Assembly (NCBI GenBank): GCA_949775045.1
Contig: OX459099.1
Span: 20,072,644-20,136,643 of the forward strand
From: Metridium senile
Lineage: Eukaryota > Cnidaria > Anthozoa > Actiniaria > Metridiidae
Reading direction: 5' to 3'
Length of the DNA stretch: 64,000 nt
Position 1 is the first letter of the stretch; every line of letters begins with the position of its first letter. Below are positions 1 to 64,000 of the stretch, in pieces. Below the pieces are notes generated by a model that did no database searches, was not told the origin of the DNA, and saw nothing but the letters and a program-made list of their open reading frames with translations. Both the position numbers and the translations under genes were made by a program.

Positions 1-168
1 CCACATTTCTCTTTCATTTTCAGTGTCGGCACTAAGGTTGTATTTACGCTGAGGTGTCACCAAGGTGAAACATTGACCTTCACACTTGTGACCCGTTGTA
101 ATTCCTTCATGAACTTGAAACCCTTCCGCTAGAGATCCTACAAAGATCTCACCCTTTGCAAAAGCATC
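1..168 (-). CDS. ADAP1: ADAP exon 10 (PH2, partial at window edge)
   Basis: Encodes residues 293-348 ([13 protein letters not shown]...[10 protein letters not shown]...NEREMW), the PH2 strands and the start of its C-terminal helix with the conserved Trp as last complete codon. Acceptor atttag. The exon runs off the left edge. Confidence 0.9.
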
Positions 169-3100
169 CTAAATACCAAAAAGGCATGGGTTTTTGAAGT
201 GGTGAAACAAGAAGGATGGATTCAAATATAAACATGCTCTTTCAAATGTTTAACAGATGATGTGTTCATGTGTCACATCTATTGTGGCACTCTTTAAATT
301 GTAATTTTTTTGTTTTTCTTGTGGTTAGTTATTAATAAAAAATAAACATAAAAGAATGAACAAATGAATGAACAAATGAATGAACAAATAAATGAATATT
401 TTTCATTCATGCATTCATTTGTTCATTCACCTGTTAATTTATTTAATGTATGAATACACAAATAAATGAAAAGATCGATGAATGAACAAATGAAGTAATA
501 AATGAATAAAATTATGCATAAATAAACAAATGAATAAACTTATCAATGAGTTAATGAATGAACTGAGAAATGAAAAATTGAAGAAATAAATGAATAAATG
601 CAAGAATGAATGAACAGATGAATCGGACAAATGAATGAATGAACAGATGAATGAGAAAATTTATGAATGAACAAATAAAGATCTAAATGAATAAATACAT
701 GAATAAATGCATGAATGATAAGATATAAAAAAACAAATGAAGAAAAACAGATGAAGAAAAAATTATCGAATGAATGAATAAATGAGTGATTATATAAATA
801 GATTGATGACCAACCATTGGCTTCTCAAAGTAAAGTAGCCTTCTGTAATCTAATGTAAACCATCGTTTATTCCAGGGTTCTCTTTCCTGAAGAAGAAAAT
901 TAATAACTCCTAATAAATTTAAAATATCAATCATTTCTTGGTACATAGGTTTTGACATTTTGGATGCAAATGGTTTCAACTACGTTTTAATTATACAAAA
1001 CGACCAAATGTTTTGGGACAAATTGTCCATCTTCAGGGTCACAATGGAAAACGTTACAAGCGCATGCTAACTATTAAATTGTACATGTGATACTCATGCG
1101 CAAGCTATAAATTTAACCTGAAATCTAATATAATTCCAGTACACACTGCAAAAGTGTAATTTTGTTATTGTATTTGTATACTTTACAGAAAAAATTGTTG
1201 CATCATGAATAGCAAATTATCAATTCAAATTTGATTATCTTACATCAAATTATAATTGTTAAAAAACCTTGGTCACTTACCAGCATGCACAGCACGTACA
1301 CTCAGCCATTTTGTTATCTATTACAATGTGATTGGGTATTTATGCTCTAAATCATTTAGTGTTTTGTTTTATTTGTTTCTCATAATACTTCGGCTGACTG
1401 CATTGAATTAATCAAACAAAACTTTAAAATCAAAAAACAATGTACCATTATTTGCACCTACCAATTAACGGTTGCTACAAATAAAAAACATGTTCTGTTT
1501 GGACGTAAATTTCCAAAATTTGGCACAAAATTTGTATTGCATTAGTGTTGTCAAATATATAATATCATTTTGTATGGCTTCATAATAATGCAATCCTCTA
1601 AATAAATTCAATTTTTTGAGGTAAATTTTGCATATCATCTATTTTTTTTGCATCTGTTAAAGTATATAGATCAATGCAAGTGCAGTACATATCTATAAAT
1701 TTCTAGCTTCAAATTTATAGATTTTCACGAAAGTGGTTTACAAACATGCCAAGTTTGGGGTGCCAATCTTTGAAGTTTGACTGCGAGACAGAACATGGTT
1801 TTAATTTGTTGCAACCGTTAATGGGTAGATGCAAGCAACGGTAAAACATGCTGGTTATTGACAATAGGTCTTTACACCATGCAGTGTAATGTTCTTCTAC
1901 TCACCCTTGGTCCTGTTTTCTTGAGAAATCCTTCAATAGTAAAATCCCTTGATAGCAAGTCATTCACCTAAACATGAAAAAGGTTTATTAATTGAATTTG
2001 TATATAAACAGGTTCCCATTTAAATCTGTACTTTCCCATTTAAATCTGTACTTATGCAAATTGTGTTGATGTGTGCTTAACACACAGATCAACCAATCAG
2101 AGTATATTATTTCTGAAGTGAACTCCTTTGATTGGTTGATCTGTGTGTTATTAAAGCACACATCAACAAAAATTGCATAAGTACAGATTTAAATGGGAAC
2201 CTGTTAATAATAATTTATACACCGTATTGAAAAATGGCTACCAATTTGAATTACTATTGTTCTTGACTGGCTATAGCTTCTCACACATGTGCAAGTTTAT
2301 TGTGTTCCAACGTGAACAATAGGAGGTTGCATGAACACAAAGCTTGTCATGCAGTTAAGAGGAATATCGAGGCTGAGATTGTGGACGTGAACCATGAACA
2401 AGTCAATTGAAATAATAGCCCTATTTCATTATGACGTCACATCAAAACATTCTATTGTTCTAGTAACGCTAAGGATCATGGTCGCCAGTGGGGGACAGAT
2501 TCATAACAACAATACAACAATACACGATAAAATTGCATTTACAAGACGGTAGGAAAGAAATGACATCAAAATGCCATAAATATGAAAGTATAAACATAGA
2601 CACATAACATACATAAAAATTAGATAATTTGAAGCTCAATTTTCAAAGAAAAAGAAGATTTAGTTGAAATTACCATTGTTTTCGGCGATTCTATCCCCCA
2701 CTTAAACACATCATGACGTCATAATGAAATAGGTCAATTGAATAAAATATTTATACGGTACACGGTGAATAAATATTTAAATAACCACTATACCTGTTCA
2801 GCTTTAACATCAGGTTTGTTGAGCCCAAGAAGTTTATACTTGACACATCTTATTGCCATGTACCAGTCAACTATATCCTGGAAAAGTGATTTAAAATAAA
2901 TAAAAACTTTTTAATTTAAAATACATGGTAGGCTTTTATAAAGCTAGTATAGTTTTACAAGCTATATTGAAGATATGTAAATGACAAAACTGAAATCAGA
3001 AAGGCCTGTTTTGGTAGAAATCTGCAGTCTGTTGTTGAGTCTTGCCTACTCTAGTAGAGGGGCGCCTAAATGATCTTCAACGAAGATCGAGGAATCAATA

Positions 3101-6100
3101 TTATTATTATGATTTATTTTTTTTTAATGCCTTTAATTGGTAATAAACGTTCCTTAAAATTACAGAATAAATATACACTAATAACTAATATAAACTATTT
3201 CAACTGTTTACAAAGACTTTAAATTTATCAAAATGTGTAGGGAGGCGATTACATTTCTTTGCTATTTCGTATTCTATACGTTCATTTAGCTTGACATAAG
3301 CTTTGAAGCCGTGAATTGTTAAATTATTAAGTTTACCCCTGTTATTGTATACATATACTTTATACAACAAAAGGAGGAAGTCAACCAATATTTCATTTTC
3401 GTTCTGATTTGAGCCTAATAATAGTAATGTAAGTTCTAATTTTGGGAAATCAATCCCATATTCTTTTATCCAGATAGTTATATCCTCATACAATCTAGAG
3501 GAGATATTACAATATACAAATAAATGTTCTATCGTTTCTATTTCTATGTTACAATATGAACATAGTGGAGAGTCTATAATTTTAAACTTAAACAGATGCT
3601 TATTTACATACAAAATGTTCATTAAGAATCGGTAGTGAAACCACCTTAATTTAACATCAATTGTTATCCTGTGAATGTGAGTGAATATTTCATTCCAATT
3701 AATACTAATTTGTAGAACCTTTTCCCACCGCTTTACCGATGTAGGAGGAGAGGTGCTCTTTTCTATTAATTTGCTATATATATGTTTCGTGCTAATTTTA
3801 TCTATAGAGAGAGATCTATTAGATATCTCTATTTGCCTTTTCAGGATAGATTTCTTATAATTGTTCTCCCTATTTACTGTCAGTATACTCTTCCAATTTG
3901 CTGGGATAGATTTTATCAAGCCCATCCAAGTTAACCAATCCACATTGCTTAATCCTTTTTTTATTGCATACTCCCAACTGAATCCATTTTTAGGGTCCCA
4001 TAGGTCCCAAATCTGAAAAATATTCTTTGAAATAAAATAAATGAAAACTATCTGCTACAAACTCAATATGAATATTATTCCACAAAGATTGTCTTAAGAT
4101 TTGACAAGGTTCATTTATTTCTTTTGTGAAACTTAACTCCGACCAGACCTTTAACGCATTATAATAAAAACTTGGCATGCTTTTGGGTAGTTTTAAGAAT
4201 TTATTATTATTATTATTATTTGTGGGGCAGTGTATTTTTCTCATACACAGTCCTTACTACATTCTAACATTCTATGCACTCATTTCTCAACTGACATATT
4301 GATGTTTTGCGGAGGGAGGAAAATCAGATACTTGGAGAAAAACCCTTGTGGCATGAGAGAGGACAACACTTCAAACAAACTCTGTTCACTTGTCGCCTGA
4401 GCCGGGAATCAAACCTAGGACACAGTGGTTAAAGGCCAGCACTCTCACTGCTAGGCCACGTACACATCTATTTGATGTGATAAGTTTTAACATTATGTTT
4501 TAATCAGTGTTATATTAACAATATTGTAGAGGCCCTGTTATGGTAGGGGGGTCTTAATAATCCATAATCCTGATTGAAGTTTATAAATAATCTGTAATCC
4601 TAAATTGTAAATAATGATTTACCAAAAATAAATTACAAACGAGTAATCCTAAATCCTCAATTGGTCCTAAATGCTGCAAAAATAATCCATAATCCTTAAA
4701 CTTTTGGTTCAATAATCCATATCCTTGCTCTAAAAACTCCTAATAATCCATAATTCTAAAACCCTAACAGGGCCTCATTGTACTATGTCTATGAAAAGGG
4801 TGCTGATGGATAGGGGGAAAAGCATGGAAAACGATAACCTTAAAGAAACTAAGAAATATTGATACCCAAATTGCTGATCCCCCCTTCCCTCCTAAGAGAT
4901 ACAACAAGCATACCCCATAGTTTTATTCCCTGAGTCCCCAGGGCCCTCCAAGGAAGTAAAGTACCCTGATACGTAATATAAAGAAACTTTTTGTAACACT
5001 GTAAAAAATGTTGACTTTTAACTTTTTTTTTATGGTGTTACAAATTTCATTATATTAATGGTACATATTGTTTATATATATTATATATCAAACACAGACG
5101 CAGCCAGTAAAACTTACACTTCCTGAGTCGCAGTCAACAAAATAATTTCTTGTTTGTCCATTATGTAGAGAAGTAATTTGTAAACTATTTTGTTTGTTAG
5201 TTTTTTCTTCAGCAAACACCACATTTATCTCTGTTACTCTGAGAACTTCTTTTGGCTGCGCATCCTGTAAAAAATTATTTGGATATCAATAAGATCATGG
5301 TCATCAATGACATCATCATAATATTTCTTCTACAGATGGACAGTGATAATTATAGGTAACAGGTTCCAATTTAATGATATTTGCAAATTGTGTTGATGTG
5401 TGCTAAATACACAGATCAAACAATCAGAGTAGATTATTTCTAAGTGAACTTCTATGATTGGTTGATCTGTGTGTTTAGCACACATCAACAAAATTTGCAT
5501 AAGTACAGATTTAAATGGGAATGTACAGATTTAAATGGGAACCTGTTAGGTAATCTTTTCAGTGATAATATAAAAATATCAATAATAATTTAATTCTTAG
5601 CACACTACATCAATCCATGCAGTTCTCTTAGATTAATATGGACAATATTATTAAGTAATGAATAGGAAATATAAAAGATTATAATAACACGTGACTATAG
5701 GAAATAATGATGATAAGAATAGTATTTATATAGCGGAAAACCTACAGTAGGAATGTCACAGTCTTGAGTTTCAATTTGAATGACTCAGTGGAAAAGTGAT
5801 TATATAATTATTGAAATGTGGAGGACTTTTCAGACTGTTGTAAACCAGCTGCAGCGTATAACCTATTATGACGGAGTTTGATTATATATATACATAGTTA
5901 ATGCTTCTGAGATCTGACTGTTGTACCAGGAGACAATTAATCCCCTACTCTTTGCAAACAGCACAACACAAAAACATTTCTGGACCCTAATGGGATTTAA
6001 ACTTTGCAGTACCCGGCCAGCTAGTGTATTATTGATCTAGTACCAACTAGATACAAACTATGATAACTTTCTGTATTAAAACTGAGATAACTTTTTGTAT

Positions 6101-9100
6101 TATTGTGTCCTCAATTATAGCTGGTGCCATTAGGCGCTAGAACCACTAGACACTTTTATAAAGTTTTGTATTTATGTATGTAAATAGTATCATTTCCAAT
6201 AGGGCCTTTTATGATATGCATGAACAGACAATGACTCACAGTTTCTTTGATGAAATAAGACAGTGCATTATCTTTCTCAGAAAGAATAAACAATCTCTCA
6301 TTCCAATTGTTATCACTTTTCAATTTCTTCTTGAGTTTTCCTACTTTTGTTCCATCTGCAACATCAAAAATGACACGATATTATCCTGTCAATAATTGCC
6401 AGAGGGGGAGCCTGAGTAAGGGAGGGCTGGAAAAAAATCAACAAAAATTTGCTAAAAACTGCAACTGCTATCACTCACTGATTTGTAAAACTGCAAAAAA
6501 GCAGCAAAACTGCACCAAAAATAATGTGAAACCGCATATCACAGCAAACCCTTACAGCCCCCCCCCCCCCCCCCTCCCTCTTGCCAATAATTATGTTGAT
6601 AATTTGTGTGGTTGTAGACTTTAATGATGAAAATTATAATAAAAAACTAGAAAACCTGTGCATATATGCTGTGTGAGCTTTTAGAATTTATAATAATTTG
6701 TATTCTTTTTTTTGAAATAATCACTTACGTATTTATACTAATAATTAATAAATGGTTCATAAGTAGTTTGCCTCCATTGTGTTATGGATGCACGCAGGAG
6801 GTTGCTAAGCACGAAAGATGAGTTGCATGACGCGAAGCTGAGTGCAACTCTAGCTTCTTGAGTGCTTAGGCAACCTCCCACGTGCATCCATAACACGATG
6901 GACGCACAACTACTTATGAACCATTTCTTTTATAACATAGACAAAACGTTATCATAATTTAAAACTGTCTATTTGTCTAAAACTGTGGTTGGGCAATTTT
7001 TTTTTGCACGATATTGTTTTCCCACTCTAAGTATGTGCACAAATGTTTTTTCTCATCTTGCACGATCTTTTTTTTCAGAATATTTGTTGTGCTCGAATTT
7101 TTTTTTTCTCTTTAAGGCTGTGCTCAAATTTTTTTTTGGTATTTGCCCAACCCACCCCCCCCCCCTCCCCCCCCCCAAAAAAAATTCTAATGGTTCATCC
7201 CTAATTATCTGAAGCATCAGGCACAGTGATTTTGATGAATAATTACCTCGACTCTTTTATGGAATTCGCCTTGCCTTATAAATACTAAATAAAATACCTT
7301 CAGACAACCCATAAGTGGGTACTTGTGCTCCATCTATGAATTCTTTCCTCTCATACTTGGCTCGTATCCACTGTTCACGTAAAACACTGCAGAAAGATGT
7401 ACAATGTAGTTATATAATTACATCAGGTCTCATTACTCTGTGAACTCATTGTGTATGATTATGCCATCCGTGAATATTAAGCAATTAATGTAATTGCAAT
7501 TAAAGAGGCCCGAAAAACATTTTGGGACTTCAACATGATTTGAACCCATGACCATTGCAGAAAGTTCTACCGACTGAGCTATGAAGCCACATGTTGGTAG
7601 GAGCTAGCTAGCTCTACCAACTGAGCTATGAAGCCACATATGTCGGTAGGAGCTAGCTAGCTCTACCAACTGCCACATATGTCGGTAGGAGCTAGCTAGG
7701 TCATTTTGTTAAGTTCATTCAGCCACAGAGTACAATATATGTAGGTCTGATCTGCAGTTATTAAATTGTGTATGAGTTTGATCATCTCGTTAATAACATG
7801 CAGCACGCCCAGCCCAGAGAACTCAATTCAATTCAATGGCTTGTTTTTTTCATTACTGCCAAAATATGTGAGCATATAGTGTTTAAAAAGTGTTGGTATT
7901 GTGATGCAAATTTGCCAACCATTTTCACAATAGATTTCTTTGTTCTAATAACAATGGTTGGTTGGCAAAACCATTTAACAAAATACGTCACTGTACACAC
8001 TATCACAAGAACAGACTAAGGGACCATTCATTATTTATAGGGGAAGGGGGGGGGGGGTGATTAATTAGCAAAGGCACCTTCTTTTTAGGGGACCCTCTAC
8101 AATAAACATACTTTTTTTGATGACTCCCCCCCTTATCCTTATCCTTTTCAATCTTGACCCCCCATTTCAGGCTTAGAAAAGTTTCAAATCCCCCCATTTT
8201 ATCCCTCATTCCCCCCCTCCCATAAATAATGAGCAGTCCCTAAAAGAAAAGCCATACCAAAGTCAGTATGGGGACCAAGCAAATGTTATTTGGGAAAATT
8301 TGGTGCCAAAACTATATTCCATTGTTTTGAAGTTATTTACAGCGCGACGCACCTTACCGTGGCCACCTTATTAAAGTTTTGTACAAGTTAACCAATCAGA
8401 AAGCGTGAAGTTGACCGTAATATAAAAGACACGCCAAGTGACAAATGATAAACACTTTGAAATGTTCAAAGCGAAGACAAGAGTGAAGTTTATAAGTGGC
8501 TAAAAAACCTCTCAGGATGTTTAAATTTGAAAAGGTGTAGCAAACAATTTGAAAAGTGAAACTTTTGAACGCTAAGCTAACTTGTACAAAACTTAAATTG
8601 GGTGGCCACGGTAAGGTGCTGTAATATTAATACCTCAATGGATTGATTGTATACAAAATATTGATTATAAACTCACTGTGGATCTGTAAATGTTGGTTTC
8701 CTGTACCAAACAGGCACATTCTTTGCCCAATGTGAATTAGCCTTGACGTTGCCATTGTTAAGCATACACTACAAGAAATAATGAATACCTTAAATGAATG
8801 GAGTAATGGATAGAAACGATGGGCAATATAATGAAATTTTGTAACATTTGTAAAACAATATTAGCTCACAGTCAACGCACTTCAGGCATGAACACATTTT
8901 GAGAGATTATTTGAATATTGAAAATGAATATTCGATCAGATTCAAAATGATGATTCAATCATTCAAAATGAAATTTTTATTATTCAAAATAAATATTCCA
9001 GAACAGTTGAAAATTAATATTCCAATAATAATAATCCTTCCCATCCCCCTCCTTGAAAGTAAATTCTGGATCCTCCATTGGAATGGATGAATGGATGGAT

Positions 9101-10471
9101 AGACGGATGAATAAATGCCTGAATAAATGAACAAATTGATTGGTAAATGATGCATGAATTGAGGCTTAGCTGGTGCAAATGCGCCTTTTAATTTTGTCAA
9201 ATAGTACAGCGGCAATACATAACGCGAAACTGGAGTATTCCACAGAGCCTGTCATTTTTGTATAGCAATCAGCATTGCTCTACTTTTTGCAATGGAACAC
9301 AGCAATTTGCAGCGCCACATTTTCCCAGGCGGGTGACTCCCTTAGAAAATGGGGTGCTCGGCGTACCTTTTAGGGTCGAAAATAAGAAACCTTTGCGTCC
9401 CTTTTAGGGTCTCGAACTGGCACCGTACCTTTTAAGGGTCAGTTTTAGAACTTAAGATTATACATATTGAAAATTGTTTGAATGTGGTCGTACCTTTTAG
9501 GGTCTGAAAACAGTATCTGAGTTAATTTATGTGTGCCTTTTAGGGTCATTTTCAAAACCACCCATCAAGCACCCCTATCCATTTTTGAAGGGAGTCCCCC
9601 CCCCCCCCCCCCCCCGGGCACATTTTCAAGCATTGCAAGAGAAGTTAATTGCTGATAATAATAGCACGATGTCACAGCGCCTTAATGGCCGACATGAAAT
9701 TCGAGGAGTGATATGGCAGCTCAGATCTCAACTATGCGGGAAGATTGAGATTTATATATATGCACACACGCATTCTCGAGCATATTGAGTTTAAAAATTA
9801 CAACTTTTTACATAAAAGAACAACTAGGATTATAATCCATTGCCAACGCAAAGTGTCTGTCTGAGAATAAATAGTTAAATTTATAATTACTTTAATTAGC
9901 ACGACATTTTTCGACCAACTCTGTGTTTGAATTCTGTACAAATAGTTGAAACTTCCTCATCCGAAACACGCAAAGAATTTTACTGATTTTATTTCCGACG
10001 TATGTTTTCTTTCTTTCAGTGATTTTTACCGTCTTTTCTTTGATTGATTGAGCTCGGGGGAATCTAAAACGCGTGTTTTGGCTCAGATAATTAGTGATTT
10101 CAGCGCGTGAGTTGTGTGTGTATAATGACAAGATAGAATGATCAATTAGTTTAGTTCTCACCTGGTACTTTTCATCGTTCCATGTATCCAACCTCAAAGA
10201 TTTCACAACAGACATATGTGCTCCAAGGTTTCTGTGAACGCCACTACAGGTAATGCAAATAAAGATTCCTTTGGTTGACGAAGCCCATTCTGGGTCTATA
10301 TTAAAACGAACCGGAAAGGCGAACAGATAATCATTCAATTCAAGCTAATACAATGTTTCACATTGTATTAAGATCACCAAATTACTACTCACGTTTTGCC
10401 CCGCAGTCAGCACATCGATCATTGCCTGGTTGTCTCGCTAGCTCTAGCACTGCGGTTCTGATTTTCTCCAT
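1..10471 (-). CDS. ADAP1: ADAP / centaurin-alpha (Arf GAP with dual PH domains), 10 exons, 3' end off window
   Basis: Arf GTPase-activating protein that binds phosphoinositides and acts at the plasma membrane and endosomes (family knowledge). Exons, in coding order: 10393-10471, 10162-10295, 8677-8768, 7298-7386, 6240-6355, 5118-5264, 2794-2877, 1905-1967, 815-886, 1-168. All junctions are GT/AG and phases join without a break: 1044 nt, 348 codons. The ATG at 10471 has G at -3 and +4. Residues 20-43 form the Arf GAP zinc finger with the exact C-x2-C-x16-C-x2-C spacing, followed by Arg48 (HRNLG), the catalytic arginine position. PH1 spans about 132-245 and PH2 starts near 258 ([15 protein letters not shown]). 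Exon-by-exon order matches vertebrate ADAP1/2, about 374 aa, so roughly 30 residues are missing at the left edge. I cannot say which vertebrate paralogue it is closer to; an invertebrate single-copy ADAP is likely. Confidence 0.93.
355..790. repeat. Degenerate AATGAATGAACA simple repeat
   Basis: Over 400 bases of imperfect tetra/dodecamer repeats of the type aatgaatgaacaaatg in the last ADAP intron. Open frames here (F/I/L/H-rich) are repeat artefacts. A short related patch lies at 9075-9135. Confidence 0.85.
815..886 (-). CDS. ADAP1: ADAP exon 9 (PH2)
   Basis: Exactly 24 codons, residues 269-292 ([20 protein letters not shown]...). Acceptor ttcttcag. The donor is gttggt, weaker than every other donor in the gene, but the next exon continues the PH2 alignment directly. 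Confidence 0.87.
887..1904. other. ADAP intron 8, nothing recognised
   Basis: AT-rich intronic DNA without open frames of note. I see no foldback with clear ends, only scattered A/T runs. Confidence 0.6.
1905..1967 (-). CDS. ADAP1: ADAP exon 8 (PH1/PH2 linker)
   Basis: Exactly 21 codons, residues 248-268, ending [13 protein letters not shown], the first strand of PH2. Acceptor atgtttag, donor gtgagt. Confidence 0.88.
2008..2204. mobile_element. Foldback MITE (ACAGGTTCCC termini), TAA target duplication
   Basis: Long terminal inverted repeats beginning ACAGGTTCCCATTTAAATC enclose a short loop. TAA stands directly outside both ends (2005-2007, 2205-2207), as in PIF/Harbinger-type insertions. 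A second copy lies at 5359-5546. Within the left arm the string CCCATTTAAATCTGTACTT is duplicated. No coding capacity. Confidence 0.8.
2419..2733. mobile_element. MITE with CCTATTTCATTATGACGTCA inverted ends
   Basis: The 20-base terminus at 2419-2438 is repeated in reverse complement up to 2733. About 315 bp, no open frame. It lies in an ADAP intron. Superfamily not assignable; no clean target duplication seen. Confidence 0.7.
2794..2877 (-). CDS. ADAP1: ADAP exon 7 (C-terminal helix of PH1)
   Basis: Exactly 28 codons, residues 220-247: [18 protein letters not shown], the PH-domain helix with its invariant tryptophan. Acceptor ttttccag, donor gtatag. Confidence 0.9.
3115..4244 (-). mobile_element. 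5'-truncated non-LTR retrotransposon (LINE), C-terminal ORF2 part
   Basis: A minus-strand frame reads through 4244-3200 except for one stop near 3990. It has the end-of-reverse-transcriptase layout: KVWSEL...QSLWNN, then [17 protein letters not shown] and the zf-RVT-like C-x2-C...H-x4-C signature (CSYCN...IEHLFVYC). The catalytic RT motif and endonuclease are absent, so it is a dead 5'-truncated copy inside an ADAP intron. An in-frame (AAT)n run encodes six Asn near its left part. An L1/Tx1-like or CR1-like affinity is possible; I cannot decide. Confidence 0.82.
4250..4470 (-). mobile_element. tRNA-derived SINE, minus strand
   Basis: Read on the minus strand, the head is tRNA-like: A-box TGGCCTAGCAGTGAGAG and B-box GGTTTGATTCC at normal spacing, followed by a non-tRNA body (TTTTTCTCC...TTCCTCCCTCCGCAAAA). 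The same body is in the SINE at 36881-37141. It abuts the LINE fragment. Confidence 0.8.
4529..4776. mobile_element. MITE with GAGGCCCTGTTA ends and 6-bp duplication ATTGTA
   Basis: GAGGCCCTGTTA at 4529 and TAACAGGGCCTC ending 4776. ATTGTA precedes (4523-4528) and follows (4777-4782) the element. The interior is built from short repeats of 'aataatccataatcct'. Confidence 0.75.
5118..5264 (-). CDS. ADAP1: ADAP exon 6 (middle of PH1)
   Basis: Exactly 49 codons, residues 171-219 ([18 protein letters not shown]...[11 protein letters not shown]). Acceptor ttttacag, donor gtaagt; phase 0 at both ends. Confidence 0.9.
5359..5546. mobile_element. Second copy of the ACAGGTTCC foldback MITE
   Basis: Same termini and inner palindrome (TGTTGATGTGTGCT) as the element at 2008-2204, with a damaged left end and a duplicated right terminal segment. 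Flanked by TAGGTA on both sides. Confidence 0.75.
5547..6239. other. ADAP intron 5, nothing recognised
   Basis: Unique AT-rich intron sequence. No inverted ends, RNA gene or further exon seen. Confidence 0.55.
6240..6355 (-). CDS. ADAP1: ADAP exon 5 (start of PH1)
   Basis: Encodes residues 132-170: [18 protein letters not shown]... then SYFIKE, the first three beta strands of the first PH domain. Acceptor gttgcag, donor gtgagt. The basic KLKKKLK run sits where PH domains contact inositol phosphates. Confidence 0.88.
6750..6926. mobile_element. Foldback MITE, AAATGGTTCATAAGTAGTT ends
   Basis: Nearly the whole 177 bp folds on itself; the arms meet in the middle at a GC-richer region around 6800-6860. 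Intronic, non-coding. Confidence 0.75.
7298..7386 (-). CDS. ADAP1: ADAP exon 4 (Arf GAP/PH1 linker)
   Basis: Encodes [18 protein letters not shown], a strongly conserved ADAP stretch. Acceptor tttctgcag, donor gtattt. Phase 2 in, phase 1 out, agreeing with both neighbours. Confidence 0.92.
7505..7700 (-). mobile_element. tRNA-like SINE head with tandemly repeated A-box
   Basis: On the minus strand: CATAGCTCAGTCGGTAGAAC (A-box) and GGTTCAAATCA (B-box) give an intact tRNA-like promoter, but the CATAGCTCAGTTGGTAGAGC segment is repeated upstream with 'ctagctagctcctacc' spacers. The acceptor stem cannot close, so this is a SINE or tRNA relic rather than a functional tRNA gene. Confidence 0.65.
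8020..8240. mobile_element. Harbinger-like MITE with GGGAC ends and poly-G/poly-C arms, TAA duplication
   Basis: Ends GGGACCATTCATTATTTA and TAAATAATGAGCAGTCCC, each next to TAA (8017-8019; 8241-8243). A run of G inside the left arm pairs with C runs in the right arm. The minus-strand open frame inside is a by-product. Confidence 0.78.
8340..8621. mobile_element. TA-flanked foldback MITE (CAG..ACCTTACCGTGGCCACC)
   Basis: CAGCGCGACGCACCTTACCG at the left pairs with CGGTAAGGTGCTG at the right, except for six extra left bases. TA on both sides fits Tc1/mariner-type insertion. Inner arm TTTTGTACAAGTTA also repeats inverted. Confidence 0.75.
8677..8768 (-). CDS. ADAP1: ADAP exon 3 (end of Arf GAP domain)
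   Basis: Encodes residues 72-101 and two bases of codon 102 ([11 protein letters not shown]...VWYRKPT). Acceptor cttgtag, donor gtgagt. It matches the NGN...P-Y-R-P segment of the family. Confidence 0.88.
9330..9617. mobile_element. TTTTAGGGT-type inverted-repeat element with terminal poly-C
   Basis: Left end GGGTGACTCCCTTAGAAAATGG and right end CCATTTTTGAAGGGAGTCCC followed by an expanded C run. The interior has five copies of 'accttttagggtc' at roughly 40-60 base spacing. Same family as the elements at 19470, 36288, 42719, 48238 and 54011. Confidence 0.7.
10162..10295 (-). CDS. ADAP1: ADAP exon 2 (Arf GAP core)
   Basis: Encodes residues 27-71 with [17 protein letters not shown] and the arginine finger in HRNLG. 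The acceptor is aatatag after a short T-rich stretch; the donor is gtgaga. The longer minus-strand reading past 10162 is intron read-through, not coding. Confidence 0.93.
10393..10471 (-). CDS. ADAP1: ADAP exon 1 (start, first half of Arf GAP zinc finger)
   Basis: Encodes residues 1-26 plus one base; contains RCADCGAK with Cys20 and Cys23. Donor gtgagt follows directly. The start is fixed by similarity to the ADAP N-terminus (leucine-rich helix then [12 protein letters not shown]). Confidence 0.9.
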
Positions 10472-11180
10472 CGCGAATGCCAACGTTCAACTCGTAAGCC
10501 GATCTGTTTCATTTGTTGTCGTTTTATCGAAGACTTCATCGGAGACCGAACCCAGTCTTCCGCGGCTGGGTGATAGAGCCCTAGTCCATGGGAGGGGACG
10601 GAAGGGACCATTTGAGGTGGGTTCAGGCTACAAATGTAAAAAAAACATTGGCATAAAATGCATCGAGGGAGCATATAAAAAACGTATCGTCCAACACTTG
10701 AAGGCGGAAAAAAATATCGGGTAAAGTTAGAATTGGCCCACCCCTCCCCCCATCAATTAGCAGGCATGCCTTCACGTGACGTCATCAAAATACAAACTTT
10801 TAACTATGGGCTCCATGAAGTTGTACTTTCGATATCGTTTACAGTACCCGTGAGCGAGTCTCTGTACCAAATTTTATTGATTTACTGCCTTTATTCAAGC
10901 GATATTGGTGAAGTAATTTAAGTCACGCAACACTTGTCACGCGTTTGAAGGAATGAATGAAATTTGTGCAATATTTCTATTTGTATCGCAGAAAAGATCT
11001 GGTAAATGATATAATCAACACAACCGGGAATGCTTTTGCCATAAATTTCTTAAAAAATCTTTACTAATAACTTCACTATAACTCTGCCAATATTCATTCT
11101 TCCGACCTCATATTTTCTAGCACTGCTAATATAAATAAAGTATGTGCCTCATGAATCAAGTGATTGTTTACCAGTTTAAA
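10472..11180. other. Upstream of ADAP, no gene seen
   Basis: Holds the presumed ADAP promoter and 5'UTR (just above 10471). Short open frames on both strands have no recognisable product. No TATA box placed. Confidence 0.5.
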
Positions 11181-11415
11181 CACAGGCAGCCCACTATGCC
11201 GAGCGAAATACATATTGAGCGCGCGGGTGGGGTTTTTGTGGTGTGTTTGTTTGAAAGCTCGCCGATGGGATTCCTGTGGCTTTTTGAAAGCAAACCCGCG
11301 CGCTCAATGATCCTAACAAAAGATATTTATTCCAATATGGCGCTCGGCGCGCGGTTAAAAATAACTTTATTGTCATTAAAAAAAATCCTCAGATAGAATA
11401 GTTGGGCTGCCTGTG
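11181..11415. mobile_element. MITE with CACAGGCAGCCCA ends
   Basis: CACAGGCAGCCCACTAT at the left and ATAGTTGGGCTGCCTGTG at the right. Inside, TGAGCGCGCGGGT and ACCCGCGCGCTCA form a second, GC-rich stem. Both open frames reported here fall inside this element. Confidence 0.72.
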
Positions 11416-12528
11416 GACATACTAGGTGGTAAAATCTCGATCCTTTCCTTGACACGCGATAATAATAATAATAATAATATAAGTTCTTTGGACGCATTTA
11501 AAGCTCAATGCGTTTACATAATTAAAAAGAAAAAGAAAAAGTAAAAATTATTTAGTAGTTTTAGATTGAGTGGATTTGATAATGGACGTCATAAACACGA
11601 AAGATGCTTACTTAAGGACGGGGCCTACTATTGCCACTGCGCAGGCTACTGCGCATCTACATAGTTTCCATTTTAACGCGCTATCTTACCTCAAAAGATG
11701 ACAAAATACAAATAAAAAACCATCTAACGATGGTAGACGCGACAGTAGCGTTTTTTATAAAAACAGTCCCACAATGCACCTATGATGACGAATTTCTTTA
11801 CTTAGTAGGGAGGGGACCGGAAAGAAATTGTCTTATGAGGATCTTCGGCGGCAAAGTTTACCACGCGATAACTTTTTAAAACGCCCTAACCCCAATTTTT
11901 TTATAACTGCAATTATTAAGAACATGTTAAACAATGGTTTTGATGTAAAATTTCGAAAAAGCAACTGATTTTTGAATGGAAAATAGACAAAAATTCGAAT
12001 TTTCTGAACCTCGTAAAATACAAGTCGCGATGCTAAAAAAATCATATTTCACTACTAACTTTTGAAAATACGAAATATATATTCCTATTAGAAAATTACT
12101 TGTAAATTGTTTACTGCTATCAAAGAGATGTTTCAATGAGAATCCTTTGAAAAAAAAATTATTTGTCGATGCCGGTAAAATCGTGACGTCAGCCATATTT
12201 AAGACTCATTATTTCTCTTAACTGCCCGGTGACCCCACCTTTTTTAGACAGATTTGTAGAACCCTCTGAAGGGTTAAAACAACTGACATAGTTATTTGAA
12301 GAATACATTACTTTTTAATTTTACACGAACATCCGGCATGCATCACCTGCCTATATGACCAATGACCAGCGGTTAGCATCGTGGTCGTTCCTTGCTTCGT
12401 TTGACTTTCAGGAGTGAACACTGTGTCTTGAGGTAAGCAGATAAATGTCATATAAGGCGAATAGTTCAGCTCTGTCTGTCAGTGGAAATATTCATCAAGG
12501 TCATGGGCAGTTTAGTGACATTTCTCAA
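11416..12528. other. Non-coding, probable decayed element
   Basis: A short (AAT)n tract at 11460-11480 and a segment at 11613 beginning TTAAGGACGGGGCCTACTA with the small palindrome GCGCAGGCTACTGCGC. The latter resembles a transposon terminus, but I found no matching right end. Otherwise featureless. Confidence 0.4.
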
Positions 12529-13188
12529 GGAGCCGGTTGTACGAAATTTAACCCTGCTAGCGACCAAGATTAACTTTTTAATCCACGATTAAAACGAATA
12601 CAAAATGGCGGACTTGTTTTATCACAATAAATAAGACAAAAACTACTCACATGTATCTTTTAATCCCAAATATATAATCCTTTGAGTAGTAATAATGAAT
12701 TTACAGTCTTTTTTTGACGTTTTTCGCTCGATTTTCTTTGCTATTTGAACTGGAAGTGCTTAGTGACCACTCAAACAGGAAACCCAAGCAATGCATTTTG
12801 ATCGCTTTGGGTTTCCTGTTTGAGTGGTCACTAAACACTTCCAGTTGAAATAATGAAGAAAATCGAGTGAAAAAACGTCAAAAAAGACTGTAAATTCATT
12901 ATTAGTACTCAAAGGATTATCTATTGGAATTAAAAGATACATGTGAGTAGTTTTTGTCTTATTTATTGTGATAAAACAAGTCCGCCATTTTGTATTCGTC
13001 AGCTTTAATCGTGGATTAAAAAGTTAATCTTGGTCTCTAGCAGGGTTAAATTTTAACCCTAGATTAGCTAGTTTTAACCCTAGGTTAAAGTTAAGCGACC
13101 TTTGAGCAACGCAAAACTAACCCTGGGTTAATCTAACCCTCGATTTAATCCTGGATTAGCGCTAATCGGCTTTCGTACAACTGGCTCC
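12529..13188. mobile_element. Long foldback element, arms about 260 bp (GGAGCC..GTTGTACGAAA)
   Basis: GGAGCCGGTTGTACGAAA and TTCGTACAACTGGCTCC mark the ends. The arms stay paired inward through AATCCACGATTAAA, CAAAATGGCGGACTTG and ACTGGAAGTG...GTGACCACTCAAACAGG to a loop near 12795. The right arm holds an extra block of 'taaccctaggttaa' repeats. Confidence 0.82.
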
Positions 13189-13192
13189 AGGG

Positions 13193-14890
13193 GGGCAACC
13201 CTAAAACTCGGAACAGCGGAACGACGGAATGGCGGAATATTCTAAAACGCGGAACTTAAAAATTAATACAAAAATAAAGAATACAAAAAAATGAAAAAAG
13301 AATAAATAAAAAGAACATTAAATAAAAAGAACAATACTAATAACAATGACAATAAGAATGTATATCTCAGGAGAAATATCCAAAGTGTTCATTGTACAAT
13401 GTATTCTATGTCTCAGGCGTAGAAAAAGACACCCTAGAATGGTTGAAAATTTTGCAACAAACACATATAGTCGAAAAAAAACGATACATCATGAGAAATA
13501 TTTCAAATTAATGTTGTCAGTAAGTTGTCTAAGTTCATCCCACACTAGGTGTTTATACAACATGCTCAAGTGGCATTCAAATGGTTTTCTTATCTGATTG
13601 TTCCTATATATTGTTGTCTTATGTACTGGTATGATTATAGTATCAACTAAAAGATATCAGATGAAAACCAAATCGACATCATTCATATTGTTCTGAATAC
13701 TTTGCCGAAAATGTAATTCCTAATTCGCTATTTCAAAATTAATTATTATTATTATCATTAGTAGTAGTAGTAGTATTATTGGTAGTATTATATTAAAGTA
13801 TTATTATTATTATTATTATTGTATAGAGTACATCGTGTGTGATGAACGCCGTTCCGCGTTTTAGAATTTAAAAAATTAAAAAAAAAAAGAACATATAAAA
13901 AATAAAGAATAAATAAAAAGAATATTGAATAAAAAGAAGAATAAGAATAAGAATGACAGTATTCTTTATTTTTTATATTTTCTTTGCTCTCTTTTTTAAT
14001 TTTTTAAATTCCGCGTTTAAGGATATTCGGCGGAATATTCTAAAATGCGGAACGGCGTTCATCGCACACGATATACGCTATACAATAATAAAAATAATAA
14101 TAATACTTATAATACTACCAATAATAATACTAATAATAAATTTCACTCTCTAACATCCCCCCCTATAGTTTTCCATTTCAACTTATTAAAAAAACTACCA
14201 GAAGTATTTTCTAAGCACGTCATAGGGATTTGAGATTCTCTGGCTATAGTGTAAATTTTGAACTATACAATAGCGACATTGTACATTGAACACTTTGAAT
14301 ATTTCTCCTGAGATATTAAGTACTTATTGACTGAGTGAGAGGGCCGTACGGGAAAATATTTGGCTCACGGTCATGACGTACGGGCCGAGCGCAGCGAGGT
14401 CCATACAAATGACCAAGAGCCAAATATTTTTCCGTACGGCCCGACCTAACTCAGTCAATAAGTACTTAATATCTCAGGAGAAATATTCAAAGTGTTCAAT
14501 GTCCTATCATATGATCCGTATATTTTGCCAGGTGCGCGCCATTTTTTGTAATGTTTTGAGTAGCTGGTCCGTACGTGTTTGTACGGACCAGATGGAAAAA
14601 GCCGTACGGACCCCATCACTTGACTTTTTCTTAAGAGTGCGCGCCGGGCAAAACAGGGTCATATGATAAACATTCTTATTGTCATTGTTATTAGTATTAT
14701 TGTTTTTATTTAATGTTATTTTTATTTTTTCATTTTTTTTATTCTATATTTTTCTCATTTTTTTATATTTTTTTTATATTTTTTAAATTCCGCGTTTTAG
14801 AATATTCCGCCGTTCCATGTTTTAGAATATTCCGCCGTTCCGCGTTTTAGAATATTCCGCCTTTCGTCGTTCCGCGTTTTAGGGTTGACC
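13193..14890. mobile_element. 1.7-kb inverted-repeat element with 'CGGAATATTCTAAAACG' arms and nested palindromes
   Basis: Left end GGCAACCCTAAAAC and right end GTTTTAGGGTTGACC; the arms carry repeated 'ccgcgttttagaatattc'. An inner inverted pair (ATCTCAGGAGAAATAT at 13365; ATATTTCTCCTGAGAT at 14300) and a third foldback (next entry) sit inside, so it is a nest of at least two insertions. No transposase frame. Confidence 0.7.
14317..14472. mobile_element. Nested foldback, TTAAGTACTTATTGACTGAGT ends
   Basis: TTAAGTACTTATTGACTGAG at the left mirrors CTCAGTCAATAAGTACTTAA at the right. Inner arms GGGCCGTACGGGAAAATATT also pair. It interrupts the larger element. Confidence 0.75.
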
Positions 14891-15107
14891 ACTCTGTTCA
14901 TTTATGAGTTTTTCTGCACTGTTATGTGCTCAATTCTGTTCTATTAGTCAATGGCGTCGTTCGACTATCGATAACATAATAGTCCAAGGGGACAAAATGT
15001 ATCTAAATGCTTTTGAAAGCCATACCATCTCAGATCAAAAGCATATTTCTCTAAACTATTTGCCTAATATTATTTCTCCGCCTTTTACTTTTGATAGCAC
15101 AATTTGC

Positions 15108-15150
15108 CGGGTTTCCTTTGGAATAATAACGAAAGAGAAAGACTGGAGAA
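15108..15150 (+). promoter_or_regulatory. Conserved 5' block of array gene A
   Basis: GGGTTTCCTTTGGAATAATA then CGAAAGAGAAAGACTGGAGA, ending 18 nt before the ATG. The same block precedes all seven gene copies (see the entries for B-G). No TATA box is evident in this copy. Confidence 0.6.
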
Positions 15151-15168
15151 GAAACGCGAAGAAACAAG

Positions 15169-16583
15169 ATGGCGGTCCAGGATGATTTTGAATGCCTACT
15201 TTTTAAGCTATCTTCGTGCCAACTTTCCCATTCCGACCCAATTTCAGAAAAGAATAAGATTGAGTCGATATCACGACTGAGAGATTTGAATGATTATAAT
15301 CCCGATTCTGGTTTATGTGCTGTCCCTGGCCTGTTTGATCCTAATGGATTCCATGGAATTCACGAGGAATTCCTTAATGAATATTCTAAAAAAGCCAAAG
15401 AAACATTCAGTACCATTATGCTAATAAGATCTGGTGATAATAGCCGAGACAAACGTATGCCTAACAAACATCAACTTAAAGTCCTGAAATCCATTGATCC
15501 AGCATTGTGCAAAATACTACGAGATGGAACCGTGAGGGACTTTTATAAGATACTATATCCAGACTCAGAAGAAGATCTACAAGGCACAGTCTTTTGCTTA
15601 GACGGTACAGAAAAAGATCATACAATCTTTGAAGATCTCACCGAACGGGCAAACCTACTGGCTAAAGAGATAAAGGAGCGCAAAGTCCCAAACCAGAAAA
15701 CCAAATGCTATCTGATGGATGGTTTTGGCAGGATGTTGCTTTGTCTCATTAAGGCATTGATAGAGGAGGGACTTGATCCTCATAATGATGTGGAGTTTAC
15801 AATCTGTGAGATAGATGATGTAGTCCATGAATATCATCAGTACGTTTTCCCTTCAAGTGTTGTAAAAATAAAACAAAATGTCCTAAAGGATTATGGAGAA
15901 TATATTGAAAACAACAGCGTTGTCTACTTGAATTTTTGCAGTGTGCCATCATCACAAGATCCAGAAAGCCAGAATTGGACATTGCATCCTAGGTGTGTCA
16001 AAGAAAATGTGTTAAGGTTTGTTTGGGAACTTACACAGCCTGGGAAAAACTGCTCAGTAATGGTATCATTGGTTATTAGAGACACCATAGCTGAAAGAAA
16101 GGAAAAGCTTTTCCCACCAAAAGGTGGTGGTAAAGGTAAAAAGTCATCCGTGGTAAAGAGTTGTTCAATTCTAAGGATGATGACATACTTCTAAGACCTC
16201 ACAATATTATTCCATGGATTGACCCTAACAAAAGGAAACCAAGCCCAAACGGCATAAATGGCAACAATGTTCAGGTATTTGCTTCAGTGATGATTCATCC
16301 TAAAGGTGAAGAACAAACAAAAGACTTAACAAAATGGTTTAATTTAAAACACATTGCAATTGATTTTATTGAAAACTTTGACATGGTAGAGATAATAACA
16401 CAATCAGATAATGGTTTACATGGACTTGTAGTAGGACAGACTTTAAACTCAGCAAAAGTTGTTTTATTTGAGGGCGATGATCAACTACGCAAAACAAAGT
16501 ATTTGACATCATGTCGGATATTACCTGAAAATAGGGAGACTAACAGAATGCGGAGGGAGATCTTACGGAAGCTTGGTTACTAG
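15169..16583 (+). pseudogene. Array gene A: methyltransferase-like + KOW-like protein, frameshifted
   Basis: First of seven tandem intronless copies; family not recognised. The ATG at 15169 opens a frame of 341 codons containing the N-terminal helical region and the Rossmann-like segment ([42 protein letters not shown]). After 16143 a 28-nt block present in every other copy is missing between two AAG repeats, so the frame is lost and ends at 16194. The KOW-like remainder (DGDD.. to LRKLGY) is open in another frame, 16161-16583. As it stands only a truncated protein lacking the C-terminal unit could be made. Most similar to C in its long N-terminus and to F in its last 200 nt. A LINE 3' fragment starts about 10 nt after the stop. 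Confidence 0.82.
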
Positions 16584-17016
16584 GAAGAGTTCAGAATATA
16601 GCGGCTCGAATGGTAGCAGGTGCACGCAGAACTGACCACATAACACCAATTCTTAAGAAACTACATTGGCTCCCTATAGAGGCTAGAATCAATTTCAAAA
16701 TCCTATTAACAACGTATAAGACCTTAAATGAACAATCAGCAGACTACCTTACAACAACAATAATATTCAAGAATACCATCATCACGTACTCTAAGATCAT
16801 CATCTCACTTCTTGCTGCGGGTACAGACAGTGAAAACTAAAACTTATGGTGGTCGTGCTTTTTCTAGCTCAGCAGCACAACTGTGGAACTCGCTACCAGA
16901 AAACAACAAAAAGGCAGAAACAACAGCTACTTTTAAATCGAGACTGAAGACATTTAAAAACTATTTTACATGATTTAACATTACAATCTTTACATTTACT
17001 CTATTAGTAATATATA

Positions 17017-17281
17017 CAGCCGATCTCGAAAAGGTTGTCCACCTGAAAAGACAAATATACTAAAAGAAATATCACGTGACTCATCATTTATTCAATTTCT
17101 TCGTGTGTATAAAGTAGGTGCGTTAGAAAGCAATAAGGCGGTGAATTCAAACAAGCAGTATCTTCCCTGGCTAGAAGTACCTGACTTTCTACACTCCCGG
17201 AAAGTGAATATAAGTGAGTCACGTGATATTTCTTTTAGTATATATGTCTTTTCAGGTGGACAACCTTTTCGAGATTGGCTG
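17017..17281. mobile_element. TA-flanked foldback MITE (CAGCC..ATCTCGAAAAGG)
   Basis: Inverted ends CAGCCGATCTCGAAAAGGTT and AACCTTTTCGAGATTGGCTG continue for about 65 bp (through AGAAATATCACGTGAC). Flanks are TATATA-rich, so TA is the minimal duplication. Homologue at 51536-51792. Confidence 0.8.
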
Positions 17282-17573
17282 TATATATACTATTTATTTA
17301 TTTTATTTTTATTTTATTAGCTTTTTATATATATATAAACCATATTTACATAGTAATTCTGCATTTTTCTATATAAACATATAACTATTCATAACAATTT
17401 ATTTTAGCTTATATATATTTTATATTTTTATATTATTATATATATTTAGAAAATATTTGAGATACTACGCACGATGTGATTGGCTGAGAGGTGTGTTTGC
17501 ATAAGAGTATGCAAACACAGTTGTGACGTCATGACATTTGTGTTTTGTAATTTGTGTCAAAATATTTTATTAA

Positions 17574-17726
17574 AGCAATAGAAAACTTTTGGAAGGTTTG
17601 TAGAATTCTCAATGGCTATGCAAACACTCCACTTCGTCTCGGGTTTGCATAACCATCTCAAATTCTCCCAACCTCCCCTCATATATATATCAGGCTATGC
17701 AAATACAGAAAAAGTTTTCTATTGCT
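17574..17726. mobile_element. Short-TIR element AGCAATAGAAAACTTT
   Basis: AGCAATAGAAAACTTT at the left and AAAGTTTTCTATTGCT at the right, with TTAA-like flanks (attaa / ttaaa). About 150 bp. The right end alone persists in the spacer copies at 26430 and 61775. Weak inner pairing. Confidence 0.55.
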
Positions 17727-17774
17727 TAAATATTTTCCTTTTTTTAATATTTTAAATATGTAATTTCCCAACTA

Positions 17775-17915
17775 GAGTACATACACTAAAAGTGTGCAAT
17801 ACTTTGCACTATTTACCACTAAATAGTGTTGATTAAACAATAGAGAATAATAGAATTAGCATAATTAAGCAGTATTTAGTGGTATTTATGTTGCACACTT
17901 TTAATGTTTGTACTC
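17775..17915. mobile_element. 141-bp MITE with TA duplication (GAGTAC ends)
   Basis: GAGTACATACACTAAAAGTG and CACTTTTAATGTTTGTACTC ends, TA on both sides. Empty sites with a single TA exist in the homologous LINE tails at 26486 and 61838 (cccaacTAttgtttc), which proves insertion. Second filled copy: 52248-52388. Confidence 0.92.
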
Positions 17916-17985
17916 TATTGTTTCATTTTCTTAATATATATACAAATTGTAAGCGTATTGAGACTAGAAATGCGCCATAAAAACG

Positions 17986-17987
<2 letters not shown>

Positions 17988-18054
<67 letters not shown>
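17988..18054. repeat. (ATT)n microsatellite at LINE tail
   Basis: Uninterrupted ATT triplets. Equivalent tracts at 26561-26637, 52466-52517 and 61915-61989 differ in length, so the locus is unstable. Confidence 0.95.
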
Positions 18055-18058
<4 letters not shown>

Positions 18059-18399
18059 CTAATCTAAAACACAGTAAATAAATATCAATTAAAATCAACC
18101 ATATTAAACTTATAGAAAAATTAAGAAATAGATATAAATAGATATAAGTAATTAATAAATATACATAAATAAAATAAATAAATAAATGTAAATAAATAAT
18201 TAAATGAATGAATAAATGGCCACTATAGCTATAAGGCTGAATTTGTCCTGATTTCAATAAGTTCTGCAAATACAGTTTCTTGATCATGCTTGTAATATAA
18301 AATGAAAGAATATAACATTGCAACTAGGTCTATTTTACCAACTATATAACTATATACTATGGCGGACCATTTTATTTTTTCAAATCTTTATTATATACA

Positions 18400-18561
18400 C
18401 CTGATTGCAATAACATTGTCATATAAAAAAAGAAAATTACAAAATAGCAATTAATTAAAAGACAAAAGCAGATTTACTCAAGCTGAACTTCTTCTTTTGT
18501 CTTTTAATTAATTCCTATCTTGTAATTTTCTTTTTTATATGACAATGTTATTGCTATTAGG
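18400..18561. mobile_element. Foldback MITE (CCTGATTGCAATAACATTGT)
   Basis: Nearly perfect hairpin of about 160 bp with inner arms AATTAATTAAAAGACAAAAG / CTTTTGTCTTTTAATTAATT. Copies at 26974-27134, 52965-53116 and 62329-62489; left-half fragments at 40065-40110 and 45626-45672. Confidence 0.85.
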
Positions 18562-19114
18562 TTTATTATATTTATTTTTTATTTTTCTAATTTTGTTTTG
18601 GAATTATAACAAATATAAGTATTTTGCTATGACAACAATGGGCCACCATATATATCTTCATTTTTCACTATAACTAATAATAATAATAAAAGCATAAATT
18701 TATTTATACACGATGAGTTACATACTTAGTTGTGTGTTTTAAATAACAATATGATAATACTGTTTAGCATATAATTTTAAAGTTGCCTGACAACATTATT
18801 TTATTAAAAAAGACGAGAATGAACTATGTCGGACAAAATGGTCAAATGTTTTTAAAAATATGATGATAATAAATGATATGTAGAAAATAAGGTGTTTAGA
18901 TTTGTTGTTACTTTATTCAAACGTTGATATAATGATATAAATGATACAAATGGAAGTATAGAATGCAAAGAGCATTAAAAAGTTTGTAAAAATAATAGTA
19001 TATGTGTTCAAATTTGTACATGTTTTCTTTTTCCTAGTACAAACTTTGTGATGTTTGTTATATTTCCCTGTGGTCATTGTCTAGAGCATTTCAAATTTTC
19101 TCTCCTTTCATATT

Positions 19115-19345
19115 CTAACAATTTTTAGTATGAAATTTGAAATTGGAAGAATTAGAGTTATATAGACAATGTTTACTCCTTAAATTGTATTTGTCAGTAC
19201 GTCTTGCATATAGTTGAGTTAGAAAAGCTGGAACAAGTCCATTGTAGCACTTGTGGACAAAGAGAAGTAGGTTGCGTTCATCAGTAGGTCTTTGGTAACA
19301 ACAGGTAACTTTTACCCCTTTTAAATCGAGCAGATGTGTCAAAAT
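19115..19345 (-). mobile_element. LINE ORF2 C-terminal fragment, minus strand
   Basis: Minus-strand frame NLLLFVHKCYNGLVPAFLTQ followed by LYARRTDKYNLRSK, the conserved C-terminal motif of CR1/L2-like ORF2. Truncated on both sides. Homologues: 53656-53885 (equally open), 27700-27925 and 63050-63265 (decayed). Confidence 0.72.
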
Positions 19346-19469
19346 GAACAACAGAAATGAAAAGAGCACGTACTCCATATTAGAAAGAAGCCAAAGTTTT
19401 AGCTCATAATGTTGAGAATAGGAGAAATAACATTAAAGATAAAATTCAATATTTTATAAGGATTTGTAT

Positions 19470-19739
19470 GGGGGGGGGGGGGGGGGGGTTCTCCCTTTGT
19501 CCAAGTGGTAGGGGTGATCTGCATACCTTTTAGGGTTGAAAATATTTCCTGTGTGTACCCAGTTTAGGGTCCATTTAGGGTTCTGGCTTAAATCCAGTTA
19601 TATCTGTACCTTTTTGGGGTTGAAATCAGCAAGGTTTTAACAGTTATTTTAATTTGCAAGAACCTTTTAGGGGTCGATCGTTTTCAAAACCTCTGCCGAT
19701 CACCCCTACTACATGGATAAATGGAGTAACACAACCAAC

Positions 19740-19760
<21 letters not shown>
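19470..19760. mobile_element. TTTTAGGGT-type element with terminal poly-G and poly-C
   Basis: An uninterrupted G run begins it (19470-19488), then CTCCCTTTGTCCAAGTGGTA. GTAGTAGGGGTGATC-type sequence recurs inverted near 19700 (GATCACCCCTACTAC), and a C run of about 20 closes it. 'accttttagggttga' copies fill the middle. Equivalent: 54011-54289. Confidence 0.75.
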
Positions 19761-19772
<12 letters not shown>

Positions 19773-19790
19773 ACCACCACCCCCCACCCC

Positions 19791-19898
19791 GTGGTGATTG
19801 GTCCTTGTGTTGTTGTGTTATTGGACCAGAAAGCAGAAGCCCTGGTTTAAGTCCCACCAAAGGGCAATTGATATTTTTATCATGTATCTTAATGTTAA
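19791..19898 (+). mobile_element. tRNA-related SINE fragment
   Basis: TTGTGTTGTTGTGTTATTGG (degenerate A-box) and GGTTTAAGTCCCACC (B-box) with tail 'atttttatcatgtatcttaatgtta'. Homologue: 54300-54422. Confidence 0.55.
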
Positions 19899-21466
19899 CT
19901 AGACGCTCTATGAGCGTGAAGTCGGGCTAGTTGAGGATTATGCAATTTAGTCTATTAGCCCAGTAGGAGTGGTGGGACCCAGTTTTTGACAGCTAGAGAT
20001 TACTGGAGCTATAACACTGATGCCCCTTGGATATACTCTGAAGATATAATAATCTTAATGAATACTCCAATTTCGAGATCTCTTTTACTCAGTGTTAGCC
20101 TCAATTGTGTGTAAAATATGCAGAAATTTAGATAAAACTCGTGAGATTTCGATATATTTTTATTGTCTTCTATGCTCACAAATCTCTTTCATTTGCACGG
20201 ACTGTTACTGAACAAAAGAATATATTACATGGTTTTGAGGCTAACACTGAGTAAAAGAGATCTCGACACTGGAGTATTAATCTTAATTGTCTGTTCAAGA
20301 CAAATTTGTAAAATGTAGATGAAAAATATTACAGAAACACCGTATTTCATGACTTTAACGCACTGATCCTTTTGAAATACACTAAAAGAGCATTATAAAG
20401 CAAAATAAATATTTGAACTTCTAAACACAAAATGCAAAATACGTATATTTGGTTAGTGGAAGAATATTTTTCTTGTGGATAAAGAAAGTAGCTTTTATTT
20501 TTTTCGTTATAGAAATCAAAAATAGCTTTATATTCGAGCCATGCTTCAAGTGTGGGGGAGGGGGGCAAGTTGTTGTTTTGTTAGCGCTTGGTCGCTCTCG
20601 ATTGTCAGAGCATAGGGAGAAGGCACATTTCGAACGTTTAGCAGAACTTTTTATGGGGAAAACATTGATCGATTCGTTTGAAATTTTGGTATTTTGTTCT
20701 TTTATATCTACTTTGTACTGTATCAAAAGCTGAGTTTTGTAGTCACAGGAAAAGAGTGGATTTTCGGGTGATATTTAGAGGTGATTGGTGTCCGCTGGGT
20801 CGAGAGCTGTGTAATTGTGTAATTTTATTGACACGCCGATGACCGTTGAAATTCGCCATCCTCAAAACCTCCTTAAATGGGCACCAAAACCCAAGAAAAC
20901 CACACAGAAACGTTCATAAACTGATAATCTTTTATTATGGAAAAGAAAAATATTACTGACTAAAGAAGAGATTTCAAACGGGACCATATTTGAACGTTAT
21001 CCATATTGAACTTCGAAAGAGCCGTTAAATACCACAGGAAGCCCAAAACCACAAATTGATAGTGTGGGAAGCCTGTGATTAATCTGCTCAGTTCTGGGAA
21101 TTCGAGGATCGAGTTGGCTCGAGTATAACTGACTGTCTGATATTGACATGTTTTAGAAAATCTCTTTCCGTAAAAACGTTAGAAAAAAACAGCTAGCAAT
21201 TGTATAATGACTTGAGCAAACAATATACCCAAATCCAACCCTGATTTGGAAGAGTAAATCGATGTGAAGTACGAGAAATCCAAATGAGTTCAGGTTCAAA
21301 TCCAAGATGGCGATTTGCTTGGGCTTCCTGTGGTATTTGCGCATGCTCATGACGTAAGGTGGTCAAAACGCGACATGATACATAGATAGATAGATACATA
21401 GATACATAGATACATAGATTGACGAAACTGTAGAACTAAAGTCGGGCCGCCTATGGCTAGCCCGAC
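19899..21466. mobile_element. 1568-bp insertion in spacer P1, TAA target duplication
   Basis: The spacer reads 'cttaatgttaataaaggat' at 54413-54431 and 30019-30037 but is split here after TAA (19896-19898), and TAA recurs at 21467-21469. Element ends are CTAGACGCTCTATGAGCGTG and GGCTAGCCCGAC. The string GTCGGGCTAG occurs near both ends in inverted orientation, together with small terminal hairpins. No transposase frame. It contains a nested foldback at 20055-20285 and simple tetranucleotide 'gata/acat' repeats near 21390. Superfamily uncertain (TAA suggests Harbinger). Confidence 0.8.
20055..20285. mobile_element. Nested foldback (AATACTCCA..CTCAGTGTTAGCCTCAA)
   Basis: GATCTCTTTTACTCAGTGTT on the left arm mirrors AACACTGAGTAAAAGAGATC on the right; about 48-bp arms. 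Confidence 0.75.
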
Positions 21467-21811
21467 TAATAAAGGATATGACAATGACCAGTTTGAATAT
21501 GTAAGTAATATTCAATTTATTTATTTCATATTATAATTCTATAATTCTAAATAATTTTATATAATTTGATTATGTTGGGTCTATTTTATTTTTAATATTT
21601 TATTTTCATTATGCTTATTTCATTTGTTTTGTTATGTATTGTATTTTTTATATTATTCATTTTTTATCTCATTCAGTTGTACATCATATAATATTTATTA
21701 ATTAAGTTACACGTATATTTTTGTAACGAGTTTACTACTCATCAATATACTGTACTGTAACTGACAGGCAATAATAGTGTCCTGACTATATATAATATAT
21801 ATACTACTCCA

Positions 21812-21866
21812 CAGGCAACTCTTTTGGGTTTCCTTTGGAATAAAACGAACGAGAAAGACTAGAGAA
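21812..21866 (+). promoter_or_regulatory. Conserved 5' block of array gene B, with TATA-like run
   Basis: GGCAACTCTTTTGGGTTTCC then TTTGGAATAAAACGAACGAG, AAAGACTAGAG. A TATATAATATATATA run lies about 20-30 bases upstream, at the position expected of a TATA box if transcription starts in this block (inference). Confidence 0.6.
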
Positions 21867-21982
21867 GAAAAAAATGGGTGTCGCTGTGTTGCCTGCCGTT
21901 GCCATGGTGGGCGCGGAGTGGGGTAAGTTTGCACTGGCAGGCTATCAGTTACAAGATTGCCGACAAGAAAAAAGATGTGGAT

Positions 21983-23437
21983 ATGGAAAGCCTACTAAAT
22001 AAGCTATATTTATGCCAACTTTGCCATCCCGACCCAATAGCAGAAAAGAACAAGATTGAGTTGATATCACGACTGAGAGATTTGAATGATTTTAATCCCG
22101 ATTCTGGTTTATGTGCTGTCCGTGGTCTTTTTGATCCTAATGGATTCCATGGATTTCACGAGGGTCACGAGGAAGTTCTTAGTGAAAATTCTGTAAAAGC
22201 CAAAGAAGCATTCAGAAAGATTATGCTAATGAGACCTGGTGATAAAGAACGAGACAAACGTATGCCTAGCAAAGATCAACTTGAAGTCCTGAAAGCCATT
22301 GATCCAGCATTGTGCAAAACACTACGAGATGGGACCGTGAGGGACTTCTATGAGATACTATATCCTAAACCAGAAGAAGATCTACAAGACACAGTCTTTT
22401 GCTTAGTCGGTACCAAAGTAGATGATACAATCTTCGAAGATCTCACCGAACGGGCAAAGCTACTGGCTAAAGAGATAAAGGAGCGCAAAATCCCAAACCA
22501 GAAAATCAAATGCTATCTGATGGATGGTTTTGGCAGGGTGTTGCTTTGTCTCATTAAGGCATTGATAGAGGAGGGAGTTGATCCTGATAATGATGTGGAG
22601 TTTACAATCTGTGAGATAGATGATGTAGTCCATGAATATCATCAGTACGTTTTCCCTTCAAGTGTGGTAAACAAAAAACAAAATGTCCTACAGGGTTATG
22701 GAGAATATATCGAAAACAACAGCGTTGTCTACTTGAATTTTTGCAGTGTGCCATCATTACAAGATAAAGTCAGCAAGAATTGGACATCGCATCCTAGGTG
22801 TGTCAAAGAAAATGTGTTAAGGTTTGTTTGGGAACTTACACAGCCTGGGAGAAACTGCTCAGTAATGGTATCATTGGTCATTAGAGACTCCATAGCTGAA
22901 GGAAAGGAAAAGATTTTCCCACGAATACCTAGGCCTACCAATAAAAATAAAGGTAAAAAGTATGTTACTTGTCTAGGATTCCTGGAAGTCATTCGTAATA
23001 AAGAGTTGTTCAATTCTAAGGACGGTGACATACTTCTAAGACCTGACACAACTATTAAATGGAGAAACCCTAACAAAAGGAAACCAAGCCCAAACGGCAT
23101 AAATGGCAATGATGTTCAGGTATTTGCTTCAGTGATGATTCATCCAAAAGGTGAAGAACAAAAAGGAAAATTAATAGAATGGTTTAAGGACAATAACATT
23201 GCATATGATTCACCTAATGATCCAAATCCTGGTGACATGGTAGAGATAACATCAAAAGAAGATAAAGGTTTCCATGGGCTTGTAATAGAACGGACTCCAG
23301 AGTTTGCAAAGGTTGTTTACTATGAAGGCAATGATCAAAGACCGCAAACAAAGAAATTAACATCATGTCAGAAATTACCTGAAAATATAGACACTGACAG
23401 AATGCGGCGGGAGATCAAACAGAAGCTCACTTTTTAA
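21983..23437 (+). CDS. Array gene B: methyltransferase-like + KOW-like protein, 484 aa
   Basis: Open, intronless. In gene C the start is ATGGCCGAAAAG; the same place here (21956) reads ATTGCCGACAAG, so I use the next in-frame ATG (GATATGGAAAGC). Layout of the 484 residues: Cys-containing N-terminus (CQLCHPDPIAEKNKIE), helical part, Rossmann-like segment with [19 protein letters not shown], acidic turn TICEIDDVV, strand [10 protein letters not shown] and strand [11 protein letters not shown], then GDILLRP...HPKGEEQ and a KOW-like stretch (GDMVEITSKEDKGFHGLVI). Class I methyltransferase and KOW assignments are pattern inferences; no enzyme can be named. Possible substrates (RNA, protein) unknown. 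A LINE 3' fragment begins about 60 nt downstream. Confidence 0.8.
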   Translation: MESLLNKLYLCQLCHPDPIAEKNKIELISRLRDLNDFNPDSGLCAVRGLFDPNGFHGFHEGHEEVLSENSVKAKEAFRKIMLMRPGDKERDKRMPSKDQLEVLKAIDPALCKTLRDGTVRDFYEILYPKPEEDLQDTVFCLVGTKVDDTIFEDLTERAKLLAKEIKERKIPNQKIKCYLMDGFGRVLLCLIKALIEEGVDPDNDVEFTICEIDDVVHEYHQYVFPSSVVNKKQNVLQGYGEYIENNSVVYLNFCSVPSLQDKVSKNWTSHPRCVKENVLRFVWELTQPGRNCSVMVSLVIRDSIAEGKEKIFPRIPRPTNKNKGKKYVTCLGFLEVIRNKELFNSKDGDILLRPDTTIKWRNPNKRKPSPNGINGNDVQVFASVMIHPKGEEQKGKLIEWFKDNNIAYDSPNDPNPGDMVEITSKEDKGFHGLVIERTPEFAKVVYYEGNDQRPQTKKLTSCQKLPENIDTDRMRREIKQKLTF

Positions 23438-23454
23438 ATATTATTTTTATTTGT

Positions 23455-24130
23455 GTTATTCAAAACAAAATTTTATTGATTTATTATCATCCACTCAGGC
23501 TTTTCCCCTTATAACTGACACCAAAGTAAGGCATACATTGTATCTTGCCCTTGTAAAATCTCAACTGTGTTACACCACTGAGGTGTGGTCTCCAGCCAGT
23601 GTTATTATTATTATCTTTATTATTTGTTCCCTTACGGGCTTTTCGACACTTACATATGTAATTACATTCAATTATTCATAGTGTACATTAATTATAATAA
23701 AAAGCATGTGACTTTTAGTTTCAGTTCAGGTTGTAAAGAATTCCAAATTTTTACACCTCTGTATGTAAATGATCTTAAGCTGAAAAATCATCATCGAAAG
23801 AGTTCAGTGATGAGATCAAGCGCTTAGAACAGACTTGAATAAGCGCTATATAAGCTATATACATTATTATTTGATCAAAACTCTGTGAAACGCTATACAA
23901 GGACAGGCTTCAAGCCCTTAATCTTCTTCCTTTGGTGTATGATAGAGAAATTAAAGACCTTGTATTTTTTTATAAAGCTGTAAATGGCTACACTGTCTCA
24001 TAACCAGAATTCTACTTTATCTCTAATACCCCAAATTGTAAAACTTAAATGCATTTTAGGCCTCTTTTTTTAATAGGGTTGTCAAACTCTGAAACTCAGC
24101 TTAAAGGGTTTCTTCAAGATTCATATTTTT
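23455..24130 (+). mobile_element. LINE ORF2 fragment downstream of gene B, split by an insertion
   Basis: Reads QAFPLITDTKVRHTLYLALV and KSQLCYTTEVWSPASV at 23490-23605, then, after about 265 bases ending in 'agcgctatataagctatatacattattatt', resumes with LQALNLLPLVYDREIKDLVF FYKAVNGYT-like sequence at 23900-24000. This is the CR1/L2-type post-RT region. Homologue: 58165-58840. Confidence 0.7.
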
Positions 24131-24177
24131 GTTTACTATAAATAATGTTTTTGACATAGACATCTAGCTCCTGTACA

Positions 24178-25229
24178 TGGTATAAATGTCGCTTTGTGAT
24201 TGGTTCAAACGAAAGTTAGGACAACTCTACATATTGGTTTGGAAGTCGCTCATATGGAGAAATTTGTAAAGTTCGGATTGTCTCGTTATTAAAATGGTTA
24301 AATATTGCTCTGTTAGGAAGCACATATATACAAATCTAAACAATAGATAGAGACTAAAGCTATCAATGAAGAAGTAAGGACTTTACACGTGAAATTCGGC
24401 AATGGATCGACGTCAATGGATTCAGCTACAGAAAGCTGAATACCACCCACTTGATAACTTTTGGTAGGTTTTCTCAATATTTTCCGAGCATTACAAAGAT
24501 AAATCGACCAAAGCAAGTAATTTTAACTTCAAAGAGTTTAAAAGCAAATGATTAACTTGCTAATACACGAGTTTTGCTTTACTGAAAAAAGAGCAATTTT
24601 TATCCTGAAACTCGGCGGGAAAAGCGATCATTTTCTTTCGCTTCGATTCGCTTGCTTAGTGTTATTATAGTCGCTGTTTTCACGGCTTGAACGGCAATCA
24701 AAGATAACATTTTTAATTAATGAGCTATTTTAATTTTTACTCATCTTTGGCGTTTTTGATTGAAATTATAAGCGAAAACTTGACTAAAATAGATTTGTAA
24801 TTTTTTAGCCGTTTCTTCAAAACTTAGTTTGACTGACACCATTTAAAAGAAACAAACATACCTAAAGATGATTTGCAGCCAACAGTCGGCTTTTGAGAGG
24901 ATTTTTTGTCGGTTTAACTTTCATAAAACAACATCTTCAGTTTGTTTTTTTCCTTCGTCGTTGCATTGCATTGAATCCATTGACGTCGATCCATTGCCGA
25001 ATTTCACGTGTAAAGTCCTTACTTCTTCATTCATATGATAGCTTAACTGGTCTCTACTAAATATTTGTTTAGATTTGTATATATGTGCTTCCTAACAGAG
25101 CAATATTTAACCATTTTAATAACGACACAATCCGAACTTTACAAATTTCTCTATATGAGCGACTTCCAAACCAAGTAGAGTTGTCCTAACTTTCGTTTGA
25201 ACCAATCACAAAGCGACATTTATACCACG
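24178..25229. mobile_element. 1.05-kb inverted-repeat element, arms about 270 bp
   Basis: TGGTATAAATGTCGCTTTGT at the left mirrors ACAAAGCGACATTTATACCA at the right, with pairing inward to CCATTGACGTCGATCCATTG. No transposase. In spacer P2' the homologue (58842-60122) lacks the outer left end but keeps about 230 bases of interior missing here. Confidence 0.82.
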
Positions 25230-25235
25230 TGATCT

Positions 25236-25800
25236 TTATGAAATTTTAGTAAGAAAAGGTGGATTTAGGTTTATCATATTTTCAGTATACGTATCTATAT
25301 TAGAATTATTCTTACATATATGGTTATTTAGAACGAGTGAGCTTATTATGTTATTACAATAAGTACCATTTACTGATGAAGATTGTTTAATTGGTTAGTT
25401 TATATAATTATAGTCTCTTAGTTAGTTACAATTAGTTTTATTGTTATTAATTTACAAGTTGTCAATATTAATATAAGTATTTCCTAGTTTTATTGTTATT
25501 TACAATGGGGATGCGCCTCGCATGGGACCTGTGTCCTGTTCAAGAGTTTCAAGCAAACCCCATTGGGCTCATTAATAATCGTTTATGATACATCCTGTGT
25601 AATTTCATTTAGTCTGTTATGTAAATATAATTTGCTATGTAGGTCTAAATTGTAACTAATACGTGCCCAACAAAGCTGTTAAAACAATAAAACAAAAACA
25701 AAAGGCTCTTCTAAAAGTAAACTCCAATCCTTAAAATCAACCATATAAAACTGATTGAAAATTGAATAAATAGATATAAGTATACCTCTATAATAATACC
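25236..25800. other. Spacer P2, unique part with one minisatellite unit
   Basis: Contains one and a half units of 'ttatttacaattTGTCAATATTAATATAAG' (25430-25515), which is expanded to about 11 units in P2' at 60305-60865. No gene. Confidence 0.6.
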
Positions 25801-26030
25801 ATGATCACCTTGGGTTCCATTGTTTTAAGAGGGACGTTATATCGATAACATCCCTCTCCATGGATAGGAATGAGGGAAAATTAGAACTAATTTTCCCTCA
25901 TTACTATTCATGAGGTATATATGTTGTAGGGCGAGCTTGATGAAAGAATGTTATTGTTTTTAACCACCTCATTTCATGGTGTATTCTTTCATCAAGCTCA
26001 CCCTACAACAGCTCAAGCAAAAGATGTAAC
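25801..26030. repeat. Two adjacent hairpins in spacer P2
   Basis: GAGGGAAAATTAG...CTAATTTTCCCTC and GTTGTAGGGCGAGCTTGATG...CATCAAGCTCACCCTACAAC. Conserved in P2' at 61145-61370. Confidence 0.7.
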
Positions 26031-26560
26031 CTCTGCCTTAAAGAAAAACTCCTAATCATATGCCGCCCCGAATTGTCATCACTCAATAAACGCAATGAAC
26101 TTGTCTCTTCATGCCGCCATAGAAGCAAAGCGTTGCTATGCAACAGCTGAACACTACCTTTAAATTTACCGCTACATTAATTATGCAAATTTTATAGTAT
26201 ATAATAGATGGTTATGAATATTCTTGTCATTAAAATTCCCTGAAGAGTGAGTAATCACGAAACAGGCTTGTCGGGATGAAAGTTTAGTCTATTTGTTTTT
26301 TCTATCTTAATATATTCTGCTCTACTTTTACGTATTGAGCACTGTACTATACAGAAAAATCGAAACACAGACTTGCTATATTATATATGCCTCGTGTTTA
26401 TATCGGGCTATGCAAATACAGAAAAAGATTTCTATTGCTTAAATGTTTTCCTTTTTTTAATATTTTAAATATGTAATTTCCCAACTATTGTTTCATTTTC
26501 TTAATATATATACAAATTGTAAGCGCATTGAGACTAGAAATGCGCCATAAAAATGTTTTT

Positions 26561-26563
26561 TTA

Positions 26564-26637
<74 letters not shown>
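26561..26637. repeat. (ATT)n microsatellite
   Basis: LINE-tail triplet tract, spacer P2. Confidence 0.95.
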
Positions 26638-26640
<3 letters not shown>

Positions 26641-26973
26641 CTAATCTAAAACACAGTAAATAATTAAAATCAACCATATTAAACTCATAGAAAAATAAAG
26701 AAATAGATAAGTAATTAATAAATATACATAAATAAAATAAATAAATGTTAATAAATAAATGTAAATAAATAATTAAAAGAATGAATAAATGGCCACTAGT
26801 TGAGGCTGAATTTGTCCTGATTTCAATAAGTTCTGCAAATACAGTTTCTTGATAATGCTTGTAATATAAAATGAAAGAATATAACATTGCAACTAGGTCT
26901 ATTTTACCAAAATATAACCATATATGGTGACACATTTTATTTTATTTTTGTTTTCAAATCTTTATTATATACA

Positions 26974-27134
26974 CCTAATTGCAATAACATTGTCATATAA
27001 AAAAAGAAAATTACAAAATAGGAATTAATTAAAAGACAAAAGAAGATTACTCAAGCTGAACTTCTTCTTTTGTCTTTTAATTAATTCCTATCTTGTAATT
27101 TTCTTTTTTATATGACAATGTTATTGCAATGAGG
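26974..27134. mobile_element. Foldback MITE, family of 18400-18561
   Basis: Hairpin with CCTAATTGCAATAACATTGT at the left and inverted copy at the right; arms nearly perfect. Confidence 0.85.
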
Positions 27135-27699
27135 TTTATTTTATTTTTGTTTATGTTTCTAATTTTGTTATGGAATTATAACAAATATAAGTATTTTGCT
27201 ATGACAACAATGGGCCACCATATATATCTTCATTTTTCACTATTATTAATTTTCACTAATAACAATTATAATTATTAATGGTCTAATAATAATAATAAAA
27301 AGCATAAATTTATTTACACACAATAAGTTACATACTCAGCTTAGTTGATGTTGTCGTGTGATTTAAATAACAATATGATAATACCTTTAAAGTTACCTAG
27401 CTAGCATTTATTGAAAAAGACAAGAATGAACTACGTCGGACAAAATGGTAAAATGTTTTAAAAATATGATAATAATAAATAATATGTAGAAAATAAGGTG
27501 TTTAGATTTGTTGTTACTTTATTCAAACGTTGATATAATGATATAAATAATACAAATGGAAGTATAAATGTAAAGAGCATTAAAAAGTTTGTCAAAACGT
27601 AATAGTATATGTGTTCAATGTACATGGTTTTTTTCCCTATAGCTAGTATAAACTTTGCGATGTTTGTTATATTTCCCTGTGGTCATTGTCTAGAGCATT

Positions 27700-28340
27700 C
27701 CAACTTTTCCCTCCTTCATATTCTAACAATTTTTAGCATGAAATTTGAAATTGGAAGAATTAGAGTTATAGACAATGTTTACTCGTTAAATTGTATTTGT
27801 CAGTATGTCTTGCATATAGTTGAGTTAGAAAAGTTGGAACAAGTCTGTTTGAAGCACTAATGTGGACAAAGAGTTGTTGGGTCATGTTCATCAATAGGCC
27901 TTTTGCAACAACAGGTCATGTGACCCTATACCACTTTTAAAACTGAACCTCTGTGTCAAAATGAACATCACAAATGAAAAGAGCACCTCCATATTAATAA
28001 GAAGCCAAAGTTTTAGCTCATAATGTCATGAGCATTAGGAGAAATAGCATTAAATAAAAATTCAATATTCTAGTATAAGGATTTGTATGGAAAATGTCCA
28101 CTGGATGGCAAAGCTTGCAATCCAGAGCAGGTTTTCCATACAAATCATAATAAATTATTGAATTTTAAATTTTAAGCCATTTCCCTCGTGTTACATGTTA
28201 TGATATTTTGCCTTCTTACTAATATGGAGGTGCTCTTTTCATTTCTGATGTTTATTTTGACACAGCTGTTCGATTTACATGGGGTAGGGTCACGTGACCT
28301 AATTGTTGCAAAAGGCCTATTGGCTTGATGCAATGGCTTC
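27700..28340. repeat. Inverted duplication enclosing a decayed LINE fragment
   Basis: Sequence from about 27885 (AATAGGCCTTTTGCAACAAC) to 28125 returns inverted up to 28325 (GTTGCAAAAGGCCTATT), meeting at 'ttgtatggaaaatg...ttttccatacaaa'. Arms near 220 bp, imperfect. The left part is the LINE relic that is still open at 19115. Duplicate at 63040-63680. Confidence 0.7.
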
Positions 28341-28635
28341 TATTGACTTATGTGTAGACATCATCAGATGAATAAGTATTCCAATCAAGTTGGTAGATTA
28401 GTTTAGCAGCTATCAGACTAATTATATGAGTCTAAGATAATTTTCATCAATATTAATAAAGTGAATTGAAAACCGTTTGGTGTATAAAGAAATACCAGAA
28501 AATGCTAATTTTCAAAAATTCGCATTTTACACCCTAAAAGATACCAAATTGCTGAATTTTACCCCTAAGATATACGACAAGCATCCCCGGTACTCCCCCC
28601 TGGATAAGTGAAACAAAGATACATGAGAAAAATAT

Positions 28636-28785
28636 CAATAGCTGTTATTACAGTTATATGCAAATGATTTCAAACAATGGATTCAAATTGAGGCTTTCGG
28701 GCAAACCTATTGTTTTCTCCCGAAAGCCTCGACTTCAACCCATTGTTCAAAATCATTTGCATATAACTGTAATAACAGCTATTGC
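28636..28785. mobile_element. Foldback MITE (AATAGCTGTTATTACAGTTA)
   Basis: AATAGCTGTTATTACAGTTA and TAACTGTAATAACAGCTATT ends, arms about 60 bp, inner CGAAAGCCTC pairing. A tRNA-like SINE relic in minus orientation (GGGACGCAAACTCACGGTTT...TGTGTTAATAACCACTACA) follows to 28860. Confidence 0.75.
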
Positions 28786-29030
28786 TCTTGGCGGGACGCA
28801 AACTCACGGTTTCAACTTTCTACTCCGCGCGCCTATGTGTTAATAACCACTACACCTTAGAGAAAAAGATCATCCTGGGACGTCTCAAATAGTTGCCCTA
28901 TACTTCTTTGACTGGCTGGGTGTCAAGTGTGGTTGGCCCAGGAAGGGGGGCTGTGGTTAGCCCAGGGGGGTTAGTACATTTTAGGGAAAAACTGATTTCC
29001 TGTGCCTATATACCTTTTAGGGTCCTTTTA

Positions 29031-29243
29031 GGGGTGGACCATTTGACTTTTGAGGGGGGGGGGGGGGGGGGGGGTGGATGATTTTGAAAAAAAAATTCCT
29101 GCAAGCCAAAATCGCCACTCAAGACTTTGCATTTTTATCAAATAAAGTTCGTGCTCATGGAAGCGGTCAAAAAAAAAATTTCCTGCACGGACCAAATCAT
29201 CCACCCCCCCCCCCCCCCCCTCAAAAGTCAAATGGTCCACCCC
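29031..29243. mobile_element. MITE with GGGGTGGACCATTTGACTTT ends and poly-G/poly-C arms
   Basis: GGGGTGGACCATTTGACTTT, then 20+ G; the right arm mirrors it with a C run then AAAGTCAAATGGTCCACCCC. The inner arms GGATGATTT...AAATCATCC also pair. Confidence 0.82.
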
Positions 29244-29247
29244 TTCT

Positions 29248-29896
29248 CAAGCATGTTAAGGCCTGGGATTTTCGGAAATCTTTGAAAAATGATTTCTCAT
29301 TCACTCTTTAATGCACAAAGCTGAAATTTGGTTTTCTGTTCACAATTGGGTTCTTCAAAGATTTGGTGGTGATGTTGATGACAGAAAGTGGTCACGTGAC
29401 CATTAAGGCCGAAAAATAGAAAATTTAAAATGGGCCGGTTAGAAACATTTTCTTTAAAAGTAAAAACTATGTTAAAACATTGTATTCATGCTTCTCTCTC
29501 TCATTGCGCTTCGTTTGGATGTCATTCATACTCTGATTTGGAGAAATCTTAATAATTGTTAATTTAGCCTTAGGTCACGTGACCTGTTTTACCTTATAAC
29601 TCGCATACCTTGTACGATGGACAATCAAACGAGGCGGATTTCGAAAGACCTTCAAAAATGCATTGTTTTCACATAATTTTTAATATTCTGCAAAATAGTT
29701 CTAACCGGCCCATTTTTAAATTTCTATTTTTTCGCCTTAATGGTCACGTGACCACTTTATGTCAACATTCTCACCACTAAACTATTGATCAGCACAAATA
29801 TGAATATTGATCTGAATTTCAGCTTTCTATTTGACAACACAAGCAAGAAATGATTTTTTTTTTAAAATCCGAAAATCCCAGTCCTTAACATGCTTG
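29248..29896. mobile_element. 650-bp foldback element (CAAGCATGTTAAGG ends)
   Basis: CAAGCATGTTAAGGCCTGGG and CCCAGTCCTTAACATGCTTG ends. Arms of about 220 bp pair through GGTCACGTGACCATTAAGGC and GGGCCGGTTAGAA. E-box/palindrome CACGTGAC occurs in both arms and in the loop. Confidence 0.82.
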
Positions 29897-30362
29897 AGTT
29901 AAGGTAATCTTCTGGCTTAAAAGCAGTTATGTAACATGAATCCGTACCTTTAAGGGTCATTTTTACTCTGCTTTGTTGCTAAAAGTAAGTTTGGCTGTGA
30001 AGAACAATCTTCTTGTTATCTTAATGTTAATAAAGGATATGACAATGACCAGTATGAATATGTAAGTTATATTCAGTTTATTTATTTCATATTATAATTT
30101 TTCATTTGATTATGTTAGGTCTATTTTATTTTTAATATTTCATTTTCATTATGCTTATTTCATTTTTTGTTTTGTTATGTATTGTATTTTTTATATTATT
30201 TATTTTTTATCTCATTCAGTTGTACATCATATAATATTTATTATTAAGGTACACGTATATTTTTGTAACGAGCTTACTACTCATGAATATAACGTATCTA
30301 AATAAAATCATACCTTATGCCTGTACTGTAATATACTAGGCAAGGCATACCTGCCTCCTCCA

Positions 30363-30420
30363 CAGGCAACTCTTTTGGTTTTCCTTTGGAATAAAACGAA
30401 CGAGAAAGACTAGAGAAGAA
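30363..30420 (+). promoter_or_regulatory. Conserved 5' block of array gene C
   Basis: GGCAACTCTTTTGGTTTTCC, TTTGGAATAAAACGAACGAG, AAAGACTAGAG; nearly identical to B and G. A short upstream ATG frame (30424, MGVAVLPAVAMV..) lies between it and the gene start and also exists in B and G. Confidence 0.6.
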
Positions 30421-30504
30421 AAAAATGGGTGTTGCTGTGTTGCCTGCCGTTGCCATGGTGTGCGCTGAGGGGGGTAAGCTTGCACTGGCAGGCTATCTTA
30501 CAAG

Positions 30505-32976
30505 ATGGCCGAAAAGAAAGAAGATGTGGATACGGAAAGCCTACTAAAAAAGCTATCTTCGTGCCAACTTTGCCATCCCGACCCAATAGCAGAAAAGAAC
30601 AAGATTGAGTTGATATCACGACTGAGAGATTTGAATGATTTTAATCCCGATTCTGGTTTATGTACTGTCCGTGGTCTTTTTGATCCTAATGGATTCCATG
30701 GATTTCACGAGGGTCACGAGGAAGTTCTTAGTGAAAATTCTAAAAAAGCCAAAGAAACATTCAGTACCATTATGCTAATAAGACCTGGTGATAATAGCCG
30801 AGACAAACGTATGCCTAGCAAAGATCAACTTAAAGTCCTGAAAGCCATTGATCCAGCATTGTGCAAAACACTTCGAGATGGAACCGTGAGGGACTTCTAT
30901 GAGATACTATATCCTAAACCAGAAGAAGATCTACAAGACACAGTCTTTTGCTTAGTCGGTACCAAAGTAGATGATACAATCTTCGAAGATCTCACCGAAC
31001 GGGCAAAGCTACTGGCTAAAGAGATAAAGGAGCGCAAAATCCCAAACCAGAAAATCAAATGCTATCTGATGGATGGTTTTGGCAGGGTGTTGCTTTGTCT
31101 CATTAAGGCATTGATAGAGGAGGGAGTTGATCCTGATGATGATGTGGAGTTTACAATCTGTGAGATAGATGATGTAGTCCATGAATATCATCAGTACGTT
31201 TTCCCTTCAAGTGTTGTAAACAAAAAACAAAATGTCCTACAGGATTATGGAGAATATATCGAAAACAACAGCGTTGTCTACTTGAATTTTTGCAGTGTGC
31301 CATCATCACAAGTCAACAAGAATTGGAAATCGCATCCTAGGTGTGTGAAAGAAAATGTGTTAAGGTTTGTTTGGGAACTTACACAGCCTGGGAGAAACTG
31401 CTCAGTAATGGTATCATTGGTCATTAAAGACGAATCTCAAGGAAGGGAAAAGCTTTTCCCACGAATACCTGATCCTACCATTCAAAATCAAGGTAAAAAG
31501 TATGTTACTTGTCTAGGATTCCTGAAAGTCATCCGTGATAAAGAGTTGTTTAATTCTGAGGACGGTGACATACTTCTAAGACCTGACAAAACTATTAAAT
31601 GGAGAAACCCTAACACAAAAAGAATCCCAAGCTCAGTAGGCTTGGATGGCAACTTTGTCCATGTGTTTGCTTCAGTGATGATTCATCCCAAAGGTGAAGA
31701 ACAAACAGAAGACTTAATAGAATGGTTTGATGATAATAACATTGCATATGATTCACCTAATGATCCAGAACCTGGTGAGAGGGTGGATATAATAGCAGGC
31801 AATCATAAGGATACTCATGGAGTACTTGTACACCGTCGAACTCCATGTTTTGCATGGTTTAAACTCACTGGCAGCAATGATGAACATCAGGTAAAGTTGA
31901 CATCATGCCGCAAAATCATCAATTCTATGGATGGTGACATACTTCTAAGACCTGGCAATATTATTCCATGGGATGACTATTACACAGAAAGGAAACCAAG
32001 CCTAGAAGGCATACATGGCAACAATGTTCAGACATTTGCTTCAGTGATGACTCATCCTAAAGGTGAAGAACAAACAGAAGACTTGATAGAATGGTCTGAT
32101 GAAAATAACATTGCATATGATTCACCTAATGATCCAGAACCTGGTGAGAGGGTGGATATAATAGCAGGCAATCATAAGGGTACTCATGGAGTTGTACAAC
32201 GTCGAACTCCATGTTATGCATGGGTTAAACTCGCTGGTAGCAATGATGAACATCGGGTAAAGTTGACATCATGCCGCAAAATCATCAATTCTGTGGATGG
32301 TGACATACTTCTAAGACCTGGCAATATTATTCCATGGGATGGCTATTACACAGAAAGGAAACCAAGCCTAGAAGGCATACATGGCAACAATGTTCAGACA
32401 TTTGCTTCAGTGATGACTCATCCTAAAGGTGAGAATAACATTGCATATGATTCACCTAATGATCCAGAACCTGGTGAGAGGGTGGATATAATAGCAGGCA
32501 ATCATAAGGGTACTCATGGAGTTGTACAACGTCGAACTCCATGTTATGCATGGGTTAAACTCGCTGGTAGCAATGATGAACATCAGGTAAAGTTGACATC
32601 ATGCCGCAAAATCATCAATTCTGTGGATGGTGACATACTTCTAAGACCTGGCAATATTATTCCATGGGATGGCTATTACACAGAAAGGAAACCAAGCCTA
32701 GAAGGCATACATGGCAACAATGTTCAGACATTTGCTTCAGTGATGACTCATCCTAAAGGTGAGAATAACATTGCATATGATTCACTTGATGATCCAGAAC
32801 CTGGTGATAGGGTGGATATAATAGCAGGCAATCATAAGGGTACTTATGGAGTTGTACAACGTCGAACTCCATGTTATGCATGGGTTAAACTCGCTGGCAG
32901 CAATGATGAATATCGGGTAAAATTGACATCATGCCGCAAACCCCCCAGGAGGAAACTCTTCTTTGAAAACATGTAA
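30505..32976 (+). CDS. Array gene C: methyltransferase-like protein with four KOW-like units, 823 aa
   Basis: Largest and cleanest member; single exon. ATGGCCGAA at 30505 has A/G-rich context (acaagATGG). Residues 1-180: helical, Cys20/Cys23 pair (CQLC). 185-200: KCYLMDGFGRVLLCLI, a glycine loop after a strand, like motif I of class I methyltransferases. 214-224: [10 protein letters not shown], acid at the end of strand 2. 257-266: [10 protein letters not shown], motif IV position. 299-308: [10 protein letters not shown]. From 350 on, four units start at residues 350, 473, 595 and 705, each GDILLRP...ASVM.HPKG...GERVDIIAGNHKGTHGVV... AWVKL, a KOW/SH3-like pattern. It ends KPPRRKLFFENM, unlike the other copies. 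KOW domains bind RNA or ribonucleoprotein in known families; that role here is inference. Confidence 0.85.
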   Translation: MAEKKEDVDTESLLKKLSSCQLCHPDPIAEKNKIELISRLRDLNDFNPDSGLCTVRGLFDPNGFHGFHEGHEEVLSENSKKAKETFSTIMLIRPGDNSRDKRMPSKDQLKVLKAIDPALCKTLRDGTVRDFYEILYPKPEEDLQDTVFCLVGTKVDDTIFEDLTERAKLLAKEIKERKIPNQKIKCYLMDGFGRVLLCLIKALIEEGVDPDDDVEFTICEIDDVVHEYHQYVFPSSVVNKKQNVLQDYGEYIENNSVVYLNFCSVPSSQVNKNWKSHPRCVKENVLRFVWELTQPGRNCSVMVSLVIKDESQGREKLFPRIPDPTIQNQGKKYVTCLGFLKVIRDKELFNSEDGDILLRPDKTIKWRNPNTKRIPSSVGLDGNFVHVFASVMIHPKGEEQTEDLIEWFDDNNIAYDSPNDPEPGERVDIIAGNHKDTHGVLVHRRTPCFAWFKLTGSNDEHQVKLTSCRKIINSMDGDILLRPGNIIPWDDYYTERKPSLEGIHGNNVQTFASVMTHPKGEEQTEDLIEWSDENNIAYDSPNDPEPGERVDIIAGNHKGTHGVVQRRTPCYAWVKLAGSNDEHRVKLTSCRKIINSVDGDILLRPGNIIPWDGYYTERKPSLEGIHGNNVQTFASVMTHPKGENNIAYDSPNDPEPGERVDIIAGNHKGTHGVVQRRTPCYAWVKLAGSNDEHQVKLTSCRKIINSVDGDILLRPGNIIPWDGYYTERKPSLEGIHGNNVQTFASVMTHPKGENNIAYDSLDDPEPGDRVDIIAGNHKGTYGVVQRRTPCYAWVKLAGSNDEYRVKLTSCRKPPRRKLFFENM
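31552..32940 (+). repeat. Four tandem KOW-unit repeats inside gene C
   Basis: Unit starts 31552, 31921, 32287, 32617: lengths 369, 366, 330 and about 324 nt. Units 3 and 4 lack an in-frame 36-nt segment (EEQTEDLIEWSD). Units 2-4 are nearly identical in DNA, unit 1 is clearly diverged, so the expansion is recent. Other family members have one unit. Confidence 0.92.
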
Positions 32977-33156
32977 CACTGTCATGACGTCCGGTGATGA
33001 TTGATTTCTATTATTGTATAGCTTGTCAGCCAATCACATCTATTTTTACCTGAAGTGTTTTTGTTTTCTTTTTGAAAATATTTTTGTATCAAGCATCAAG
33101 GAGACTTTTTTTGAATAATGCTCTATTTATTGAACATTTTGAAAAAATATATATTA

Positions 33157-33412
33157 CAGTGCGACTCGCCGTACCGTAGTCACTTACAAAAGCATTTGAT
33201 GAATTTTTGACATTATTTTGACATTTTTTCATCTTGATCAGACCAATCAGGTACACGTTTACATCGAGAGGCGGAGTTTATATCGAGAGGCGGAGACTTT
33301 AGATACTTTGATGTCTGTAATTGGTCCGATTGAGATGAAGAAATGTCAAAATAATGTCAAAAATTCATCAAAAGTTTTTGTAGGTGAGTATACGGTACGG
33401 TGAGTCGCACTG
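33157..33412. mobile_element. TA-flanked MITE (CAGTGCGACTC ends)
   Basis: CAGTGCGACTCGCCGTACCG and CGGTACGGTGAGTCGCACTG, TA outside both (33155; 33413). Arms continue through TGACATTATTTTGACATTT. Left-half remnants at 40215-40310 and 45779-45872 end at the same internal base ('acacgttta'). Confidence 0.85.
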
Positions 33413-34545
33413 TAAAATATTTTTGTATCAAGGATACTTTTTCTTGAATAATGCTCTATTTATTGAACATTTTGAAAAAATATATAATTTATTGTTTTTT
33501 AAATATACAGTGTATTTTAGTTATACATTAAACACTAGAAGAAAAAAATACTATTATATTTTTATCAGTTATTTCCGAATTGTAAATTAACATATTAGTA
33601 ATAATTTTTTGTCGCAACTTTATTACACAAAGTATTACACAAAATTTGTTAGCTCTTTATAATTGTAGAGATATAGCTGCCAAACAAATTGTACTAATTA
33701 GTTCTAATTAAACAATAGAGTAAACAACTTTCATAAATGGCCGCCACTAATAATTATTATCATAATTTTTAAAATTGATATTTTAAGAAAAAAAAAGCTA
33801 TCATATGATAGACATTCACCATTATAACAATAACTTGTGAAATTGTGAAAAGAAAAAAAAAACGATTAAATTTGCAAGAAGCTATAAGAGTTTGAAAAAT
33901 CAGAAAAACACCAAAACAAGGCATCAAAGGCCTCAGCAGAAAATTACATAAAAATCTCTACATTTTTCATTGAGCATAACTTCTTTGGTATTTTAGCCAG
34001 AGCATCAAAACCTTCCAAACATGCCTATTTCAGGTGGTTCTTTCATAATTATGACAGAGCTAAAATATTAAAATATCGGTTTACTTGAAAAATCATTTTC
34101 CAGTACATATTATGGTATTTATGAAAGTGGTCTATTGTATATAAATAACTATGAAACATTTAAATCCTTATTGTAATTAACCGACCACAGACAAAATAAT
34201 GTAACAAAAAGTAAGCTTTAAAAACAGTTACTCCAGCGTGATATCTGTGTGCATATTTTTAAATAAATATTTAAAATATGTAAATATACTTTAGTCTGCC
34301 TCCAGTGAAGTTTCGAGGAGCGAAATAACGTCTGTTTTCTCAGGCTAGTTATAATACAATGGTACCTCTATTTTAAAAGTGGTCACCCTTGGGACTTTCC
34401 AAAGTGGCCACTTACTAGAGGTTGGTCACTGTATGAATAGAGGTATAGAAAAGGTAAAGGAATAGATTTTGGACTTTTTATTGTGGCCGCCTATATAATA
34501 GAGGGTGACTGCTTAATGGGATACATTTAAAAAAAAAATTGTAAG
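33413..34545. other. Spacer Q1 part absent from Q2 and Q3
   Basis: AT-rich; includes a second copy of 'aaggatactttttcttgaataatgctctatttattgaaca' (33425-33480) and a transposon-like stretch at 34360-34440 (GGTACCTCTATTTTAAAAGT, GTGGTCACCC, GGCCACTTA) without a matching end. No gene. Confidence 0.5.
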
Positions 34546-35338
34546 AAATATTTCCAGTAGAAAATACCTAGTATGAATGTATACTTTGTAAAGTAGGAAA
34601 TAATTATTTTTTGTATTAATAAAAAAAAGACATTTTGTCTATTTTGTTTCATTGTATTCTATTTGTATACCGGTACACCCTTTCCAAGAAACTTTGTCAC
34701 CTGTGAAGTGAAAAGCCTACAAGCTAGTATATAGCGCAGGGGATTATGGGTTACTTAATGTAAGTTTTATTAGGACACAGGAATTTCATGGCCACATTGC
34801 TAACACTTGTCAATATGTTTTTGAGAAATCTTATTTTGACTTATCAAACAACAAGATCAGAAAGGCATTCTGAATGCCAAATTTAGTTTCTGAACTGATC
34901 CATAATCCTTCGGGCCACTATATAGCTTGGGTGACAAACTTTCTCGGAAAGGGTGTATGCAGTATGCTGTGTTATGCTGTATATATATATGTATATTTCC
35001 TTAATGTTTTTTTACATCATTTTTCATTTCATTATTTAATTTTTATTTGATTTTTTTAATTTGATTTGATTAATTTAATATTTAATTTTAATTTGATTTT
35101 TTTTTTGGTATTTCATATTTTGATTTCATTCTTATTGTTTTTTATGTTTTGTATTTTTTCTTGATTTTATAAGTTAATTAATTAAATGTTAACTCTTTTA
35201 TTTCATTCAGTTTTATTTTATTTTTGTACATGAGGTGAATAATAAATGTACTTAAAAAATTCATGAATAATTAATGACTATTTTGTCCAAATTGACAAAA
35301 GAAATCGTAACCATAACGAGTGGTCTAAATCTTGATAA

Positions 35339-35567
35339 GAGGGTCCTGAAAGGGGGGGGCGAATCCCATTTCCCAGTTTATATTTGGACCAAATCCCAGT
35401 CAAAAATCACATAATCCCATCAGTTTAGCTCAAGTTTTCAATCCCATATCATTTCCATTTTCTATTGTTCTTTTATTTGTAAATCCCAGTCCCAGTGCAT
35501 CCAATCCCATTTTCCCAGTCAAAAATAAGGCCAATCCCAGCTCCCATTTTGCCCCTTCAGGACCCTC
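35339..35567. mobile_element. MITE GAGGGTCCTGAA, 6-bp duplication TGATAA
   Basis: GAGGGTCCTGAAAGGGG and CCCCTTCAGGACCCTC ends; TGATAA precedes and follows. The interior is made of 'aatcccagt/catttccca' repeats. Empty site in Q3 at 47294-47299 (tcctgataaagatt). Filled homologue in Q2: 41812-42044. Confidence 0.9.
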
Positions 35568-35782
35568 TGATAAAGGTTCTTCTTAATTTACATAAACTTT
35601 AACCTGAATTTTCTCTAATAAACTTGTATAAATCCTTTTAATAATAATTTTTTTTTTTTTTTTTTTTTAATAATAATTTTTTTTATACAAAAACACAAAA
35701 TAAAGGTTGGAGTTTTTTAAGCCGTTTAGTAAACTCGCAGATAAATCCTGATAAAACACTCCTGCTCGTTTACTAAACTATA

Positions 35783-36077
35783 CTTAATTTTTCTTCATGT
35801 CGACCTCTCCTTGCGGAGATATAAACATTTGAAATCTGCAAATGCAAATGAAGTGATCTGGAAATGATTATAGCAATTTTTTAAAGCTCAATATCTGTAT
35901 TACTAATATTCACACCACCATTAACATTTTTACTACTTTACAAAAACAAGCTTGCTGTCAGCTTTGAAACAAAACTTTAAATAAATAAATTCCTGGGATG
36001 ACGTCACCTGATTTGCATTTTCAGATTTCAAATGTTCATATCTCAAAAAGGAGAGGTCGACATCAAGAAATATTAAG
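35783..36077. mobile_element. Foldback element (CTTAATTTTTCTTCATGTCG)
   Basis: Left arm TGTCGACCTCTCC...GCAAATG mirrors the right arm CATTTTCAGATTTCAAATGT to GGAGAGGTCGACATCAAG; arms near 75 bp, with TGACGTCA-like core near 36000. Homologues at 42221-42512 and 47470-47768. Confidence 0.7.
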
Positions 36078-36287
36078 TACACTTATTATACACCTCATGT
36101 ACAACTGATTTGCAAAATATGATGAAGGGCGTCAGGTGCACTTTAATAAAGTGAACACCGTTCGGTGTATAAGTGAAATAAAGGACAACTCACGGTTTGA
36201 GCTTTCTAGTCCTATGTGTTAACCACTACACCACACCTTAGAGAAAAGGATCACCCTAGCAACTCAAATAGTTGCATTATACTCCGG

Positions 36288-36583
36288 GGCGGGGGGTACT
36301 CCTTTTGTCCAAGTGGTAGGGGTGATCGGGGGAGGTTTTGGAAACGACACCTAAAAGGTACGCACAGACAAAAATATCAGTTAAAGCCTTGTTGATTCCA
36401 ACCCCTAAAAGGTACGGCTGTGCGATGATCTTAATTGCCAGTCAAGCTTACTTTTAGCACCGAATCATGTTACGTAACTGATTTTTGAGCCAGAACCCTA
36501 AAAGGTACGCACAGGAAATATTTTTAACCCTAAAAGGTACGCCAATCACCCCTACCACTTGGACAAAGGGAGTACACCCCACG
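36288..36583. mobile_element. TTTTAGGGT-type element, spacer Q1
   Basis: GGGTACTCCTTTTGTCCAAG and CTTGGACAAAGGGAGTACAC ends; GGTAGGGGTGATC / AATCACCCCTACC next; 'cctaaaaggtacg' repeated inside. Homologues 42719-43013 and 48238-48575. Confidence 0.82.
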
Positions 36584-36614
36584 GGCCTATACTTCTTTGA
36601 CTGGCTGGGTATCA

Positions 36615-36720
36615 AGTGTGGTTGGTGCTTGTGGTGTAATGGTAATTAACATATCGGACCAGGAAGCAGAAACCGTGTCCCGCTAAGGGTTATTGATATT
36701 TTTATCATGAGTATCATGTA
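36615..36720 (+). mobile_element. tRNA-related SINE relic
   Basis: TGGTGCTTGTGGTGTAATGG (A-box-like) and 'accgtgtcccgc' with tail 'atttttatcatgagtatcatg'. Homologues at 43037-43150 and 48605-48720. Confidence 0.5.
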
Positions 36721-36880
36721 TCGCAATAACTAGTTTCATTTTAATCTGTTCTGTATACTAGTTATATTGATCAGTTTAATGGTTATTTCATATCATTTTC
36801 ATTTGAATATGTTAGGTTCATTTGATTTTTAATATTTCATTTTCCTTTCATCTATTTTATTGTTGTATATTCGTATGTTT

Positions 36881-37141
36881 GGGTGGCATGGGTGGCCTAG
36901 CGGTGAGAGCGCTTGCCTTTCACCGCTGTGGTCCAGGTTCGTCTTCTCTCCTGTGCCACGAGGGTGTTTCTCCGGGTTATCCGGTTTTCCTCCCTCCGCA
37001 AAAATGAACATGTGAGCTGAATTGTGTGCAAAATAATTAAATGTAGAGGTAGTGAGTGTGTGTCTGAGTCTCCCCCATTAGTAAGGACAAATGTGTCCAG
37101 TCTAGAAGAATTGAGACGTTAAAAAAGTGATTTTTATTTTT
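36881..37141 (+). mobile_element. tRNA-derived SINE with TATGTTT target duplication
   Basis: Head TGGCCTAGCGGTGAGAGCG (A-box) and GGTTCGTCTTC (degenerate B-box), body TTTCTCCGGGTTATCCGGTT, TTCCTCCCTCCGC. TATGTTT precedes (36874-36880) and follows (37142-37148). The paralogous spacers Q2 and Q3 have an uninterrupted 'gtatgtttatttc' (near 43468 and 49031). Confidence 0.85.
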
Positions 37142-37341
37142 TATGTTTATTTCATTTGTATGTATTGTATTTTTTACATTATTTTACAATCAGTTTTTAC
37201 AATCAGTTGTACATTATTGTATTTATTTAGAATACATCCTTATTTTAATCAATTTGCCACAATTACGGACGTGATTTCGTTTGTTAAATTTCATTATTTA
37301 TTCATGAATTTTACAAAATAAGGCACAAGTAGCCGACCATG

Positions 37342-37438
37342 TAGGCTCAGATTTCAGCCGTTGGGGTTTCGTGCGCCCGCGATACTCTCCCCACTAACCG
37401 CGGGCGCACGAAACCCCAACGGCTGAAATCTGAGCCTA
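37342..37438. mobile_element. 97-bp near-perfect hairpin with 9-bp target duplication
   Basis: TAGGCTCAGATTTCAGCCGT to its exact reverse complement, about 40-bp arms around a 17-base loop; GC-rich in an AT-rich setting. CCGACCATG stands on both sides (37333-37341, 37439-37447). The empty site is intact upstream of gene F (agtagCCGACCATGtagcct, 49213-49227). Confidence 0.92.
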
Positions 37439-37460
37439 CCGACCATGTAGCCTCCATCGA

Positions 37461-37511
37461 AGGCAATTCTTTTGGGTTTCCTTTGGAATAAAAACGAAGG
37501 GGAAGGACTGG
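37461..37511 (+). promoter_or_regulatory. Conserved 5' block of array gene D
   Basis: GGCAATTCTTTTGGGTTTCC, TTTGGAATAAAAACGAAGGG, GAAGGACTGG. The 97-bp hairpin lies just upstream. Confidence 0.6.
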
Positions 37512-37562
37512 AAAAATACTAGGAAATCCATGTAGGTGTTGGGTTGCTAGCTACCAGACAAA

Positions 37563-39761
37563 ATGGAAATAGAAAATGAGCTATTTTCGCGCCGACTTGC
37601 AGAGAATGATAAGGATGCCTTGATATCACGACTAAGTGATTTGAATGGTCGATCTTATCCAAATTCTTCTTTATCTGCTCTCCGTAGAAATGCCAAAGAA
37701 GCATTCAGAAAGATTATGCTAATGAGACCTGGTGATAATGTACGAGTCAAATCCAAAGGTGCCCATCCCCCCCCCGGGCAAACCCCCGGGCATTTGACTT
37801 TTTGAAAAAAAATTGGTCAAATTCCCCACCATCTGGGCAAACTGAACAGTCAAATGCCCCACTATTGAAACAACAGAATGGTCAAATGCCCGCCCCTCGA
37901 GCTCGAGTCAGTGATAAACTCAAATTTTACTTTAAGTAGAAAAGAAAATACTTAAACTTCCTTCTACTACATGACGTCTCATGAACATGGTAGACAAAAC
38001 TTGTACAATCAAATATGAAGGGAAATTTCAAAAAACGTTGAAGAAGAGAATGGTTATTGGCAATTTTTGATTGGTGATTGCACGACCGAAAGATGGATCT
38101 CGATATAATTCACAAATCTATCTTAAAAACTGAAAGAACTTGGATTTTCTTTGCACTTTTCGACTCTAAAACACAAAGACAAGCATTTATACTTCGTCAA
38201 TTTAATTTTACTTGTGAAAGAACAGTACCCAGAGCTCCTTTGCAATCGCTGTTCGTCAATCGCCAATTCTTTCTGACGTTTTTTGAGATAGGTGTATAAC
38301 AAGGAAAAACTATCTATCAATTCTTTGCTTTTCGTTTCCGTTCCCGTGTGACTTTTGCCTGATCATGGGCTACCTGTGGTTAGGACTCCAATGCTTTCTG
38401 GGTATTTTTAAAGATGGCCGACACTCGTCAAATGCCCGCCCGTTCAAGTAGCTAATCGGCGTCAAATTCCCCACTATACGGAACCCAAGTCTTGTCAAAT
38501 GCCCGGGGTTTGCCCGGGGGGGGGATGGGCACCTTTGGATTTGACTCGTACATAAAGAACGAGACAAACGTATGCCTAGCAAAGATCAACTTGAAGTCCT
38601 GAAAGCCATTGATCCAGCATTGTGCAAAACACTTCGAGGTGGAACCGTGAGGGACTTCTATAAGATACTATATCCTAAACCAGAAAAAAATCTACAAGGC
38701 ACAGTCTTTTGCATAGACGGTACCAAAGATGATCGTACAATCCTGAAAGATCTCAAAAAACGGGCAAAGATACTGGCTAAAGAGATAAAGGCCATAAAGC
38801 AGAAGTGCAGACCCGGCAGAGGCAAGAAAATCAAATGCTATCTGATGGATGGGCATGGCAGGATGTTGCTTTGTCTCATTAAGGCATTGATAGAGGAGGG
38901 AGTTGATCCTGATAATGATGTGGAGTTTACAATCTGTGAGATAGATGATGTAGTCCATGAATATCATCAGAACGTTTTCCCTTCAAGTGTTGTAAACAAA
39001 AAACAAAATGTCCTACAGGATTATGGAGAATATATCGAAAACAACAGCGTTGTCTACTTGAATTTTTGCAGTGTGCCATCATCACAAGACAACAAGATTT
39101 GGACATCGCATCCTAGGTGTGTCAAAGAAAATGTGTTAAGGTTTGTGTCTGAACTAACACAGCCTGGGAGAAACTGCTCAGTAATGGTATCATTGGTCAT
39201 TAGAGACACCATAGCTGAAGGAAAGGAAAAGCTTTTCCCAATTGATGGTGAAGGTAAAAAGTATGTTACTTGTCTAGGATTCCTGGAAGTCATTCGTAAT
39301 AAAGAGTTGTTCAATTCTAAGGACGGTGACATACTTCTAAGACCTGACAAAACTATTAAATGGAGAAACCCTAACAAAAGGAAACCAAAGCCAAAAGGCA
39401 TAAAGGGCTACAGCGATCAGGTATTTGCTTCAGTGATGATTCATCCCAAAGGTAAAGAACAAACAAAAGGCTTAATAAAATGGTTTGATTACAATAACAT
39501 TGCATATGATTCACCTAATGATATAATTCCTGATGACATGGTAAAGATAACATCAGAAAAAGATAAAGGTTTCCATGGGCTTGTTATATAATAGGACGGA
39601 ATCTAAACTCAGCAAAGGTTGTTTACTAGTACTATGAAGGCAATGATCAACTACCGAAAACAAAGTATTTGACATCATGTCAGAAATTACCTGAAAATAA
39701 GAAGACTACCATAATGCGGCAATTGATCAGAGGGAGGATTGGAACCATAACTTATGTTTAA
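37563..39761 (+). pseudogene. Array gene D: disrupted by a Harbinger-like element and indels
   Basis: Short N-terminus type (MEIENELFSRRLAENDKDAL..) shared with E and F, lacking the SGLCAVRGLFDPNGFHGFHE segment of A/B/C/G. After RPGDN the frame is broken by an 814-bp element (37739-38552). Precise removal with one TAA restores the D/E-type reading KERDKRMPSKDQ. The Rossmann-like part is intact, with [14 protein letters not shown] (His where A/B/C have Phe). Close to the end 'gttatataatagg' replaces 'gttatagg' (+5 nt) giving a stop at 39591, and a further +6 nt is present near 39627. Not expected to give a full protein. Sequence otherwise very close to E. Confidence 0.85.
37739..38552. mobile_element. 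Harbinger-like non-autonomous element in gene D, TAA duplication
   Basis: 814 bp; ends TGTACGAGTCAAATCCAAAG and its inverted copy, arms about 57 bp including CCCGGG-rich stretches. TAA at 37736-37738 and 38553-38555; gene E has the empty site ggtgaTAAagaac. Inner copies of 'gtcaaatgcccg' occur several times. The longest open frames show no transposase motif. Confidence 0.92.
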
Positions 39762-40115
39762 CCTAGAACGTTTATGTGTGATATAGGGCCATTGTTATAT
39801 ATTAAATATATTTTACATCTTTTGAAAGTTTTAAATTTTATTAATCTAAATTTTATTAAATTAAAATAGTGAATAAATGTCCACTAGCTGAGGTTGAATT
39901 TGTCCTTATTTCACTAAGTTCAAATACAGTTCTTGATCATGCTTGTAATATAAAATGAAAGAATGTGACATTGTTACTAGGTCTATTTTACAAACTATAT
40001 AACCATACTTTGGTGCACCATTTTATTTTATTTTTTTTTTCAAATTTTTATTATATACAGCTAATTGCAATAACATTGTCATATAAAAAAGAAAATTACA
40101 CAATAGGAATTAATT
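39762..40115. other. 3' flank of gene D
   Basis: AT-rich, homologous to 45169-45678 after gene E (TGTGTGATATAGGGCCATTG), joined to fragments of the LINE-tail/MITE spacer ('gcttgtaatataaaatgaaag', 'ctaattgcaataacattgtc'). No gene. Confidence 0.6.
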
Positions 40116-40321
40116 TTTGTTTTCTTTTTGAAAATATTTTTGTATCAAGCATCAAGGAGACTTTTTTTGAATAATGCTCTATTTATTGAACATTTTGAAA
40201 AAATATATATTACAGTGCGACTCACTTACAAAAGCATTTGATGAATTTTTGACATTATTTTGACATTTTTTCATCTTGATCAGACCAATCAGGTACACGT
40301 TTATATTGAGATAGAAATCAG

Positions 40322-41100
40322 TAGAAAATACCTAGTATGAATGTATAGTTTGTAAAGTAGGAAAATATATTTAAAAAAAAAAAAAAAATTGAAAAAAATA
40401 TTTCCAGTAGAAAATACCTAGTATGAATGTATACTTTGTAAAGTAGGAAAATATATTTAAAAAAAAAAAATTGTAAAAAATATTTCCGGTAGAAAATACC
40501 TAGTATGAATGTATACTTTGTAAAGTAGGAAAATATATTTAAAAAAAAAAATATTGAAAAAAATATTTCCAGTAGAAAATACCTAGTATGAATGTATAGT
40601 TTATAAAGTAAGAAATTATATTTTTAAAAAAAAATTGTAAAAAATATTTCCAGTAGAAAATACCTAGTATGAATGTATAGTTTATAAAGTAAGAAAATAT
40701 ATTTTTAAAAAAAAATTGTAAGAAATATTTCCAGTAGAAAATACCTAGTATGAATGTATAGTTTATAAAGTAAGAAAATATATTTTTTAAAAAAAATTGT
40801 AAAAAATATTTCCAGTAGAAAATACCTAGTATGAATGTATAGTTTATAAAGTAAGAAAATATATTTTTTTAAAAAAATTGTAAGAAATATTTCCAGTAGA
40901 AAATACCTAGTATGAATGTATAGTTTATAAAGTAAGAAAATATTTTTTTTTTTAAAAATTGTAAGAAATATTTCCAGTAGAAAATACCTAGTATGAATGT
41001 ATAGTTTATAAAGTAAGAAAATATATTTTTAAAAAAAAATTGTAAAAAATATTTCCAGTAGAAAATACCTAGTATGAATGTATAGTTTGTAAAGTAGGAA
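40322..41100. repeat. Minisatellite, about 82-bp unit, ten copies (spacer Q2)
   Basis: Unit core AGTAGAAAATACCTAGTATG, AATGTATAGTTTATAAAGTA then an A/T-rich linker. Spacer Q1 has one unit (34550-34615), Q3 about nine, so this grew after the spacer duplicated. Confidence 0.95.
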
Positions 41101-41811
41101 ATAATTATTTTTTGTATTAATAAAAAAAAGACATTGTCTATTTTGTTTCATTGTATTCTATTTGTATACCGGTACACCCTTTCCAAGAAACTTTGTCACC
41201 TGTGAAGTGAAAAGCCTACAAGCTAGTATATAGCGCAGGGGATTATGAGTTACTTAATGTAAATTTTATTAGGACACAGGAATTTCATGGCCACATTGCT
41301 AACACTTGTCAATATGTTTTTGAAAAATCTCATTTTGACTTATCAAACAACAAGAAAGGCGTTCCAAATGCACATTTAGTTTCTGAACTGATCCATGATC
41401 CTTTGCGCCACTAGCTTGTGTGCTTTTCTCGGATGACAAACTTTCTCGGAAAGGGTGTATTCAGGTTGCTGTATATATGTATATTCCTTAATGTTTTTTT
41501 ATATCATTTTCATTTTATTATTTAATTTTTATTTGATTTTTTTAGTTGTATTTGATTTTTAATATTTAATTTTCATTTGATTTTTGTTGTTGTATTTCAT
41601 TCTTATTGTTTTTTATGTTTTGTATTTTTTTACTTGATTTTATAAGTTAATTAATTGAATGTTAACTCTTTTATTTCATTCAGTTTTATTTTATTTTTGT
41701 ACATGAGGTGAATAATAAATGTACTTAAAAAATTAATGAATAATTAATGACTATTTTGTCCAAATTGACAAAAGAAATCGTAACCATGACGAGTGGTCTA
41801 AATCTTGATAA

Positions 41812-42044
41812 GAGGGTCCTGAAGGGGGGAGGGGGGGGGGGGAAATCCCATTTCCCAGTTTATATTTGGACCAAATCCCAGTCAAAAATCACATAATCCC
41901 ATCAGTTTAGCTCAAGTTTTTAATCCCATTCCCAGTTTCTATTGTTCTTTTATTTGTAAATCCCAGTCCCAGTGCATCCAATCCCATTTTCCCAGTCAAA
42001 AATAAGGCCAATCCCAGCTCCCATTTTACCCCTTCAGGACCCTC
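41812..42044. mobile_element. MITE GAGGGTCCTGAA, copy in Q2
   Basis: Same site, same TGATAA duplication as 35339-35567, so inserted before Q1 and Q2 separated; a G run in its left arm is longer. Confidence 0.9.
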
Positions 42045-42220
42045 TGATAAAGGTTCTTCTTAATTTACATAAACTTTAACCTGAATTTTCTCTGATAAAC
42101 TTTTATAAATCCTTGATTTTTTTTATACAAAAACACAAAATATAGGTTGGAGTTTTTTAAGCCGTTTAGTAAACTCGCAGATAAATCCTGATAAAACACT
42201 CCTGCTCGTTTACTAAACTA

Positions 42221-42512
42221 TACTTTTTCTTCATGTCGACCTCTCCTTGCGGAGATATAAACATTTGAAATCTGCAAATGCAAATGAAGTGATCTGGAAA
42301 TGATTATAGCAATTTTTTAAAGCTCAATATCTGTATTACTAATATTCACACCACCATTAACATTTTTACTACTTTACAAAAACAAGCTTGCTGTCAGCTT
42401 TGAAACAAAACTTTAAATAAATAAATTCCTGGGATGACGTCACCTGATTTGCATCAGATTTCAAATGTTCATATCTCAAAAAGGAGAGGTCGACATCAAG
42501 AAATATTAAGTA
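42221..42512. mobile_element. Foldback element, copy in Q2
   Basis: Homologous to 35783-36077; lacks six bases (attttc) in the right arm. Confidence 0.7.
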
Positions 42513-42718
42513 CACTTATTATACACCTCATGTACAACTGATTTGCAAAATATGATGAAGGGCGTCAGGTGCACTTTAATAAAGTGAACACCGTTCGGTG
42601 TATAAGTGAAATAAAGGACAACTCACGGTTTGAGCTTTCTAGTCCTATGTGTTAACCACTACACCACACCTTAGAGAAAAGGATCACCCTAGCAACTCAA
42701 ATAGTTGCATTATACTCC

Positions 42719-43013
42719 GGGGCGGGGGGTACTCCTTTTGTCCAAGTGGTAGGGGTGATCGGGGGAGGTTTTGGAAACGACACCTAAAAGGTACGCACAG
42801 ACAAAAATATCAGTTAAAGCCTTGTTGATTCCAACCCCTAAAAGGTACGGCTGTGCGATGATCTTAATTGCCAGTCAAGCTTACTTTTAGCACCGAATCA
42901 TGTTACGTAACTGATTTTTGAGCCAGAACCCTAAAACGTACGCACAGGAAATATTTTTAACCCTAAAAGGTACGCCAATCACCCCTACCACTTGGACAAA
43001 GGGAGTACACCCC
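42719..43013. mobile_element. TTTTAGGGT-type element, copy in Q2
   Basis: Almost identical to 36288-36583, same flanks. Confidence 0.82.
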
Positions 43014-43647
43014 ACGGGCCTATACTTCTTTGACTGGCTGGGTATCAAGTGTGGTTGGTGCTTGTGGTGTAATGGTAATTAACATATCGGACCAGGAAGC
43101 AGAAACCGTGTCCCGCCAAGGGTAATTGATATTTTTACCATGAGTATCATGTATCACAATAACTAGTTTCATTTTAATCTGTTCTGTATACTAGTTATAT
43201 TGATCAGTTTAATGGTTATTTCATATCATTTTCATTTGATTATGTTAGGTTCATTTGATTTTTAATATTTCATTTTCATTTCATTTATTTTATTGTCGGT
43301 ATATTTGTAAGTTTATTTCATTTGTTTTTTTATGTATTGTATTTTTTATATTATTTTATAACTTTTTATCTCATTCAGTTGTACGGCATTATTATATTTG
43401 TTTAAAATACAACCTTCCTTTCATTTCATTTCATTTTCCTTTCATTTATTTTATTGTCGGTATATTTGTATGTTTATTTCATTTGTTTTTTATGTCAGTT
43501 GTATTTTTTATATTATTTTATAACTCTTTATCTCAATCAGTTGTACATTATTATATTTATTTAAAATACATCCTTCGTTACGGACGTGATTTCGTTTGTT
43601 AAATTCTCATTATTTATTCATGTATTTTACAATATAAGGCTATATAA

Positions 43648-43699
43648 GGCAATTCTTTTGGGTTTCCTTTGGAATAAAAACGAAGGGGAAAGACTGGAA
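43648..43699 (+). promoter_or_regulatory. Conserved 5' block of array gene E with TATA box
   Basis: GGCAATTCTTTTGGGTTTCC, TTTGGAATAAAAACGAAGGG, GAAAGACTGG. CTATATAAGG ends directly before it, a plausible TATA box. Confidence 0.6.
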
Positions 43700-43767
43700 A
43701 TGAAGGAAAAATACTAGGAAATCCAACCCGAAGGAGAGGTGCTGGGTTGCTACTCTTAAAAGTAAAT

Positions 43768-45168
43768 ATGAAAAGGCTACTACAGCTACATTCGTTGTTG
43801 CCACTTTCTCCTCGCGACTTAATTGCAGAGAATGATAAGGATGCCTTAAAATCACGACTAAGTGATTTGAATGGTCGATCTTATCCAAATTCTTCTTTAT
43901 CTGCTCTCCGTAGAAATGCCAAAGAAGCATTCAGAAAGATTATGCTAATGAGACCTGGTGATAAAGAACGAGACAAACGTATGCCTAGCAAAGATCAACT
44001 TGAAGTCCTGAAAGCCACTGATCCAGCATTGTGCAAAACACTACGAGATGGGACCGTGAGGGACTTCTATAAGATACTATATCCTAAACCAGAAAAAGAT
44101 CTACAAGGCACAGTCTTTTGCATAGACGGTACCAAAGATGATCGTACAATCCTGAAAGATCTCAAAAAACGGGCAAAGATACTGGCTAAAGAGATAAAGG
44201 CCATAAAGCAGAAGTGCAGACCCGGCAGAGTTAATAGAGGCAAGAAAATCAAATGCTATCTGATGGATGGGCATGGCAGGATGTTGCTTTGTCTCATTAA
44301 GGCATTGATAGAGGAGGGAGTTGATCCTGATAATGATGTGGAGTTTACAATCTGTGAGATAGATGATGTAGTCCATGAATATCATCAGAACGTTTTCCCT
44401 TCAAGTGTTGTAAACAAAAAACAAAATGTCCTACAGGATTATGGAGAATATATCGAAAACAACAGCGTTGTCTACTTGAATTTTTGCAGTGTGCCATCAT
44501 CACAAGTCAACACGAATTGGAAAATGAATCCTAGGTGTGTCAAACAAAATGTGTTAAGGTCTGTGTCTAAACTAACACAGCCTGGGAGAAACTGCTCAGT
44601 AATGGTATCATTGGTCATTAGAGACACCATAGCTGAAGGAAAGGAAAAGCTTTTCCCAATTGATGGTAAAGGTAAAAAGTATGTTACTTGTCTAGGATTC
44701 CTGGAAGTCATTCGTAATAAAGAGTTGTTCAATTCTAAGGACGGTGACATACTTCTAAGACCTGACAAAACTATTAAATGGAGAAACCCTAACAAAAGGA
44801 AACCAAAGCCAAAAGGCATAAAGGGCTACAGCGATCAGGTATTTGCTTCAGTGATGATTCATCCCAAAGGTAAAGAACAAACAGAAGACTTAACAAAATG
44901 GTTTGATAACAATAACATTGCATATGATTCACCTAATGATATAATTCCTGATGACATGGTAAAGATAACATCAGAAAAAGATAAAGGTTACCATGGGCTT
45001 GTTATAGGACGGAATCTAAACTCAGCAAAGGTTGTTTACTATGGAGGCAATGATCAACTACCGAAAACAAAGTATTTGACATCATGTCAGAAATTACCTG
45101 AAAATAAGAAGACTACCATAATGCGGCAAAGGCTCAGAAGGAGGATTGGACCCATAACTTATGTTTAA
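43768..45168 (+). CDS. Array gene E: methyltransferase-like + KOW-like protein, 466 aa
   Basis: Open, intronless. Gene F starts ATGGAAGTAAATATG; here the first ATGGA is deleted, so the start is the next in-frame ATG (AATATGAAAAGG). Short N-terminus type. Rossmann-like part: [44 protein letters not shown]; a lysine/arginine-rich insert (KAIKQKCRPGRVNRGKK) precedes the first strand and is longer than in B/C. One KOW-like unit ([20 protein letters not shown]) and a basic C-terminus (RQRLRRRIGPITYV). It is the only undisrupted member of the D/E/F subtype and D's nearest relative. Function unknown; the domain reading is inference. Confidence 0.8.
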   Translation: MKRLLQLHSLLPLSPRDLIAENDKDALKSRLSDLNGRSYPNSSLSALRRNAKEAFRKIMLMRPGDKERDKRMPSKDQLEVLKATDPALCKTLRDGTVRDFYKILYPKPEKDLQGTVFCIDGTKDDRTILKDLKKRAKILAKEIKAIKQKCRPGRVNRGKKIKCYLMDGHGRMLLCLIKALIEEGVDPDNDVEFTICEIDDVVHEYHQNVFPSSVVNKKQNVLQDYGEYIENNSVVYLNFCSVPSSQVNTNWKMNPRCVKQNVLRSVSKLTQPGRNCSVMVSLVIRDTIAEGKEKLFPIDGKGKKYVTCLGFLEVIRNKELFNSKDGDILLRPDKTIKWRNPNKRKPKPKGIKGYSDQVFASVMIHPKGKEQTEDLTKWFDNNNIAYDSPNDIIPDDMVKITSEKDKGYHGLVIGRNLNSAKVVYYGGNDQLPKTKYLTSCQKLPENKKTTIMRQRLRRRIGPITYV

Positions 45169-45678
45169 CCTAGAACGTTTATGTGTGATATAGGGCCATT
45201 GTTATATATTAAATATATTTTACATCTTTTGAAAGTTTTAAATTTTATTAATTTAAAATAGTGAATAAATGTCCACTAGCTGAGGTTGAATTTGTCCTTA
45301 TTTCACTAAGTTCAAATACAGTTCTTGATTATGCTTGTAATATAAAATGAAAGAATGTGACATTGTTACTAGGTCTATTTTATACCAACTATATAAACAA
45401 ACTTTGGTGGCCCATTTTAATTTTTCTAAAATTTTTATTATACATTTAATTTTTGTTTATTTTTCTAATTTTATTATTGAACTATAACTATACAGTTCTT
45501 GATTAATCTTGTAATATAAAATTAAAGAATGTGACATTGTTACTAGGTCTATTTTACAAACTATATAACCATACTTTGGTGCACCATTTTATTTTATTTT
45601 TTTTTTCAAATTTTTATAATTTGCTAATTGCAATAACATTGTCATATAAAAAAGAAAATTACACAATAGGAATTAATT
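45169..45678. other. 3' flank of gene E
   Basis: Homologous to the flank of D but with a partial tandem duplication of 'ttcttgatta..cttgtaatataaaat.aaagaatgtgacattgttactaggtctattt' (45320-45400 and 45490-45560). No gene. Confidence 0.6.
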
Positions 45679-45884
45679 TTTGTTTTCTTTTTGAAAATAT
45701 TTTTGTATCAAGCATCAAGGAGACTTTTTTTGAATAATACTCTATTTATTGAACATTTTGAAAAAATATATATTACAGTGCGACTCACTTACAAAAGCAT
45801 TTGATGAATTTTTGACATTATTTTGACATTTTTTCATCTTGATCAGACCAATCAGGTACACGTTTATATTGAGATAGAAATCAG

Positions 45885-46590
45885 TAGAAAATACCTAGTA
45901 TGAATGTATAGTTTGTAAAGTAGGAAAATATATTTAAAAAAAAAAAAAAAATTGAAAAAAATATTTCCAGTAGAAAATACCTAGTATGAATGTATACTTT
46001 GTAAAGTAGGAAAATATATTTAAAAAAAAAAAATTGTAAAAAATATTTCCAGTAGAAAATACCTAGTATGAATGTATACTTTGTAAAGTAGGAAAATATA
46101 TTTAAAAAAAAAAAAATATTGAAAAAAATATTTCCAGTAGAAAATACCTAGTATGAATGTATAGTTTATAAAGTAAGAAATTATATTTTTAAAAAAAAAT
46201 TGTAAAAAATATTTCCAGTAGAAAATACCTAGTATGAATGTATAGTTTATAAAGTAAGAAAATATATTTTTAAAAAAAAATTGTAAGAAATATTTCCAGT
46301 AGAAAATACCTAGTATGAATGTATAGTTTATAAAGTAAGAAAATATATTTTTAAAAAAAATTGTAAGAAATATTTCCAGTAGAAAATACCTAGTATGAAT
46401 GTATAGTTTATAAAGTAAGAAAATATATTTTTTTAAAAAAATTGTAAGAAATATTTCCAGTAGAAAATACCTAGTATGAATGTATAGTTTATAAAGTAAG
46501 AAAATATATTTTTAAAAAAAAATTGTAAAAAATATTTCCAGTAGAAAATACCTAGTATGAATGTATAGTTTGTAAAGTAGGAAATAATTA
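45885..46590. repeat. Minisatellite, about 82-bp unit, nine copies (spacer Q3)
   Basis: Same unit as 40322-41100, one copy fewer. Confidence 0.95.
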
Positions 46591-47469
46591 TTTTTTGTAT
46601 TAATAAAAAAAAGACATTTTGTCTATTTTGTTTCATTGTATTCTATTTGTATACCGGTACACCCTTTCCAAGAAACTTTGTCACCTGTGAAGTGAAAAGC
46701 CTACAAGCTAGTATATAGCGCAGGGGATTATGGGTTACTTAATGTAAGTTTTATTAGGACACAGGAATTTCATGGCCACATTGCTAACACTTGTCAATAT
46801 GTTTTTGAGAAATCTCATTTTGACTTATCAAACAACAAGATCAGAAAGGCGTTCCAAATGCGAATTTAGTTTCTGAACTGATCCATAATCCTTTGCGCCA
46901 CTAGCTTGTGTGCTTTTCACGGATGACAAACTTTCTCGGTTGCTGTATATATGTATATTCCTTAATGTTTTTTTAATACCATTTTTTATTTTATTATTTA
47001 ATTTTCATTTGATTTTTTTAGTTGTATTTGATTTTTATTATTTAATTTTCATTTGATTTGTTTTGTTGTATTTCATATTTTGATTTCATTCTTATTGTTT
47101 TTTATGTTTTGTATTTTTTACTTGATTTGATAAGTTAATTAATTAAATGTTAACTCTTTTATTTCATTCAGTTTTATTTTATTTTTGTACATGAGGTGAA
47201 TAATAAATGTACTTAAAAAATTCATGAATAATTAATGACTATTTTGTCCAAATTGACAAAAGAAATCGTAACCATGACGAGTGGTCTAAATCCTGATAAA
47301 GATTCACCTTTATTTACATAAACTTTAACCTGAATTTTCTCTAATAAACTTTTATAAATCCTTGATTTTTTTTATACAAATCACAAAATATAGGTTTGAG
47401 TTTTTTAAGCCGTTTAGTAAACTCGCAGATAAATCCTGATAAAACACTCCTGCTCGTTTACTAAACTAT

Positions 47470-47768
47470 ACTTAATTTTTCTTGATGTCGACCTCTCCTT
47501 TCTGAGATATAAACATTTGAAATCTGAAAATGCAAATGAAGTGATCTGGAAATAATTATAGCAATTTTTCAAAGCTCAAATAATGTGTATTACTAATATT
47601 CACACTACCATTAACATTTTTACTACTTTACAAAAACAAGCTTGCTGTCAGCTTTGAAACAAAACTTTAAATAAATAAATTCCTGGGATGACGTCACCTG
47701 ATTTGCATTTTCAGATTTCAAATGTTCATATCTCAAAAAGGAGAGGTCGACATCAAGAAATATTAAGT
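47470..47768. mobile_element. Foldback element, copy in Q3
   Basis: Homologous to 35783-36077, with better-matched arms (CTTGATGTCGACCTCTCC). Confidence 0.7.
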
Positions 47769-48129
47769 ACACTTATTATACACCTCATGTACAACTGATT
47801 TGCAAAATATGATGAAGGGCGTCAGGTGCACTTTAATAAAGTGAATTAAAAACCGTTCGGTGTATAAGGGAAATAAAGGACAACTCACGGTTTGAGCTTT
47901 TTAGTCCTATGTGTTAACCACTACACCACACCTTAGAGAAAAGGATCAACCTAGCAACTCAAATAGTTGCATTATACTCAGCAATAAAATTAATCAATTG
48001 AAAATGAAATATTAAAAATAAAATAGACCTAACATAATCAAATTATAAAATTAACATAGAATTATAGAATTATATGAAATCAATAAACTGAATGACTTAC
48101 ATATTCAAACTGGTCATTGTCATATCCTT

Positions 48130-48232
48130 TATTAACATTAAGATACATGATAAAAATATCAATTGCCCTTTGGTGGGACTTAAACCACGGTTTCTGCTTT
48201 CTGGTGCAATGACACCACAAGGACTAACCACC
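48130..48232 (-). mobile_element. tRNA-related SINE relic, minus strand
   Basis: Minus strand reads TTAGTCCTTGTGGTGTCATT then GTGGTTTAAGTCCCACCAAA, i.e. A-box and B-box-like segments, tail 'atatttttatcatgtatct'. Same family as 54300-54422. Confidence 0.6.
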
Positions 48233-48237
48233 AGGGG

Positions 48238-48575
48238 GATGGGGGGGGGGGGGGTGTTACTCCCTTTGTCCAAGTCGGGTAGGGGTGATCGGGGGAGGTT
48301 TTGGAAACGACACCTAAAAGGTACGCACAGACAAAAATATCAGTTAAAGCCTTGTTGATTCCAACCCCTAAAAGGTACGGCTGTGCGATGATCTTAATTG
48401 CCAGTCAAGCTTACTTTTAGCAACAAAGCAGAGTAAAAATGACCCTTACAGGCACCGAATCATGTTACGTAACTGATTTTTGAGCCAGAACCCTAAAAGG
48501 TACGCACAGGAAATATTTTTAACCCTAAAAGGTACGCCAATCACCCCTACCACTTGGACAAAGGGAGTACACCCC
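48238..48575. mobile_element. TTTTAGGGT-type element, copy in Q3
   Basis: Starts with a 17-G run; carries an extra 'aaagcagagtaaaaatgaccct' segment missing in the Q1/Q2 copies. Confidence 0.8.
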
Positions 48576-49237
48576 ACGGGCCTATACGTCTTTGACTGGC
48601 TGGGTATCAAGTGTGGTTGGTGCTTGTGGTGTAATGGTAATTAACATATCGGACCAAGAAGCAGAAACCGTGTCCCGCCAAGGGTTATTGATATTTTTAT
48701 CATGCGTGAGTATCATGTATCACAATAACTAGTTTCATTTTAATCTGTTCTGTATACTAGTTATATTGATCAGTTTAATGGTTATTTCATATCATTTTCA
48801 TTTGATTATGTTAGGTTCATTTTATTTTTAATATTTCATTTTCATTTCATTTATTTTATTGTCGGTATATTTGTAAGTTTATTTCATTTGTTTTTTTATG
48901 TATTGTATTTTTTATATTATTTTATAACTTTTTATCTCATTCAGTTGTACGGCATTATTATATTTGTTTAAAATACAACCTTCCTTTCATTTCATTTCAT
49001 TTTCCTTTCATTTATTTTATTGTCGGTATATTTGTATGTTTATTTCATTTGTTTTTTATGTCAGTTGTATTTTTTATATTATTTTATAACTCTTTATCTC
49101 AATCAGTTGTACATTATTATATTTATTTAGAATACATCCTTCGTTACGGACGTGATTTCTTTTGTGAAATTCTCATTATTTATTCATGAATTTTACAATA
49201 TAAGGCACAAGTAGCCGACCATGTAGCCTCCATCGAA

Positions 49238-49288
49238 AGCAATTCTTTGGGTTTCCTTTGGAATAAAAACGAAGGGGAAAGACTGGAA
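49238..49288 (+). promoter_or_regulatory. Conserved 5' block of array gene F
   Basis: GCAATTCTTTGGGTTTCCTT, TGGAATAAAAACGAAGGGGA, AAGACTGG. A 190-base insertion (49318-49503) separates it from the gene start, so its spacing is greater than in E. Confidence 0.55.
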
Positions 49289-49526
49289 ATGAAGGAAAAA
49301 TACTAGGAAATCCAACCAACACAGCGGTCAAACGACTAGGCATGCGTGGCAAAATTTTCACAGCGCTAAATTTTGGAAAGTGTTTGAAGTCGATTTATAA
49401 GAAATTCCCTGAATATATCAGCTTGAAGTTTCTTGTACATAACCTTTGTTATATTTTAAAGCTACCATGAGTCTATACTTTTGTATTTTTGTTTTACTTG
49501 TTTTTTCGGGTTGCTACTCTTAAAAG

Positions 49527-51123
49527 ATGGAAGTAAATATGGAAAGGCTACTAGATGAGCTATATTCGTTGCCACTTTCTCCTCGCGACCGAACTGCAGA
49601 GAATGATAAGGATGCCTTGATATCACGACTAAGTGATTTGAATGGTCGATCTTATCCAAATTCTTCTTTATCTGCTCTCCGTAGAAATGCCAAAGAAGCA
49701 TTCAGAAAGATTATGCTAATGAGACCTGGTGATAATAGCCGAGACAGACGTATGCCTAAGCAAAGATCAACTTGAAGTCCTGAAAGCCATTGATCCAGCA
49801 TTGTGTAAAACACTTCGAGGTGGAACCGTGAGGGACTTCTATAAGATACTATATCCTGACTCAGACTTAGACTCAGACTCAGACTCAGACTCAGACTCAG
49901 ACTCAGACTCAGACTCAGACTCAGACTCAGACTCAGACTCAGACTCAGACTCAGACTCAGACTCAGACTCAGACTCAGACTCAGACTCAGACTCAGACTC
50001 AGACTCAGACTCAGACTCAGACTCAGACTCAGACTCAGACTCAGACTCAGACTCAGATCTACAAGGCACAGTCTTTTGCTTAAACGGTACAGAAACAGAT
50101 CGTACAATCCTGAAAGATCTCAAAAAACGGGCAAAGCTACTGGCTAAAGAGATAAAGTTGAAAAAAATCCCAGACGAAAAAATCAAATGCTATCTGATGG
50201 ATGGGCATGGCAGGATGTTGCTTTGTCTCATTAAGGCATTGATAAAGGAGGGAGTTGATCCTGATGATGATGTGGAGTTTACAATCTGTGAGATAGATGA
50301 TGTAGTCCATGAATATCATCATTATGTTTTCCCTTCAAGTGTTGTAAACAAAAAACAAAATGTCTTAAAGGATTATGGAAAATATATCGAAGAAGACAGC
50401 GTTGTCTACTTGAACTTTTGCAGTGTGCCATCATCACATGACAACACGAATTGGAAAATGAATCCCAGGTGTGTCAAAGAAAATGTGTTAAAGTCTGTGT
50501 CTAAACTAACCAAGCCTTCGAAAAACTGCTCAGTAATGGTATCATTGGTCATTAGAGGCACCATAGCTGAAGGAAAGGAAAAGCTTTTCCCAATTGATGG
50601 TAAAGGTAAAAAGTATGTTACTAGTCTAGGATTCCTGAAAGTCATCCGTGATAAAAAGTTGTTCAATTCTAAGGACGGTGACATACTTCTAAGACCTGAC
50701 TCTAGTATACCATGTGATGACCCTTACACAAAAAGGAAACCAAGCGCAAAAGGCATAAAGGGCTGCAGCGTTCAGGTATTTGCTTCAGTGATGATTCATC
50801 CCAAAGGTGAAGAACAAACAGAAGACTTAACAGAATGGTTTGATGATAAAAACATTGCATATGATTTTATTGAATACTTTGACATGGTAGAGATAATATC
50901 AAAAACTACTAAAGATAAAGGTTACCATGGACTTGTAGTAGGACAGACTTCACACACGGCAAAGGTTGTTTACTGTGAAGGCAAGGATCAAAGACCGCAA
51001 ACAAAGTATTTGACATCATGTCAGAAATTGCCTGAAACTATTGCGACTAGAAGAATGCGGAGGGAGATCAGATGGAAGATAGGTTACTGGGAAGGGTTCA
51101 GAATAATGCAGCTCAAATGGTAG
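49527..51123 (+). pseudogene. Array gene F: chimeric D/E-A copy, 1-nt frameshift, Asp-Ser expansion
   Basis: ATG at 49527 opens MEVNMERLLDELYSLPLSPR, D/E-type. At 49758 'cctaagcaaag' replaces 'cctagcaaag', a 1-nt insertion that ends the frame after 82 codons; the rest is open in the shifted frame to 51123. At 49858-50058 a (GACTCA)n run of about 33 units gives an Asp-Ser tract where A has PDSEEDLQ. Rossmann-like motifs intact ([33 protein letters not shown]). Up to about 50.85 kb it follows D/E; from [12 protein letters not shown] on it follows A, as does the LINE fragment downstream. Probably inactive unless the 1-nt insertion is an assembly error. Confidence 0.82.
49858..50058 (+). repeat. 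(GACTCA)n hexanucleotide repeat, about 33 units, in gene F
   Basis: Almost pure; one 'gactta' unit near the left end. In frame it encodes alternating Asp and Ser. Antisense frames read LSLS and SESE and are artefacts. Confidence 0.97.
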
Positions 51124-51535
51124 CAGGTGCATGCAGAACTGACCACATAACACCAATTCTTATGAAACTACATTGGCTCCCTATAGAGGCTAGAATAAAT
51201 TTCAAAATCCTATTAACAACGTATAAGACCTTAAATGAACAATCAGCAGACTTAACCTTACAACAACAATAATATTCAAGAATACCATCATCGCGTACTC
51301 TAAGATCATCATCTCACTCTCTGCTGCGGGTACCGACAGTGAAAACTAAAACTTATGGTGGTCGTGCTTTTTCTAGCTCAGCAGCACAGCTGTGGAACTC
51401 GCTACCAGAAAACATCAATAAGGCAGAAACAACAGCTACTTTTAAATCGAGACTGAAGACATTTAAAAACTATTTTACATGATTTAACATTACAATCTTT
51501 ACATTTACTCTATTAGTAATATATACAGCCAATCT

Positions 51536-51792
51536 CGAAAAGGTTGTCCACCTGAAAAGAATATACTAAAAGAAATATCACGTGACTCATCATTTATTCA
51601 ATTTCTTCGTGTGTATAAAGTCAGGTGCGTTTGAAAGCAATAAGGCGGTGAATTCAAACAAGCAGTATCTTCCCTGGCTAGAAGTACCTGACTTTCTACA
51701 CTCGCGGAAAGTGAATATAAGATGAGTCCGTGATATTTCTTTTAGTATATAATTATGTCTTTTCAGGTGGACAACCTTTTCGAGATTGGCTG
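51536..51792. mobile_element. TA-flanked foldback MITE, copy of 17017-17281
   Basis: CAGCCAATCTCGAAAAGGTT and inverted end, same site. Confidence 0.8.
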
Positions 51793-52247
51793 TATATATA
51801 TTATATATATATATACCATATTTACATAGTAATTCTGCATTTTTCTATATAAACATATAACTATTCATAACAATTTATTTTAGCTTATATATATTTTATA
51901 TTTTTATATTATTATATATATTTATAAAATATTTGAGATACTATGCACGCTGTGATTGGCCGAGAGGTGTGTTTGCATAAGAGTATGCAAACACAGTTGT
52001 GACGTCATGACATTTGTGTTTTGTAATTTGTGTCAATATTTTATTAAAGCAATAGAAAACTTTTGGAAGGTTGGTAGAATTCTCAATGGCTATGCAAACA
52101 CTCCACTTCGTCTCGGGTTTGCATAACCATCTCAAATTCTCCCAACCTCCCCTCATGTATATATCAGGCTATGCAAATACAGAAAAAGTTTTCTATTGCT
52201 TAAATATTTTCCTTTTTTAATATTTTAAATATGTAATTTCCCAACTA

Positions 52248-52388
52248 GAGTACATACACTAAAAGTGTGCAATACTTTGCACTATTTACCACTAAATAGT
52301 GTTGATTAAACAATAGAGAATAATAGAATTAGCATAATTAAGCAGTATTTAGTGGTATTTATGTTGCACACGTTTAATGTTTGTACTC
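52248..52388. mobile_element. 141-bp TA MITE, copy of 17775-17915
   Basis: Same site, same length, TA both sides (52246; 52389). Confidence 0.9.
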
Positions 52389-52465
52389 TATTGTTTCATT
52401 TTCTTAATATATATACAAATTGTAAGCGTATTGAGACTAGAAATGCGCCATAAAAACGTTTTTTT

Positions 52466-52466
52466 A

Positions 52467-52517
<51 letters not shown>
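52466..52517. repeat. (ATT)n microsatellite
   Basis: Shorter than its homologue at 17988 and followed by 'gtaattgttttataataaacc' not seen there. Confidence 0.95.
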
Positions 52518-52518
<1 letters not shown>

Positions 52519-52964
52519 GTAATTGTTTTATAATAAACCATTTATTATTATTAATCTAATCTAAAACACAGTAAATAAATATCAATTAAAATCAACCATT
52601 ATTAAACTTATAGAAAAATTAAGAAATAGATATAAATAGATATAAGTAATTAATAAATATACATAAATAAAATAAATAAATAATAAATAAATATACATAA
52701 ATAAAATAAATAAATAATAAATAAATAAATATACATAAATAAAATAATAAATAATTAAAAGAATGAATAAATGGCCACTATAGCTATAAGGCTGAATTTG
52801 TCCTGATTTCAATAAGTTCTGCAAATACAGTTTCTTGATCATGCTTGTAATATAAAATGAAAGAATATAACATTGCAACTAGGTCTATTTTACCAACTAT
52901 ATAACTATATACTATGGTGGACCATTTTTTTTTTTCAAATCTTTATTATATACACCTGATTGCA

Positions 52965-53116
52965 ATAACATTTATCATATAAAAAAAGAAAATTACAAAA
53001 TAGGAATTAATTAAAAGACAAAAGCAGATTTCTCAAGCTGAACTTCTTCTTTTGTCTTTTAATTAATTCCTATCTTGTAATTTTCTTTCTTATATGACAA
53101 TGTTATTGCTATTAGG
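52965..53116. mobile_element. Foldback MITE, family of 18400-18561
   Basis: Homologous hairpin with a few small indels. Confidence 0.82.
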
Positions 53117-53655
53117 TTTATTTTTCTAATTTTGTTATGGAATTATAACAAATATAAGTATTTTGCTATGACAACAATGGGCCACCATATATATCTTCAT
53201 TTTTCACTATAACTAATAATATAATAATAAAAGCATAAATTTATTTATACACGATGAGTTACATACTTAGTTGTGTGTTTTAAATAACAATATGATAATA
53301 CTGTTTAGCATATAATTTTAAAGTTGCCTGACAACATTATTTTATTAAAAAAGACGAGAATGAACTATGTCGGACAAAATGGTCAAATGTTTTTAAAAAT
53401 ATGATGATAATAAATAATATGTAGAAAATAAGGTGTTTAGATTTGTTGTTACTTTATTCAAACGTTGATATAATGATATAAATGATACAAATGGAAGTAT
53501 AGAATGCAAAGAGCATTAAAAAGTTTGTAAAAATAATAGTATATGTGTTCAAATGTGTACATGTTTTCTTTTTCCTAGTACAAACTTTGTGATGTTTGTT
53601 ATATTTCCCTGTGGTCATTGTCTAGAGCATTCCAAATTTTCTCTCCTTTCATATT

Positions 53656-53885
53656 CTAACAATTTTTAGTATGAAATTTGAAATTGGAAGAATTAGAGTT
53701 ATATAGACAATGTTTACTCCTTAAATTGTATTTGTCAGTACGTCTTGCATATAGTTGAGTTAGAAAAGCTGGAACAAGTCCATTGTAGCACTTGTGGACA
53801 AAGAGAAGTAGGTTGCGTTCATCAGTAGGTCTTTGGTAACAACAGGTAACTTTTACCCCTTTTAAATCGAGCAGATGTGTCAAAA
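53656..53885 (-). mobile_element. LINE ORF2 C-terminal fragment, copy of 19115
   Basis: Same frame, essentially the same residues (NLLLFVHKCYNGLVPAFLTQ). Confidence 0.72.
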
Positions 53886-54010
53886 TGAACATCAGAAATG
53901 AAAAGAGCACGTACTCCATATTAGAAAGAAGCCAAAGTTTTAGCTCATAATGTTGAGAATAGGAGAAATAACATTAAAGATAAAATTCAATATTTTATAA
54001 GGATTTGTAT

Positions 54011-54289
54011 GGGGGGGGGGGGGGGGGTGTTTCTCCCTTTGTCCAAGTGGTAGGGGTGATCTGCATACCTTTTAGGGTTGAAAATATTTCCTGTGTGTAG
54101 GGTCCATTTAGGGTTCTGGCTTAAATCCAGTTATATCTGTACCTTTTTGGGGTTGAAATCAGCAAGGTTTTAACAGTTATTTTAATTTGCAAGAACCTTT
54201 TAGGGGTCGATCGTTTTCAAAACCTCTGCCGATCACCCCTACTACTTGGATAAATGGAGTAACACAACCAACCCCCCCCCCCCCCCCCC
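54011..54289. mobile_element. TTTTAGGGT-type element with poly-G/poly-C ends, copy of 19470
   Basis: G run at the left, C run at the right, same interior; lacks about 15 bases (taccca...) of the first copy. Confidence 0.75.
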
Positions 54290-54299
54290 AAAAACCACC

Positions 54300-54422
54300 A
54301 CCAACCCCCACCCCGTGGTGGTTGGTCCTTGTGTTGTTGTGTTATTGGACCAGAAAGCAGAAGCCCTGGTTTAAGTCCCACCAAAGGGCAATTGATATTT
54401 TTATCATGTATCTTAATGTTAA
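54300..54422 (+). mobile_element. tRNA-related SINE fragment, uninterrupted
   Basis: Same as 19791-19898 but continuing directly into 'taataaaggatatgac', the empty site of the 1568-bp insertion. Confidence 0.6.
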
Positions 54423-54762
54423 TAAAGGATATGACAATGACCAGTTTGAATATGTAAGTAATATTCAATTTATTTATTTCATATTATAATTCTATAATTC
54501 TAAATAATTTTATATAATTTGATTATGTTGGGTCTATTTTATTTTTAATATTTTATTTTCATTATGCTTATTTCATTTGTTTTGTTATGTATTGTATTTT
54601 TTATATTATTCATTTTTTATCTCATTCAGTTGTACATCATATAATATTTATTAATTAAGTTACACGTATATTTTTGTAACGAGTTTACTACTCATCAATA
54701 TACTGTACTGTAACTGACAGGCAATAATAGTGTCCTGACTATATAATATATATACTACTCCA

Positions 54763-54820
54763 CAGGCAACTCTTTTGGGTTTCCTTTGGAATAAAACGAA
54801 CGAGAAAGACTAGAGAAGAA
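54763..54820 (+). promoter_or_regulatory. Conserved 5' block of array gene G
   Basis: Identical to that of B over the core (GGCAACTCTTTTGGGTTTCC, TTTGGAATAAAACGAACGAG), with a TATATAATATATATA run upstream. Confidence 0.6.
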
Positions 54821-55354
54821 AAAAATGGGTGTCGCTGTGTTGCCTGCCGTTGCCATGGTGGGCGCGGAGTGGGGTAAGTTTGCACTGGCAGGCTATCAGT
54901 TACAAGATTGCCGACAAGAAAAAAGATGTGGATATGGAAAGCCTACTAAATAAGCTATATTTATGCCAACTTTGCCATCCCGACCCAATAGCAGAAAAGA
55001 ACAAGATTGAGTTGATATCACGACTGAGAGATTTGAATGATTTTAATCCCGATTCTGGTTTATGTGCTGTCCGTGGTCTTTTTGATCCTAATGGATTCCA
55101 TGGATTTCACGAGGGTCACGAGGAAGTTCTTAGTGAAAATTCTGTAAAAGCCAAAGAAGCATTCAGAAAGATTATGCTAATGAGACCTGGTGATAAAGAA
55201 CGAGACAAACGTATGCCTAGCAAAGATCAACTTGAAGTCCTGAAAGCCATTGATCCAGCATTGTGCAAAACACTACGAGATGGGACCGTGAGGGACTTCT
55301 ATGAGATACTATATCCTAAACCAGAAGAAGATCTACAAGACACAGTCTTTTGCT

Positions 55355-57102
55355 GGGTGTTACTAAAGAGAGTAACGGAGTAACAAGTAACGAGTAAACC
55401 GAGTAACAAGAAACCGAGTAACATGAAAATTTTCAGACATAGATTTTTTCAAAAATGAAAAATAATGTTAATAATAGGCTTACGAAATGAAAACGAAATG
55501 AGAATGTCATATTTTTTTACTCGATAAAGCGATTAAAACTCGTGTATTTTCATTAAAGATGCAATTGCAAGACGCCGACCGGCCGCGTAATGGTGCCGGT
55601 AATTACAGCTTTACAAAACAAACTGACTTGCCGGCCTACCCTAAAATTATAACATTTCAGAGTACAATTTTTAATAGTTGACGTGACGGTTTTTCCAAAT
55701 TTTGATAGAGTAAAATAAATGAAAATTCATCTTAATGGCTGGAAAGAGAACTTCACAATTAGTAAAATCGCTAAGTTTGAGAAGAAAATCGTATAAAATA
55801 GCAAAGATATAGCGCGGTAAAGTCAGCAGATTTTACAAAGATTTGTATGCCAGACGAGAAACCTTGCCAACTCATACTGTATGAGTTGGCAAGGTTTCTC
55901 GTCTGGCATACAAACGTCTGTAAACACTGCTGACTTTACCGCGCTATATCTTTGCTATTTTATACGATTTTCTTCTCAAACTTAGCGATTTTACTAATTG
56001 CGAAGTTCTCTTTCCAGCCATTAAGATGAATTTCCATTTATTTTACTCTATCAAAATTTGGAAAACCCGTCACGTCATCTATTAAGAATGCTCCTTTTGT
56101 AGTATCATTTCTATTTCTGCTGATATTTCCTTCGCTCGGATGTCAAAAGATTTACTAAGTTTCGTTTCAAGTGGTTCTAAACCTTTATAAAAACTCTTGC
56201 AACGCACTAAGTCAAACTTTTAAAACTCTTTTAAGGAACTAGTTTCGTATTTTATTAGAACTTATCAAACCTAGAGTTTGTCTAGGTTATTTGTCGATAA
56301 AAAAAATTTCCTCTGTGGTGGGGGTATGGATATTTTCTGGAACTACACATTTAGTGATATACTAAACAGCATGCAATGAGTGCAAAAAAACACTTGTAAC
56401 TGACGACGTCCAAGGTATCGAGCTGTTTATGTCCTGTGTTGTACATGTTCGCTTACATATAAAGTATTCAATATTTACAAAGTATTTTTAAATAAAACTT
56501 AAAACATATTATTTCAGAATTCAGACAATATGGCAATACGGCTAGAAGCTTCAGTCTCTTCGATCGAATCCGAGTCCTTCTAAAAGTTCTCCTAACGTCT
56601 TTACGTATAAGCATTCACAATGATCTCTTTGCATGGAAATATTTAATCATTGACATTATATCCTCATTCATTCCTATCGATTTTTAGGTTTCTTTGACTA
56701 TAATTTGTCTTTTAGACAAAACGCAACGTTGGTGAAAGTTTTCTTTGCAAGCATGTAAAATATTTTTTTTAGTTAACCGGTAATTAAAATGATTTTCACT
56801 CGAAATACTATATTTCGATAAAAAATATCAAATGGTTTGAGTCCTGACTCGAGTCCTGGCTCGGTATTTAGGTACCCTCTCGGCGTCTTGCAATTGCATC
56901 TTTAATAAAAATACTCGAGTTTTAATCGCTTGATCGAGTAAAAATATATGACATTCTCATTTCGTTTTCATTTCGTAAGCCTATTATTAATATTATTTCT
57001 CATTTTTGAAAAATCTATGTTTGAAAATTTTCATGTTACTCGGTTTCTCGTTACTCGGTTTACTAGTTACTCGTTACTCCGTTACTCTGTTTAGTAACAC
57101 CC
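55355..57102. mobile_element. Mutator-like (MULE) non-autonomous element in gene G, 10-bp target duplication
   Basis: Inverted repeats of about 222 bp begin GGGTGTTACTAAA and run to GCAAGACGCCGA (55355-55576; 56880-57102). GTCTTTTGCT is duplicated at 55345-55354 and 57103-57112, and occurs once in gene B (22395-22404). Long terminal repeats plus an 8-11 bp duplication are the Mutator signature. The outer 80 bases are built from 'gagtaac' motifs. No transposase frame. Confidence 0.9.
55671..56085. mobile_element. Nested foldback inside the MULE, arms about 205 bp
   Basis: TTAATAGTTGACGTGACGG at the left returns inverted to CTATTAA at 56085; near-perfect, meeting at CTCATACTGTATGAG. Arms contain CCAGACGAGAAACCTTGCCA. 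Confidence 0.9.
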
Positions 57103-58164
57103 GTCTTTTGCTTAGTCGGTACCAAAGTAGATGATACAATCTTCGAAGATCTCACCGAACGGGCAAAGCTACTGGCTAAAGAGATAAAGGCGCGCAAAGT
57201 CGCAAACCAGAAAACCAAATGCTATCTGATGGATGGTTTTGGTAGGGTGTTGCTTTGTATCATTAAGGCATTGATAGAGGAGGGAGTTGATCCTGATGAT
57301 GATGTGGAGTTTACAATCTGTGAGATAGATGATGTAGTCCATGAATATCATCAGTACGTTTTCCCTTCAAGTGTGGTAAACAAAAAACAAAATGTCCTAC
57401 AGGGTTATGGAGAATATATCGAAAACAACAGCGTTGTCTACTTGAATTTTTGCAGTGTGCCATCATTACAAGATAAAGTCAGCAAGAATTGGACATCGCA
57501 TCCTAGGTGTGTCAAAGAAAATGTGTTAAGGTTTGTTTGGGAACTTACACAGCCTGGGAGAAACTGCTCAGTAATGGTATCATTGGTCATTAGAGACTCC
57601 ATAGCTGAAGGAAAGGAAAAGATTTTCCCACGAATATCTAGGCCTACCAATAAAAATAAAGGTAAAAAGTATGTTACTTGTCTAGGATTCCTGGAAGTCA
57701 TTCGTAATAAAGAGTTGTTCAATTCTAAGGACGGTGACATACTTCTAAGACCTGACACAACTATTAAATGGAGAAACCCTAACAAAAGGAAACCAAGCCC
57801 AAACGGCATAAATGGCAATGATGTTCAGGTATTTGCTTCAGTGATGATTCATCCAAAAGGTGAAGAACAAAAAGGAAAATTAATAGAATGGTTTAAGGAC
57901 AATAACATTGCATATGATTCACCTAATGATCCAAATCCTGGTGACATGGTAGAGATAACATCAAAAGAAGATAAAGGTTTCCATGGGCTTGTAATAGAAC
58001 GGACTCCAGAGTTTGCAAAGGTTGTTTACTATGAAGGCAATGATCAAAGACCGCAAACAAAGAAATTAACATCATGTCAGAAATTACCTGAAAATATAGA
58101 CACTGACAGAATGCGGCGGGAGATCAAACAGAAGCTCACTTTTTAAATATTATTTTTATTTGTG

Positions 58165-58840
58165 TTATTCAAAACAAAATTTTATTGATTTATTATCATC
58201 CACTCAGGCTTTTCCCCTTATAACTGACACCAAAGTAAGGCATACATTGTATCTTGCCCTTGTAAAATCCCAACTGTGTTACACCACTGAGGTGTGGTCT
58301 CCAGCCAGTGTTATTATTATTATCTTTATTATTTGTTCCCTTACGGGCTTTTCGATACTTACATATGTAATTACATTCAATTATTCATAGTGTACATTAA
58401 TTATAATAAAAAGCATGTGACTTTTAGTTTCAGTTCAGGTTGTAAAGAATTCCAAATTTTTACACCTCTGTATGTAAATGATCTTAAGCTGAAAAATCAT
58501 CATCGAAAGAGTTCAGTGATGAGATCAAGCGCTTAGAACAGACTTGAATAAGCGCTATATAAGCTACATACATTATTATTTGATCAAAACTCTGTGAAAC
58601 GCTATACAAGGACAGGCTTCAAGCCCTTAATCTTCTTCCTTTGGTGTATGATAGAGAAATTAAAGACCTTGTATTTTTTTATAAAGCTGTAAATGGCTAC
58701 ACTGTCTCATAACCAGAATCCTACTTTATCTCTAATACCCCAAATTGTAAAACTTAAATGCATTTTAGGCCTCTTTTTTTAATAGGGTTGTCAAACTCTG
58801 AAACTCAGCTTAAAGGGTTTCTTCAAGATTCATATTTTTG
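58165..58840 (+). mobile_element. LINE ORF2 fragment downstream of gene G
   Basis: Copy of 23455-24130, same inner insertion. Confidence 0.7.
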
Positions 58841-58841
58841 T

Positions 58842-60122
58842 TAGGACAACTCTACATATTGGTTTGGAAGTCGCTCATATGGAGAAATTTGTAAAGTTCG
58901 GATTGTCTCGTTATTAAAATGGTTAAATATTGCTCTGTTAGGAAGCACATATATACAAATCTAAACAATAGATAGAGACTAAAGCTATCAATGAAGAAGT
59001 AAGGACTTTACACGTGAAATTCGGCAATGGATCGACGTCAATGGATTCAGCTACAGAAAGCTGAATACCACCCACTTGATAACTTTTGGTAGGTTTTCTC
59101 AATATTTTCCGAGCATTACAAAGATAAATCGACCAAAGCAAGTAATTTTAACTTCAAAGAGTTTAAAAGCAAATGATTAACTTGCTAATACACGAGTTTT
59201 GCTTTACTGAAAAAAGAGCAATTTTTATCCTGAAACTCGGCGGGAAAAGCGATCATTTTCTTTCGCTTCGATTCGCTTGCTTAGTGTTATTATAGTCGCT
59301 GTTTTCACGGCTTGAACGGCAATCAAAGATAACATTTTTAATAATCAAGTTACTGTTCTAGAGTTGTGGAACATAAACTTAACAGCCAGACAATTTCAAA
59401 ATAGGTATTAATGAGCTATATTTTCAATTTCACGGGTAGTTTGCAAGCTTCAACCTAAACTCACTAAATTAAAATACAAACATAATAATAATAAGTAAAA
59501 CTAATGTTATAGCTTATGGTTTGTGATTCATTGGAAAACTTGCAGCTTTGAACATGTTCATTGCAGTACTAGTTTCAGTGTATTTCTTCTTCCTATAGAA
59601 AGTAGAAGTTAAAAGTTTGAAATTTTTACTCATCTTTCGCGTTTTTGATTGAAATTATAAGCGAAAACTTGACTAAAATAGATTTGTAATTTTTTAGCCG
59701 TTTCTTCAAAACTTAGTTTGACTGACACCATTTAAAAGAACTGAACAAACATACCTAAAGATGATTTGCAGCCAACAGTCGGCTTTTGAGAGGATTTTTT
59801 GTCGGTTTAACTTTCATAAAACAACATCTTCAGTTTGTTTTTTTCCTTCGTCGTTGCATTGTAGCTGAATCCATTGACGTCGATCCATTGCCGAATTTCA
59901 CGTGTAAAGTCCTTACTTCTTCATTCATATGATAGCTTAACTGGTCTCTACTAAATATTTGTTTAGATTTGTATATATGTGCTTCCTAACAGAGCAATAT
60001 TTAACCATTTTAATAACGAGACAATCCGAACTTTACAAATTTCTCTATATGAGCGACTTCCAAACCAAGTAGAGTTGTCCTAACTTTCGTTTGAACCAAT
60101 CACAAAGCGACATTTATACCAC
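58842..60122. mobile_element. Inverted-repeat element, copy of 24178 with truncated left arm
   Basis: Begins at TTAGGACAACTCTACATATT; the outer 50 bases and the adjoining spacer are deleted, while the right end (ATTTATACCACGTGATC) is complete. About 230 bases near 59340-59620 are absent from the P2 copy. Confidence 0.8.
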
Positions 60123-60304
60123 GTGATCTTTATGAAATTTTAGTAAGAAAAGGTGGATTTAGGTTTATCATATTTTCAGTATCTATATTTAGAATTATTC
60201 TTACATATATGGTTATTTAGAACGAGTGAGCTTATTATGTTATTACAATAAGTACCATTTACTGATGAAGATTGTTTAATTGGTTAGTTTATATAATTAT
60301 AGTC

Positions 60305-60865
60305 TCTTAGTTGTTTACAATTAGTTGTATTGTTATTTACAATTTGTCAATATTAATATAAGTATTTCCTAGTTTTATTGTTATTTACAATTTGTCAATA
60401 TTAATATAAGTATTTCCTAGTTTTATTGTTATTTACAATTTGTCAATATTGATATAAGTATTTCCTAGTTTTATTGTTATTTACAATTTGTCAATATTAA
60501 TATAAATATTTCCTAGTTTTATTGTTATTTACAATTTGTCAATATTAATATAAGTATTTCCTAGTTTTGTTATTTACAATTTGTCAATATTAATATAAAT
60601 ATTTCCTAGTTTTATTGTTATTTACAATTTGTCAATATTAATATAAATATTTCCTAGTTTTATTGTTATTTACAATTTGTCAATATTAATATAAATATTT
60701 CCTAGTTTTATTGTTATTTACAATTTGTCAATATTAATATAAGTATTTCCTAGTTTTATTGTTATTTACAATTTGTCAATATTAATATAAATATTTCCTA
60801 GTTTTATTGTTATTTACAATTTGTCAATATTAATATAAGTATTTCATAGTTTTATTGTTATTTAC
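60305..60865. repeat. Minisatellite, 48-bp unit, about eleven copies (P2')
   Basis: Unit TTATTGTTATTTACAATTTG, TCAATATTAATATAAGTATT, TCCTAGTT. The homologous place in P2 (25430-25515) has fewer than two units. Confidence 0.95.
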
Positions 60866-61144
60866 AATGAGGGTGCGCCTCGCATGGGACCTGTGTCCTG
60901 TTCAAGCAAACCCCATTGGGCTCGTTTAATAATCGTTTATGATACATCCTGTGTAATTTCATTTAGTCTGTTATCTAAATATAATTTGCTATGTAGGTCT
61001 AAATTGTAACTAATACGTGCCCAACAAAGCTGTTAAAACAATAAAACAAAAACAAAAGGCTCTTCTAAAAGTAAACTCCAATCCTTAAAATCAACCATAT
61101 AAAACTGATTGAAAATTGAATAAATAGATATAAGTATACCTCTA

Positions 61145-61370
61145 TAATAATACCATGATCACCTTGGGTTCCATTGTTTTAAGAGGGACGTTATATCGAT
61201 AACATCCCTCTCCATGGATAGGAATGAGGGAAAATTAGAACTAATTTTCCCTCATTACTATTCATGAGGTATATATGTTGTAGGGCGAGCTTGATGAAAG
61301 AATGTTATTGTTTTTAACCACCTCATTTCATGGTGTATTCTTTCATCAAGCTCACCCTACAACAGCTCAA
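61145..61370. repeat. Two adjacent hairpins, copy of 25801-26030
   Basis: Same stems, essentially unchanged. Confidence 0.7.
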
Positions 61371-61914
61371 GCAAAAGATGCAACCTCTGCCTTAAAGAAA
61401 AACTCCTAATCATATGCCGCCCCGAATTGTCATCACTCAATAAACGCAATGAACTTGTCTCTTCATGCCGCCATAGAAGCAAAGCGTTGCTATGCAACAG
61501 CTGAACACTACCTTTAAATTTACCGCTACATTAATTATGCAAATTTTATAGTATATAATAGATGGTTATGAATATTCTTGTCATTAAAATTCCCTGAAGA
61601 GTGAGTAATCACGAAACAGGCTTGTCGGGATGAAAGTTTAGTCTATTTGTTTTTTCTATCTTAATATATTCTGCTCTACTTTTACGTATTGAGAACTGTA
61701 CTACAGAAAAATCGAAACACAGACTTGCTATATTATATATGCCTCGTGTTTATATCGGGCTATGCAAATACAGAAAAAGATTTCTATTGCTTAAATGTTT
61801 TCCTTTTTTTAATATTTTAAATATGTAATTTCCCAACTATTGTTTCATTTTCTTAATATATATACAAATTGTAAGCGCATTGAGACTAGAAATGCGCCAT
61901 AAAAATGTTTTTTT

Positions 61915-61915
61915 A

Positions 61916-61989
<74 letters not shown>
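61915..61989. repeat. (ATT)n microsatellite
   Basis: LINE-tail tract, spacer P2'. Confidence 0.95.
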
Positions 61990-62328
61990 GTTAATCTAAT
62001 CTAAAACACAGTAAATAATTAAAATCAACCATATTAAACTCATAGAAAAATAAAGAAATAGATAAGTAATTAATAAATATACATAAATAAAATAAATAAA
62101 TGTTAATAAATAAATGTAAATAAATAATTAAAAGAATGAATAAATGGCCACTAGTTGAGGCTCAATTTGTCCTGATTTCAATAAGTTCTGCAAATACAGT
62201 TTCTTGATAATGCTTGTAATATAAAATGAAAGAATATAACATTGCAACTAGGTCTATTTTACCAAAATATAACCATATATGGTGACACATTTTATTTTAT
62301 TTTTGTTTTCAAATCTTTATTATATACA

Positions 62329-62489
62329 CCTAATTGCAATAACATTGTCATATAAAAAAAGAAAATTACAAAATAGGAATTAATTAAAAGACAAAAGAAG
62401 ATTACTCAAGCTGAACTTCTTCTTTTGTCTTTTAATTAATTCCTATCTTGTAATTTTCTTTTTTATATGACAATGTTATTGCAATGAGG
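62329..62489. mobile_element. Foldback MITE, family of 18400-18561
   Basis: Same hairpin, spacer P2'. Confidence 0.85.
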
Positions 62490-63039
62490 TTTATTTTATT
62501 TTTGTTTATGTTTCTAATTTTGTTATGGAATTATAACAAATATAAGTATTTTGCTATGACAACAATGGGCCACCATATATATCTTCATTTTTCACTTTAA
62601 CTAATAATATAATAATAACAATTATAATTATTAATAGTCTAATAATAATAATAAAAAGCATAAATTTATTTACACACAATAAGTTACATACTCAGCTTAG
62701 TTGATGTTGTCGTGTGATTTAAATAACAATATGATAATACCTTTAAAGTTACCTAGCTAGCATTTATTGAAAAAGACAAGAATGAACTACGTCGGACAAA
62801 ATGGTAAAATGTTTTAAAAATATGATAATAATAAATAATATGTAGAAAATAAGGTGTTTAGATTTGTTGTTACTTTATTCAAACGTTGATATAATGATAT
62901 AAATGATACAAATGGAAGTATAGAATGCAAAGAGCATTAAAAAGTTTGTCAAAACGTAATAGTATATGTGTTCAATGTACATGGTTTTTTTCCCTATAGC
63001 TAGTATAAACTTTGCAATGTTTGTTATATTTCCCTGTGG

Positions 63040-63680
63040 TCATTGTCTAGAGCATTCCAACTTTTCCCTCCTTCATATTCTAACAATTTTTAGCATGAAA
63101 TTTGAAATTGGAAGAATTAGAGTTATAGACAATGTTTACTCGTTAAATTGTATTTGTCAGTATGTCTTGCATATAGTTGAGTTAGAAAAGTTGGAACAAG
63201 TCTGTTTGAAGCACTAATGTGGACAAAGAGTTGTTGGGTCATGTTCATCAATAGGCCTTTTGCAACAACAGGTCATGTGACCCTATACCACTTTTAAAAC
63301 TGAACCTCTGTGTCAAAATGAACATCACAAATGAAAAGAGCACCTCCATATTAATAAGAAGCCAAAGTTTTAGCTCATAATGTCATGAGCATTAGGAGAA
63401 ATAGCATTAAATAAAAATTCAATATTCTAGTATAAGGATTTGTATGGAAAATGTCCACTGGATGGCAAAGCTTGCAATCCAGAGCAGGTTTTCCATACAA
63501 ATCATAATAAATTATTGAATTTTAAATTTTAAGCCATTTCCCTCGTGTTACATGTTATGATATTTTGCCTTCTTACTAATATGGAGGTGCTCTTTTCATT
63601 TCTGATGTTTATTTTGACACAGCTGTTCGATTTACATGGGGTAGGGTCACGTGACCTAATTGTTGCAAAAGGCCTATTGG
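63040..63680. repeat. Inverted duplication, copy of 27700-28340
   Basis: Same arms and loop. Beyond 63895 the sequence jumps to the equivalent of about 28963, so about 420 bases of P2 (including the 28636 MITE) are missing here. Confidence 0.7.
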
Positions 63681-64000
63681 CTTGATGCAATGGCTTCTAT
63701 TGACTTATGTGTAGACATCATCAGATGAATAAGTATTCCAATCAAGTTGGTAGATTAGTTTAGCAGCTATCAGACTAATTATATGAGTCTAAGATAATTT
63801 TCATCAATATTAATAAAGTGAATTGTAAACCGTTTGGTGTATAAAGAGATATACCAGAAAATGATAATTTTCAAAAATTCACATTTGACACCCTAGGGGG
63901 GAGGGTGGGAGCTAGTGTGGTTAGCCCAGGGGGGTTAGTACAGTTTAGGGAAAAAATATTTCCTGTGTGTACCTTTTAGGGTCCTTTCAAGGTAATCTAC

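Follow-up and report, generated by a model that had tools for sequence, protein, structure and literature searches.

Organization of the gene array

The window, a stretch of 64,000 nucleotides of the Metridium senile genome, carries seven tandem copies of one gene on its plus strand, which were recovered by self-blastn and by tblastn with copy B and the homologue P0001. The copies and their surroundings are as follows.

1..10344, minus strand: left neighbour, gene pieces outside the array, with an ArfGAP domain and PH matches
15112..15168, plus strand: conserved 5' element of copy A, starting TTTCCTTTGGAATAA and reaching up to the ATG
15169..16580, plus strand: copy A, broken around 16117-16143, where bases are deleted and the frame changes (seen in tblastn, which passes from frame 1 to frame 3, and in the sequence)
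21829..21982, plus strand: 5' element of copy B with its leader
21983-23437, plus strand: copy B, open, 484 aa counted from the first in-frame ATG
30505-32976, plus strand: copy C, open, 823 aa, its tail made up of four modules
37562..39743, plus strand: copy D, broken by an inverted-repeat insertion of ~0.8 kb (about 37744-38547) and a frame change at ~39588
43747-45168, plus strand: copy E, open, 473 aa from a TTG, with an ATG at 43768
49525..51123, plus strand: copy F, broken by a frame change near 49760
54907..58146, plus strand: copy G, broken, split by an inverted-repeat insertion of ~1.75 kb (about 55355-57103)

An eighth copy, copy H, with an open frame of 494 aa, was found at G000:C5:20138509-20139993, and the array therefore comprises at least eight copies, four of the eight being open. 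The tandem array had been recognised in the preliminary description, whose counts of seven copies, three open and four broken, hold for the window but not for the array as a whole. That the copies are broken in four different ways, as also described there, was borne out by the separate lesions located in A, D, F and G, and the presence of open and differently broken copies side by side supports the birth-and-death evolution that it had proposed. The copies had been read as single-exon genes, with which the alignment of the open copies, along most of their sequence, with homologues of 480-507 aa, each a single open frame, agrees; these homologue frames are ORF predictions, and an untranslated leader may still carry an intron.

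The similarity between copies is far beyond chance. Across about 850-1390 aligned bases, gene divergence ranges from 0.8% (B-G) to 15.8% (F-H), with copies G and B being 98-99% identical in protein. The insertion in copy G is flanked by a duplicated 9-mer, GTCTTTTGC, and copy F contains an in-frame (GACTCA)33 repeat (49858-50057) translating as (DS)n. An assembly artefact, which the preliminary description had named as a possible undoing of the array, was rejected because both the lesions and the sequences differ between copies within one contig of 21.6 Mb.

Within 84 kb, searched on both strands, a 15-mer of the 5' element has eight occurrences, each of which precedes a different one of the eight copies. 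Where copies A and C have their start ATG, copy B reads ATT (21956); the program-made ORF list begins copy B further upstream, at GTG 21878. The spacers between copies contain LINE-like fragments and inverted-repeat elements. The ArfGAP domain of the left neighbour scored above the Pfam cut-off and its PH matches below it. No RNA genes or tRNAs were detected in the window at the thresholds used.

The methyltransferase-like core

The structural model of the core shows a seven-strand alpha/beta fold with the strand order canonical for class I SAM methyltransferases. Three motif places were assigned in copy B from alignments and the model.

22523..22537, plus strand: motif I place, DGFGR, residues 181-185, after strand 1
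22613..22621, plus strand: motif II place, EID, residues 211-213, at the end of strand 2
22730..22747, plus strand: motif IV place, YLNFCS, residues 250-255, at the end of strand 4

YLNFCS is invariant in all 23 rows of the alignment, is present in each of the seven copies tested and is kept in members with as little as 26% identity to P0005. DGxGR and E-x-D occur in at least 90% of the rows, at the expected positions of the model, with the glycine loop of motif I being shorter than usual and having two glycines only. Loops 4 and 5 of the model are of low confidence. No sequence-level match of the core was found to any methyltransferase profile in Pfam, NCBIfam, PHROGs or PADLOC, nor to any solved structure, and the assignment thus rests on fold and motif position. 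In one list of 50 fold matches, 24 carry the label of an RNA enzyme (KsgA, dimethyladenosine transferase, Erm, MnmM, CmoM or TFB1M), representing few different proteins. The Foldseek TM-scores were low, none of the 50 rows shown exceeding 0.35 of the query. The lists also include a few non-methyltransferases (fatty acid synthase, spermidine synthase, SCL3), the small-molecule enzymes AprA MT2 and NodS tie in Z with the RNA enzymes, and a family missing from the lists is not ruled out by that absence. Ten weak matches were obtained in the viral structure library at E up to 0.001, and several of them were methyltransferases; such matches, to enzymes of many viruses, speak for the fold and not for descent. 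Weak matches below cut-off to the Ddi2 helical domain were found in the N-terminal part of A, B, C, E, H and P0001.

The Rossmann-like region of the preliminary description can thus be refined to one resembling a class I SAM methyltransferase. That description could match the architecture to no named family, and the scans of the four profile libraries agree with this.

The KOW-type tail

23231..23374, plus strand: KOW-type domain of copy B, residues 417-464, placed by alignment, with no Pfam KOW match there
31561..32973, plus strand: tail of copy C, four modules in tandem and in frame (123/122/110/116 aa)

The Pfam scan for KOW covered copies A, B, C, E and H and 16 homologues. Copy C matched KOW5_SPT5 at 36.5 bits (cut-off 27) and SH3_KIN17_C at 31.9 bits (cut-off 27.9), and P0006 (24.9), P0007 (22.7) and P0014 (23.3) exceeded the KOW cut-off of 22.3; no Pfam KOW match was found in copies A, B, E and H or in the other 13 of the 16 homologues. 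The region of P0007 equivalent to the KOW region of copy B folds like Spt5 KOW. The KOW-like C-terminus noted earlier was therefore confirmed for copy C and for some homologues.

Divergence and selection among the copies

Whole-gene omega did not differ from 1, either for seven copies (2dlnL 3.68) or for the open four (2dlnL 0.91); the 24 pairs that differ by 60 changes or more gave values between 0.84 and 1.43. Conserved columns within the array gave an omega of 0.3, showing purifying selection. The genes are more diverged than their flanks in several pairs (8 of 19 comparisons, with no difference in 10); dS is also raised in the genes (C-H 0.210), so that inter-copy exchange would account for the pattern as well as selection does. 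The variable-column excess is weak and not significant for the four open copies. Given this lack of significance, a whole-gene omega not different from 1 and a dS that rises with dN, positive selection is not claimed, and diversifying selection on the array genes is regarded as suggestive. Indels in the coding part are in frame and those upstream are not, and the chance of finding no stops under neutrality would be 0.064 (B), 0.072 (C) and 0.024 (E); as B, C, E and H were chosen as open, both observations are partly built in.

Interpretation

The explanation favoured here, with confidence that falls somewhat short of even, is that each array gene would encode a SAM-dependent class I methyltransferase recruited to its target by the C-terminal KOW-type tail, as one module or, in copy C, as four. 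The target would most likely be an RNA or RNA-protein complex. The DGxGR loop and the E-x-D at the end of strand 2 would form the SAM site, and the target pocket would be lined by YLNFCS and the loops after strands 4 and 5. Since the frame and the active-site signature are preserved in the open copies and it is the loops and tail that vary, the copies would be expected to differ in target. Their making and breaking may have proceeded by tandem duplication at the DNA level, inter-copy exchange of sequence and insertion of mobile elements.

That the substrate is instead a protein or small molecule, with the tail touching protein or ribosome, is doubtful but carries some weight: RNA and small-molecule enzymes are mixed in the fold lists with tied Z, the motif IV place is unlike the adenine-methylating motif, and KOW domains bind proteins too, against which stand the 24 of 50 listed matches noted above and the fact that KOW domains are most often associated with nucleic acids or the ribosome. 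Loss of catalysis, with fold and tail serving for binding only, would fit the short motif I, the unusual motif IV and the loss of the Asp of E-x-D in P0013, and dead paralogues of such a kind are common; the persistence of YLNFCS at 26% identity and the purifying selection on conserved columns argue against it, and it is considered distinctly improbable.

That this is an ordinary gene, with surplus copies drifting as constraint is relaxed and with no diversification, is unlikely, if somewhat less so than loss of catalysis. The whole-gene omega values, the four broken copies, the weak variable-column excess and the ten flank comparisons showing no difference would all be expected of it, but the omega of 0.3 at conserved columns, the contrast between coding and upstream indels, the low chance of stop-free frames (though in copies picked as open) and the eight comparisons in which gene exceeds flank would not. 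A transposon, which the preliminary description had held up as a possible refutation, or viral origin was rejected: despite the single-exon frames, the mobile elements in the spacers and the weak viral structure matches, copies A, B, C and E have no transposase, integrase or reverse transcriptase domain, the family occupies one locus in 389 Mb (copy B query, E up to 0.001), no relative was found in viral contigs, bacterial or archaeal genomes, phages or plasmids at the search sensitivity used, and a conserved 5' element of its own precedes every copy. That the genes are coding sequence of a mobile element or an integrated virus is hence scarcely credible.

If the methyltransferase explanation is true, the array would represent a eukaryotic family of methyltransferases not described before, marked by the signature YLNFCS and by a methyltransferase-KOW pairing. 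Several genes outpace the surrounding DNA while the active-site signature stays constant, a pattern expected in a race with changing targets, and the array would qualify as a candidate system, hitherto unknown, that marks RNA or protein in a variable way; four open paralogues within one species make its target choice directly testable. A role in conflict or defence, raised in the preliminary description, is speculation which the diversification pattern would fit. It is a long shot that the array serves an early-branching animal as an innate-immunity or self/non-self arsenal, in which each copy would methylate a different RNA (or RNA-protein) target picked by loops and KOW modules, with germ-line renewal by gene conversion, unequal crossing-over and module amplification (from one to four) and with separate expansions in other species.

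Comparison with known systems

No paper on the gene family was found among the titles inspected, although one may exist. PMC13289920 has passages on Spt5 KOW; in PMC8195603, "kow" abbreviates Saccoglossus kowalevskii. The pairing of methyltransferase and KOW is absent from all profile libraries scanned (Pfam, NCBIfam, PHROGs, PADLOC).

The array proteins show no sequence match with KsgA/Dim1/TFB1M and Erm. The motif IV of these enzymes is of the NLPY type and they have a C-terminal domain of their own, whereas the array family reads NFCS and has the KOW-type tail in its place. More generally, N6-adenine methyltransferases of the KsgA, Erm, METTL16 and M.TaqI type have [DNS]-x-P-[FYW] at motif IV, and YLNFCS (23 of 23 rows) has neither the Pro nor an aromatic residue at the fourth place. 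In C5-cytosine methyltransferases (DNMT, NSUN/RsmB) a catalytic Cys lies in or near motif IV or VI; an invariant Cys is found two places after the strand-4 Asn in the 23 rows, with no Pro-Cys motif. The tRNA methyltransferase MnmM, with a matched chain of 175 residues, has no KOW and no sequence match with the family.

Spt5, GPKOW, KIN17 and NusG have KOW in common with the array, as judged by fold and by the Pfam matches of copy C and some homologues. KOW domains are mostly associated with nucleic acids or the ribosome, and some bind proteins. Unlike these proteins, those of the array have no NGN or G-patch Pfam match (for NGN, the mark of Spt5/NusG, none at E up to 10 in copies A, B, C and E), and the remainder is a methyltransferase fold.

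The array had been thought lineage-specific; the homologues place the family in other genomes as well. One of these, the uncharacterized protein LOC110254175 of Exaiptasia diaphana (P0013), shares 50% identity with P0005 across 88% of the core. Unlike most rows its E-x-D reads E-T-S, with the Asp lost, and it has no Pfam KOW match, but like the array family it carries both DGHGR and YLNFCS.

Arrangement of the array

Self-comparison of the window placed seven copies (A to G) head to tail on the plus strand, as the preliminary description had stated, but the array does not end there, since an eighth copy (H), open over 494 amino acids, lies immediately beyond the window. Copy starts, H included, are spaced 5 to 11 kb apart. 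A search of the 389-Mb genome (169 contigs) with E up to 0.001 returned 19 match rows, 18 of which fell within 20.087-20.140 Mb of C5, the contig carrying the window (C5:20072644-20136643), with the other being a 33-residue fragment at C5:17742252; this search gave no further match to the right of H. The left neighbour of the array is an ArfGAP-domain gene on the opposite strand. A lysine-rich open frame in the stretch downstream of the array (L010:2979-4049) is a possible right neighbour gene.

Across 84 kb (the window and the next 20 kb), TTTCCTTTGGAATAA was found eight times; every one of the eight copies is preceded by a single occurrence, and neither strand of this stretch has any other, from which it is inferred that whole gene units were duplicated at the DNA level. 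In B, C, G and H the usual start is preceded by a leader of about 80 bases that carries an ATG of its own (MGVAVLPAVA...). The leader shares the reading frame of the gene in H and is out of frame in B and C, so the N-terminus of H may be longer. Coordinates of the leader and of satellite-like arrays (81-bp and 48-bp) in the spacers are as follows:

about 21874-21955, leader with own ATG, copy B
30425-30504, leader with own ATG, copy C
L009:1866-1943, leader with own ATG, copy H (L009 being the stretch with H)
40319-41101, satellite-like array, after D
45882-46584, satellite-like array, after E
60322-60868, satellite-like array, after G

Plus-strand open frames adjoining copies A (16544-16970), F (51273-51479) and B (23391-23678) resemble pieces of a LINE-type reverse transcriptase, although the three pieces scanned (16544-16837, 16764-16970 and 23391-23678) matched nothing in Pfam. 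On the minus strand, an open frame at 3200-3943 (zf-RVT, 36.7 bits against a cut-off of 27.5) is a retroelement fragment flanked by pieces of the ArfGAP gene.

Open and broken copies

The reported four broken copies do carry different lesions: a deletion plus frame change in A, an inverted-repeat insertion plus frame change in D, a frame change in F and, in G, an inverted-repeat insertion with the duplicated 9-mer GTCTTTTGC at its flanks. With H, the open copies number four (B, C, E and H) rather than three. B and G match at about 99% across several kb, so the insertion that split G came after a recent duplication; both have ATT at the start codon of A and C, with the next in-frame ATG nine codons later. 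Copy C contains four in-frame tail units (123, 122, 110 and 116 amino acids), of which modules 2 and 3 differ at only 3 of 330 bases, making the last amplification step recent. Copy F contains a (GACTCA)33 microsatellite at 49858-50057 that translates as an in-frame run of Asp-Ser.

Protein family

The KOW-like C-terminus proposed earlier was recovered by Pfam, where KOW-type domains were the only matches above cut-off (KOW5_SPT5 in copy C, 36.5 bits against 27); copies A, B, E and H gave no Pfam KOW match, and their tail was located by alignment. No named family for the protein emerged from the libraries scanned; with four of the proteins, NCBIfam, PHROGs and PADLOC produced nothing beyond weak matches. 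Three protein searches, the first two limited to 7998 scored candidates, yielded 24 homologues; the sole named one, from the sea anemone Exaiptasia diaphana, is annotated as an "uncharacterized protein". Pfam found KOW in 3 of the 16 homologues scanned (P0006, P0007 and P0014), and P0019-P0022, among the most distant, have the core with no KOW match. In an alignment of 23 rows (20 of the 24 homologues with B, C and E), YLNFCS (motif IV) is invariant, as are one Cys, Lys, Val and Leu further on, and DGxGR (motif I), E-x-D (motif II) and a His are present in at least 90% of rows. The family is described here as putative KOW-tailed SAM methyltransferases.

In a tree of 23 rows, the tested copies (A-F and H) group with homologue P0001, and P0004/P0009/P0011 and P0002/P0003/P0007 form separate groups. 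The source contigs of P0004, P0009 and P0012 are each 110,892 bases, which suggests that copies are clustered there too. These sequences are consistent with repeated, separate expansions in different species.

Selection on the coding sequence

Among pairs showing 60 or more changes (24 in all), whole-gene dN/dS was 0.84-1.43; seven pairs below that number gave 0.76-2.67, and one further pair was unchanged. Columns were also classed by their conservation across outside homologues (20 of the 24).

Omega (dN/dS) by column class, with 2dlnL against omega 1 and counting ratios from a column bootstrap
Conserved, 60 columns: seven copies omega 0.3, 2dlnL 11.35, ratio 0.12-0.90; four open copies 2dlnL 9.01, ratio 0.11-0.76
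Intermediate, 129 columns: seven copies omega 0.7, 2dlnL 1.33; four open copies 2dlnL 1.22
Variable, 250 columns: seven copies omega 1.6, 2dlnL 6.56, ratio 1.07-1.72; four open copies 2dlnL 3.20, ratio 0.96-1.64
All columns: seven copies 2dlnL 3.68; four open copies 2dlnL 0.91

These values show that the conserved core is constrained, and the excess in the variable columns is suggestive; a split by eight homologues left the picture unchanged. The chance of an open frame surviving neutral change, with substitution numbers set by us from pair counts, was 0.064 for B, 0.072 for C and 0.024 for E. Indels divisible by three made up 7/7 in the coding part against 0/8 upstream for C-H, and 3/3 against 3/7 for B-C; B-E, C-E and E-H were left out of this count because some alignment gaps were split or terminal (2, 4, 20 and 8 bases). 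Both arguments are weakened by the choice of B, C, E and H as open. Between broken F and B, in a part not chosen as open, all five indels are in frame.

Divergence of genes and flanks

Among the 28 pairs, at least 200 aligned bases were available upstream in 16 and downstream in three. In these 19 comparisons, whose pairs are not independent, the gene was more diverged than the flank in eight (p < 0.01), less in one (E-G) and neither in ten. The strongest contrasts are A-F (gene 15.4%, downstream 1.9%), E-F (gene 9.5%, upstream 1.8%) and C-H (gene 13.4%, upstream 2.5%). Copy F therefore has an E-like upstream flank, an A-like downstream flank and a gene resembling neither. Along the gene, C-H divergence rises from 6-11% near the beginning to 17-31% closer to the tail, and B-C divergence drops to 0-1.3% in the core. 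Amino-acid change is low near motifs I, II and IV; high levels occur in the N-terminal part, the helix before strand 1 of the predicted core, the loops that follow strands 4 and 5, and the tail.

Since dS is raised in the genes too, the excess divergence of genes over flanks would fit better with exchange of segments between copies that had diverged, the products being retained or favoured, than with point mutation alone. Birth and death of copies shapes the array, probably together with segment exchange. Its pattern makes a role in conflict a natural but speculative guess. As to the target, RNA or an RNA-protein complex seems the most likely, given the KOW tail and the large number of RNA enzymes that the fold comparisons listed, with protein or small-molecule substrates being plausible alternatives.
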